This document shows, one piece after another, positions 1 through 64,000 of a stretch of DNA of 64,000 nt (its first letter is position 1; each line of letters opens with the position of its first letter). Source of the stretch: Arcuatula senhousia (lineage: Eukaryota; Mollusca; Bivalvia; Mytilida; Mytilidae). The notes beneath the pieces are model-generated. The model saw only the letters and a list, made by a program, of their open reading frames with translations, was not told the DNA's origin and did no database searches. The translations under genes and the position numbers were made by a program. The DNA lies in NCBI GenBank assembly GCA_963971305.1, contig OZ020306.1:3154842-3218841 (forward strand), given 5' to 3'.

Positions 1-3000
1 CCAACTAGGTTGATGTTACACTAGGCTATAACATCACTGACTGTAACGGTGCTCACCAGTTAGGTTAATGTTACACTAGGCTATTTCACCACTGACTTTA
101 ACGGTGCTTACCAGTTAGGTTAATGATACACTAGGCTATTTCATAACGGACTGTAACGGTGCTCACCAGTTAGGTAAATGATACACTAGGCTATTTCATC
201 ACGGACTGTAACGGTGCTCACCAGTTAGGTTAGTGTAACACTAGGCTATTGCATCATTGACCGTAACGGTGCTCATAAGCTAGGTTAGTGTTACACTAGG
301 CTATTGCATCATTGACCGTAACATTGCTCACCACTTAGTAATATGCTGCACTAGGCTTATTCATCACGAACTGTAACGGGGCTCACCAGCTAGGCTAGTG
401 TCAACTCGGCTATAACACCACTGACTGTAACGGTGCTAACCAGTTAGGTTAATGTTACACTAGGCTATTTCATAGCGGACTGTAACGGTGCTCACCAGTT
501 AGGTTAATGTTACACTAGGCTATTTCATAGCGAACTGTAACTGTGCTCACCAGTTAGGTAAATGATACACTAGGCTATTTCATCACGGACTGTAACGGGG
601 CTCAACAGTTAGGTTAATGTTACACTAGGCTATTACATAGAGGACTGTAACGGTGCTCACCAGTTAGGTTAATGTTACACTAGGCTATTTCATAGTGGAC
701 TGTAACGGTGCTCACCAGTTAGGTTAATGTTACACTAGTCTATTACATAGCGGACTGTAACGGTGCTCACCAGTTAGGTTAATGTTACACTAGGCTATTA
801 CATAGCGGACTGTAACGATGCTCACCAGTTAGGTTAATGTTACACTAGGCTATTACATAGCGGACTGTAACGGTGCTCACCAGTTAGGTTAATGTTACAC
901 TAGGCTATTTCATAGCGGACTGTAACGTGCTCACCAGTTAGGTTAATGTTGCACTAGGCTATTTAATCACGGACTGTAACGATGCTCACCAGTTAGGTTA
1001 ATGTTACACTAGGCTATTTCATCACGGACTGTAACGGTGGTCACCAGTTAGGTAAATGTTACACTAGGCCATTTCATCACGGACTGTATCGATGCTCACC
1101 AGTTAGGTAAATGTTACACTATGCTATATCATTACGGACTGTAACGGTGCTCACCAGTTAGGTTAATGTTACACTAGGCTATTTCATCACGGACTGTAAC
1201 GGTGCTCACCAGTTAGGTAAATGTTACACTAGGCTATTTCATCACGGACTGTAACGGTGCTCACCAGTTAGGTAAATGTTACACTAGGCTATTTAATCAC
1301 GGACTGTAACGGTGCTCACCAGTTAGGTTAATGTTACACTAGGCTATTTCATCACGGACTGTAACGGTGCTCACCAGTTAGGTAAATGTTACACTAGGCT
1401 ATTTCATCACGGACTGTAAGGTGCTCACCAGTTAGGTTAGTGTTACACTAGGCTATAACACCACTGACTGTAACAGTGCTCACCAGTTAGGTTAATGTTA
1501 CACTAGGCTATTTAATCACGGATTGTAACGGTGCTCACCAGTTAGGTTAATGTTACACTAGGCTATTTCATAGCGGACTGTAACGGGGCTCACCAACTAG
1601 GTTAATGTTACACTATGCTATTACATAGCGGACTGTAACGGTGCTCACCAGTTAGGTTAATGTTACACTAGGCTATTTAATCACGGACTGTAACGGTGCT
1701 CACCAGTTAGGTTAATGTTACACTAGGCTATTTAATCACGGACTGTAACGGTGCTCACCAGTTAGGTAAATGTTACACTAGGCTATTACATCGCGGACTG
1801 TAACGGTGCTCACCAGTTAGGTTAATGTTACACTAGGCTATTTCATCACGGACTGTAACGGTGCTCACCAGTTAGGTTAATGTTACACTAGGCTATTTCA
1901 TAGCGGACTGTAACGGTGCTCACCAGTTAGGTTAATGTTACACTAGGGTATTCATAGCGGACTGTAACGGTGCTCACCAGTTAGGTTAATGTTACACTAG
2001 GCTATTTCATAGCGGACTGTAACGGTGCTCACCAGTTAGGTTAATGTTACACTAGGCTATTTCATAGCGGACTGTAACGGTGCTCACCAGTTAGGTTAAT
2101 GTTACACTAGGCTATTTCATAGCGGACTGTAACGGTGCTCACCAGTTAGGTTAATGTTACACTAGGCTATTCATAGCGGACTGTAACGGTGCTCACCAGT
2201 TAGGTTAATGTTACACTAGGCTATTTCATAGCGGACTGTAACGGTGCTCACCAGTTAGGTTAATGTTACACTAGGCTATTTCATAGCGGACTGTAACGGT
2301 GCTCACCAGTTAGGTTAATGTTACACTAGGCTATTTCATAGCGGACTGTAACGGTGCTCACCAGTTAGGTTAATGTTACACTAGGGTATTACATAGCGGA
2401 CTGTAACGGTGCTCACCAGTTAGGTTAATGTTACACTAGGGTATTACATAGCGGACTGTAACGGTGCTCACCAGTTAGGTTAATGTTACATTAGGCTATT
2501 TCATAGCGGACTGTAACGGTGCTCACCAGTTAGGTTAATGTTACACTAGGCTATTACATAGCGGACTGTAACGGTGCTCACCAGTTAGGTAAATGTTACA
2601 CTAGGCTATTTCATAGCGGACTGTAACGGAGCTCACCAACTAGAATGATGTTACACTAGGCTATTACATAGCGGACTGTAACGGTGCTCACCAGTTAGGT
2701 TAATGTTACACTAGGCTATTTCATAGCGGACTGTAACGGGGCTCACCAACTAGAATGATGTTACACTAGGCTATTACATAGCGGACTGTAACGGTGCTCA
2801 CCAGTTAGGTTAATGTTACACTAGGCTATTTCATAGCGGACTGTAACGGTGCTCACCAGTTAGGTTAATGTTACACTAGGGTATTACATAGAGGACTGTA
2901 ACGGTGCTCACCAGTTAGGTTAATGTTACACTAGGCTATTTCATAGCGGACTGTAACGGTGCTCACCAGTTAGGTTAATGTTACACTAGGCTATTTCATA

Positions 3001-4733
3001 GAGGACTGTAACGGTGCTCACCAGTTAGGTTAATGTTACACTAGGCTATTTCATAGCGGACTGTAACGGGGCTCACCAACTAGAATGATGTTACACTAGG
3101 CTATTACATAGCGGACTGCAACGGTGCTCACCAGTTAGGTTAATGTTACACTAGGCTATTTCATAGCGGACTGTAACGGTGCTCACCAGTTAGGTTAATG
3201 TTACACTAGGCTATTTCATAGCGGACTGTAACGGTGCTCACCAGTTAGGTTAATGTTACACTAGGGTATTACATAGAGGACTGTAACGGTGCTCACCAGT
3301 TAGGTTAATGTTACACTAGGCTATTTCATAGCGGACTGTAACGGGGCTCACCAACTAGAATGATGTTACACTATGCTATTACATAGTGGACTGTAACGGT
3401 GCTCACCAGTTAGGTTAATGTTACACTAGGCTATTTCATAGCGGACTGTAACGGTGCTCACCAGTTAGGTTAATGTTACACTAGGCTATTTCATAGAGGA
3501 CTGTAACGGTGCTCACCAGTTAGGTTAATGTTGCACTAGGCTAATTCATAGCGGACTGTAACGGTGCTTACCAGTTAGGTTAATGTTGCACTAGGCTATT
3601 TCATCACGGACTGTAACGGTGCTCACCAGTTAGGTTAATGTTACACTAGGCTATTTCATAGAGGACTGTAACGGTGCTCACCAGTTAGGTTAATGTTGCA
3701 CTAGGCTATTTCATCACGGACTGTAACGGTGCTTACCAGTTAGGTTAATGTTGCACTAGGCTATTTCATCACGGACTGTAACGGTGCTCACCAGTTAGGT
3801 TAATGTTACACTACGCTATTTCATAGCGGACTGTAACGGTGCTCACCAGTTAGGTTAATGTTGCACTAGGCTATTTCATCACGGACTGTAACGGTGCTTA
3901 CCAGTTAGGTTAATGTTACACTAGGCTATTTCATAGCGGACTGTAACGGTGCTCACCAGTTAGGTTAATGTTACACTAGGCTATTACATAGAGGACTGTA
4001 ACGATGCTCACCAGTTAGGTTAATGTTACACTTGGCTATTTCATCACTGACTGTAACGGTGCTCACCAGCTAGGTTAGTGTTACACTAGGCTATTTCATA
4101 GCGGACTGTAACGGTGCTCACCAGCTAGGTTAATGTTACACTAGGCTATTTCATCACGGACTGTAACGGTGCTCACCAGCTAGGTTAATGTTACACTAGG
4201 CTATTTCATCACTGAATGTAACGGTGCTCACCAGTTAGGTTAATGTTACACTAGGCTATTTCATCACTGACTGTAACGGTGCTCACCAGCTAGGTTAATG
4301 TTACACTAGGCTATTACATAGAGGACTGTAACGGTGCTCACCAGTTAGGTTAATGTTACACTAGGCTATTTCATAGCGGACTGTAACGGTGCTCACCAGT
4401 TAGGTAAATGTTACACTAGGCTATTTCATAACGGACTGTAACGGTGCTCACCAGTTAGGTTAATGTTACACTAGGCTATTTCATCACGGACTGTAACGAT
4501 GCTCACCAGCTAGGTTAATGTTACACTAGGCTATTACATAGAGGACTGTAACGGTGCTCACCAGTTAGGTTAATGTTACACTAGGCTATTACATAGAGGA
4601 CTGTAACGGTGCTCACCAGTTAGGTTAATGTTACACTTGGCTATTTCATCACTGACTGTAACGGTGCTCACCAGCTAGGTTAGTGTTACACTAGGCCATT
4701 ACACCACCGACTTTACTGGTTTTCACCATTTAG
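1..4733 (+). repeat. 55-bp tandem array made of a GMC exon 3' end plus splice donor (array 1)
   Basis: About 86 head-to-tail copies of a 55-bp unit; the window opens inside the array. Each unit reads about 48 nt ending in CACCAGTTAG followed by a donor-like GTTAATG (variants GTAAATG, GTTAGTG). Read in the frame required by the next exon, the unit gives GYFIADCNGAHQL-G (variants GYNITDCNG, GYYIADCNG). This is the stretch that precedes the GF..Q..IK.G segment in choline and glucose dehydrogenases. The 1-nt overhang G joins the GT that opens the exon at 5072 to give a Gly codon. The last copy (4686-4733) has decayed (TDFTG instead of TDCNG) and runs into unique intron, so it is not the coding copy. 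The real exon should be contiguous with the first copy, upstream of the window. Some copies (near 2641, 2751, 3081, 3356) read CTAGAATGATG and have lost the GT. Confidence 0.9.
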
Positions 4734-5071
4734 GTTAGTTTTTATATTTGCTGCACACTTTTTTTGTGTATAGACACGTCTAACTTTTTCACTTAGTATG
4801 TTCAAGGCAAATAGTTGAAGTAAGATATGGCAAGAAATCGGGAGCAGAAAACAGCCAATAAAGGTTTATTTGATGTAAAAAAGTGTCGAGTAATCCGTTG
4901 GCAAACACCAACCTGTAAGTGACACATTTTTTGATAATAGAATTATATACTTGTAAGCAGCAGAAGACTATGGATGGCTTCTATGAAACTTTTTTTTGTA
5001 TATTTGTTGAAAAGAAACCATCGCCACGATCCTGACCTTATACACGATTTTTTGAAATTCTCTCTCTGTAG
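4734..5071 (+). other. Unique end of the GMC intron between array 1 and exon 5072-5193
   Basis: Non-repetitive AT-rich sequence that follows the last copy of array 1. It ends in a pyrimidine-rich acceptor (TTCTCTCTCTGTAG, AG at 5070-5071). No other feature is seen. Confidence 0.7.
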
Positions 5072-5193
5072 GTTTTTGTCCTTCTCAAGCCAATATTAAA
5101 GATGGTGAGCGTTGTTCCTCTGCCAGTTGTTACCTATGACCTGCACTACATCGACCGAATTTACAAGTCAATACCAGGAGTCATGTCACCAAG
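5072..5193 (+). CDS. GMC oxidoreductase exon with in-frame TGA
   Basis: Acceptor TCTCTGTAG; two bases complete a Gly codon, then [24 protein letters not shown], then [18 protein letters not shown] and donor AAG|GTAAGT. Homologues carry the same order (TI..G.R.SSA.AYLRPAL..PNL.V), so the frame is certain on both sides of the TGA. The TGA stands where Arg is expected (AGA to TGA, one substitution). The last 15 codons plus 10 intron bases form unit 1 of array 2. Confidence 0.85.
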
Positions 5194-8100
5194 GTAAGTA
5201 CTCCATCGACCGAATTTACAAGTCAATACCAGGAGTCATGTCACCAAGGTAAGTACTCCATCGACCGAATTTACAAGTCAATACCAGGAGTCATGTCATC
5301 AAGGTAAGGGAATGTGTACTCCATCGACCTAATTTACAAGTCAATACCAGGAGTCATGTCACCAAGGTAAGTACTCCATCGACCGAATTTACAAGTCAAT
5401 ACCAGGAGTCATATCACAAAGGTAAGGGAATGTGTACTCCATCGGCCAAATTTACAAGTCAATACCAGGAGTCATGTCACCAAGGTAAGTACTCCACCGA
5501 CCGAATTTACAAGTCAATACCAGGAGTCATGTCACTAAGGTAAGGGAATGTGTATCACTCTGATTTATTTTATCTTAAGTCAATGGTTAATATTGTTTAA
5601 TATATGTCAAAGTAAACTGTTTGAAAAAAAAGGTTTGTTCATGCAGTAAATATCATAATATGTACATGGGAATGGGATGTGGAATACACAAATTTAATTT
5701 CTAGCAAAGATTTCTAACAAATACCTATACATATAACTTTATCCGATCATAACAAGTTCGGGGTATCTCCATATCTTTATAAGATTGATGATCTTAAAAG
5801 ACGTTAATGAATACGTGGTAATGCGGGATGATAGTTGCACGTTTCTGTTTAGCTTACATTTCGCATGGGCTAAAATTCGCGATATTTCTGCCTATCAATA
5901 TTCTTTGCTAAAAGAACTATTCATCCATTAGGGGGGGGGTAGTTTAGCGGATATTTTGTGACCACGAATTAAGCCAAAATAACTCCCACGTGAAAATTCC
6001 CGCACTTACAGTATTTAAGAACTATTCAAACTTTTCCTCTGCAGTTATTACTCCGTCCTGGCAAAGTTGATGGGGTAGATGTCGCCAAGCAAGGAAAGGT
6101 GTACCGTATCTGGGCTAGAAAGGAAGTCATTTTGTCAGCAGGGGTGACGAATACTCCACAGATACTGATGATTTCCGGAGTAGGACCAGCGGATCAGCTC
6201 CGGAAATTTGATGTTAGTATATATGCATAATACTTTTTATACTTTAGGGCATATTAATTGGATATCAAAGAAACTAAGAGTTACAAATGAGGCAAAGACA
6301 AAACCAGTAACAGCATGAAGAATCAAACGACATAAAAACAACAAATCAACCGAATATCAATCAACAACTTAAGTCGTAACGAGAGTTAACACATGTGCTC
6401 GGGAATGGTAAGCAGGAACTGCTCGGGAAGGGTAAGCAGGAACTGCTCGGGAAGGGTAAGCAGTAACTGCTTGTTGTACATAATGTAATGTATATTAAGT
6501 TTTCATGGCGATTATTTCTTATATGACATAATTTTCTCATATTCCGTAGATGACGGAAAATCCTAATGTGTTCCAACTGGTATATTACTTTTTTATGCAA
6601 CAAGACATCGTAAATAGCCAATAACCTTGTGCGTCCATGACACCGCCATTAAAAGGGACTGATACTTTATACTCTTGTCGTTTTAGATTCCGATGAAGGC
6701 AAACCTTCCCGTTGGTAAAAACCTTCAGGACCATACCGCCTTTAGACTGGAGTATTCTACAGTTACACCAGCTGGTATAACCCTACAAAACCTGACAGAT
6801 CCTCAAAATGTACAACTCTATTTATTCCAAAGAGAAGGTTTCTATTTTTCTGTTCACGTATCAACATTAATTGCTACGATACCATTCTTACACTAAGCTT
6901 ATACATGCTTGTTTTTTTTTAATTAAATTTAAGAGGTCTGAAGTTAATTTTGCAAGAGAAGTACATATTCTCAAACCCATGGTTAACCAGTAAACCATTT
7001 TGGTGACCCCCCCCCAAAAAAAAAAAAAAAAAAAACAACAACAAAAAATGATTATAACTGATTTTTAGAATTTTTCTGATTGAGTTTTGTCTACGGAACT
7101 CATCAGAGGCGATCAAGCCAAAACATAGTAATGTCGAGCTAACCTACAGACATTATTATTTTATATAGGAATATATTCTAAAGCCCCAAATGGTGCCAGA
7201 CTCTTCATAACAACCGGGATGTCAAGTCAACCCCAGCCAGATGGGTTTATAGAATTCATTACTCTTCACAACAATCAGATGGGGGTCGCTTCTCCGGTAG
7301 AAAACTTAAAACAAGAGGTAACACAAAGCAATAACAATCAGATGGGAGTCACTTCTCCTGTAGAAAACTTAAAACAAGAGGTAACAAAAAGCAAGAACAG
7401 TCAGATTGGGGTCGCTACTCCTGTAGAAAACTTGAAACAAGAGGTAACACAAAGCAAGAACAATCAGATGGGAGTCGCTTCTCCTGTAGAAAACTTTAAA
7501 CAAGAGGTAACACAAAGCAAGAACAATCAGATGGGAGTCGCTTCTCCTGTAGAAAACTTGAAACAAGAGGTAACACAAAGCAAGAACAATCAGATGGGAG
7601 TCGCTTCTCCTGTAGAAAACTTTAAACAAGAGGTAACTAAAAGCAAGAACAATCAGATTGGAGTCGCTTCTCCTGTAGAAAACTTTAAACAAAAGGTAAC
7701 ACAAAGCAAGAACAATCAGATGGGAGTCGCTTCTCCTGTAGAAAACTTTAAACAAGAGGTAACACATAGCAAGAATAATCAGATTGGAGTCGCTTCTCCT
7801 GTAGAAAACTTTAAACAAAAGGTAACACAAAGCAAGAACAATCAGATGGGGGTCGCTTCTCCGGTAGAAAACTTAAGACAAGAGGTAACATAAAGCAAGA
7901 ACAATCAGATGGGAGTCGCTTCTCCGGTAGAAAACTTAAAACAAGAGGTAACACAAAGCACGAACAATCAGATGGGAGTCGATTCTCCTGTAGAAAACTT
8001 AAAACAAGAGGTAACAATAAGCAAGAACAATCAGATTGGGGTCGCTTCTCCTGTAGAAAACTTAAAACAAGAAGTAATACAAAGCAAGAACAATCAGATG

Positions 8101-11100
8101 GGAGTCGCTTCTCCGGTAGAAAACTTAAAACAAGAGGTAACACAAAGCAAGAACAATCAGATGGGAGTCGCTACTCCTGTAGAAAACTTAAAACAAGAGG
8201 TAACACAAAGCACGAACAATCAGATTGGGGTCGCTTCTCCTGTAGAAAACTTAAAACAAAAGGTAACACAAAGCAAGAACAATCAGATGGGGGTCGCTTC
8301 TCCTGTAGAAAACTTAAAACAAGAGGTAACACAAAGCAAGAACAATCAGATGGGGGTCTCTTCTCCGGTAGAAAACTTAAAACAAGAGGTAACAAAAAGC
8401 AAGAAGAATCAGACGGGGGTCGCTTCTCCTGTAGAAAACTTAAAACAAGAGGTAACACAAAGCAAGAACAATCAGATGGGGGTCGCTTCTCCTGTAGAAA
8501 ACTTATAACAAGAGGTAACACAAAGCAAGAACAATCAGATGGGGGCCGCTTCTCCTGTAGAAAACTTAAAACAAGACGTAACACAAAGCAAGAACAATCA
8601 GATGGGGGTCGCTTCTCCGGTAGAAAACTTAAAACAAGAGGTAACACAAAGCAAGAACAATCAGATGGGGGTCGCTTCTCCTGTAGAAAACTTAAAACAA
8701 GAGGTAACACAAAGCAAGAACAATCAGATGGGGGTCGCTTCTCCGGTAGAAAACTTATAACAAGAGGTAACACAAAGCAAGAACAATCAGATGGGAGTCG
8801 CTTCTCCGGTAGAAAACTTAAAACAAGAGGTAACAAAAAGCAAGAAGATTCAGATGGGGGTCGCTTCTCCTGTAGAAAATTTAAAACAAGAGGTAACACA
8901 AAGCAAGAACAATGAGATGGGGGTCACTTCTCCTGTAGAAAACTTAAAACAAGAGGTAACACAAAGCAAGAACAATCAGATGGGAGTCGCTACTCCTGTA
9001 GAAAACTTAAAACAAGAGGTAACACAAAGCACGAACAATCAGATGGGAGTCGCTTCTCCTGTAGAAAACTTAAAACAAGAGGTAACACAAAGCACGAACA
9101 ATCAGATGGGAGTCGCTTCTCCTGTAGAAAACTTAAAACAAGAGGTAACACAAAGCAAGAACAATCAGATGGGGGTCGCTTCTCCTGTAGAAAACTTAAA
9201 ACAAGAGGAAACATAAAGCAAGAACAATCAGATGGGAGTCGCTTCTCCTGTAGAAAACTTAAAACAAGAGGTAACACAAAGCACGAACAATCAGATGGGA
9301 TTCGCTACTCCGGTAGAAAACTTAAGACAAGAGGTAACACAAAGCAAGAACAATCAGATGGGGGTCGCTACTCTTGTAGAAAACTTAAAAGAAGAGGTAA
9401 CACGAAGCAAGAATAATCAGATGGGAGTCGCTTCTCCTGTAGAAAACTTAAAACAAGAGGTAACACAAAGCAAGAACAATCAGATTGGAGTCGTTTCTCC
9501 GGTAGAACACTTTAAACAAGAGGTAACACAAAGCACGAACAATCAGATGGGAGTCGCTTCTCCTGTAGAAAACTTAAAACAAGAGGAAACATAAAGCAAG
9601 AATAATCAGATGGGGGTCGCATATCCGGTAGAAAACTTAAAATAAGAGGTAACAAAAAGCAAGAAGATTCAGATGGGGGTCGCTTCTCCTGTAGAAAATT
9701 TAAAACAAGAGGTAACACAAAGCAAGAACAATGAGATGGGGGTCGCTTCTCCTGTAGAAAACTTAAAACAAGAGGTAACACAAAGCAAGAACAATCAGAT
9801 GGGGGTCGCTTCTCCTGTAGAAAACTTAAAACAAGAGGTAACACAAAGCAAGAACAATGAGATGGGAGTCGCTTCTCCGATAGAAAACTTAAAACAAGAG
9901 GTAATACAAAGCAAGAACAATCAGATTGGAGTCGTTTCTCCGGTAGAACACTTAAAACAAGAGGTAACACAAAGCACGAACAATCAGATGGGAGTCGCTA
10001 CTCCGGTAGAAAACTTGAAACAAGAGGTTACATAAAGCAAGAACAATCAGATTGGAGTCGCTACTCCGGTAGAAAACTTAAAACAAGAGGTAACACAAAG
10101 CAAGAACAATCAGATGGGGGTCGCTTCTCCGGTAGAAAACTTATAACAAGAGGTAACACAAAGCAAGAACAATCAGATGGGAGTCGTTTCTCCGGTAGAA
10201 AACTTATAACAAGAGGTAACACAAAGCAAGAACAATCAGATAGGAGTCGTTTCTCCGGTAGAAAACTTAAAACAAGAGGTAACACAAAGCACGAACAATC
10301 AGATGGGGGTCGCTTCTCCTGTAGAAAACTTAAAACAAGAGGTAACAAAAAGTAAGAACAATCAGATGGGAGTCGTTTCTCCGGTAGAAAACTTATAACA
10401 AGAGGTAACACAAAGCAAGAACAATCAGATGGGTGTCGCTTCTCCTGTAGAAAACTTAAAACAAGAGGTAACACAAAGCAAGAACAATCAGATGGGGGTC
10501 GCTTCTCCTGTAGAAAACTTATAACAAGAGGTAACACAAAGCAAGAACAATCAGATGGGAGTCGCTACTCCTGTAGAAAACTTAAAACAAGAGGTAACAC
10601 AAAGCAAGAACAATCAGATGGGGGTCACTTCTCCTGTAGAAAACTTATAACAAGAGGTAACACAAAGCAAGAACAATCAGATGGGAGTCGCTACTCCTGT
10701 AGAAAACTTAAAACAAGAGGTAACACAAAGCAAGAACAATCAGATGGGGGTCACTTCTCCTGTAGAAAACTTAAAACAAGAGGTAACACAAAGCAAGAAG
10801 AATCAGACGGGGGTCGCTTCTCCTGTAGAAAACTTATAACAAGAGGTAACACAAAGCAAGAACAATCAGATGGGAGTCGCTACTCCTGTAGAAAACTTAA
10901 AACAAGAGGTAACACAAAGCAAGAACAATCAGATAGGAGTCGCTTCTCCGGTAGAAAACTTATAACAAGAGGTAACACAAAGCAAGAACAATCAGATGGG
11001 AGTCGCTACTCCTGTAGAAAACTTAAAACAAGAGGTAACACAAAGCAAGAACAATCAGATGGGGGTCACTTCTCCTGTAGAAAACTTAAAACAAGAGGTA

Positions 11101-14100
11101 CCACAAAGCAAGAACAATCAGATAGGAGTCGCTTCTCCGGTAGAAAACTTATAACAAGAGGTAACACAAAGCAAGAACAATCAGATGGGAGTCGCTACTC
11201 CTGTAGAAAACTTAAAACAAGAGGTAACACAAAGCAAGAACAATCAGATGGGAGTCGCTACTCCTGTAGAAAACTTAAAACAAGAGGTAACACAAAGCAA
11301 GAACAATCAGATGGGGGTCACTTCTCCTGTAGAAAACTTAAAACAAGAGGTAACACAAAGCAAGAACAATCAGATGGGAGTCGCTACTCCTGTAGAAAAC
11401 TTAAAACAAGAGGTAACACAAAGCAAGAACAATCAGATAGGAGTCGCTTCTCCGGTAGAAAACTTATAACAAGAGGTAACACAAAGCAAGAACAATCAGA
11501 TGGGAGTCGCTACTCCTGTAGAAAACTTAAAACAAGAGGTAACACAAAGCAAGAACAATCAGATAGGAGTCGCTTCTCCGGTAGAAAACTTATAACAAGA
11601 GGTAACACAAAGCAAGAACAATCAGATGGGAGTCGCTACTCCTGTAGAAAACTTAAAACAAGAGGTAACACAAAGCAAGAACAATCAGATGGGGGTCACT
11701 TCTCCTGTAGAAAACTTATAACAAGAGGTAACACAAAGCAAGAACAATCAGATGGGGTCGCTTCTCCGGTAGAAAACTTAAAACAAGAGCTAACACAAAG
11801 CAAGAACAATCAGATGGGGGTCACTTCTCCTGTAGAAAACTTAAAACAAGAGCTAACACAAAGCAAGAACAATCAGATGGGGGTCACTTCTCCTGTAGAA
11901 AACTTAAAACAAGAGCTAACACAAAGCAAGAACAATCAGATGGGGGTCACTTCTCCGGTAGAAAACTTAAAACAAGAGCTAACACAAAGCAAGAACAATC
12001 AGATGGGGGTCACTTCTCCTGTAGAAAACTTAAAACAAGAGCTAACACAAAGCACGAACAATCAGATGGGGGTCTCTTCTCCTGTAGAAAACTTAAAACA
12101 AGAGCTAACACAAAGCACGAACAATCAGATGGGGGTCACTTCTCCTGTAGAAAACTTAAAACAAGAGCTAACACAAAGCAAGAACAATCAGATGGGAGTC
12201 GCTACTCCTGTAGAAAACTTAAAACAAGAGGTAACACAAAGCAAGAACAATCAGATGGGGGTCGCTTCTCCTGTAGAAAACTTAAAACAAGAGGTAACAC
12301 AAAGCAAGAACAATCAGATGGGGGTCACTTCTCCTGTAGAAAACTTATAACAAGAGGTAACACAAAGCAAGAACAATCAGATGGGGTCGCTTCTCCGGTA
12401 GAAAACTTAAAACAAGAGCTAACACAAAGCAAGAACAATCAGATGGGGGTCACTTCTCCTGTAGAAAACTTAAAACAAGAGCTAACACAAAGCAAGAACA
12501 ATCAGATGGGGGTCACTTCTCCTGTAGAAAACTTAAAACAAGAGCTAACACAAAGCAAGAACAATCAGATGGGGGTCACTTCTCCTGTAGAAAACTTAAA
12601 ACAAGAGCTAACACAAAGCAAGAACAATCAGATGGGGGTCACTTCTCCTGTAGAAAACTTAAAACAAGAGCTAACACAAAGCACGAACAATCAGATGGGG
12701 GTCTCTTCTCCTGTAGAAAACTTAAAACAAGAGGTAACACAAAGCAAGAATAATCAGATGGGGGTCGCTTCTCCTGTAGAAAACTTAAAACAAGAGCTAA
12801 CACAAAGCACGAACAATCAGATGGGGGTCGCTTCTCCGGTAGAAAACTTATAACAAGAGGTAACACAAAGCACGAACAATCAGACGGGACTCGCTTCTCC
12901 TGTAGAAAACTTAAAACAAGAGGTAAGTCAAAGCACGAACAATCAGATGGGGGTAGCTACTCCTGTAGAAAACTTAAAACAAGAGGTAACACAAAGCAAG
13001 AACAATCAGATTGGGGTCGCTACTCCTGTAGAAAACTTAAAACAAGAGGTAACAAAAAGTAAGAACAATCAGATGGGGGTCGCTTCTCCGGTAGAAAACT
13101 TAAAACAAGAGGTAACAAAAAGTAAGAACAATCAGATGGGGGTCGCTACTCCTGTAGAAAACTTAAAACAAGAGGTAACACAAAGCAAGAACAATCAGAT
13201 GGGGGTAGCTACTCCTGTAGAAAACTTAAAACAAGAGGTAACAAAAAGTAAGAACAATCAGATGGGGGTCGCTTCTCCTGTAGAAAACTTAAAACAAGAG
13301 GTAACACAAAGCAAGAACAATCAGATGGGGGTCGCTTCTCCGGTAGAAAACTTAAAACAAGAGGTAACACAAAGCAAGAACAATCAGATGGGGGTAGCTA
13401 CTCCTGTAGAAAACTTAAAACAAGAGGTAACATAAAGCAAGAACAATCAGATGGGGGTCGCTTCTCCGGTAGAAAACTTAAAACAAGAGGTAACATAAAG
13501 CAAGAACAATCAGATGGGGGTCGCTACTCCTGTAGAAAACTTAAAACAAGAGGTAACACAAAGCAAGAACAATCAGATGAGGGTAGCTGCTCCTGTAGAA
13601 AACTTAAAACAAGAGGTAACACAAAGCAAGAACAATCAGATGGGGGTCGCTACTCCTGTAGAAAACTTAAAACAAGAGGTAACACAAAGCAAGAACAATC
13701 AGATGAGGGTAGCTGCTCCTGTAGAAAACTTAAAACAAGAGGTAACATAAAGCAAGAACAATCAGATGGGGGTCGCTTCTCCGGTAGAAAACTTAAAACA
13801 AGAGGTAACATAAAGCAAGAACAATCAGATGGGGGTCGCTACTCCTATAGAAAACTTAAAACAAGAGGTAACACAAAGCAAGAACAATCAGATGGGGTCG
13901 CTTCTCCGGTAGAAAACTTAAAACAAGAGGTAACACAAAGCAAGAACAATCAGATGGGGGTAGCTACTCCTGTAGAAAACTTAAAACAAGAGGTAACACA
14001 AAGCAAGAACAATCAGATGAGGGTAGCTGCTCCTGTAGAAAACTTAAAACAAGAGGTAACACAAAGCAAGAACAATCAGATGGGGGTAGCTACTCCTGTA

Positions 14101-17100
14101 GAAAACTTAAAACAAGAGCTAACACAAAGCACGAACAATCAGATGGGGGTCACTTCTCCTGTAGAAAACTTAAAACAAGAGGTAACACAAAGCAAGAACA
14201 ATCAGATGGGGGTCGCTACTCCTGTAGAAAACTTAAAACAAGAGGTAACACAAAGCAAGAACAATCAGATGGGAGTCGCTTTCTCTGTAGAAAACTTAAA
14301 ACAAGAGGTAACACAAAGCAAGAACAATCAGATGGGGGTCGCTTCTCCTGTAGAAAACTTAAAACAAGAGGTAACACAAAGCAAGAACAATCAGATGGGG
14401 GTCGCTTCTCCTGTAGAAAACTTAAAACAAGAGGTAACACAAACCAAGAACAATCAGATGGGGGTCTCTTCTCCTGTAGAAAACTTATAACAAGAGGTAA
14501 CACAAAGCACGAACAATCAGATGGGAGTCGCTTCTCCTGTAGAAAACTTATAACAAGATGTAACATAGAGCAAGAACAATCAGATGGGGGTCTCTTCTCC
14601 TGTAGAAAACTTAAAACAAGAGGTAACACAAAGCAAGAACAATCAGATGGGGGTCGCTTCTCCTGTAGAAAACTTAAAACAAGAGGTAACACAAACCAAG
14701 AACAATCAGATGGGGGTCTCTTCTCCTGTAGAAAACTTAAAACAAGAGGTATTACAAACCAAGAACAATCAGATGGGGGTCTCTTCTCCTGTAGAAAACT
14801 TAAAACAAGAGGTATTACAAACCAAGAACAATCAGATGGGGGTCTCTTCTCCTGTAGAAAACTTTAAACAAGAGGTATTACAAACCAAGAACAATCAGAT
14901 GGGGGTCGCTTCTCCGGTAGAAAACTTAAAACAAGAGGTAACACAAAGCAAGAACAATCAGATGGGGGTCGCTTCTCCTGTAGAAAACTTTAAACAAGAG
15001 GTATTACAAACCAAGAACAATCAGATGGTGGTCTCTTCTCCGGTATAAAACTTTAAACAAGAGGTATTACAAACCAAGAACAATCAGATGGGGGTCACTT
15101 TTCCTGTAGAAAACTTAAAACAAGAGGTAACACAAAGCAAGAACAATCAGATGGGGGTCTCTTCTCTGGTAGAAAACTTAAAACAAGAGGTAACACAAAG
15201 CACGAACAATCAGATGGGAGTCGCTTCTCCGGTAGAAAACTTAAAACAAGAGGTAACACAAAGCACGAACAATCAGATGGGGGTCGCTTCTCCGGTAGAA
15301 AACTTAAAACAAGACGTAACACAAAGCAAGAACAATCAGATGGGGGTCGCTTCTCCTGTAGAAAACTTAAAACAAGAGATAACACAAAGCAAGAACAATC
15401 AGATGGGAGTCGCTACTCCTGTAGAAAACTTAAAACAAGAGGTAACACAAACCAAGAACAATCAGATGGGGGTCACTTCTCCTGTAGAAAACTTAAAACA
15501 AGAGGTAACATAAAGCAAGAACAATCAGATGGGAGTCGCTTCTCCGGTAGAAAACTTAAAACAAGAGGTAACACAAAGCACGAACAATCAGATGGGGGTC
15601 GCTTCTCCTGTAGAAAACTTAAAACAAGAGGTAACACAAAGCACGAACAATCAGATGGGGGTCGCTTCTCCTGTAGAAAACTTAAAACAAGAGGTAACAC
15701 AAAGCAAGAACAATCAGATGGGGGTCGCTTCTCCTGTAGAAAACTTAAAACAAAAGGTAACACAAAGCAAGAACAATCAGATGAGGGTAGCTGCTCCTGT
15801 AGAAAACTTAAAACAAGAGGTAACATAAAGCACGAACAATCAGATGGGAGTCGCTTCTCCGGTAGAAAACTTAAAACAAGAGGTAACACAAAGCACGAAC
15901 AATCAGATGGGGGTCGCTTCTCCTGTAGAAAACTTAAAACAAGAGGTAACACAAAGCACGAACAATCAGATGGGGGTCGCTTCTCCTGTAGAAAACTTAA
16001 AACAAGACGTAACACAAAGCAAGAACAATCAGATGGGGGTCGCTTCTCCTGTAGAAAACTTAAAACAAGAGGTAACATAAAGCAAGAACAATCAGATAGG
16101 GGTCGCTTCTCCTGTAGAAAACTTAAAACAAGAGATAACATAAAGCACGAACAATCAGATGGGAGTCGCTTCTCCGGTAGAAAACTTAAAACAAGAGGTA
16201 ACACAAAGCACGAACAAACAGATGGGGGTCGCTTCTCCTGTAGAAAACTTAAAACAAGAGGTAACACAAAGCAAGAACAATCAGATGGGGGTCGCTTCTC
16301 CTGTAGAAAGCTTAAAACAAGACGTAACACAAAGCAAGAACAATCAGATGGGGGTCGCTTCTCCTGTAGAAAACTTAAAACAAGACGTAACACAAAGCAA
16401 GAACAATCAGATGGGGGTCGCTTCTCCGGTAGAAAACTTAAAACTAGAGGTAACACAAAGCAAGAACAATCAGATAGGGGTCGCTTCTCCTGTAGAAAAC
16501 TTAAAACAAGAGATAACATAAAGCACGAACAATCAGATGGGAGTCGCTTCTCCGGTAGAAAACTTAAAACAAGAGGTAACACAAAGCACGAACAATCAGA
16601 TGGGGGTCGCTTCTCCTGTAGAAAACTTAAAACAAGACGTAACACAAAGCAAGAACAATCAGATGGGGGTCGCTTCTCCTGTAGAAAACTTAAAACAAGA
16701 CGTAACACAAAGCACGAACAATCAGATGGGAGTCGCGTCTCCGGTAGAAAACTTAAAACAAGAGATAACATAAAGCACGAACAATCAGATGGGAGTCGCT
16801 TCTCCTGTAGAAAACTTAAAACAAGAGGTAAAACAAAGCAAGAATAATCAGTTGGGGGTCGCTTTTCCTGTAGAAAACTTAAACAAGAGGTAACACAAAG
16901 CACGAACAATCAGATTGGGGTCGCTTCTCCTGTAGAAAGCTTAAAACAAGAGGTAACATAAAGCAAGAACAATCAGATGGGGGTCGCTTCTCCTGTAGAA
17001 AACTTAAAACAAGACGTAACACAAAGCAAGAACAATCAGATGGGGGTCGCTTCTCCTGTAGAAAACTTAAAACAAGAGGTAACACAAAGCACGAACAATC

Positions 17101-20100
17101 AGATTGGGGTCGCTTCTCCTGTAGAAAACTTAAAACAAGAGGTAACACAAAGCAAGAACAATCAGATGGGGGTCGCTTCTCCGGTAGAAAACTTAAACAA
17201 GAGGTAACACAAAGCACGAACAATCAGATTGGGGTCGCTTCTCTTTTAGAAAACTTAAAATAAGAGGTAACACAAAGCACGAACAATCAGATGGTGGTCG
17301 CTTCTCCGGTAGAAAACTTAAACAAGAGGTAACACAAAGCACGAACAATCAGATTGGGGTCGCTTCTCTTTTAGAAAACTTAAAATAAGAGGTAACACAA
17401 AGCACGAACAATCAGATGGTGGTCGCTTCTCCGGTAGAAAACTTCAAACAAGAGGCAACATAAACCAAGAAGAATCAGATGGGGTCGCTTCTCCTGTACT
17501 GTAGAAAACTTAAAACAAGAGGTAACACAAACCAAGAACAATCAGATGGTGGTCGCTTCTCCGGTAGAAAACTTCAAACAAGAGGCAACATAAACCAAGA
17601 AGAATCAGATGGGGGTCACTACTCCGGTAGAAAACTTAAAACAAGAGCTAACACAAAGCATGAACAATCAGATGGGGGTCGCTACTCCGATAGAAAACTT
17701 CAAGCAAGAGGTAACACAAAGCAAGAACAATCAGATAGGGTCGCTTCTCCTGTAGTAAACTTAAAACAAGAGGTAACACAAACCAAGAACAATCAGATAG
17801 GGTCGCTTCTCCTGTAGTAAACTTAAAACAAGAGGTAAAACAAAGCAAGAACAATCAGATAGGGTCGCTTCTCCTGTAGTAAACTTAAAACAAGAGGTAA
17901 AACAAATCAAGAACAATCAGATAGGGTCGCTTCTCCTGTAGAAAACTTAAAACAAGAGTTAACACAAAGCACGAACAATCAGATGGGAGACGCTTCTCCT
18001 GTACAAAATTTAAAACAAGAGGTAACACAAAGCAAGAACAATCAGAAAACTTAAAACAAGAAGTAACACAAAGCAAGAACAATCAGATGGGGGTTGCTAC
18101 TCCGGTAGAAAACTTAAAACAAAAGGTAACATAAACCAAGAAGAATCAGATGGGGTCAATACTCCGGTAGAAAACTTCAAACAAGATGTAACACAAAGCA
18201 AGAACGATCAGATAGGGTCGCTTCTCCTGTCGAAAACTTCGAACAAGAGGTAACACAAACCAAGAACAATCAGATGGGAGTCGCTTCTCCGGTAGAAAAC
18301 TTAAAACAAGAGGTAACACAAAGCACGAACAATCTGATTGGGGACGCTTCTCCGTTAGAAAACTTAAAACAAGAGTTAACACAAAGCACGAACAATCAGA
18401 TGGGAGACGCTTCTCCTGTACAAAATTTAAAACAAGAGGTAACACAAAGCAAGAACAATCAGAAAACTTAAAACAAGAGGTAACACAAAGCAAGAACAAT
18501 CAGATGGGGGTTGCTACTCCGGTAGAAAACTTAAAACAAAAGGTAACATAAACCAAGAAGAATCAGATGGGGGTCACTACTCCGGTAGAAAACTTCAAAC
18601 AAGATGTAACACAAAGCAAGAACGATCAGATAGGGTCGCTTCTCCTGTAGAAAACTTAAAAAAAGAGGTAACACAAAGCACGAACAATCAGATTGGGGTC
18701 GCTTCTCCGGTAGAAAACTTCAAACAAGAGGTAACACAAACCAAGAACAATCAGATGGGGTCGCTTCTCCTGTAGAAAACTTAAAACAAGAGGTAACACA
18801 AAGCAAGAACAATCAGATGAGGGTCGCTACTCCGGTAGAAAACTTAAAACAAGAGGTAACACAAAGCAAGAACAATCAGATGGGGGTCGCTTCTCCGGTA
18901 GAAAACTTATAACAAGAGGTAACACAAAGCAAGAACAATCAGATTAGGGTCGCTACTCCGGTAGAAAACTTAAAATAGAGGTAACACAAAGCAAGAACAA
19001 TCAGATGAGGGTCGCTACTCCGGTAGAAAACTTAAAACAAGAGGTAACACAAAGCAAGAACAATCAGATGGGGGTCGCTTCTCCGGTAAAAACTTAAAAC
19101 AAGAGGTAACACAAAGCAAGAACAATCAGATGGGGGTCACTTTTCCTGTAGAAAACTTAAACAAGAGGTAACACAAAGCACGAACAATCAGATTGGGGTC
19201 TCTTCTCCGGTAGAAAACTTAAAACAAGAGGTAACACAAAGCAAGAACAATCAGATGGGGGTCGCTTTTCCTGTAGAAAACTTAAACAAGAGGTAACACA
19301 AAGCAAGAACAATCAGATTGGGGTCGCTTCTCTTTTAGAAAACTTAAAACAAGAGGTAACACAAAGCAAGAACAATCAGATGGGGGTCGCTTCTCCTGTA
19401 GAAAACTTTAAACAAGAGGTATTACAAACCAAGAACAATCAGATGGTGGTCTCTTCTCCGGTAGAAAACTTAAAACAAGAGGTAACACAAAGCAAGAACA
19501 ATCAGATGGGGGTCGCTTTTCCTGTAGAAAACTTAAACAAGAGGTAACACAAAGCACGAACAATCAGATTGGGGTCTCTTCTCCGGTATAAAACTTTAAA
19601 CAAGAGGTATTACAAACCAAGAACAATCAGATGGGGGTCGCTTCTCCGGTATAAAACTTAAAACAAGAGCTAACACAAAGCAAGAACAATCAGATGGGGG
19701 TCTCTTCTCCGGTAGAAAACTTAAAACAAGAGGTAACACAAAGCACGAACAATCAGATGGGGGTCGCTTCTCCTGTAGAAAACTTAAAATAAGAGGTAAC
19801 ACAAAGCAAGAACAATCAGATGGGGGTCGCTTCTCCTGTAGAAAACTTAAAACAAGAGGTAACACAAACCAAGAACAATCAGATGGTGGTCTCTTCTCCT
19901 GTAGAAAACTTAAAACAAGAGGTACCACAAAGCAAGAACAATCAGATGGGGGTCGCTTCTCCTGTAGAAAACTTAAAACAAGACGTAACACAAAGCAAGA
20001 AGAATCAGACGGGGGTCGCTTCTCCTGTAGAAAACTTAAAACAAGACGTAACACAAAGCACGAACAATCAGATGGGGGTCGCTTCTCCTGTAGAAAACTT

Positions 20101-23100
20101 AAAACAAGAGCTAACACAAAGCAAGAACAATCAGATGGGGGTCGCTTCTCCTGTAGAAAACTTAAAACAAGATGTAACATAGAGCAAGAGCAATCAGATG
20201 GGAGTCGCTTCTCCTGTAGAAAACTTAAAACAAGAGATAACACAAAGCACGAACAATCAGATGGGGGTCGCTTCTCCTGTAGAAAACTTAAAACAAGACG
20301 TAACACAAAGCAAGAACAATCAGATGGGGGTCGCTTCTCCTGTAGAAAACTTAAAACAAGAGGTAACACAAAGCACGAACAATCAGATTGGGGTCGCTTC
20401 TCCTGTAGAAAACTTAAAACAAGAGGTAACACAAAGCAAGAACAATCAGATGGGGGTCGCTACTCCTGTAGAAAACTTAAAACAAGAGGTAACACAAAGC
20501 ACGAACAATCAGATTGGGGTCGCTTCTCCTGTAGAAAACTTAAAACAAGAGGTAACACAAAGCAAGAACAATCAGATGGGGGTCGCTTCTCCTGTAGAAA
20601 ACTTAAAACAAGAGGTAACACAAAGCAAGAACAATCAGATGGGGGCCGCTTCTCCTGTAGAAAACTTAAAACAAGAGGTAACATAAAGCAAGAACAATCA
20701 GATGGGGGTTGCTTCTCCGGTAGAAAACTTAAAACAAGAGGTAACATAAAGCACGAACAATCAGATTGGGGTCGCTTCTCCTGTAGAAAACTTAAAACAA
20801 GAGGTAACACAAAGCACGAACAATCAGATTGGGGTCGCTTCTCCTGTAGAAAACTTAAAACAAGAGGTAACACAAAGCAAGAACAATCAGATGGGGGTCG
20901 CTTCTCCTGTAGAAAACTTAAAACAAGAGGTAACATAAAGCAAGAACAATCAGATGGGGGTCGCTTCTCCTGTAGAAAACTTAAAACAAGAGGTAACACA
21001 AAGCACGAACAATCAGATTGGGGTCGCTTCTCCTGTAGAAAACTTAAAACAAGAGGTAACACAAAGCAAGAACAATCAGATGGGGGTCGCTTCTCCTGTA
21101 GAAAACTTAAAACAAGAGGTAACACAAAGCAAGAACAATCAGATGGGGTTGCTTCTCCTGTAGAAAACTTAAAACAAGAGGTAACATAAAGCAAGAACAA
21201 TCAGATGGGGGTCGCTTCTCCTGTAGAAAACTTAAAACAAGAGGTAACACAAAGCACGAACAATCAGATTGGGGTCGCTTCTCCTGTAGAAAACTTAAAA
21301 CAAGAGGTAACACAAAGCAAGAACAATCAGATTGGGGTCGCTTCTCCTGTAGAAAACTTAAAACAAGAGGTAACACAAAGCAAGAACAATCAGATGGGGG
21401 TCGCTTCTCCTGTAGAAAACTTAAAACAAGAGGTAACACAAAGCAAGAACAATCAGATGGGGGCCGCTTCTCCTGTAGAAAACTTAAAACAAGAGGTAAC
21501 ATAAAGCAAGAACAATCAGATGGGGGTTGCTTCTCCGGTAGAAAACTTAAAACAAGAGGTAACACAAAGCACGAACAATCAGATTGGGGTCGCTTCTCCT
21601 GTAGAAAACTTAAAACAAGAGGCAACACAAAGCAAGAACAATCAGATGGGGGTCGCTTCTCCTGTAGAAAACTTAAAACAAGAGGTAACATAAAGCAAGA
21701 ACAATCAGATGGGGGTCGCTTCTCCTGTAGAAAACTTAAAACAAGAGGTAACACAAAGCACGAACAATCAGATTGGGGTCGCTTCTCCTGTAGAAAACTT
21801 AAAACAAGAGGTAACACAAAGCAAGAACAATCAGATGGGGGTCGCTTCTCCTGTAGAAAACTTAAAACAAGAGGTAACACAAAGCAAGAACAATCAGATG
21901 GGGGTTGCTTCTCCTGTAGAAAACTTAAAACAAGAGGTAACATAAAGCAAGAACAATCAGATAGGGGTCGCTTCTCCTGTAGAAAACTTAAAACAAGAGG
22001 TAACACAAAGCACGAACAATCAGATGGGGGTCGCTTCTCCTGTAGAAAACTTAAAACAAGAGGTAACACAAAGCACGAACAATCAGATTGGGGTCGCTTC
22101 TCCTGTAGAAAACTTAAAACAAGAGGTAACACAAAGCAAGAACAATCAGATGGGGGCCGCTTCTCCTGTAGAAAACTTAAAACAAGACGTAACACAAAGC
22201 AAGAACAATAAGATGGGGGTCGCTTCTCCGGTAGAAAACTTATAACAAGAGGTAACATAAAGCAAGAACAATCAGATGGGGGTTGCTTCTCCGGTAGAAA
22301 ACTTAAAACAAGAGGTAACACAAAGCACGAACAATCAGATTGGGGTCGCTTCTCCTGTAGAAAACTTAAAACAAGAGGTAACACAAAGCAAGAACAATCA
22401 GATGGGGGTCGCTTCTCCTGTAGAAAACTTAAAACAAGAGGTAACACAAAGCAAGAACAATCAGATGGGGGCCGCTTCTCCTGTAGAAAACTTAAAACAA
22501 GACGTAACACAAAGCAAGAACAATCAGATGGGGGTTGCTTCTCCGGTAGAAAACTTAAAACAAGAGGTCACACAAAGCAAGAACAATCAGATGGGGGTCG
22601 TTACTCCGGTAGAAAACTTAAAACAAGAGGTAACACAAAGCAAGAACAATCAGATGGGGGTTGCTTCTCCGGTAGAAAACTTAAAACAAGAGGTAACATA
22701 AAGCAAGAACAATCAGATGGGGGTTGCTTCTCCGGTAGAAAACTTAAAACAAGAGGTAACATAAAGCAAGAACAATCAGATGGGGGTTGCTTCTCCTGTA
22801 GAAAACTTAAAACAAGAGGTAACACAAAGGACGAACAATTAGATGGGGATAGCTTCTCCTGTAGAAAACTTAAAACAAGAGGTAACACAAAGCACGAACA
22901 ATAAGATGGGGGTCGCTTCTCCGGTAGAAAACTTAAAACAAGAGGTAACATAAAGCAAGAACAATCAGATGGGGGTCACTTCTCCTGTAGAAAACTTAAA
23001 ACAAGAGGTAACACAAAGCACGAACAATCAGATGGGAGTCGCTACTCCTGTAGAAAACTTAAAACAAGAGGTAACACAAAGCAAGAACAATCAGATGGGG

Positions 23101-25887
23101 GTCGCTTCTCCTGTAGAAAACTTAAAACAAGAGGTAACACAAAGCAAGAACAATCAGATGGGGGTCGCTTCTCCTGTAGAAAACTTAAAACAAGAGGAAA
23201 CATAAAGCAAGAACAATCAGATGGGGGTCGCTTCTCCGGTAGAAAACTTAAAACAAGAGGTACATCAGGCAAGAACAATCATTACAATCATTACAAGACT
23301 AAGAAAATATATAGTAAAAATAACGTTAAAGAACTTTAATTCATTACCCGTCTCTGAGATTTTTAATGTAAGGTAACCGTATCTTCATGAAAAACAAAAA
23401 GAAACATATATGAATCATTCCAATGAATTTTCTTTTTTTTTGTGATTTATAAATTTCAGGTTGTTCAAAATAGACTTCAAAAGTTATCACCAAACGGTTT
23501 CATGATTGTTGTGAATGGTTTGCATCCAAAGAGTCGAGGAACAGTCCAGTTAAGAAGTACCAGTCCCTTTGATTCCCCTCTTATTGACCCAGCTTATTTC
23601 TCCGATCCATTTGATATGGATGTTATCATAAAAGGTAGTTTTTAGACAAGCAATGAGCAAAATGTATTAAGATAGTTATCTTTTTATATAGTGGTATAAC
23701 AATGACACTGTTATACATAGTTAATTGTTTTTCTAATTTCACATCAAACCGTTTTATAACCAATATCTTATAAATCGTCTTCTATGGATTTGCATTCGTA
23801 TAGTTTCTTCTTTACAACAGTTTTACAAATCTATGTTCGAACTATAGATACAAAGACAACATCAAATGGTACATTTTTATGGGTTTATTTTTAAGTGATT
23901 CGAGTTGTTCAGGATTTGGAGAGGACAGAAGCCTGGAGATCATTAGGAGTCCGACCTACTCGTTTTGACCAACCAGGCTACTGCAGTGATATACCGTACG
24001 ATACAGATAGATACTGGCGATGCATCATTCGTTCTTTCCACAGACCAGGGTACCATGGAACAGGAACATGTAGAATGGGTGCAGAAAATGATCCAACTGC
24101 ATCAGTGGTGAATCCTGATTTAAGGTAAGCTCTCCACAGGGAGGGGTATCATAGGAGAGAAAAGCGAAGAATGGGTGCAGGAAATAATCCCACAGCAGTG
24201 GCAAATCTTGGTTTAAGGTGAGTTCTCTACAAGGAGGGGTCATGGTAGAGGGAAGTGTAGAATGGGCGCAGAAAATGACCCAACTGCAGTGGTGGTAAAT
24301 CCTGATTTAAGGAGAGTTCGGGGGAGGTTATCAAGGTCGAGGGACCTGTAGAATGGAAGCAGATATTGAAACCACCGCCGTTGTGATTCGTTTCTTAAGG
24401 TGAGTTATACACAAGGAGAGGAATCATAGTAGAGGAAAGTGCAAGATGGGAGCAGAAAATGACACATCTGCGGTGGTAAATCCTGATTTAAGGTGATTTA
24501 TGGGGGGTTATCAAGATAGAGGGACCTGTGGATGGAATATTGATATTGATGCCACCGCCGTTGTGAATCATTCCTTAAGGTGAGTTATACACAAGAAGAG
24601 GAATCATGGTAGAGGGACGTGTAGAATGTAATCAGAAAATGACCCTAAAGCAGTGGTGAATCCTGATGAAAGGTGAGTTCTCCACAGGTAGGGGTATCAT
24701 GGTAGAGGGACGTGTAAAGGAGTTGCAGAAAATAATCCAACTGCAGTGGTGAATTCTGATTTAAGGTGAGTTATCCACAGAGAGGAGAATCATGGAAGAG
24801 GAACGTGATGATTTGAAGCAGAAAATGATCCAACTGCTGTGGTGAATCCTGATTTAAGATGAAATCTCCACAAGGAGGGGAATCATTGTAGAAGGGAAGT
24901 GTAGAATGGGAGCAGAAATGATCCAACTGCTGTGGTGAATCCTGATTTAAGGTTAGTTATCCACAGAGAGGAGAATCATGGAAGAGGAACGTGATGATTT
25001 GAAGCAGAAAATGATCCAACTGCTGTGGTGAATCCTGAATTCAGGTGAGTTATCAACGGGAACCGTAATCAACATGTAGAATGGGTGCTGAAATAATTTA
25101 ACAGATGATATACGATATTTTCCCGTCGGATGGGGAGAAATTTGTAATTGTTAAGGGAGGTGTAGATTGACGACTGAATATAATAACACAATTTCATTCT
25201 ATAGCTCTTAGCTTGAAAACCTTCTCTCAAATTTTTTAACTCTAGCTCTAAGTGTCCAACCCCGAAAACCTTACTTGATCTTGATAAAAAGAACCTTGCT
25301 ACAGACAGTGCTCTACGGTCCTTTCATTTCTAAAAGGAAAAATGAGAAAACAGTACGTTAAAGTTATAGAATAACCCTACAATAAGATTGAACAGCTTTT
25401 TATTGACCCTCACATAATGAAGAAGGACTGATAATTGTTAAGCAAACTTGTAAAGAACAAAATTCCTACTTCCTAAACTTTTTGAACAAAGAGAAAAAAA
25501 ATCAGTTACTCGAAGTAAACTAACTCACATTATCAAACGACTTCAAAGGATGGTTGAAATTAAAACAGATACTATTAGTTCACTAGTTCACTAATATATT
25601 CCCTTTATTTTTCCTTGCAATGAAGCAAGTTGAATTTTTTTGAATTCCTAAGTGCTCTTCTTAGCAAATTGATAAGAGTATAAGTTAGATAACGTATCTC
25701 TCTGGATCTTTGTCTTTTCAGAGTAAAAGGGTTCAATAACTTGAGAGTAGTAGATGCTTCAGTGATGAGAAACGTTGTCTCAGGGAACACGAATGCTGCC
25801 ACCATGATGATTGCCGAGAAAGCAGCTGATCTTATAAAGGGACAGACAATTCTAGGGTTCACAGACAAAGTGCATCATTCTTATTAG
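5072..25887 (+). CDS. GMC-family FAD oxidoreductase (choline/glucose dehydrogenase-like), C-terminal part, 7 exons, one in-frame TGA
   Basis: Gene model joining 5072-5193, 6045-6212, 6687-6837, 7169-7317, 23460-23634, 23896-24124 and 25722-25887; with one base from the missing upstream exon this is 386 codons plus stop. All junctions are GT-AG and every phase agrees (1,0,0,1,0,1,2). GMC enzymes oxidise alcohols such as choline or sugars with FAD. Seen here are the GF.P.Q..IKDGER segment, a second-signature region ([15 protein letters not shown]), [23 protein letters not shown], the catalytic-His region [10 protein letters not shown] and the C-terminal [20 protein letters not shown] with the Asn partner. 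The N-terminal GxGxxG FAD domain lies outside the window. Substrate cannot be inferred. A TGA at 5137-5139 replaces the conserved Arg of YLRP, so the allele may be a recent pseudogene, a null allele or an error. Four exon ends carry tandem arrays. Confidence 0.88.
5149..5559 (+). repeat. Exon 3' end plus donor, seven tandem copies (array 2)
   Basis: Copies start at 5149, 5204, 5259, 5322, 5377, 5440 and 5495. Lengths are 55, 55, 63, 55, 63, 55 and about 65 bp. Each has 45 nt of exon ([15 protein letters not shown]) followed by a donor, either GTAAGTACTC or the 8-nt longer GTAAGGGAATGTGTACTC. The last copy carries the long intron form and continues into unique intron, so the long form is ancestral and the short form is an 8-nt deletion derivative. 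Only copy 1 continues the upstream exon. Because 55 is not a multiple of three, use of a later donor shifts the frame. Confidence 0.92.
5560..6044 (+). other. GMC intron, unique sequence
   Basis: AT-rich intron with a G run near 5931-5939 and an acceptor CTTTTCCTCTGCAG ending at 6044. No gene or clear mobile element is seen. Confidence 0.6.
6045..6212 (+). CDS. GMC oxidoreductase exon with second GMC signature region
   Basis: 56 codons, phase 0 at both ends, acceptor CTCTGCAG, donor GAT|GTTAGT. It begins [20 protein letters not shown], then [13 protein letters not shown], then [20 protein letters not shown]. This matches the GMC second-signature block, except that Val stands at the position where the PROSITE pattern expects P, S, T or A (usually GAVNTPQ). 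The donor is not preceded by AG, and no tandem array follows it, unlike four of the other exons. Confidence 0.92.
6213..6686 (+). other. GMC intron with retroelement tail fragment
   Basis: About 6285-6480 resembles, in - orientation, the 3' tail of the RT retroelement found elsewhere in the window (compare 32810-32880 and 38840-38910). Within it a 24-bp unit is triplicated (6400-6423, 6424-6447, 6448-6471). The intron ends at the acceptor GTTTTAG (6686). Confidence 0.6.
6687..6837 (+). CDS. GMC oxidoreductase exon ([10 protein letters not shown])
   Basis: 50 codons plus one base. It reads [20 protein letters not shown] and continues to LYLFQREG. The LP.GKNLQDH block is among the most conserved in GMC enzymes and directly follows the QLRKFD end of the previous exon. 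The donor AAG|GTTTCT is weak, but the phase 1 junction with the exon at 7169 restores a Gly codon. Confidence 0.9.
6838..7168 (+). other. GMC intron
   Basis: Contains a C/A homopolymer stretch (about 7007-7035) and, near 7080-7125, a short dispersed-repeat fragment (ACTCATCAGAGGCG) also seen at 39390-39480 and 42460-42540. The acceptor is TTATATAG at 7168. Confidence 0.55.
7169..7317 (+). CDS. GMC oxidoreductase exon whose 3' end seeds the 16 kb array
   Basis: Two bases complete Gly, then [40 protein letters not shown] and SPVENLKQE, followed by donor GAG|GTAACA. It corresponds to the variable region between the LQDH block and the C-terminal GMC domain, so residue-level homology is weaker. 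The boundaries are fixed by phase on both sides: 49 codons after the first two bases, joining GAG to GTT at 23460. The last 48 nt ([16 protein letters not shown]) and the first 15 intron bases form the repeated unit. The donor choice is inferred from phase and consensus. The frame stays open past it to a TAA at 7891-7893, so longer exon forms are possible. Confidence 0.75.
11786..12800 (+). repeat. Sub-block of array 3 with donors mutated from GT to CT
   Basis: In most units of this block the exon-intron joint reads CAAGAG|CTAACA instead of CAAGAG|GTAACA, so the 5' splice site is lost. A few normal units lie between (about 12230-12420 and 12735). Isolated CT units recur near 14117, 17647 and 20108. 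The clustering shows local amplification of one mutated unit. Confidence 0.8.
14745..15075 (+). repeat. Sub-block of array 3 with GTATTACAAACC intron variant
   Basis: Successive units share GAGGTATTACAAACCAAG in place of GAGGTAACACAAAGCAAG, a locally amplified variant. Single copies recur near 19415 and 19606, which fits shuffling of units within the array. Confidence 0.7.
17941..18577 (+). repeat. Duplicated 417-bp block inside array 3, with truncated units
   Basis: The block at 17941-18160 recurs 417 bp later (18358-18577). It carries the same private changes: a GGGAGACGC unit, a GTACAAAAT unit, and one unit deleted between AATCAG and AAAACTTAAAAC. Units around here (17.2-18.7 kb) are the most divergent of the array. 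Confidence 0.75.
23274..23459 (+). other. Unique end of the giant GMC intron
   Basis: Begins with AACAATCATTACAATCATTAC, which shares the 8 bases AACAATCA with the exon position where the array starts (7270-7277). It ends with a T-rich acceptor and AAATTTCAG at 23459. Confidence 0.75.
23460..23634 (+). CDS. GMC oxidoreductase exon, start of C-terminal GMC domain
   Basis: 58 codons plus one base. It reads [20 protein letters not shown], then [20 protein letters not shown], then [18 protein letters not shown]. The HPKSRG.V.LRS..PFD.PLIDP.Y pattern is characteristic of the GMC C-terminal domain. The donor AAAAG|GTAGTT is not followed by an array. Confidence 0.95.
23896..24124 (+). CDS. GMC oxidoreductase exon with catalytic-His motif
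   Basis: Two bases complete a Val codon, followed by [20 protein letters not shown]. Near the end it carries [20 protein letters not shown] and [16 protein letters not shown] is the GMC catalytic His region (usually HP.GT..MG). It ends with two bases of an Arg codon before donor AAG|GTAAGC, and the exon at 25722 supplies the third base. The final ~72 nt, from about GGGTACCATGG, seed array 4. Confidence 0.94.
24054..25100 (+). repeat. 93-bp exon-tail/donor tandem array (array 4)
   Basis: Copy 1 is the true exon end. Donor-start positions of later units are 24125, 24218, 24312, 24400, 24493, 24580, 24673, 24766, 24859, 24952 and 25045. Spacing is 93, 94, 88, 93, 87, 93, 93, 93, 93 and 93 bp. 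Each unit has about 20 intron bases (GTGAGTTNTCCACAAGGAGG) and then about 72 nt of degraded exon (TGTAGAATGGG...GTGAATCCTGATTTAAG). Two donors are dead (24312 GAGAGT, 24859 ATGAAA). The 24312 and 24493 units form a distinct subfamily, and the 24766 and 24952 units are nearly identical, showing dimer-level duplications. Divergence is higher than in arrays 1-3. Confidence 0.93.
25101..25721 (+). other. GMC intron, unique sequence
   Basis: AT-rich sequence without a recognisable element. It ends at the acceptor TTTGTCTTTTCAG (25721). Confidence 0.6.
25722..25887 (+). CDS. GMC oxidoreductase last exon with stop
   Basis: One base completes Arg, then [40 protein letters not shown], and a short tail ending KVHHSY before TAG at 25885-25887. 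The block is the GMC C-terminus, with the Asn of GNTNA as the second active-site residue. Most family members have Pro after DASVM; here it is Arg (AGA). Confidence 0.95.
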
Positions 25888-26530
25888 TAATGGCCTATCA
25901 CAAAGGATAATGGTCTAACAGTAGGAAGAAAGTGGGCATTATGACGTTGAGGGAGTTGGGGCATTCTACAACTCATAAACCAAAAATATCAATTTTCTGA
26001 AATATTGTTTGGATTATTAACGGTATTCACAATTAAAAATGTTAACCATGTCCATGTTCATATGGTTAACAATACCATTTATATTCATTCACCAGTTCCT
26101 TACCTACAATTATGATAAGGTTTCTTATCATTTACTGGCACTTTTAGCAGAGAATTCTTTCACTTTTTCTTCAGATCGAACTGTAAGCAAGTCCTTCAAT
26201 CGTCCGATATGTGTATGCACCAGAGGTTTTTCCAAATTTAGACTGCCAATTTTGGCAAATATAGTACACGTTTGTTTCTGCCTTGCAATTGTTTCTTGTT
26301 CTACAGAACAATTTGTACCTTTTGTAACGATTGGCGAACTTGACCTATTGATTATAATTCAAATAATAATAGGAGTTGCGGTGTTTCTCTTTTTTCTCCC
26401 CGTTTTTATTTCCCTGAAGAAGGTCTTTTGACCGTAAGTACTTGGGCCCCTCTATCGTTTTTTATTTGATTTTAAGTGATATGTTTTTATGATACAGGTG
26501 AAATGGACAATAAAAAAATCTTTTTGTAGT
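25888..26530 (+). other. Probable 3' UTR of the GMC gene with AATAAA signal
   Basis: AATAAA lies at 26509-26514, about 620 nt after the stop. A 130-codon open frame at 26039-26431 lies inside this stretch. It is hydrophobic and resembles nothing I recognise, so I treat it as chance. Confidence 0.5.
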
Positions 26531-26744
26531 CAAACTGTGTCTATTCTTAAACTACAAAATGGTAGTCAGAGCCAAAATAAAAAAAATATATATTCTCCTA
26601 TTAAATTCACATCTATAGAAACAAATTTCATGAAAATCGGTATATAAATGACTTCACAATAATTGAAAAAAAATGTATATTTGGTTAATTTGTTAGGGAA
26701 AGTTTTAGATGTTGCAATACTTTTGGCACGTCACTGAAGTCTAC

Positions 26745-27005
26745 TCTATACTGAGATCTACATCTCTAAATAGACATTCAAGAAAGACATTAGACAAAGT
26801 TCTATGACAAACGTGATGACTTCAACTTTCCAATCGTCAACTTTTCCTTCTTATGTAGTAACATTCTGTCCGCTCCAGATATCACAACTAGATTGTTATG
26901 CTAGAGCATATTGGACTAATATGATTTCCTTTATATATATAGAGCGTCGCATCTTGCACAAAAATTGTTAACACATGGTTATTCCTCGGGATATTTCAAA
27001 AGAGT
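26745..27005 (+). mobile_element. RT retroelement fragment
   Basis: Degraded copy of the element best seen at 38286-39055. It shares TCTATGACAAACGTGATGAC (LYDKRDDF) and the following CAATCGTCAACTTT segment, with frameshifts. Confidence 0.65.
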
Positions 27006-27093
27006 GCAGATGTTGGTTTTTGTTTTGTTGGTTGTTTTAATTGTTGTTCAGTTGTTTTTTGGTTGTCTGTTTCTCTATGCTGTTCTTATTCAT

Positions 27094-27564
27094 GTTACAC
27101 AGGAAAAATAGTAACACACGTTTTTCACATGTTTGAAAAACATCCGTTTTTCACATGTTTTTCATGTGTTTGACATGCGTTTTGACAAACACATGAAAAA
27201 AGCCTGAAGGAAGAAAAAATGTGTTTTTTCGTATGTTTTTAACACATGTAAAACATGTGTTTAACACATGTTTTCATATCCCAAACTTAAGAGTCATCTT
27301 CCATAAGGACCAAAATTGTTTGGACGCGACATTAAAAAAAATTAGAGTTTAAGAAATATGAAAGGTTCAAGATGACTGTACACTTTTTCAAAGAATGATT
27401 ACAGTATAAGTTGGCATCTGATATAAATACCTTTAATTTCTAATTTATCATATGTTTTCAATGCGTGGTACTATTTCTATGTTTTCCATGTGTTATGATC
27501 ATACGTTTTACATATGTTTTTTTTTTCATGCCTAAAGCATGCGTTACGATTTTTTCTGTGTAAC
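27094..27564. mobile_element. Putative 471-bp MITE with 22-bp TIRs
   Basis: The left end (27094-27115, GTTACACAGGAAAAAT...) and the right end (27543-27564) are reverse complements at 20 of 22 positions. The interior is rich in short palindromes of ACATGT, CACATG and AACACATGT type. No coding capacity and no clear target-site duplication are visible. Confidence 0.6.
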
Positions 27565-30280
27565 TGATTTTGCATTTGCCCTTTCAGACTTTTTAAACTC
27601 CATTGGTACCTCTCTGGTTGTTACTTACATAATTTGTTTCTATTCATTTATTTTAAGGTTCCTATAAGGTTATAATAAGGTTCCTGATAAAAACAATAAA
27701 TTCTCAAACAAGTTTAATTATTAAAATTTAATTTCATTTTCATTATTAAATTGATTATATTATCATTAAAAGACACTGCAGATAATACTAAACCAACATG
27801 CAATAACAAACCTTAGGCAGTTATAATCAGTTATTTTGTTAAATAACGGATGGTTGAATAACAAATTTATCTTTTTCAGTTGGTTAAACTTCAGAAGTTG
27901 TAAGTTAAAATTGAACAAGGAGAAGATTTTTGATTAAAAAACTTATATACAGCCTATTTCATTTTTTGATTGACAAATCCAATACACCTAGTTGTACAAC
28001 GCTAAGTTTTTTTATGCATTGAACAAAAAGTTATGGGTCTACGCCAGTAACAAAGCAATATTGTTTTCTTTGATGCATTTGATCATATCAGGGTACGCCG
28101 TATATTAGTTATAGAAATGTCAAATGTCAAATTTCTTACCATTTATGTTTGACTTCGTTTACATAAAACTGCAATGAAGGTAGCTCATTTACATTCAAAC
28201 AATTATAAAGTTCTAACGGGATATCAATGTATTAAAGAAATATAGGTTCAAAAAGTGCATCTTCAAGATACTTGAGATAGGCCAAATTGGATGCTTACGT
28301 TATAATCGAAACAGTTATCAAAATATTTTACTAGCCGTATTTTGCAAATAATCATATAAAACCAAAATCAGTCAGATCTAACAGACACCATTTCTAAGTT
28401 ACATCAATATTTTTTGTTTTGTTTTGGGCAGTACAGAGAACTGAATAAGATGAAAAATAAAAATATAAACTAAAGAGACAATGAAAACATAATCATTGAG
28501 TAAACAAAACATTTTTTTTCCTTAAAATCGCTGTAATATTAAAAGAAATACATAAAAGTGTTCAAACATGCAAAACCTTAAATAATCCAGACTGAATCCT
28601 TGCAGGCATTTTGTATACATATCATTTAGTAAAAGCTTATTACAATAATACGTGAAGCAATTTCAAATTCTTAAAAGTAAAAAAAAGTACATTTATAACG
28701 AAAAACAGTAAACATACGATAAACGAATTCACAACAATAAAAATATATATATGGTCTAATTAGCATGATATTTCAGTTAAGGATGTTGGCAGGTCAGCTT
28801 TGAGATTTTTGACATTTTGTCGTTAACCTAGGGACTTTTCCATCAAATAAGGCAAAAAGTTTAGCCCAGTAACCCCAATTCTTCTTTTATTTGAGGTCTT
28901 CATTACATCTTAAATACATGTATCTGTTTTACAATTTTATTTTCAAATCATAATTACTTTTTTACATGTTGAAATTGCTAAATGGTTTTAGACCTGAAGC
29001 TACAAAAAAACAGAGAAAACATTTTCCTGCCACATTTTCAACTCTTATCATCTTTCAAATGAATACAATAACCTATGAAAAATTTTAACTAAGTCTTGTA
29101 TTTTCAATTATTCCCTAATGATTTGATACATAAATTTCAAAACCTCATCACTTTTAAAGTCACCCGCGAACATCATTAAACAAAAATGATATGATCCTTC
29201 AAATAAAATGTCAAGTAACAAACTTGAGTGGGTTTAATGTTCTGTGCATTAAATTCCTTTATTGAAGAAAGCATGAATTTATTGTTCGTTGCATCGACAT
29301 AACATTAGTTAATCAAGAAATTCCAAGCGTGAAGACGAAGCAAATATCATGAATATGTCGGTGGCGAAATCTTTAAAATCTGCTTGCATCCTACATTTAC
29401 TAACACAGATGATCTTAAAATACCTCATTTACTATTACAAAAAAAAACTCATTTTCGATTGAAAAGAGGATATCTAAGCCGTAAATTTTTCATACAACTG
29501 GTAAATTTTCCATCTTCATCACATCGCCTTTGACTATATGGATCAACTCAAGTTATAATTTCTATCTTAACATTGCGTTATCTTAGAAAAATTGAGTAGC
29601 CTCTACGATTCAGATTACAAAAAATTACAACTATGAGATAATACCTTTCCCTATCAATCGGTCACAGTCCCCCTTAATTAAAAAAAAAATACATGGTATT
29701 GTGTTCCATACACGTGTTAACTGTTTTAATTTGTTGGTATTTATTCACACAATCAAACAAATAAGCACTGCTTTGATTTGTTGTTTTCGAAACCAACAAG
29801 AATCAACGGTTTGTATATGGTCAGAACCAATTAAGTACCATAGTTACGTTTTACATATGTACTTCTATTTCTTTCTGTGCTCAGTAACATTTTATAGGTA
29901 AACAGTGCACTAAAATAGAACAAAAATAGCCTTTTAACACAGCTCACAAATTCAATATATATATATAATAAATAAATAAATAATAATAATAATAAATTTT
30001 AGTAGTTCTCACTAACTATCCAGAAACATGGGGTTAATCTTCTGTAGTCTGTGTTTGTTTTTCTTTCATGTTTGGTGTTTTCTGAAAAAAGAAAAAAAAC
30101 ATAACAAAAATCAGTGGTCAAAGTCTATTTTGAGGACAGAGCATCATTCTTTCGTTTTTTTCTTGATGTAGGTACGTAAACTATGTAGAAAAGTCGTAGC
30201 CATCAACGTATTGGGCGGTATTTTCCAATGCATGAAGTTTGATTAAAGCAAAAAGAAGCAAAGAGCTATTCCACTGGGGA
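27565..30280. other. AT-rich intergenic sequence
   Basis: No exon, RNA gene or complete element is recognised. A short AT/TAA microsatellite lies near 29957-29998. Confidence 0.5.
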
Positions 30281-30284
30281 ATTC

Positions 30285-30500
30285 GAATGTCAAAAGTCCT
30301 TCGAAAGGGACGAAAAAAAGGTTGTCCCGTGTATGTGGAGAGCAATATCCCATGCACTTTAAAGACCCCTTTGTGGAGTTCGATAAGAGTACTAGGCTCA
30401 ATTGGGGCCGCTACACGCGCAAACTGCTAGCTGGAGAGGAATTTACATAAGCATAAAGCTTGTTTCCCAATGCAGGATTAACAAATATGTTTAAACTTAA
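30285..30500 (+). mobile_element. SINE-like repeat, 3' part
   Basis: Shares GTTGTCCCG.GTATG.GAGAGCA, the ATGCAC.TTAAA segment and the AACTGCTAGCT...CATAAGCA...TGTTTCCCA tail with 45290-45460. A retroelement-tail fragment (GGGGAATTCGAATGTCAAAAG) immediately precedes it. Confidence 0.6.
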
Positions 30501-30824
30501 AGTCTGAAAGGGCATAAAAAAACAATAAACACGGACATGGACAGCACGAAAAAACAAACAACACAAAAACACACAACTGATGAAGGATCTACAAAGATAT
30601 CAGACTTCATGCACGTCATGAATATGTTCTCCGCCGAATCCCAGCAATTAAGAAAGTAATAAAATTAAGAACTCAGATGATCAGTCTTAGATGTGCAAAT
30701 TGAAAAAAAAAACAGAACAAGTCTGACAAAGACTTGCTTGAGAATTTAAAGATTTTGACAAATAAAGTTTATGTAAAGGATTTTAAGCTGAGCATTTAAG
30801 CAAAAAAGATTACAAAATTTCTGA

Positions 30825-31050
30825 ACTGGGGTGATCAATCTCATTTATCAAAGAAAAGACCAGACAAGGCAAAGACACACCAGAAAAATTGAAGATCACA
30901 ATAGTCCCGACTTAGTAAGTACAAGCATTTCAAAAGAAATGGTGGGTTCAACCATGTTTGATGGCACCAAACCTCCCTCTTCCTTTGCGATCTAGGGCCC
31001 GGTAACACAAAACACAACACGGTTGTGAGACATAATAGACATAAAAATGT
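30825..31050 (+). repeat. Dispersed repeat (CCAAACCTCCCTCTTCC family)
   Basis: Shares GATCAATCTCA, the GCATTTCAAAAGAAATGGTG segment, CCAAACCTCCCTCTTCC and CACAACACGGTTGT with 62655-62905. It also matches the - strand of 32490-32665 and, partially, 48820-48960 and 49330-49500. Confidence 0.65.
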
Positions 31051-31312
31051 AAAATATTAAGTATCCCCTTTGGTATTTGCACAACAGATATACATTTTTA
31101 TCTATATATCTCATCTTAACTTGTGCTCTGGGCCGGAGCTAAACCAACAGCATACATGTATATTATATGACTTGAATTTTTATTAATTCTGATCGGCTGA
31201 CAGTATCTTGAAAAGTTTTGTGTACGGCATAAAACCATAAAACTCAATAATAACTTTCTTCTTCAGTGGTGATTTCTAAGTAGTATTCGTAAAATTGGTA
31301 ATGTATCTTTAT

Positions 31313-31375
31313 AGCGAGCATAGCTCGCAAGCGGGCACGAAGTGCCCGCTCGAGCGGAGAGCTCTATGGTATTTG
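31313..31375. repeat. GC-rich successive hairpins
   Basis: In an otherwise AT-rich region, GCGAGCATAGCTCGC (31314-31328) and AGCGGGCACGAAGTGCCCGC (from 31330) are adjacent stem-loops, followed by GAGCGGAGAGCTC. Terminal foldbacks of this kind head other bivalve-type dispersed repeats. The extent of the element is not determined. Confidence 0.55.
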
Positions 31376-31399
31376 TTTCCGCGAGAAATTTGCTAATGC

Positions 31400-32489
31400 T
31401 GATTTAGATTTTTTATGGTCCGGAAAGGGTTATTATTTTTACAGGGCCGGAGTGAATGTTAAAATAATTTATAAGAAAAGAAATAATGCTTAAAAAATAA
31501 TAAATTGCGCTTTTTACGAGAAAATAATATTCTTAAAATAATGAATCCACATAAGCTGCTCGTTTCGTCTTGGTTATATGCACGTACGAAACTAACGTGT
31601 CTCGAAGCTTAATCGCCCCATACCATCTCGCCCCCAAATGCATTATATAAACAAAACGTAGTCCCTTTTAGCTATGCTCGCATTTAGGCAATGCTTTCTC
31701 CATATTATATGTACGATTTAAGGAATAAAACCTTGCTTTTAGCTCATATAAGTCAATCTAATTTTAAGTATTATTTTTAACATTCCTTTATCAAACAATG
31801 ACTACTCTTGAATCGCGTACACTTATTCCACATCTCTTTATCGTCTATCTTGACAAATCCATGACATTCTTGTACAAACTATGACAAACAAAACTTTGAT
31901 TATCTTGCGATAATGTTTTGTAGTCCTTTATTATGTCAAATGATTTTTATGCATAGTGAATGATATTTTTTTTAGAAAAGCCTGACATTTGATTTCGTTT
32001 GAGATATTTATTCTATAAATTGAACAAAACTACATTTTCTGAATGAGGATACATTTCATCATATCATAAATTATCCAATTTATTCTCTTGTCGCTAGCTA
32101 GTTCTAGGATTTCGGGATAAACTTTCTTTAGGAACTCGGAGGGAATAAGAAGATGGAAGAGGCAAGGTCTTTTAATATCACATTCAGATATATTGAAGAT
32201 GTCCTCTCTGTCTACAACACTTTGTTTGGTAGATGAGTACCTTCCATTTACCCCCTATATAACTATAAGTTTTTCTTACCATGAAAGTAAAAAACCCACC
32301 TCACCTGCATACAGTGTTTATATTTCACAACACATTCAAAATGCCTTCTACGAGTCTTTCAGATTTTTTCCCGACACCGCTGTCTCTGTGACCCGACAAT
32401 TAAGTTAAGGTTAAAAGAAAATTCATCTCATACGATCCCAAAAATTATTCCTTTTTTATCAGCCACTGGTGGAAAATTTTAAATTATGT
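31400..32489. other. Intergenic sequence, no feature recognised
   Basis: AT-rich. An open frame near 32193-32408 contains a possible decayed retroelement segment but nothing firm. Confidence 0.4.
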
Positions 32490-32665
32490 AAGACGAAATG
32501 ACCTGTAATTGTGTTAACTTGTGTTCGGGTGATTGGTCACCTCAATATCCCTATTATACATGTCTTCAAAACCGTGTTGTGTTTTGTGTTACTACCAGAC
32601 ATTACCATCGATTTGGAAGAGGGAGGTTTACCTCACCATTTCTTTTGAAATGCCTGACCCAAGTT
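32490..32665 (-). repeat. Dispersed repeat (CCAAACCTCCCTCTTCC family), inverted
   Basis: The reverse complement contains GCATTTCAAAAGAAATGGTG, AAACCTCCCTCTTCC and CACAACACGG, as in the copies at 30825 and 62655. Confidence 0.65.
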
Positions 32666-33145
32666 AGAAAGAAGCAGAGGTACCAATGGGGAATTCGAAT
32701 GTCAAAAGTCCGAAACGGCAGAGACAAAATCAGAATACACCAACAAGAACGGGTCAAAAACAGACAACATGTAAAACATGGAAACACAAAATAACTGAAT
32801 ATCAATCAACAACGCGAACTCCAGTCGAAACAAGAGTGAACTCAGGTGCTCCGGAAGAGTAAGCAGTTCCTGCTTGCTATAGCACACCCGTCGCGTTGCC
32901 AATAGTCAATTCAGCGTGTCAAATCCGGTAAAGGAAGACAAAACAAAACCCTATGACAAACCAACATCTGCACTCATCTGAGAGATCGAAATCCCATATT
33001 TGTATATAAGTGCATGATGTCTTCCGTAAAATTTCTTGAGTGAAGACATCAACCGAGGAGCAACATAACCCTGTGTGAGCAATTTTTGCGTCAGACGTGT
33101 CGCTTAGCTAAGGAAATCGATGTAAGTCCCGCACCATTGCGATCT
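32666..33145 (-). mobile_element. RT retroelement 3' end, - strand
   Basis: Reverse complement of the element's RT C-terminus and tail: GAAATTTTACGGAAGACATCATGC, then AGATGAGTGCAGATGTTGG, then CTTACTCTTCCGGAGCACCTGAG, then the ACTTTTGACATTCGAAT tail. It matches 38680-39050 in the opposite orientation. Confidence 0.75.
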
Positions 33146-33709
33146 TCAATTTCTCCAGTATATCTGCATTGTTTTATCTTTTATCGAACATTTGAGATTT
33201 ATCCTCTAAGTTTGGTACTTTCTTTATCATGCACTTTTATATACATGTACTATATTACAGAATATAAACAACTTACCCTATATAAAATAGCTTGAAAACA
33301 CCTTGTTTTAATTACATACATCCTTCCGCACATTGACTTTGTTCAAGCTATGACACCCTCGACAAAACCATGACAAGATCTCTTGACAAAACGTTTTATG
33401 ATATGGAAGATGAATTACCTTTGATATAAGATTGCAAGAATGTTTGTTGAAGGTGAAAAATTTTTAAATTACATGCGCTGTTCCAATAATTTAAAATTGA
33501 ACCAAAATAAAAATGGTCAGATTTTTTTACATGTCAACAAGGAGTAACTGAGCGACAGACCTGAATTCGATCATGAATACCATGTTAATGCTGCATATAC
33601 CAATTATCAAGAGACTATGATAATAGACGAGAATGAGATGTGGAATAAGTGTACGCAACACAACCTACATAAATAGACAGCAATTAAAAAAATCCGCTAT
33701 GGAAAAGTG

Positions 33710-33910
33710 TTACGAAAATGTTTTCCCACTGGCTTCTAACCCAACATGCTGCTGTTTTTGTGTGCAATAAATACATACTATCAGTGGTGGGTTTTCATCA
33801 CACCATTTCTGGAAACAATCGGTTGCAATCTTCAAACTGACTTCATCGGTCTTCTTACAATAAAGACGAATAGTTTGCTCAGTAAATACCTTAGGTATCA
33901 TAAGAGTGAC
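33710..33910 (-). CDS. SAMHD1: SAMHD1-like last exon with stop
   Basis: On the - strand the acceptor is TTTATTCCAG. The exon reads VTLMIPKVFTEQTIRLYCKK, TDEVSLKIATDCFQKWCDEN, then a short tail ending SGKTFS and TAA (33710-33712). KVFTEQTIRLYCKK...FQKWC is the SAMHD1 C-terminal helix pair. The tail after QKWC is shorter than in vertebrates. Confidence 0.9.
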   Translation of the reverse strand, partial: VTLMIPKVFTEQTIRLYCKKTDEVSLKIATDCFQKWCDENPPLIVCIYCTQKQQHVGLEASGKTFS

Positions 33911-36900
33911 CTGGAATAAACAAAAAATAAAGCATAGACAGTAAAAACTTAAACACCTTAAAAAGGCACATTTAGTTGATGGTTTTATGAAGATTGGTTT
34001 ATGATTGATTGAATAATTGATTGATTGATTGATTCATTCATTCATTCATTTTTTTTGTCCTGTCTGCAATATTTCAGCCATCACAAAGACACCAGTTGAT
34101 ACATCTAAATAACAGTTTGATAAAAAATTTAAAAGACCGAAATGTAAAATGTGAATGTTTATTTAAAAATCAATAAATCCAAATTAAACAATAAAACAGA
34201 ACGCAATAATATAATCCCTATAGAAGGTCATCTGACAACTTTGACACAAATTATCTTTTGTAGAACTCAATTCAATGAATAATTGTGTTATCAAAAAGTG
34301 TTCAATTTTTATTATAATGTAGAAAAGCTGTCAAAATAGTTGCTTAACGCTTTTAAAGGGGAATATAACCATAAACTAAAACAATTGTCCTACAACTTTG
34401 ACCCTTATGCACACTTTATAAAATTATTCATTTGCATAAAGACCATAGTAGACCAGGCAATACATATAATAATACATAACATTAACAAATACACATAAAG
34501 GTTTAAGATCTTGACATTCTGATAAATATGCAATTTTATAATTCAAATTTCATGACTTTGGCTTTCCAATAGTCAACTTTCCCTTCTGTGTGGCAACATT
34601 CCGTCCGCTCCAGCATATAGAGTTTACGTATCACAATTGATTCGTTATTCCAGAGCATGTGGGGAGTACAACGACTCTCTTAATAGAGCTACACGGCTGA
34701 CAAGCAAATTTTTAACACAGAGGTACGTTGCTCCCAGGTTTTTGTCATCACTTAAGAAATTTTACGGAAGACATCATGTTCTTGTATACAAATACGCGAT
34801 TTCTATCTCTCAGATGAGCACAGATGTTGGTTTGATATAGAGTTTGGTAATGTCATCCTTTCCGGATTTGACCAACACTAAATCGATCTTTGGCAATGTA
34901 ACTGGTGTGCTATAGCAAGCAGGAACTGCTTACTCTTCCGGAGCACCTGAGTTCACTCTCGTTTCGACTTGTGTTCACGTTGCTGAATGCGGTTTTGTTG
35001 TTATGTGTGTGTGTATTTTATGTTGTTGTGTGGTTTGTTTCGTTTTGATAATTTTTTTGTCTATTTTGTCTTTGTCTTTTCGGTTTTACGTGTTGAATAT
35101 CCTTTTGGTTCATCTTTGCTTCTTTCTGATAAACGTCTAATGAATGGTCTATATCTTGTGTTATCTTTGAGATGTACCGTTTATTGGACTTCCAAAGTTA
35201 CATTTCAAATACGTTGTAAGACTAAGAAATATGACAGAAAGGGACTTTTTAATGTACGTTTGCCCAGTGGTGTTGACAGTGTACATTTCAGTGTAGGGTG
35301 TGGTCAAAGGGATGTTTTTGACGTCGGTGAACAACGCATACATTCCATTTAGTCTATTATCAAAGCGCTATCTTTTTGGTTTGATTGGGGTGGACCCCGT
35401 GCGGGTCCCTGGTGACGAATAGGCCAGCAAAGGGTCTTGGAATTCTAACATCGGGTTAATGCTCAGCTCACAGAGCGACCAAGTGTGTACCTTATTTGGC
35501 TAAATAGAGTGGCTCTCGTCTGCGAGTTTTGTCAGGTCTATAATACGGAAACCCTGCATGACCGCTGACCATAGTGGGCCAACATGTGTGGAGAAACCTT
35601 TTTTTAGACCACCAAGTGGTGCACCACATAAGGTAAATTGTCTGCCCCTGCCTGTTAGCTACTAATTATTAGCAGGTCATTTTTTCGCTTTCGACACATT
35701 TTACATACAGTTGGCCACATATGATTAGTATGAGCATCTGACAGCTTATCAAGTTTATGTTACACATTTGATTCGTAAAACAATGACTTGGGAACATCGA
35801 TTTTCTTTGCAGAGTGTCAAGTCTGACCAAAAATTGCTAACACAGAGTTTTGTATCTTCACTAGCCAAGATGATGGTTATGTTGCTTCTCTATTGCTGTC
35901 TTCACATAAGAAATGTTATTGAAGAAAGCATTCACTCATTAACAAATATGGGATTTCTATCTCGTACATGAGTGCAGATTTTGGTTTGTCAGAGTGTTTT
36001 ATTATGCCTTTCTATATCGGATTTGACACGCTAGATTAACAATTGGCAACGCGACGCATGCGCTATAGCAATCACAATCTGCTTAGTCTTCCAGAGCACC
36101 TGAGTTCACTTTGTTGTTCAGTTGTTTTGTATTTTTATGTTTAGTGCTCTTTCGTACTATTCTCGTTCACTTTTACTGGTTTTATTGTTGACCTTTCGGG
36201 CTTTTGACACTCGAATGTCTCATTGGTGCTTCGTTGCTTCTTCCTTGATGATTAATTGGTTTGCTTTTCGATTTTGTTTTAAGTAGGAGTACTTTCATTC
36301 GATGGTTTTGATTTCCTTAAGGGATCGAATTAAGTATAAGTCTACGTAAGAATCAAGCAAATGGCATATATGTGATGGCACATAAAGAAAAAACCCGCAA
36401 ACTTCTCATCGTGGAATTTGATTACCATTAACCATTTTATACCCGTTTTGGTACAATGCATTTGTTTTTTGAAACCACTGGGTCGATAACCATTGCTTGT
36501 GGACCAGAGGACCCAGAGGGCAATCAGAAGCCTTGTCGTCAGACTTGTCTATTAAGAATTTACCGATACATTTTTATTATTTTAAATATTGTTAAATTCA
36601 AATTGTTTTTCATCAGGTTTCTTGCCTTATACTGCACATGGTCGATATCCTCGGTGTTAAATTTGGCTTTACTATTCGAACTTTTTGGTTTTGAGTACTT
36701 TTCGTTCATTACTTTTTATTTTCCAATGTTTTGATTCAAATGCTGCTAATGAGAGGTTACTCCTTTAAAAATTAGTATATATTCTGAAGTAAAGTCTTGT
36801 TGTAACTTGTTTTTGTACCAAAATGAATACATCTACACAAAAAGTTAAAATCGAAACTGCCACCACTGCCTGACCCTAGAATACTGCTTGACTGTTTTGT

Positions 36901-39900
36901 TAATACCAGCTTTGATATTTTGTATTTGAAGTCCGATTTATTGATTTGGATCACCATTCTTAATAAAAAGCTAAAGAAAAGTTATCTCAAATATAGGTCA
37001 AACTTTTTCAAACATATGTAGACATTTTTTACTCCTAGCGTGTCTGGTGAAGGTTAATCCAGAAAAGCGCTTCACACGCAGTGAAATTTTGCTTTTGTAC
37101 ATTTATTAAAATTATCTTAATATGTGGATTGTGTCTTTCTGGCACATATTCCATATTATTTCGTTTTTAATATTATGATATATATGTTACATGGCATCTT
37201 GGAATCCTGGGCGTTCGGAATCGCGCTAAAATCATAGGGTTATTATGAATAAAAAAAACTATCAGAGCGATCTGTAACGCCCAATATGTAAATAAATCTC
37301 AAAACAAAAATATCAATGGAAATTAGCAATGGACATTCATATTAAATTATTTTTATTTTTTGCTAAATAAGTATTTTTGTATGTTTTAGAGGGATCATTT
37401 TCTGGACTGCTTTAATATTTACAAAATATGTTTGGCAAGAAAGGCACATTTGAAATGTACTTGTAAACTATCAATTTACTGGTTAATAAATATTTCTTGC
37501 TAATTTGACATATTTGATACATTTGAAGCCCTGTAACATATATATCTAATATCATATTCCTACAAGCCTTTTTATATATATTTTTCACTTACATCCTGTT
37601 TATCCAGGCTAATAGCTTTGGTCAAGTCATTCTTTTTGTAAAATCTGACATTCTCTACAGGGTTTTTATCCTTCATTCCATAGTCAAGGGAAGCCAACTG
37701 CAACATCAATCAAATATTGAGATATAAATAATGTACTCGTGACCATAGCAACATTTGAATTTTTATATGCCCATATTGATTAACAGCATACAAAAAAGGA
37801 CTAATTAGGGCTTTAAAAACTATGGAGATGCAACTTTGTCGAAAAGATGCATCTCGTGCCTCTCGACGGTTTAGTAAGAGTTTTCTGGTTTTTCTATATA
37901 GGCCCTTGTTTTTTGTTTTGTTTTTTTTTCTAACCAAAACGATCACTTTAGCTTTTTATGCGGAAGCCAGGTTTGGTGGCTGGAAAAATCATAACTCTCA
38001 CAAGCGAGAAACACGTTGTCCATTGGAAAAAAAAAACATACTTTGACTAATGACTAAGGATATTACGTCACAGCGTTGACAGAATTTGATGTTTTCTATA
38101 CTTTTCATGGCCATTTTACAAAGTATCTGCCATATAACAATCTTTAGATATTTCCTTAGCCCTTTTGTTTGTCAGCTGATGAATCAATCGGCTCAGTTAT
38201 TCAAATGGATTCTGCGTTCCAAAAATCAATAAGATCTGGCTTAAAATAGCAGTTCCCTATCCAATACGCATGAAAGTAAACACTAGTTGAACACTACATT
38301 GATGATGTCCTTTCACTAAACAATTCTCGATTTGATGACTTTCTCCATCTCATATATCCTCAGGAGCTTGAGATAAAGGACACAACGGATTCTAGGAAGT
38401 CTGCTTCATATTTAGATCTACATGTACATCTAGAAATTGACTCACAAGGAAGACTTTCAACAAGGCTCTATGACAAACGTGATGACTTCAACGTTCCAAT
38501 CGTCAACTTTCCCTTCTTGTGTAGTAAAATTCCGTCCGCTCCAGCTTATGGAGTTTACGTATCTCAATTGATTCGTTACTCCAGAGCGTTCGGGACTAAC
38601 ATCGATTTCCTTAGCAGAGCGACACGTCTGACGCAAAAATTGCTCACAGAGGGTTATGTTGCTTCTCGGTTGCTGTCTTCACTCAAGAAATTTTACAGAA
38701 GACATCATGCACTTATAGACAAATATGGGATTTCGATCTCTCAGTGCAAATGTTGGTTTGTCATAAGGTTTTGTTTTGTCTTCCTTTAATGGATTTGACA
38801 CGCTGAATGGACTATTGGCAACGCGACGGGTGTGCTATAGCAAGCAGGAACTGCTTACTCTTCCGGAGCACCTGAGTTGACTCTTGTTTCGACTGGAGTT
38901 CGCGTTGTTGATTGATATTCAGTTATTTTGTGTTTCCATGTTTTACATGTTGTCTGTTATTGACCCGTTCTTGTTGGTGTTTACTGGTTTTGTCTATGCC
39001 CTTTCGGACTTTTGATATTCGGATACCCCATTGGTACCTCTGCTTCTTTTAAAGAGATATAAATTACAACAAAGTTCCAGACAAAAAAGAATAAGAATGT
39101 TAATTTAGATAGGCGAATAGATACATGAACAAGAAGTGACGGACAGATGAAGTAAACACCATATCCTCTCTTTTGATAGTTGGACATAAAAAACTGCTGT
39201 AGTATTTACTTAAGAGTCCTTTTTTTAAATAGTAAACCGATGAACTACTAAAACATGTCACATTTTTATATTTTGTAGCAAGAACTTATAATTAATATAT
39301 CATATTCTTATCAGTTCTTTACAAGACACTGCAGAGGCTTTGTTTGAAATTCAAAAATGGCATAACATTTCCCGTGATATATTCAGAGCAATTAGAAATA
39401 CAACAAAGTTCCAGACAACAAATTGTGCTTTGTCTGACGCGCGTTTTTCGATCCAAGACTCATCAGAGGCGTTACAAACCATTGAAAATGCCATACACAA
39501 TACGAATATGATATATTAAGAGCAGATACACAAGATAAGAAATCTTATTAAAAATGCAATACATAAATCCAAATTCCATCTGTTTTTGCTGTAACGTCAT
39601 TCAAATGTTGAGGAATTTTATCCAGTTATGCCCGAAAACTACCATTCTTAGCAAAATGATAGCTATCATTTCAAAAATGAAAACGATTACAAGATTCTAT
39701 GCAAATATTTGAGACTATATATTCCGAGGCGCACTAACAAGAAAAGATTTAATCTTACATAAGTTCCGGGGTTTAGAGCTTCAGTGTTCAATGAAGTTCG
39801 TGCATTTAATATAATGCCTATCTCGTTTATTCATTTTAAAGAATGCCTAATAAATCAGTCATTTGAATGTCCTCAATTCAGCAAATGCCTGTAACATTTA

Positions 39901-42900
39901 CATACATTAACAACTAAGTCCTCTTCATTTAGTGATGCCCTGCATTCAGGTGGGATCTTGGAAATAATACCTTCCTTTATCTTAGCAAGGTCTTCCTAGT
40001 TAAATAAAAATTAAAAAAACACAAATTCGGTGGATATTAAATCATTACAAAAAAGCAAACATAACAAAAAAACTCATTATATCCAAATCTTAATCAGCAA
40101 CAAGAACTCTAATCGGAACGAGAGTGATTGATAGGCAAATCCTTCCTGCTGCCGTAGCATGCCAATCACATTGACATTGATCATTGCGTGGGTCATAAAC
40201 AAAAAAGACAAAACCAACATCTACACTCATCTGGGAAATCCGTTTACAAGCAAATGATGTCTTCAGTTAAATTTCTTAAGTGAAGACAACAACCTGGGAG
40301 TAACCCAACTCTGTGTTATGCCTTGTCTTTGAGATCGATCCTCCATGTTCAGTAGTTTTATTTATTACCTTTGTTAAGCAGGCGTGATATTTTATAAAGG
40401 AAATCAAAATATTCCCCACAAGCTCTGGAATAATTAATCAGTTGTGATACGAAAACTGCATAAGCTGGAGCGAAATAAATTTTGTTAAAAATATAGGGAA
40501 GGTTGACGATTGGAAAGTTAAAGTTTTGTCATGAAGGTTTTTACTAAACCTTTTCGTTGACTTCGAGATATAATTCAAAAAATGAAGTGGACCTCCTAGA
40601 ATCTGTATTTTCACAGAAAGCGGTTCCATTTATTAATAAATAAAATTTTCATAATTACAAATACCAAAACGCTGGTATGAACGGTTAATTTGGATATGCT
40701 ATATATCGATATTTCAAGGAGTAACCTCTCATCAGTAGCATTTAAATCAAAACATTGGAATGTCAAATTCCAAAACTGTTGAAAACGAAAAGTACTCAAA
40801 ACCAATACGTTCGAACACGGAAGCCAAATCCAGCACCGTGGATATCGACCATGTGCATTACAAGGAAAGAAACCTGGTGTTTTAAGCAATTTGAATTAAA
40901 AAACGGAAATTTCATCGACAAAAATATTAGAACTTTTATGGTAAATCGTGTCAGATAAGTCTGACTACCAGGCTTGTGATTACCCTCGGGGAACTCTGGT
41001 CCACCAGCAGCGGTTATCGCCCAGTGGTTTCAAAATTACAAATACCAAAACGCGGGTATAAACGGTTAATTTGGATATGCTATATATCGATATTTCAAGG
41101 AGAAACCTCTCATCAGTAGCATTTAAATCAAAACATTGGAAGGTCAAATTCCAAAACTGTTGAAAACGAAAAGTACTCAAAACCAAAACGTTCGAACAAG
41201 GAAGCCAAATCCAGCACCGAGGATATCGACCATGTGCATTACAACGAAAGAGAACTGGTGTTTTAACAGTCCAGGCACTTACTATTTGTTGTAATATTAC
41301 TGCACCATGTAATATTACAATAATCAATTATATTATTTTAACTAGTAATATAAGGCTTAAATTACAACATTTTGTAATTTTCTATATTATAGAATTCTGT
41401 AATTTACCGTCTGTATATTACAGTTTTCAATAATGTAAGGTAATTGTTTGTAAAAACAATCTTCGACCTCTTTTTATATTGGTATTTTAGGCTATTATTG
41501 TGGCCTTAAGTGTGTGGAACGTCATAGAAAGAAAGAGAAAATTTTCATATAAAGTGAACATTAAATAATTATCAATATTCTGTTAAAAATGTACAATTAT
41601 CGTATTAAATTCCAAATTTCTTTATTCTTCTCTATCTTTGAGCTGTTAGACTAAGCTTCGGCGAATAATAAATCATTTATCTCTCTAATAAAGTATAACA
41701 TGCCTCTAAAATTATCACTATGTGGTGATGAAAATTATTTAAACATCATGTAGTGTGCTCTAACGGGGGAGATAACCGATGTTGTCCTAAATAGAAAAAC
41801 TGATTACCTCCCTTCATATATAATGGTATAATTTCCACGATATATAAATACTTTAAAAAAATAAAAATGATAATACTTTCGGTGTTTTAAAGAATTTGAC
41901 ATATAAAATACCAAGGTCCCTTTAATTCTTTATTTTATCCACGTCAAACAAAAAAATCATCTTTCAATATTTTACTATGTATAATATAATGTATTAATCG
42001 ATTTCTTATTTAATTCATTCTGATAATAGATTATAAATTATACATCTTTATTAACGCAACACAAGACAAGTCACGGCGAAACAATGACAAATTGCAAAAC
42101 TCTTAAAAAAATTATGCATAGATTAAAAATTCCCCGTTTGTTAAATGCAAATCCAAACAATTTCAAAACAATATTGCCGAGCTGTTCTGCAACCGATTTT
42201 CATGATATAAAATCCAGTAAAAAGAAAACGAAATAAAGATTGTTTGATTTATTTAGACCAAAATCCTTACTTCAATGTTTTAAAGAAATTTTGAGTAGAA
42301 CACGACCAATGTTTTTCACGGAACATTTTGCATTGATTTAAACGGGTAATTGATCCGTAAAATGTACACTCGAGTTCTACTTGCCATATCTTAATTTTTG
42401 GTTTTACTGTTATATGCTCTTCATAATCGTATAGTGATTGGCTTTTTAAATATTTTTGGTAGAGCGCCTCTGATGAGTCTTGAATAGACGAACCGCGCGT
42501 CAGGCGTAGCAAAATTTATTGTCTGGAACTTTGTTGTCATTTGTACTTAAAAAGCAGCGAGGTAACGATTTTGCTCAAAATTAAACAAATCAGATTCATT
42601 TATTTCATTTTTTGGGGTTTTTTTTATTACATAAAATTCGGCCAATGGACGGCTTGGTTATATTGTTTTAAAATGGTGTGGGTTTGTATTAAACATATAG
42701 GAAATTTTCAACCTATGCGTAACTTTTTTGAAGTGTATATAAAGAAATCATTTCAATTTTATATCAAACTAAAACTGATTGGGGGTTTCAAATACTCTTA
42801 TATCAAAGTTTGAAATAAAGCGGACATGATGGTATGGAAACAATATAGTTTTGAAGACTTTTTTATATTTAGGTTTAATATTTACAATTGATAAGTTGGT

Positions 42901-45900
42901 TGTTCATAGATGCTTTCAGTTATACTGACAATGATTTTGCAGAAGAGTGGTCCCAAAATTGAAATGTTTAAACTAATTGAACAAAATTATACAAATTTAG
43001 ACTAAAGAAACCCTGCCATGTATAATACATCCAGGAATGTGTAGTTTTAATATATCATTGTGACATAAAAAATTGTACAAAAAGGACACAACATGTATCC
43101 TTGTTTTCGAATGTGTTTTATGATTGTGACATCCATCAAAATTGTATTAAATATTATATGTAAACTGTAAAGATACCTATATGTTCGAAAACGTTGACCT
43201 GGAATTTGTGTCGTATGCATTTTATAAAATAAAAAAAATATAATCCTCACCCCTTTTCAGTGTACGACTTAATGTAATGTTTTATTTTTCTTATCAAAGT
43301 TTTTATAATAAAAGAAAAGATAGAAAATGTAACATTGTGTAAGCATTTTCCAAAAAAAATATCCGTTTTTTTAAATTGCTATAATTTGCTTGTTAGATTG
43401 AATATGACGAATGCATGTAATGTTACAACAAGTTATAATATTATCTTAACTTGTAACATAGGTTCTAAATTACCACATTTTGTAATTTTCTAAATTATTG
43501 TAATTTGTAAATTAGAATCGTTCTTCACTATACAAAATAAAAAAGGTTAACGTTTTTATAGAAAGAAGATTGATGTGAAGACAATTTAACATGGTTCTTT
43601 GGCAATCATATTAATTACCGATAGCTTAGATGAGAATAAAAGACCGCTGACAAACTTTTTGGTATACCGGTATTTTATTCCACTATCTATAATTATTTGG
43701 ATTCTCGTCAAATTTTTTGGGGAAATTTTTCAAATATAATTATAACAATACTGCATTGAAAAAGAAACTCGCCATCATAATCAGTCACTACTTACAGCCA
43801 TGACTCTTTTCTTTTGTTTTTAATGCATGACCACATTAATTGCATATATCCATTTTATTGATCATGCTCGAAATCTTACTTGTACCTCCATTTAGGAGCA
43901 CGGGGAACCGTTTTCGATGACGGTTCTGAACTGACTTTCTTTTTCATTTATTTTTCTTTTCTTTTCTTTGTAAAACATTCGGTAAATATTAAAAGAAATT
44001 GATGAAAGAAAAAAACACTTTATGTGAAATTATCGAATACAATACAGGTATACTATATAAGGAATATTTGTATATCTATTTACTCGATCTATTGGCAATG
44101 CAAATATATTTTTAATTATCTTTATATTTCCCAAAACAATGTATGGTATAAAATTATGTGGTTATAAAAAAAATATATTGTTTTTACCCATGACTTCGCG
44201 AATTGTATTTTTAAAAATAATTAAATCGATAACGAACAAAATTACGAACGAATGAGATATATCGAAATTTTAAGGATCGTTGGCTATGCATTTTGAACAA
44301 TTGAAATATATAACAGGTTTTGTGGCGGATCCAGTGGGGTGTCACCCAGTGCACGTTACACCCCCCCCTGAGGTTCACAAGTATATAATGTCACTGGTGT
44401 ACTTTTCAATACTACTTTAACATCTAATATCTACAATCTTAAAGAGTTGGTATTTTGGTAGTTGAACTGGCGATCTTCTGTCTAATGACCTTAAAGGTGA
44501 CTTTGAATCTCTAAATGAACCGACTTTCTTGAGTTATTCTTTTAAAATTCGCAAACTTCTTCTTAGTACTACTAGTATTTATAGACGAATGATATTTTAG
44601 AGAAAAATCACTGCGTGGAACTTTTCGGCATTCGTATGTCCTAAGCCGGGAATCTTTTATCAAAGCTTAGTACATGTTTGCACTCGCAGTCTTAATGTTA
44701 CATGTATTTGGTCATCGTCAAAAATGGGATCCCTCTTCGACACATTTAGGATTGGTTTTGGATCGATTGCATTATTTTCTAATTTATTGGCAAATTGCAA
44801 AACAGCAAGCAGTTACTTCTTGTAACATTAAAGGCTGCCTGCTTGATATTTTCCATTGCAGAATTTTAAATGTTCGTTTGTTTATGTTGACTGTCTCTTT
44901 TTCCCTGTAATCCACATTTCAGCATCTTCTATTGAATAGCACTTCTTTGCTTCTTCTATCAAATATAATGCTCTTCAAATATTTGTTTCCAAGTTTAAAT
45001 ATAGACTGAGATAATCCAAGAATTAGTTTTGATTTAAGATGAAGTCTCAAATGGACCACTTCGAATGCTATATGATAGTTGCTCACTACAAACTGAAACC
45101 GATTGCAGGGCCATGAAGTACGTAAGTCAATTCAAACTTAAGATTATATGATCGAAATGTGGTCACTTATCAATGGTAAGATTCTAACACCGAGGTTCAT
45201 GGTTCGATCCTTGTCAGGGTGAAAATTTCATGAACCAATTTCTGACTTTCTCGTGACAACATTTACGAGGATGGTCTCAAGGACCTTTGCTAGTCCTTCG
45301 GAAGGGACGGAAAAAGGTTGTCCCGCGTATGGGAGAGCATTAACCCATGCACGTTAAAAAACCCTACAAAGGCCACACTCGCAATCTGCTAGCTTTAGAG
45401 GGATTCACATAAGCACTAAGCATGTTTCCCAAACCAGAATAAATAAATTTGTTTAAACTAATGGTAAGATTCATTCTAACATTAATTTGATACTCCAACC
45501 AGAGTTAAAATCTTACGATTTTTTAAGAATCCTCTAACGATTTAGTAATCTCCCGTTTTTTCAAGACTTTTTATCTGTTTTTTTTTATCAAGTGCGTGAT
45601 ATTGTGCATCGAGATAACCGTGCATGTAGTTATAATAATTTCGTTTCTTACTCTTGAACTTATAAAATACTTGTGTATCTTCGCGCTGTTTTTGTTCGTG
45701 TTTACCGGTTACATCGTTGCCCTTTCGGAGTTTTGACACTCGAATGGCCCACTGGTGCCTCTCTCCTCCTTTTTTTAGCTCACCTGGACCGAAGGTCAAG
45801 GTGATGTGAGCTATTGCCATCATTTGGCGTTCGTCGTCGTCTGTCGTTGTCTGTTAACAATTTTCAAAAATCTTCTCCTCTGAAACTACTGAACAGAATT

Positions 45901-48900
45901 TAATGAAACTTGGTATGAATGATCCTTAGAGTGTCCTGCACCAAACTTGTGTTTCGATTTTTGATCCGTCAAAAACATGGCCACCGTTACTAAAAATAGA
46001 CCAGGGGGTCAGACTATTGTTTTTGTCTTGTAAATCAAAAAGTATAAGAGATACTAGTAAATGAAATCTGATGCCACCTTACTGCTTCAGCATCATAAGT
46101 TCTACAAAAGTCTCCATTTGGTCGGAGTTGTCAGATGATCCCTTATAGGGGTTTCAGTCCCTTAAAGGTGAAAAATAGCGTTTTTTCATGTTTTTCGCTA
46201 GAATGAAAACTATTGCAGATAAAGAAAAGCTGTTGCTTGTTTAAATGTTCAGCTCATTTAGCTATACAAAAGTCTTCATAGGGGTGAAGTTGTCAGATGA
46301 CCCCTTTTAGGGATTACAGCCCCTTAAAGGCGAAAAATAGTGTTTTAGGCCTATAGAATGAAAACTATAGCAGATAAAGAAAAACTGTTGCTTCTTTAAA
46401 TGTTCAGCTTATTTAGCTCTACAAAAGTCTCCATAGGGTCGAAGTTGTCAGATGACCCCTTATAGAGGTTAAAGCCCCTTAAAGGCAAAACATAGTGTTT
46501 TTGGTTTATAGCAGATAGAGAAAAGCTGTTGCTTGCTTAAATTTTCAGCTCATTTAGCTCTACAAAAGCATTCATAGGGTTGAAGTTGTCAGATGACCCC
46601 TTATAGGGATTACGGCCCCTAAATTAACATGTTTTCACGTTTAAGCTTAAATAATGCAAAACTATAGCAGACAAAGAAAAGTGGTTGCTTGCTTAAGTGT
46701 TCAGTTCATCGATTTAGCTCTTAACAAAAGTCTCTATAGAGTCAGTGTTCAGATGGCCCTTTAAATAACATTTTGCACGTTTTTTGCCTACACAATGAAA
46801 ACTATTGCTGAAAGGGATAAGCTGTTGCTTGCTTAAATGTTCAGCTTACTTAGCTCTACAGAGATCTTCATAGGGTTGACATCAAGACCAGGTGAGTGAT
46901 TCAGGCTCCTGGGAGCCTCTTGTTTATCTCCTTAATGTCTATCGCCTATATATATTTTAACCCATATTGTGCAACTATATAACTGACTCACTCAAACATT
47001 AATGTACTACTGTTTGCTCATTTACCCGTACCCGTACTGTTTTTTTTTTTGTTTTTTTTTGCCTAACAAAAATAAAATGAAAGGGGTCGTAAATTTATGT
47101 TTATTTTGACGGTTTTATTTTTGGGTGTTTTCGTGATTTTGATTTCTCATTTTTTTTTCGTGTATAGTTGCATGTAATTTGAAAATCAGACTCGTGAATA
47201 TTCCGTAATTTTTTTTAACGTTTTGTCCCCCCCATTTCCCCAAAGCATCACAGAAAAAAAGAAATATTCAATAGTGATAAAGTTCACTGTTTACTGTTTA
47301 TATTTATAACACAAACTAATTATGTAGTAGAATGTGAAAGGAATAAAATCTGAACATAAAAAAGGCTATTGAAGATAGATGGTATTATCTGACTGCATGT
47401 ATTATTCATGTTATTATGACTTAAACAAATCCCATGTCGGAAATTGAGGTCCGAGTGGCCCCGGGTCTTGCAAAAACATTGCATTTCTTAAAAAAATTGT
47501 TTTTTGGAACGTCTACGTACATGTATATTTTTTATAAAAAGATGAAAAGAACAAAATATCTCAATTTTAATTTTGAACGATTCTCAAACATTTTGAAAGA
47601 TATTTTTTGTAGCAAGACACCAGAATAAAAATGTTAAAAAACATTGTTAATCTCTTTTTACATATTTTATTGTCAAATGAATCATGCTTTACATTCTTTT
47701 GTTGAAGAAAATGCCATCTCAGCAAAATCCCACGGTTGTAAGCATCAATAAACCACACACCTATTTTCGGCATAGGTTAAAATGTTGTCTTAGTTTATGT
47801 GAGATCATTCAATTTAATGTATCTTAAGACAAATAAAATTGTTAGACTACTTATCTCGTGAAACAAATATACTTGTACTAATATCACACATAGACTTTTT
47901 ATACCTCCGCAACGACATGTCGAGGGGCATTAAGTTGTCCGTCCGTCCATACGAATTTCCTTCAGCTGTGTTCGAAAATGATTTGAAATTCGGTAGGGTG
48001 GTTCAGTATAACAAACTAAAGATACGTCTTACGCGATTTTTAGACCTGTCGGACTTTCATTTCCTGTGTCGGACATGCCGATATGAAATTTGATGTAAAA
48101 AGCTTTTCTTATATATCGTACATTTGAATAATTTAAAACTATGTAGGGTGGCTCAATATGCTACATTTAAACCTGTCTGACTTTTATTTCTTGTTTGAGG
48201 CCCTACTCTGAAGTGTCTGTATCAATGGACACATCCCTTCTTTATCACATGTATTTAATAAAAAATCTAGTGTTTCCGGTTTAAGCTAGCTTTAAACAAT
48301 ACATGTATATAAGTTACAGCGAATGTGTTTTATAACTGGATTACGTTTATACCCTCGATATCAATGGCCGTTTTTTTTCTAAAATTTCCAGGAAATACCA
48401 ATTATTTTATACATTGAATTAAGATAATATAAATTTCAAATAAATAGATAAACGTACTCTCTGCTTCCTCTAATCTGTAATGTTTAAACAGCATTATTGC
48501 AGAGCTTTAGGAGCCTATTTTCTGTGGTATACGTATGTTAGATGAACTTTTGCTTTTTTAGCTCAACTGGCCACAGATTATGCCATTAATATGCATCCGT
48601 CGTTGTCGTATATGGCGCCGTCTGTCGTTGTCCATCGTTACCCGTTAACAGTTTCATAGATTTTCTCATCTGATACGGCTAAACCAATTGAATAAAGGAA
48701 AAAACAAAATTACCAAATTTGTATTTTTTTTTCTTCGTGTTTACTGGTTTTGTCGTTGCCCATTCGGACTTTTGACACTCGAATGCCCTATTAATGCCTG
48801 TTTGCTACTTAAAGAATCAATTTCAAATGTCCAAGAGACAAGACAAAACAATGAAGGCATACCAGAGAAATTGAAGATCGCAATGACCCTGACTTGGTTC

Positions 48901-51900
48901 ATCATATCAAGTAGAATAGGTGGGTAAAACTAGGTTTTATGGTTCGCCAAGTGTTTTTTACAGGAATGATATATGACATGTTGACCTCATTTTGAAGGGA
49001 TTCGATAAAACATGGCCGCTGTAACTTAAATAGAACATAGGGTTAAATCACTTTAATCAGCAACTATCACAGACAGAAAAAAATAAGAAGAATCTTACAT
49101 GTAGGCACATCAGAATGAAGAGTCCTAGATAGGTCCCCATTGAGCTGAAGTTGTAAAGATGATCCAATGTCAGGTTTCTGAGCGCTCTTTATTGGACTTT
49201 TACTGACAAGCTTAGTGTTGCTGCGGGTCTATTCGTTACCCGGCCCCCGCACGGGCCCAAAGAAATCATAAAGAAAATAATTAACATGCATATATGAATG
49301 CAAAATGATTTGAATGCTACAAAAAGTAATAACAAAATCACGGAACTTGGGTGACCAATTACAAGTATGCAAGAAGAAAATACAAATAAAGGCAAAGACA
49401 GACCGACGATAATGAAGATCGCAATAGTCTTGATACAGGCATTTCAAAAGAAATCGTGAGTAAAACCATGTTTTATTGTGCCAAACCGATTTCTGCCAAC
49501 CGGTAGTAAATTAAATAATTTTTCGTTATATATCGGTATTATCAAACATACATTGTTTAACAAGTCGGCCTTAAAAAGAAAAATGATTGAAGTTGTGAAA
49601 GGTTGGGATATCATAAGCATGCAGGCCATTCCGAGATTCTTTTAAATGTTTAGAGAAGCTTGGTCTAAAATTATGAAGGTCCATCTAGAAATGCAATACA
49701 AATCAATGATGTACGATCTCTGTTCAAGACACCAAATCTTGCTCCTTTAATACGGGTATGAAAAAAAAGAAGCAAAGACAAAGCGATGGGGCATTCGAAT
49801 GTCAAAAGTCGGAAAGGGAAAAGACAAAGCCAGTAAACACGGAAGAGAACAGCACGAAAAAACACAAAAACAACTCAATAACAATCAACAATGCAAACTC
49901 AAGTCGAAACGAGAGTGAATTTAGGTGCTCCGGAAGAGGAAACAGTTCCTGCACAATGATAAATTCAGTGTGTCAAATCCGATAAACGAAATAAAACGAA
50001 ACCACATCGGAAAAACCAACACCTGCACTTCTCTCAGAGATAGAAAATCCATATTTGTATATGATCGCTTTATGTCTTCCAAACAATTTCTTGAGTGAAG
50101 ACAATAACAAGGGAGGAATAATTCCTTGTTTTAGCATTTTTTTGGTCAGCCATGACGCTCTGCCAAGGAAATTAATGTAATTCCCGAAAACTCTGACGAA
50201 ACCGCCGAGAAACAGAGAAAAATTCAGGTTCTACATGTGAAAGAAAAAGTTTCTCATCCATTTAATTTATAGTATCTGGGATGTAAGTTGCTCAAATGAC
50301 CTTTACCATTACAGGCAACAAACAAAACATGGTTCATAATTATGCCATGTATGTAGTTTTAAAAAATGTTATTTGAATTTATACAAATCCAATCAAGTGC
50401 ACATTTGTAATATTGACACCAAATTCACACTTGACCTTCAATTGAATAAATTGAGCCATTGTTTTATTGTTTTTATATTTTTGGTACAAATGTGAATGTT
50501 TTAACTTTTCTTCATGATAGTTTGCATCTATTCAAAGTCGTCAAATTCGGCGTAACCGAAAATACATGTATCTGTAAAATGACATATATAAGAAAGAATA
50601 TGTATAAAAGCTATATTAAGCATGTACATATACATTGTAAATCCTGAGACTTGGTCCATATTAAGGACCTAAACAAAAAACAAATTATAACGGACAAGCG
50701 TTAATCTACATGTAGATTTGACTAACGTGATCGGGGCATATGAAGCATGTGAATGTTTACATGATGTTTGAGTCCTTTATAGCATGTATAATACAACTTT
50801 TCACAAGAACTCGTTGTGTGGGGACAGAAAGGTCAGAACTGTACATGTCATTCAACGAAATTATTTGTGAACTCGGAAGGGGACAAGATGACGATTGGAA
50901 AATTGAAATGTTTTGAAAAGGCCATGCTCGAACAGCGCCAATTTCAGTTGACAATACCTTCATCCCCTAACCTAGCTTTCACTGGCAGTCACCTTCTCTA
51001 GATTAATATATTTTTAATCAATAAATAAAAAATAAAAAAAACATACGAATACACAAACAAAATTTGAATCCCCCCAAAATAAAATCATCAATATGTTTTA
51101 CTGTTTAGGCACTTGGCAAAATAGATCTGGTGTATGACACAGGCGTTTGGGTCCAGGATTTTATTTTTGTTTATTGTGTACAGTTTAAATAACAAAATCT
51201 GACCCTCGCTATAATACTATTTCCACGTGGAAATAGTATAGAGACGATCGAGATTAAATTTTTTTATTTATACATTTATAATAAAATAAAATCATGGACC
51301 CAAACGCCTGTGGTGTATGATACACTATCAGTGGCCCCATTTGTTACAGAGTATGCCAGGGATGAATAAAATTAAAGCTTTTCGTCCATATATGTGTCCT
51401 TATGAATACCTTAGTTTGCGAGGAAAGGAAGAGACCTAATGGTAATCGAAGTCGCAGCAGAGAAGTAGAAATGGGTTAATTCCGAAAAAAGAAAAAAAAG
51501 CTAGCCTAGACATAAAAGACAATCAAAACGACGATAAAAACGACAATCTTAACTCAAATAAACTCGGGGGCCTGCATGGGTGGCTGATTGGTCAAAAGCG
51601 TTGGTTTAATTATCAAACTATTGATCATTAGCCGATCCGTTATTTACAAAAAGGGACTTCCCCACCTGTATGTAATTAGGTTTGTCAGTTACCTGCCCAC
51701 GATCGGTGGTTGCCTTCGGGTACTCCGGTTTCTTCCTCCATCATAAAAAACTTACCACCCAACTGCATCGAAAAGGACGTTAAATCCCCCCTCCCCCCAC
51801 ACACAATCCCCCTTTTATTAATACTAACGATTGTATTAACATAACCTTGTTAAAAGCTTTTTATATTTTTAGAGGTATTTTATTAAATTTTGATTGTCAT

Positions 51901-54900
51901 TCTATCCCGTGTTACATTATAACACTGTCTTACATATAGTGTTCCTGATTCTACCCCGTGTTTCTTTATAACACTGTCCACTGTATTGTTCCCGTTTCAA
52001 CCGCGTGTTTCTTTAAAACACTGTCCACTATACTGTTCCTGATTCTACCCCGTGTTTCTTTAAAACACTGTCCAATATGTACTGTTCTTGATTCAACCCT
52101 GTGTTTCTTTAAAACACTGTCCAATATGTACTGTTCTTGATTCAACCCCGTGTTTCTTTAAAACACTGTCCACTATAGTGCTGTTCCTGATTTGACCCCG
52201 TGTTTCTTTAAAACATTGCCTTAAAGATACCTGTTCCTGATTCTAATTCATGTTTCTTTAAATCACTGTCAACTTTTAGCGACAAATGGTTAAAGTAAAT
52301 GACATATTTATGAGTCCTTAAAATGCTCAAACAAGACTCAGAAGCGTGTTTAGTCTACACGCTGATAAACAATTATTTCTTCGAATATAGAATATTACTA
52401 GTATACTGCTCCTCAATCTACCTCGTGTTTCTTTAAACACTGTCCAATAAATACTGTTCCTGATTCTCCCCGTGTTTTTTTTTAAACAATGTCTTCAATA
52501 TACTGTTCCTGATTCTACCCGGTGTTTCTTTAAAACAATGTCTTAAATATACTGTTCCTGATTCTACCCCGTGTTTCTTTAAAACAATGTCTTAAATATA
52601 CTGTTCCTGATTCTACCTTAAAACAATGTCTTAAATATACTGTTCCTGATTCTACCCCGTGTTTCTTTAAAACAATGTCTTAAATATACTGTTCCTGATT
52701 CTACCCCGTGTTTCTTTAAAACAATGTCTTAACTATACTGTTCCTGATTCTACCCCGTGTTTCTTTTAAACAATGTCTTAAATATACTGTTCCTGATTCT
52801 ACCCGGTGTTTCTTTAAAACAATGTCTTAAATATACTGTTCCTGATTCTAGCCCGTGTTTCTTTAAAACAATGTCTTAAATATACTGTTCCTGATTCTAC
52901 CCCGTGTTTCTTTAAAAAAATGTCTTAAATATACTGTTCCTGATTCTACACCGTGTTTCTTTTAAACAATGTCTTAAATATACTGTTCCTGATTCTACCC
53001 CGTGTTTCTTTAAAACAATGTCTTAAATATACTGTTCCTGATTCTACCCCGTGTTTCTTTAAAAAAATGTCTTAAATATACTGTTCCTGATTCTACCCCG
53101 TGTTTCTTTTAAACAATGTCTTAAATATACTGTTCCTGATTCTACCTTGTGTTTCTTTAAAGCACTGTCCAATAACGGGTATATACTGTTCCTGATTCTA
53201 GCCCGTGTTTTTTTAAACCACTGTCCAATACCGGGTATATACTGTTAATGATTCTTCCCCGTGTTTCATTAAAATACACATACCAAAACGGTTATAAAAC
53301 GATGTTATTTAGTTATTCTGTTTATGCATATTTCAAGGAGTAATCTCTCATCAGCGGCAAATTTGAATCAAAACATTGGATGTTCAAAACCAAAAGTATC
53401 GAACAACGAAAAGTACTCAAAACCAAAAAAAAAAATCGAACAGGGAAGCCCTGTCTTATATATACGGTTCTTGATTCTACGCAGCGTTTCTTTCAAACTC
53501 TGTCTCATGTATACTGTCCCTGATTCTATCCCGTGTTTCATTATTAGCTGTGTTTCATTAAAACACCGTTTTTGTCTCGCCTGCGACGAAAAGTCGCAAA
53601 AGGCGGGACATAAGTATTACTTTCCGGCGGCGGCGGTGGCGGCGGCGGCGGCGTAAACTGTTTTGTAAGACTGTTGTGGACAATGAATTGCTTAAAAAGT
53701 ATCATAGCTAGGCATCTGATATTTGGTATACTGACAGTTCAGGTTATGGTCTATGCAACTGTCACCATGTCATGTGACCATGACCCAATTGTCACGCTCC
53801 AGTGACGCTGAACTTAGGTCTGTTTTTCAGGCCGAAAACGTTTTTGTAAGACCTTTGCGGACGAAGAATTGCTAGAAAAGTATAATACCTAGGCATCTGA
53901 TATTGGGTACACAGGCAGTTGAGGTTATTGTCTACGCAACTGTTACCATGCCATGTGACCATGACCCATTTTTAAGCTCCAGTTACTCTGTGAACTTAGG
54001 TCTTTTTCAGGCAGAAACATTTTTGTAATACTTGTGTGAACAATGAATTGGTTGAAAAGTAAAATAGCTAGGCATCTGATATTTGGTATACAGACACTTT
54101 TGGGCATATATCAAGAGATGAAAAGCTTAGGTAGTTGATTTTTGTGATGGTGCCGGCAAGCAAGACATACTTTTAGTGGCCACACTTGTATATAAACTGT
54201 TACTGACTCTATTCTGTGTTGCATGAAAACACCGTTTTATATATACTGTTCCTGATTCTTTCTCCGTGACGTGTTTTACGCAAACGCGGCTTTTTTTTTT
54301 TCAAAAAATGCAGTTTGAAATCATTTTCTTTTTAATTCAATTAAAAAAAAAAATATAAGGACTTAAAGGGTTTTTCCTAAATAATATATTTTGAAAATCA
54401 TCATATTTTTATGAAAAAAAATGGCAGCAGAGGGTTAAAAAAGGATTTCTGATATATATATAAGATTTCCTTAAAAAATTAAAATTTTGTTGCGACGCAT
54501 TCAAGCATTTTATATTTTTTTCCGTACACGAAATTTTTCCGGCCTTAACAAAAAACCAAGTCCCACCTTTCAAGATAAATAGTCTGTCCCTATAAAGTTG
54601 AAAAATATATCGTGACTTTCTTCCCCGAACGGGCTTCTTCCTGACCTCATAGGCTTTAATGTGTGTAACCGATTAATAAGAATTGACGGACGGACAGAAA
54701 GCCGAATATTATACTTAAAGCTCTATCTAACCCATATATAACGCATATTTAGCATTTAATTCATTGTGAATGAGAATTGGAAATATCAAACATTATGTAA
54801 TAAAGAAATTCATTCGAAAGATGGAAATACTATTTCACACAAAAAACTGAGATTGTAATTTAGTACCGACATTATTTAAGGTCACAAATCATCTCTTACT

Positions 54901-57900
54901 GACAAATGAAACGCGTTTAAGAACAGATTTTATCACATAATGATATGACCACAGATACAAGAACAAATTGAATTTAGAATGCCTAATGACTTTTCCTTAT
55001 GAAACAAATACCAGTAAACACTCTCCCACGCTATCAGTCTTTTATTTTAGATTTTTTAATGATTTCAGTTTTCGCTAGGACGATAACCTTTTTGTAATGG
55101 AGCAAAATCGTGAACATTTTAACTAATTTTTAAGTGATTATTAGACGTTACATCACAAGCGAAAAATATTGCATACATTTGATAGTTATTCATGATACCT
55201 AGTCATAGTGTAAAATATTTTATTTTATGTATTTTGAGTGCAGGAGAGACTTTACATTTGCAAACCCTTTGATGATTTCTAAAAAGCAAATAAAATTGAT
55301 ATGCTTTAAGACATAAATTAAAGTATGTTAATTTTAATGTCCCCGGTAATAAAAACTAATTTTTGCTCATTAAGTATTGTGAAAACATGTAACAGGTTAC
55401 ATCGAACACCGAGGTCAGGGTTGACGATTGCATTGTCTTCTCCTTGACAAGATTTGCGGATTTGGTGTTCCGTGTATTAGGTCAGCAATACTCAATGAAC
55501 ACTAATCGGACTACCTTTCCAATGGGGCCGCTTCACCGACCACGTAAGCAAACTGAAAGCTGGAATGGGATAACATAAGTAAAAAAGCTTGTTTCTTAAA
55601 TCCAAATATAACCTTTGTAATTATGCGGCGAATGTCAATGAAAGCTTCATGGATATATATGGGAAAGTCTTTTCAATCGATGATCATATCCCCCAAGTTT
55701 TTTCGAAGACCCGACGACCTTGTAATTGTCCCATTATGTCGATAAAGTATAGTGTGACAAATTATGTATAACAAATGCATTGACGCATGCATGCAATAAA
55801 GTTTTAAAATAATTACTAGTGACTACAAAATTTACAAAATAAATTATTTAAAGTAACAATTGCTTTACCCCCAAGCAGCACAATATGGCTATGAACTAAA
55901 TAGAGATGATCAAATGAGAGATGAAGTAATGATATTCAAAGTGGAGGGAATGGGGCCCTAGAGAGGTCAGCAAGACTGTTGGTGGGTTTCCATTATGATT
56001 TTTCTGAATAACCACTTGTTATGTGAGCTGTGTCGCGTACACTTAAATATTCCACATCTCATTATTTTCTATAGTAAGATCAGGCAATAAATTGTAGCAT
56101 CTTGCTTAGGGACCCGACATCGTGACCTGAAGCGGCATTCTTTAAGGGGACGACCATTTGATTTTGAGAGGGGGGGCTGTCAGTTTTTGAAAATAAATAT
56201 TCTGGCCTGAAAAAAAGTTGAAAAAAGATAATCTGGCCTCTGTTTGCAAGAAAATAAATGATATGTCCCAAGATCCTTGCTCAATTAAGCTATTTTATGC
56301 AGAAAATAAATATTCTTGTCGCATAGCGGCGAAAAAAATATTCTGGCCCGCAAAATTTCGAAAATAAATAATCTGTCTCGACCGAAATTGCAAGCACCCT
56401 CCCCCTCATCAGAATCAAATGGTCGTCATCTAACGTGCGAGAAACTGAATTTTTCCAACACGATAACTATTATTATTTCGGTCAGGTTTTCCGCAATACA
56501 TGTATAACCTTATGACCCCGTGATCATTGTAACAGGGCTACCCATTCAATAACCTGAGGTATCCCAGTCGCGTTAGGGGAAAATCGGCGTGATCCGATGT
56601 CAGGTGTCTGAGCGCTTTTTTAGTTAACTGTGGCGTTGCTATGAACTTTTTGCCACTCGGAATCTGCACTGGTGGCGACAAGAAAAATGTCAAAAGAAAC
56701 TATTCATTCAAATACATAATGAAAATATCTAGCAAAACAAGAGGCTCTCAGGAGCCTCAATCGCTCACCTGGCATTGATTACTGATGGAAAGAAAATATT
56801 TTTTGGACATCTGAGGGGGGAAACTTTATTTATATAATCAAACATTTAAGCAAACAAAAGCGTTTTTTAATCTTTTATAGGTTTAATCTGCAAGACAAAC
56901 ACCCAAACTTAACAATTTGGACCAAAACTCTTATAAGAAGTCATCTGCCAGCTTCAGCCTTGTGAATATTTTTGAAAAACTGAATGAACTGAGGGTTTAA
57001 GCAAGCAACATCTTTTTCCTATCTGCTATGGTTTTCATTCTAAAGTAAAAAAAATGCTATTTTTCACCTTTGAAGGGCCATAAGCCCTATAAGGGGTCAT
57101 CTGACAACTTCGACCCTATGGAGACTTTAGAAGAGCTCAATGAACTGAAGGTTTAAGCAAGCAACAGCTTTTCATTTTATAGGCAAAATACACAAAAAGC
57201 TATAAAGCACCTTTAAAGGACCCTATAAGCGATCATCTGACAACTTAGATCTAATGAAGACTTTTGTAAAGCTCAATGAGCTGAACATTTAAGCAAGCAG
57301 AAGCTTTTCTCTACCTACAACTGTTTTCATTCTATAGGGTATAAAAAGTTGAAAAAACGCTTTTTTTGACCTGGAAAGGGCCATAACCCCTATAAGGGTC
57401 ATCTGACATCTTTGACCCAATGGAGACTTTTGTAAAGCCTAATGAGCTGAACATATAAGCAAGCAACAGCTTTTCTCTATCTGCAAAAACATGAAAAAAC
57501 CGCTATTTCTTTACCTTAAAAAGACCATAACCTCTATAAGGGGTCATCTGATATTTCGACCCAATGGAGACTTTTGTAGACCTTTTGATTCTTAAGAAGG
57601 TGTGTTGCTTCAGATGTTCTCTATCTATTATACTTTTTGATTTATTAGCCAAAAACAAGGGTCTGACCCCCATGTTCTATTTTTAGCAATGGCGGCCATG
57701 TTTTTTTGATCGGCTGTCACCATTTGTGCAATCTTGGTAAATGACATCCCATAGATGTAGCGTGCAAAGTTTCAAAGCAATCCCTTCGGTAGTTTCAGAG
57801 GAGAAGATTTTCAAAGAAAAGTTAACGACGACGGACGACGACGACGAGGACGGACGCCAAGTGAAGGCAATAGCTCACTTCTCACCCTTGAGGTCAGGTA

Positions 57901-60900
57901 AGGTAATAAGTCAGCAAGAATTATAGGTTTCTTGATCATTTGATTCTGAAGAGGGGGGCTGGCAGTTAGCGTAGCTGCGGAAAATAAATTTTCTGACCCG
58001 CACAATTTTTAAAATAAATAATCTGACTCGACCCAAACTGCTAGCCCCCTAAGAATCAAATGGTCGCTTAGTCTCAGTCGATCACCGGGAAACCAGATCT
58101 AGATGCGATAACGCTATACCTGTATTAAATTGCTGTTTGTTTTATTTGAATAATTGTCGTCGCAATACACAAAAACAGGTGCCCCCATTACATGTCGTAA
58201 ACGTTCAACATGTCACTTTTTAAATTGTTCAAATCGTCTCAAAAGAGAAGGTGCACATATTCAGTGTGTTTGAATGTTGTGAAAAATCTAAGAAAGATTC
58301 AGTGATACATGTACAGCTGGACCAATGGTCTCGATGTCTATCAACCTACAATATCTTTTTCTAAAAAAGGACCGACTTTTTAAATTGAGAGGGGGGTTCT
58401 AAAAGGATATTAAGAAGATGATTTGTGATGAAAAAAATATTCTGGCATCAGAAAAAAAGAATCGACAAGGATGTCTGCCATAAAAAAAAAACAAATACAT
58501 GAATATTGAAAAAAATGTTGTCATGACGCCTTTAAAAATTTCTCTAACAAAAAAAGCCCCCTTTCAAGTTAACAAGTCATATTATCAAGAGCTAGGAACT
58601 ATGTCAATGTCATTAAAAGTTTGCAATTAAACGCAATAATTTTTGTGTTTAAACGCAAAACATTTTGCGATTAAACGCAATACTTTGCGTTTAAATGCAA
58701 TACTTTGCTAATAAACGCAATACTTTGCGAATAAACCAAGTATTGCATTTATTCGCAAACGTTTGCGTTTAATCGCAAACATCATTCCGTTTAATTGCAA
58801 ACTTTTGCGTTTAATCGCAAATATCATTGCGTTTATTCGCAATTGTTTGCGTTTATTCGCAAAAAAAATCAATTGAGTGTGGCCCGAATGCGCTTCCGTA
58901 GCTTCTAGTTGAAGTTTGATAGGAAACTATTTATACGAGATATTATAGACAATCATTTTAAGTGTAAAATTTTCACGTACATGTATTTGAACTAATTTTT
59001 GTAAGCCCTATCTATATATCGAAATATCTATGTTATATTTTAAATGGCCTGTTGTTATTACATATATTAGAGAGAAAGTAAAGTAAAACAGCCTTCAGAA
59101 ATTAGGGGGCGATCATTGGACATGTTGGAGTCAATTATTTTTTTTCATGGGTCAGAAAATTTAATTACGTACATGTACCAGCTAGAATATTTAATTTATA
59201 CATGCATACCATATACCATATATTGGGGCAGTTTGTTTATTAATATTTTTTGGGCGGATATGTCAGATTATTTATTTTCCTTTTTTTCTTGCAGAATATA
59301 TACAAAACTGCCAGCCCCCTCCCCACAACCCTTTACAGAACCACAAGGTCGTCCTCTTAGTTTGTATAATCAAATGTGATACATGCTTTATTGTTTTGTA
59401 ATGGACGCTAGTCGTTTGTCACTATATGGATATAGTGGTCAACGGCCAGCTTCCATTATAAACCTATCATTCTTTAATGTATCAATATATTTTCCCAGAT
59501 GTTCGTATATTGGAAAGTTATCTTAGATTATCAAACAGCATTGAGCTACGATATGAATCGATGCATTTAAGTAACGTAAATCATCTGACAAAATTCGACA
59601 TTTTTTAAGACATGCATTCAATGCATATGCATATACAACATTATTCACGTGTATAATTATGTTATGTGTATTTCATAAAAAATCTTTAATAAATAATATA
59701 GATAGAGAGGTACCAGAAAATAAGCTTGTGTGTTGTATGTTACTTGTATTTTGCTTTGGTCCTTATTAACGTAATTATGCTAATAAATTTGTATTATATT
59801 TTCTAAATTTAAAATATTTTTTCGAGAACAAATTAATACATGTACATGTTGTCAAAAACTGTCAATTCATTAGATGTTGTATTTGTATGAGGGACCGACC
59901 ATTAAACTTGAAAGAGGCTTTTTTTGTTACAAATATTTTGCATCTGATTTTTGCTGTGAAAAAAAAATGCAGCAGACATGGCAGAGGTTATGAAAATATT
60001 ATTCTGAGGCTATAGAATAATGTGAATAAAAGGAAAAAAATATTTTGCCAAGACGCCTAAAAAAGATTTCTGACCAGAACAAAAAAAAAACATCGATGGC
60101 CCCTTAAAGTTAAATGGTCGGTTCTTAAGGTATTAACTGAAACTGATAAAGAAGATGAGGTACAATCTAGAAATTTATATCTCTTTCTTTTCAAGGGGTA
60201 ACAAGAACAGTAACATGTAACTTTTCAAGCTTCTTGAGTAGTAAGTTTCTTTTGTTATAGAGAAACTATACAAAAGTATCAACATTTTTTTCTTTTAAAT
60301 TGAAACTTTCTTCTGTTCAATTGGAAAACAAAATTAAGACAATTAGAAAATGATAGCGGCTTGTTTACAACTTGAAAATGTTTTCCTAAAAAACAGGGAG
60401 TTAGTGTAAAGTATATCAATAAAAACTTCATTGTATACATGCATATATATATATGGCTTATGATTTTGCAGTTGCAGATCCTTTTAAAAGGAGGGTTCCG
60501 ATGTTTGTTTACTGGAGACAAAAGGGACATCGCAGTCTAAGGCAAATTTGCCGAAAATATGCACAGAAAAATCCCATCTCCAGGGACAACCCCTCTGAAT
60601 TCGCCAATTAAGAATTTATATCAAGTGATAATTAATAAAACCTTCCTAATTGATTCTTACGAAAATGCTTCAGAAAAATTAGATTCTGCTCAATCCGTAC
60701 ATTTTACAGTGCTTCATCTTCTTTTTGGATTCTCGTGTTAAACAGAAATTAAAGAGTATCAATATATTGCTACTAATTCAATCTGAGAATTTAATTATTG
60801 TCTCAGATTCAATATATTAGACAAACATTTGACAAAGAAACGAATATTTTAAAATCAATATTTGTATATATATTATAACAGTTCATGGTAACCCTGTCAT

Positions 60901-63274
60901 TTTATACATATATTATCTTTTTATCCATTTCAATGAAAAATTGAAAATATCCTGATAAATGCACAAAAGAACGATAATCATTGCTGAATCGTTTTAATAA
61001 TTTCCTTAAAATAAATAAGGTTGCCCCCCTTTGCAGCTTTTTCAAGCTCATTATCTAAAACACACGGAATGGACAAAGGGAAACGATCCAATTATTGCCT
61101 TATATTACGGTTTAGTGTAATATACTTATATTATTGTGTACTGTCATTTTACATAAAAAAGTAATATTACAATAAATAGTAAGTGCCTGGACTGTTTAAG
61201 CAATTTTGAATTTAAAAACGGAAATTTCAGCGACAAAAATATTAGAAATTTTATGGTAAATCGTGTCTGACAAGTCTGACTGACAGGCTTGTGATAACCC
61301 TCGGGGACTTCATGTTTTTTATGGTTTAAAAAGTTTGTTTATAAGAATCATGATAGTCAATCCTTAATTGACATAATATATATCGTAAAAACGAACCAAA
61401 TACTTTTAGAAGCCGGGTTTTATTGGCTTGAATATTTATGTTAACAAACGGAAATAGGTTTGGCTGCACATTTTGAGGCCCGAGCAATAAAACGGTTTTT
61501 TGTCATATGGAAATTTAATATAGTATGCAATGTCATCCTTCCTTTCGACAATAGAAAATGAAACACAATTATCTCTTCCTTGACAGTGTGTGATACCAAT
61601 AATCCCCATACAGCTGTTAAACAGTCAATATAATAGGGTTTTTTTGGCAAACAAAAATGAAATTGATTGTGCTTTATCTGCAGGTGTGATATTTGTTAAG
61701 TAAGATGGACAATATCTTAGCAATCTCAGGATTGTTGAAAATAGTTGTTGCTATGGTGCTCATTTAATCTTTTTAACAATTAGACAAGTCAACTATCTGA
61801 TAGCAAAATACAAAAATTACAGTATTTTTATGTAGATTCCTTAACATATATATACTTTCAATACTGCATTACAAATCATTCATGATTTAAAGCTACCTTA
61901 AGGTTCATCTTTACACTTTGGAAAAAATGACTGATATTTCACGACTTTTTTTAGTCTATGTGGAACCTTAGCTACACATACAACCGCTTAATAAGGTGTA
62001 GCAGCGTCTAGATAAATATTTTTTGCATAAAGTTTTAGTATTTTGTAGGTGTAAACTTGATCCGTTTTGCCAGAGCATTTTCGTTGCGTTTTACAGTTCA
62101 CCCAAATATAGCCAAATATCAAGCTTGCCCTGTCAAATGGCCTCCACGTGCAAGGTACATGTAGTTCTATTATTGATGTTATTAAATCTACTCACAATCG
62201 GATTTAAGGAAGGTTATTAAGGGTTAATTCATGCTTAATTTAAGGAACAATTTGAACGGAAAGAAAATGAATAGAGAAAACAAGATTTATCTTGTGAAAT
62301 AGAAGGGAAAACGATCGGCGATTTTTATATCTAGACGCTCTTACACTTTATTTTTCATTTCTATGTGTAGTTTAAGTTGTACATAGACTAGAAAAATAGG
62401 TCAAATATCTACCATTTTATTCGAAGTGTAACCATGAACCTTAATTTGTGTTCTTTTTTCAAATTCTACGATATCACCATGCGAAACCTCATTTAACTTA
62501 ACTTAAAACTTATCTCTGTGTACGACGAGCCTAAAACAAATTTCGGACCGACGGTAATGCTATGAAGCCGAATTATAGAATTTCCCGTAGTGTAAAAGGT
62601 ATATCAAGGATGAGACAGACAACTAACAAACATTTATCATCTGGCTTGTGATGACAATAAAGGTAATGAAAAAATAACTGGCTTGGAGGATCAATCTCAA
62701 TGTCCAAGAGAAAAGACAAAACATGGAAGACACACCGGAATAGTTATAGATCGAAATGGTCCTGACTTGGTACAGACATTTCAAATAGAATGGTGGATTC
62801 AACCAGGTTTTGTGGTGCGCCAAACCTCCCTCTTCCATTGCGATATAAGGGACCGGTAGCAACACACAACGCAACACGGTTGTTAAAGCATAATAGGGAT
62901 AAAAGGGTGATCATCTCAGTACAACAATCAACAAAACACTCATGAAAAAACAATAACCAATACGTTCAACTTAAAATATCTTTTACGTCGGCATAAAAGC
63001 TTTTTTCGAGCTTGTGTTTGTATGCTGTACTTAAACCGAATAAAAATAAAGCTTTTTGACTCTTGACATTGAAAGTCCTACTTTGGTTTTTAATTTCTCA
63101 GGAGTGAACTCTCCAACACATTTATAAAGATCACGACGTTCTACTCTCTGTAGTATTTTACGGCTTTCTTGTAGATCTTCATCTTCAGACATCAAGAGTA
63201 GGTGGAAGATGCTGTCATTCAGGTTAGTAAAGGCCACTGGATCTTTTATACACTCTGCTATCGTTTTCTTTTCA
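33710..63274 (-). CDS. SAMHD1: SAMHD1-like dNTP triphosphohydrolase, last four exons
   Basis: Gene model in transcript order: 63274-63082, 39995-39906, 37697-37593, 33910-33710; 195 codons plus stop. Phases agree (1, 0, 0, 0). SAMHD1 cleaves deoxynucleoside triphosphates to nucleoside plus triphosphate and controls dNTP pools; in vertebrates it also restricts viruses. The visible part is the region after the HD domain: LNDSIF...RKILQRVERRDLYKCVGEF, SLNEEDLVVN, LASLDYGMKDKNPVENVRFY and KVFTEQTIRLYCKK...FQKWC. These align in order with the C-terminal helical/allosteric part of SAMHD1 (TDNIF, RNLFKYVGE, MDYGM.EKNP, IRVYCKK). The HD motif and any SAM domain lie upstream, beyond 64000. The first intron seen is 23 kb long and TE-rich. 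Confidence 0.88.
34005..34052. repeat. GATT/CATT microsatellite
   Basis: Runs of GATTGATTGATTGATT followed by CATTCATTCATTCATT. Confidence 0.8.
34550..35060 (+). mobile_element. RT retroelement fragment
   Basis: Encodes RVYVSQLIRYSRACGEYNDS and KFYGRHHVLVYKYAISISQM with a frameshift, followed by the element's CTTACTCTTCCGGAGCACC tail. Orientation +. Confidence 0.75.
35715..36290 (+). mobile_element. Degraded RT retroelement fragment
   Basis: Shares TTGATTCGT...GGGAACATCGATTT, the GAGTGCAGATTTTGGTTTGTC segment and the GGATTTGACACGCTA...CTTCCAGAGCACCTGAGTTC tail with the copy at 38517-38900. Confidence 0.65.
36456..36770 (+). repeat. Dispersed repeat (TGCACATGGTCGATATCCTCGG family)
   Basis: Shares CATGGTCGATATCCTCGG, GTTTTGAGTACTTTTCGTT and GAGAGGTTACTCCTT with the - strand of 40630-41010, 41020-41290 and 53278-53445. 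Fragments are open in one frame but I recognise no protein. Confidence 0.6.
37593..37697 (-). CDS. SAMHD1: SAMHD1-like exon (DYGMKDKNP)
   Basis: 35 codons, phase 0 at both ends. The acceptor is TGATGTTGCAG and the donor is GAT|GTAAGT on the - strand. It reads LASLDYGMKDKNPVENVRFY then KKNDLTKAISLDKQD, matching the MDYGM.EKNPIDHVSFY segment of SAMHD1, which belongs to its regulatory C-terminal part. It was too short to be found as a start-to-stop frame. Confidence 0.92.
38286..38789 (+). CDS. Reverse-transcriptase C-terminal region of a retroelement, partial
   Basis: An uninterrupted ~167-codon frame beginning VEHYIDDVLSLNNSRFDDF, with the RT catalytic YIDD, then SASYLDLHVHLEIDSQGRLS, LYDKRDDFNVPIVNFPFLCS and APAYGVYVSQLIRYSRAFG. 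It ends after KFYRRHHALIDKYGISISQ. This is the palm/thumb part of an RT widely repeated in invertebrate genomes. The N-terminal half is missing, so the copy is 5'-truncated. I cannot assign it firmly to LINE or Penelope-like elements. The 3' tail continues to about 39055. Confidence 0.75.
   Translation, partial: VEHYIDDVLSLNNSRFDDFLHLIYPQELEIKDTTDSRKSASYLDLHVHLEIDSQGRLSTRLYDKRDDFNVPIVNFPFLCSKIPSAPAYGVYVSQLIRYSRAFGTNIDFLSRATRLTQKLLTEGYVASRLLSSLKKFYRRHHALIDKYGISISQCKCWFVIRFCFVFL
38790..39055 (+). mobile_element. 3' tail of the RT retroelement
   Basis: Holds GGATTTGACACGCTGAATGG, CTTACTCTTCCGGAGCACCTG, GTTTCGACTGGAGTTCGCG and CTTTCGGACTTTTGATATTC. The same modules occur, in whole or part, at 6285, 32666, 34880, 36020, 40090, 45690, 48735 and 49755. 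Confidence 0.75.
39906..39995 (-). CDS. SAMHD1: SAMHD1-like exon (SLNEEDLVVN)
   Basis: 30 codons, phase 0 at both ends. The acceptor is TTTATTTAACTAG and the donor is AAT|GTATGT on the - strand. It reads EDLAKIKEGIISKIPPECRA then SLNEEDLVVN. The LNEEDLVVN-LASLDYGM junction matches KAEDFIVDVINMDYGM in SAMHD1. The first half corresponds to the poorly conserved linker. Confidence 0.88.
40090..40600 (-). mobile_element. RT retroelement fragments, - strand
   Basis: The reverse complement contains the tail and RT C-terminus (AGTGTAGATGTTGGTTTTGTC, GAAGACATCATTTGC) and, after a break, GACTTTCCAATCGTCAACCTTCC-like and CAGCTTATGCAGTTTTCGTA-like segments. Confidence 0.65.
40611..41010 (-). repeat. Dispersed repeat, copy 1 of a tandem pair
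   Basis: Shares AAATACCAAAACGC, TTCAAGGAG.AACCTCTCAT, GAAAAGTACTCAAAACCAA and GATATCGACCATGTGCATTA with the copy at 41020-41290 about 390 bp on. The trailing part (GTAAATCGTGTC...CCCTCGGGG) recurs at 61200-61310. Confidence 0.7.
41020..41290 (-). repeat. Dispersed repeat, copy 2 of a tandem pair
   Basis: About 95% similar by eye to 40655-40890, same orientation. It is followed by CAGTCCAGGCACTTACTATT and a TAATATTAC-rich segment. Confidence 0.7.
41262..41470. repeat. TAATATTAC-rich dispersed repeat
   Basis: Modules TGTAATATTAC, ACATTTTGTAATTTTCTA and AGTCCAGGCACTTACTATTT. Related sequence lies at 43405-43515 and, inverted, at 61080-61196. Confidence 0.55.
43405..43515. repeat. TAATATTAC-rich dispersed repeat, short copy
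   Basis: Shares the ATGTAATGTTACAACAAGTT...CACATTTTGTAATTTTCTAAA pattern with 41295-41400. Confidence 0.5.
45170..45460 (+). mobile_element. tRNA-derived SINE-like element
   Basis: Holds a Pol III B-box (GGTTCGATCC near 45201) followed by an unrelated body (TCCTTCGGAAGGGACGG, GTTGTCCCGCGTATGGGAG, ATCTGCTAGCTTTAGAGGG) and an A-rich end. It matches 30285-30500 and, more loosely, 55395-55620. No intact tRNA fold was seen, hence SINE rather than tRNA gene. Confidence 0.65.
45690..45770 (+). mobile_element. RT retroelement tail fragment
   Basis: GTGTTTACCGGTTACATCG, CCTTTCGGAGTTTTGACACTC and GGCCCACTGGTGCCTC match the tail module at 38975-39045. A similar fragment lies at 48735-48815. Confidence 0.6.
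45771..46925 (+). mobile_element. AGCTCACCTGG element, 1.15 kb, + orientation
   Basis: Begins AGCTCACCTGG and ends with CCAGGTGAGTGATTCAGGCT and GGGAGCCTCTTG, giving an inverted terminal core of about 11 bp. A GTCGTCGTCTGTCGTTGTC tract lies near the start. The interior is an imperfect tandem of about 150 bp (AAAGCTGTTGCTTGCTTAAA, TTCAGCTCATTTAGCTCTAC, TCAGATGACCCCTTATAGG), roughly five copies over 46100-46890. No coding capacity is seen. Confidence 0.75.
47895..48130 (+). repeat. CCTCCGCAACGACATGTCGAGG-type repeat fragment
   Basis: A terminal foldback (CCTCCGCAACGACATGTCGAGG region) is followed by GTCCGTCCGTCC and a short internal duplication (GAAATT..GTAGGGTGG.TCA, two copies). It resembles the heads of other dispersed elements here. 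Confidence 0.45.
48555..48690 (+). mobile_element. Truncated AGCTCACCTGG element head
   Basis: TTTTTTAGCTCAACTGGCCA, CCGTCGTTGTCGTATATGG and CGTCTGTCGTTGTCCATCG, as in 45771-45900, then truncated. Confidence 0.6.
48820..48960 (+). repeat. Dispersed repeat fragment (CCAAACCTCCC family, 5' part)
   Basis: CAAATGTCCAAGAGACAAGAC, ATTGAAGATCGCAATGACCC and TAGGTGGGTAAAACTAGG match 62695-62815. Confidence 0.55.
49330..49500 (+). repeat. Dispersed repeat fragment (CCAAACCTCCC family)
   Basis: TGAAGATCGCAATAGTCTTGA, GGCATTTCAAAAGAAATCGTG and CCATGTTTTATTGTGCCAAACC match 30885-30980. Confidence 0.55.
49755..50200 (-). mobile_element. RT retroelement 3' part, - strand
   Basis: Reverse-complement modules TTCGAATGTCAAAAGTCGG, AGGTGCTCCGGAAGAG, the CTGAGAGAAGTGCAGGTGTTGG equivalent and GTCTTCACTCAAGAAATTG, in the order of 38660-39050. 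Confidence 0.7.
51138..51312. mobile_element. hAT-like MITE with perfect TIRs and 8-bp target duplication
   Basis: 175 bp. The 18-bp TIR CACAGGCGTTTGGGTCCA (51138-51155) is matched perfectly by its reverse complement at 51295-51312. Flanks are the identical 8-mers GTGTATGA at 51130-51137 and 51313-51320. The centre (51214-51239) is a perfect 26-bp palindrome around CCACGTGG. An 8-bp duplication is typical of hAT transposition. There is no coding capacity. Confidence 0.88.
51900..53277. repeat. 49-bp satellite array
   Basis: Unit about 49 bp containing ACTGTTCCTGATTCTACCCC, GTGTTTCTTTAAAACAATGT and CTTAAATAT. Roughly 25 copies, with an unrelated stretch at about 52276-52403. Two subfamilies are seen, ACTGTCCACTAT in the first part and ACAATGTCTTAAATAT later. 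Units recur after insertions at 53446-53575 and 54184-54265. Confidence 0.85.
53278..53445 (-). mobile_element. Dispersed repeat inserted in the 49-bp array
   Basis: TTCAAGGAGTAATCTCTCATC, CAAAACATTGGATGTTCAAA and CGAAAAGTACTCAAAACCAA match 41090-41190. Satellite units flank it on both sides. Confidence 0.65.
53572..54183 (+). mobile_element. GTCTCGCC element with internal repeats, inserted in the 49-bp array
   Basis: Starts with the foldback GCCTGCGACGAAAAGTCGCAAAAGGC, then a GGC/GGT trinucleotide run (about 53625-53653). Then come about 2.5 internal copies of a ~170-bp unit (GGACAATGAATTG, GCTAGGCATCTGATATTTGG, CATGTGACCATGACCCA). It ends near GGCAAGCAAGACATA. Flanked by satellite units. 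Confidence 0.7.
55395..55620 (+). mobile_element. Diverged SINE-like copy
   Basis: ACCGAGGTCAGGGTTGACGAT, AAACTGAAAGCTGGAATGGG and AAAAAGCTTGTTTCTTAAATCC parallel the body and tail of 45170-45460. Confidence 0.5.
56149..56427. mobile_element. Palindromic MITE, GACGACCATTTGATT family
   Basis: Left end GACGACCATTTGATTTTGA, right end TCAGAATCAAATGGTCGTC (reverse complement, one mismatch), each followed inward by a G or C run. The interior has repeated AAAATAAATATTCTGGCC-like motifs in both orientations. Confidence 0.75.
56735..57905 (-). mobile_element. AGCTCACCTGG element, inverted copy
   Basis: Reverse complement of the family at 45771-46925. It starts CAAGAGGCTCTCAGGAGCCTC and TCGCTCACCTGG, has internal ~150-bp repeats (GGGTCATCTGACAACTTCGA, AAGCAAGCAACAGCTTTTC) and ends with ACGACGACGAGGACGGACG and GGCAATAGCTCAC. 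Confidence 0.78.
57933..58066. mobile_element. Palindromic MITE, short copy
   Basis: TGATCATTTGATTCTGAAGAGG at the left and CCCTAAGAATCAAATGGTCG at the right, with AAAATAAATAATCTGACTCG inside. Same family as 56149-56427. Confidence 0.7.
58369..58578. mobile_element. Related palindromic MITE (GACCGAC subfamily)
   Basis: Starts GGACCGACTTTTTAAATTGAG followed by a G run; ends GCCCCCTTTCAAGTTAACAAG. Similar to 59891-60124, with weaker terminal symmetry. Confidence 0.5.
58617..58868. repeat. Palindromic array of AAACGCAATACTTTGCG-type short repeats
   Basis: The left half repeats AATTAAACGCAATACTTTGCG-like units. The right half repeats the reverse-complement type (GCGTTTAATCGCAAAC, GCGTTTATTCGCAA). 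The axis lies near 58745, where GCGAATAAA faces TTTATTCGC. The whole can fold into one long imperfect hairpin. Confidence 0.8.
59105..59365. mobile_element. Decayed palindromic MITE copy
   Basis: GGGGGCGATCATTGGACATG at the left and CTGCCAGCCCCCTCCCCAC...CAAGGTCGTCC at the right resemble the 56149 family. The symmetry is degraded. Confidence 0.4.
59891..60124. mobile_element. Palindromic MITE (GACCGACCATT subfamily)
   Basis: Left GGGACCGACCATTAAACTTGA, right GGCCCCTTAAAGTTAAATGG then TCGGTTC, an imperfect inverted pair. The interior is A-rich. Confidence 0.6.
61080..61315. repeat. Composite dispersed repeats
   Basis: The inverted TAATATTAC/AGTAAGTGCCTGGACTG module (compare 41262-41300) abuts GGAAATTTCAGCGACAAAAA, TATGGTAAATCGTGTC and CTTGTGATAACCCTCGGGG (compare 40895-40990). 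Confidence 0.6.
61316..62654. other. Intron sequence, no feature recognised
   Basis: AT-rich with no repeat match seen within the window. Small open frames look random. Confidence 0.4.
62655..62905 (+). repeat. Dispersed repeat (CCAAACCTCCCTCTTCC family), longest copy
   Basis: GGATCAATCTCAATGTCCAAG, GACATTTCAAATAGAATGGTG, CCAAACCTCCCTCTTCCATT and CACAACGCAACACGGTTGT. It is the reference for the copies at 30825, 32490, 48820 and 49330. Confidence 0.7.
63082..63274 (-). CDS. SAMHD1: SAMHD1-like exon (RRDLYKCVGEF)
   Basis: Acceptor TTGTTTCTGTTTCAG; one base completes a codon, then EKKTIAECIKDPVAFTNLND, SIFHLLLMSEDEDLQESRKI, LQRVERRDLYKCVGEFTPEK and LKTK before donor AAA|GTAGGA. It aligns with the SAMHD1 stretch RISTAIDDM.AY..L.DNIF through YRNLFKYVGE, just after the HD domain. 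The donor is weak and was set by phase (0) with the exon at 39995. Confidence 0.9.
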
Positions 63275-64000
63275 CTGAAACAGAAACAAGGTTAAAAAAA
63301 GTTACTATGTTCATCTTTGTGTCGATGCTTACTAGGAAAAGTACTCGGAACACCTGAGAATACAAAACTACAGGCAGATACAGTACGTAATTTATAGAAC
63401 AGTTAATCACAAGTAAAACTTGCCAAACGTTACATTTTGCCGTGGCTTGGTCCTTATTTTGCGAAAGAGTGTTTTTCTTTTTGATACCTTTAGTTTCTTC
63501 TGATTCGGTGCTGTTGATGACATGGCTCCTTAGGGTGTGCATATGTGCGATGTAGTCAGGTAAACCATTTTTATACCCGCTTCGCTGTTTTGTTACTAAT
63601 ATTTACTAATATATAGCAAATAAATGTTGAGGTGGGCAATATGGGTCCGTGATCATCCTTAGGTTAAAAAAAATCTATAGTTTGATAAAAGTAGAAATAA
63701 ACGCTTATTCGCTTAACTAGAATATAAAATTCATTCCTTAATCTTCAAAACGATTTGTACAGGTTGGTAAACCTCAAAAATATCTTCTGCAGGAAAAAAA
63801 TATCAATTAATGATTGTGTGAGCCAGCTGACCAATTACAATTAAGAGCCTGTTCATCAGAAAACCATGCAAAATTCTAAATTTTGTCCAGTAGCAAGTTT
63901 TTTAATTATGTAAAAAGTATATCGCAACTGAAATACCATCCTATAGGACTTATTCAGGCAAATTAATTTTTTCGAAAAATTCAAGATGGCTGCCCTACAG
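63275..64000 (-). other. SAMHD1-like upstream intron, to window end
   Basis: No further SAMHD1 exon is recognised. A - strand open frame at 63258-63542 overlaps the exon in another frame and looks like chance. Confidence 0.5.

Follow-up and report, generated by a model that had tools for sequence, protein, structure and literature searches.

Minisatellites spanning splice donors in a putative GMC oxidoreductase gene of the mussel Arcuatula senhousia

Minisatellite-like tandem duplications that span an exon–intron boundary, termed 'mirages', have been described in several genes of amphioxus, including Adh3 and the globins BflGb6 and BflGb9 (PMC3087553) as well as troponin C, with PGBD5 as an imperfect case (PMC3902484). 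As set out in these accounts, mirage units measure 10–160 bp, the AG/GT signals are retained in many but not all copies, the edges of the clusters escape homogenization and copy number varies among haplotypes or cells (PMC3087553, PMC3902484), while splicing is reportedly left undisturbed (PMC3087553). A human counterpart, by the title of its report, is a minisatellite giving multiple splice donors in the transcript of the interferon-induced gene 6-16 (IFI6/G1P3; Turri, Cuin and Porter 1995). Internal minisatellites of human segmental duplications, with units of 30 bp on average, are described as altering exons and introns and as producing novel introns through cryptic splice sites (PMC2812944), and intron gain by tandem duplication of an AGGT-containing segment, the Rogers model, has been discussed with a case in the RdRp of potato (PMC4974935). 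The abalone TSSK1-like gene has an intronic 27-bp minisatellite, in the description of which spanning of a boundary does not feature, and earthworm metallothionein is described with minisatellites in intron 1 and with duplications of the fourth exon that are absent from the transcript. In the open-licence PMC literature, we found no report of boundary-spanning arrays in molluscs and no published case of four such arrays in one mollusc gene.

Here we describe a locus of this kind from a window of 64,000 nt of the A. senhousia genome, by which we mean the whole stretch of DNA analysed. In the first 25.9 kb of the window, the + strand carries the C-terminal portion of a gene for a GMC (glucose-methanol-choline) oxidoreductase. 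Joined, the exons score 84 bits against the Pfam family GMC_oxred_N and 118 bits against GMC_oxred_C. Glucose dehydrogenase-like proteins of Mytilus are the closest relatives among the best 120 of 7,993 matches, the three highest-ranking each being 47% identical (7,993 of 7,995 scored candidates passed the cut-off). Of the 11 molluscan relatives that were aligned, seven are from Mytilus, with identities of 45–49%. Exons were called from acceptors, donors and phases, with their ends placed by exon reconstruction and alignment to the 11 relatives, and arrays were detected with TRF and decomposed into units. TRF itself delimits arrays 1 to 4 at 6-4700, 5145-5554, 7270-23281 and 24054-25061, respectively. 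The putative features of the gene are as follows, with the exon–intron joint marked by a slash.

Exon a: left of the window and absent from it
1..4733, + strand: array 1, a 55-bp minisatellite of 86 nearly full copies (TRF 85.5), running past the left edge
5072..5193, + strand: exon b, with an in-frame TGA at 5137-5139
5143..5555, + strand: array 2, 7 copies of 55- and 63-bp types, the first unit combining the 3' end of exon b with donor GTAAG
6045..6212, + strand: exon c, donor GAT/GTTAGT, array-free
6396..6471, + strand: fifth array of the gene, 24-bp unit, in intron c, away from exon ends
6687..6837, + strand: exon d, donor AAG/GTTTCT, array-free
7169..7317, + strand: exon e, ending ...NLKQE/gtaaca within the first unit of array 3
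7270..23281, + strand: array 3, a 63-bp minisatellite of 253 nearly full copies (TRF 255)
23460..23634, + strand: exon f, donor AAG/GTAGTT, array-free
23905..24124, + strand: exon g, ending ...VVNPDLR within the first unit of array 4
24054..25069, + strand: array 4, a 93-bp minisatellite of 11 nearly full diverged copies (TRF 10.9), with a partial copy to about 25105
25722..25887, + strand: exon h, the last coding exon, to the first stop codon at 25885-25887

All exons but b, six in total, are open and phase-compatible, and their splice sites are AG acceptors and GT donors. The start of exon g was picked by reading phase, which the use of CAG at 23910-23912 would break, and its acceptor has no clear pyrimidine tract. 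At the in-frame TGA of exon b the aligned relatives have Arg in nine of 11 cases, Lys in one and Trp in one, and this codon may reflect a broken allele, a pseudogene or a sequence error.

Four of the seven recognized exon ends (a–g), that of exon a being judged solely through the unit of array 1, bear a minisatellite made of the exon end, its donor and a short piece of intron. With unit boundaries that are arbitrary by a few bases wherever sequences repeat, the unit comprises 49 nt of exon end (VTLGYFIADCNGAHQL+G) and 6 nt of intron (GTTAAT) in array 1, 51 nt of exon and 12 or 4 nt of intron in array 2, 48 nt of exon end and 15 nt of intron in array 3, and 68 nt of exon end and 25 nt of intron in array 4. 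The exon ends at 5193, 7317 and 24124 fall inside the first units of arrays 2, 3 and 4, respectively, and the exon end is 96% identical to the unit over 51 nt for array 2 and 98% over 48 nt for array 3. Comparison of the 3'-terminal 80 nt of exons b, e and g with their own downstream introns, of which at most 2,500 bases each were taken, gave scores of 93, 96 and 88 against maxima of 22, 31 and 26 in 100 shuffles, bearing out the proposal of a first-pass annotation that the first units of three arrays are coding exon ends. The anchor exon of array 1 lies outside the window, so that its anchoring is inferred from sequence match and phase: the translated unit, VTLGYFIADCNGAHQL(G), aligns to EIGYRSVDCNGYSEIG of Mytilus, immediately upstream of exon b, and phase 1 suits exon b, as had been suggested. 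TRF, exon reconstruction and the shuffle comparisons also agree with the earlier observation that the four arrays share an anatomy while their units are unrelated. A common origin of the four was considered and rejected, all six unit pairs scoring within the shuffle range. Outside the arrays, a search of 26–64 kb of the window for further copies of the units gave best raw scores of 22–27.

The gene is thus an unusually dense case of the boundary-spanning repeats already described in lancelets. Like mirages as published, arrays 2, 3 and 4 begin inside exons b, e and g, as array 1 would by its match and phase, and the donor GT is present in many but not all copies (81/86, 7/7, 223/253 and 9/11 in arrays 1 to 4). 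Unlike the lancelet arrays described, which lie at both 5' and 3' boundaries, those of the mussel lie at donors only; and whereas BflGb6 is reported with few copies (6 and 3 in two haplotypes), there are here up to about 253 over 16 kb, in a mollusc gene with four arrays. As mirages have been published in several amphioxus genes (PMC3087553, PMC3902484), the pattern is already a known kind, which answers the initial remark that no such pattern was familiar. The AGGT model, as outlined, likewise invokes a tandem duplication that touches or spans a splice site, but creates a new intron, of which there is no sign here, each donor having its own downstream acceptor. The internal repeats of human segmental duplications are similar in that minisatellite expansion alters gene structure, whereas the arrays here, unlike those repeats as described, are anchored on several donors of one gene. 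Gene 6-16 resembles this locus in having a donor in the copies, but has one array in one gene where this gene has four. The 6-16 minisatellite reportedly has a 12-bp unit, with several of its donors really used.

Conservation of the donor GT is ordinary in the large arrays 1 and 3, in which 23 of 53 and 45 of 61 dinucleotides, respectively, are better kept. The small arrays 2 and 4, with 0 of 61 and 18 of 91 dinucleotides better kept, are too short to judge, although their fairly well kept donor GT runs contrary to the explanation that we favour. In array 3 the distinct variants seen amount to 13 of 28 possible synonymous, 45 of 109 missense and 4 of 7 nonsense changes (synonymous versus the rest, Fisher P 0.83). 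The coding frame is open across the first nine copies of this array; an in-frame stop occurs in 57 of its 230 indel-free copies, and a stop within the exon-derived part in 27 of the 253 nearly full copies, as against 1 of 86 in array 1. Divergence at codon positions 1–3 of array 3 (0.039, 0.013 and 0.064) is coding-like, being higher at the third than at the second position (column-permutation P 0.011), but the counts of distinct variants suggest that this skew stems from a few variants common to many copies. The variants of array 1 lean synonymous (18/33 versus 36/111 of the distinct changes possible; Fisher P 0.025). We interpret this lean and the codon-position skew as due to chance or to traces left by a coding ancestor rather than to present selection, while acknowledging them as contrary hints, and overall the array copies look largely neutral. 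A coding repeat (VNTR) was ruled out by the in-frame stops of array 3, and a protein search with nearly ten of its copies (7270-7890) gave no match at E 0.001 among the 7,996 candidates scored from a capped set.

Neighbouring copies have a similarity of 0.935 versus 0.926 for the average copy pair in array 3, and of 0.921 versus 0.908 in array 1. Array 1 decays at its intron edge, where the last copy scores 0.764 against 0.949 in the interior, whereas array 3 has no clear edge decay; in both arrays, higher-order structure in the form of runs of at least five identical copy pairs is absent at every lag. Copies of array 4 contain indels. Short matches, of which AACAATCA in array 3 is one example, link the exon entry with the exit into native intron, but a microhomology reading of them is ambiguous, since a final partial copy would look the same. 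Two of the first units differ from the copies that follow them. At 24054-24124, exon g has an extra TCA (Ser) codon that is absent from the later copies of array 4 and from all 11 aligned relatives, and array 4 therefore seems to preserve an older version of the exon end. At 5143-5150, the GCACTA of exon b (Ala-Leu) corresponds to GTACTC (Val-Leu) in the six later copies of array 2, and eight of the 11 relatives have Val at the Ala/Val site.

The arrays are unevenly placed among the splice sites of the gene. Exon–intron matches at donors c, d and f score 15–16, not above the maxima of 100 shuffles, and those at the seven acceptors b–h score 14–22, none exceeding its shuffle maximum, although acceptor c equals its maximum of 22. 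When seeds were placed at random in the array-collapsed locus of 4.1 kb, with exon a guessed as 150 nt, the probability of all four long arrays falling at donors was 1.8e-4, or 4e-4 with exon-interior duplications purged (post hoc), and that of at least four of five arrays doing so was 3.9e-4 or, with the same purging, 9.4e-4 (post hoc). The placement that had earlier been judged hard to explain by chance thus stands (4 of 7 donors, 0 of 7 acceptors), with P of roughly 2e-4 to 1e-3 under random placement; such values, however, were obtained post hoc from a single striking gene taken from a scan, and therefore carry no genome-wide significance. Given that all four arrays straddle a boundary, with donor and acceptor taken as equal, the chance that all four lie at donors is 0.06, which counts against pure tolerance. 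Within the unit, the donor falls in the final 27% in each of the four arrays (P 0.005 if uniform, post hoc), again contrary to the explanation that we favour.

Donor strength, scored like the motifs below with a hand-entered donor matrix, does not predict which exons bear arrays. Among array-bearing donors, b scores 12.5, e 5.9, g 11.2 and the array 1 unit 3.2; among array-free donors, c scores 4.0, d 1.4 and f 5.8. A clean split is absent, and the suggestion that array-free exons have the weaker donors holds poorly, array 1 and exon e overlapping with c and f. The consensus unit of the 24-bp array (6396-6471) holds the strong donor-like GGGTAAGC, AGG/GTAAGC, a sense-strand motif at P 0.002 versus random window pieces. 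On the same comparison arrays 1 and 3 are not significant for a sense-strand donor motif (P 0.28 for array 1, 0.09 for array 3), the strong donor motif of array 1 lying on the opposite strand (P 0.003). Four array units outside the gene have no strong donor on either strand, a comparison that covers none of six short TRF rows (29–49 bp). Minisatellites at 46192-46879, 51899-53273, 53661-54096 and 58620-58864 have no recognized exon nearby, and the units tested have no strong donor motif. Elsewhere in the rest of the window, Pfam searches of eight ORFs gave no family at E 0.01 (0/8); a 169-aa ORF at 38280-38789 looks, by impression only, like a reverse-transcriptase fragment and has no Pfam match, and a 94-aa ORF at 34556-34840 resembles it.

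We consider it likely that the four arrays are mirage-type minisatellites, each arising from a donor-straddling duplication that was tolerated by splicing and then expanded neutrally within the intron. Each array would have started with a chance tandem duplication of 55–93 bp straddling a donor. Such a duplication would be nearly harmless, because neither the exon end nor the donor is altered in the first copy and every later copy lies in the intron, where slippage or unequal exchange could lengthen the array with the copies free of selection. We infer from the sequence both that the first donor would be the one used and that duplication preceded expansion. Under this explanation acceptor-spanning duplications should be tolerated as well, and their absence from all seven acceptors is evidence against it.

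That absence, set beside the arrays at four of seven donors, is what would be expected if donor regions were hotspots of tandem duplication, through R-loops, transcription-linked breaks or a GTAAG-type motif, in which arrays are seeded. We regard this as unlikely. The 24-bp fifth array, which lies off the exon ends yet has a strong sense donor motif, keeps a donor-directed reading alive when compared with the four outside units that have none, and array density is higher within the gene part, at 5 in 3.7 kb of non-array DNA, than in the rest of the window, at 5 clusters in 35.5 kb, or 11 in about 35 kb when the six short TRF rows are added. The locus is, however, a single gene picked for being striking; the donors of array 1 and exon e are weak, within the range of array-free c and f; and the sense-strand tests of arrays 1 and 3 were not significant, the strong motif of array 1 being on the other strand. 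The broader proposition, that 5' donors in this lineage seed tandem duplication, through a process linked to the donor sequence or to its transcription that repeatedly copies about 50–70 nt of exon end with a few intron bases, is in our judgement quite unlikely; if it were true, introns would lengthen from donor-anchored minisatellites, and long genic arrays would mark past or present donors.

Decay offers a different account of the same arrays, in which the gene is a pseudogene with splice sites free to duplicate, or the arrays are partly artefacts of assembly. We think this very unlikely: although the TGA of exon b, at a site that is mostly Arg in relatives, and the extra Ser codon of exon g point towards it, the six other exons are intact (with the pyrimidine tract of exon g unclear), the joined protein matches both GMC families and the relatives, and the mutual differences among array copies are not what simple assembly stutter would yield. 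Selection on the repeated donors, also raised in the first-pass annotation, or on the repeated exon ends, for example because they reinforce or adjust splicing or diversify the protein, strikes us as very improbable indeed. Unit length is divisible by three in arrays 3 and 4 and in the 63-bp type of array 2, so that splicing from an inner donor could remain in frame, and the open frame of the first nine copies of array 3, the synonymous lean of array 1, the codon-position skew of array 3 and the rather well kept GT of arrays 2 and 4 fit this idea. Against it, the donor GT has no special conservation in the two large arrays, which leaves the proposed selection on donors unsupported; in-frame stops are present in array 3, including its exon-derived part; distinct synonymous variants are about as frequent in this array as nonsense and missense ones; a 55-bp unit, as in arrays 1 and 2, would cause a frameshift; and the array 4 copies bear indels.

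On the tolerated-duplication explanation, this locus extends mirage-type minisatellites, found in the literature from lancelets, to a mollusc, and in an extreme form, with one array reaching 16 kb. Arrays of this type may preserve older versions of exon ends, as the Ser codon of exon g and array 4 indicates. If more genes of this genome prove to be alike, they would provide a tractable system for distinguishing a donor hotspot from tolerance, and for studying the lengthening of introns.
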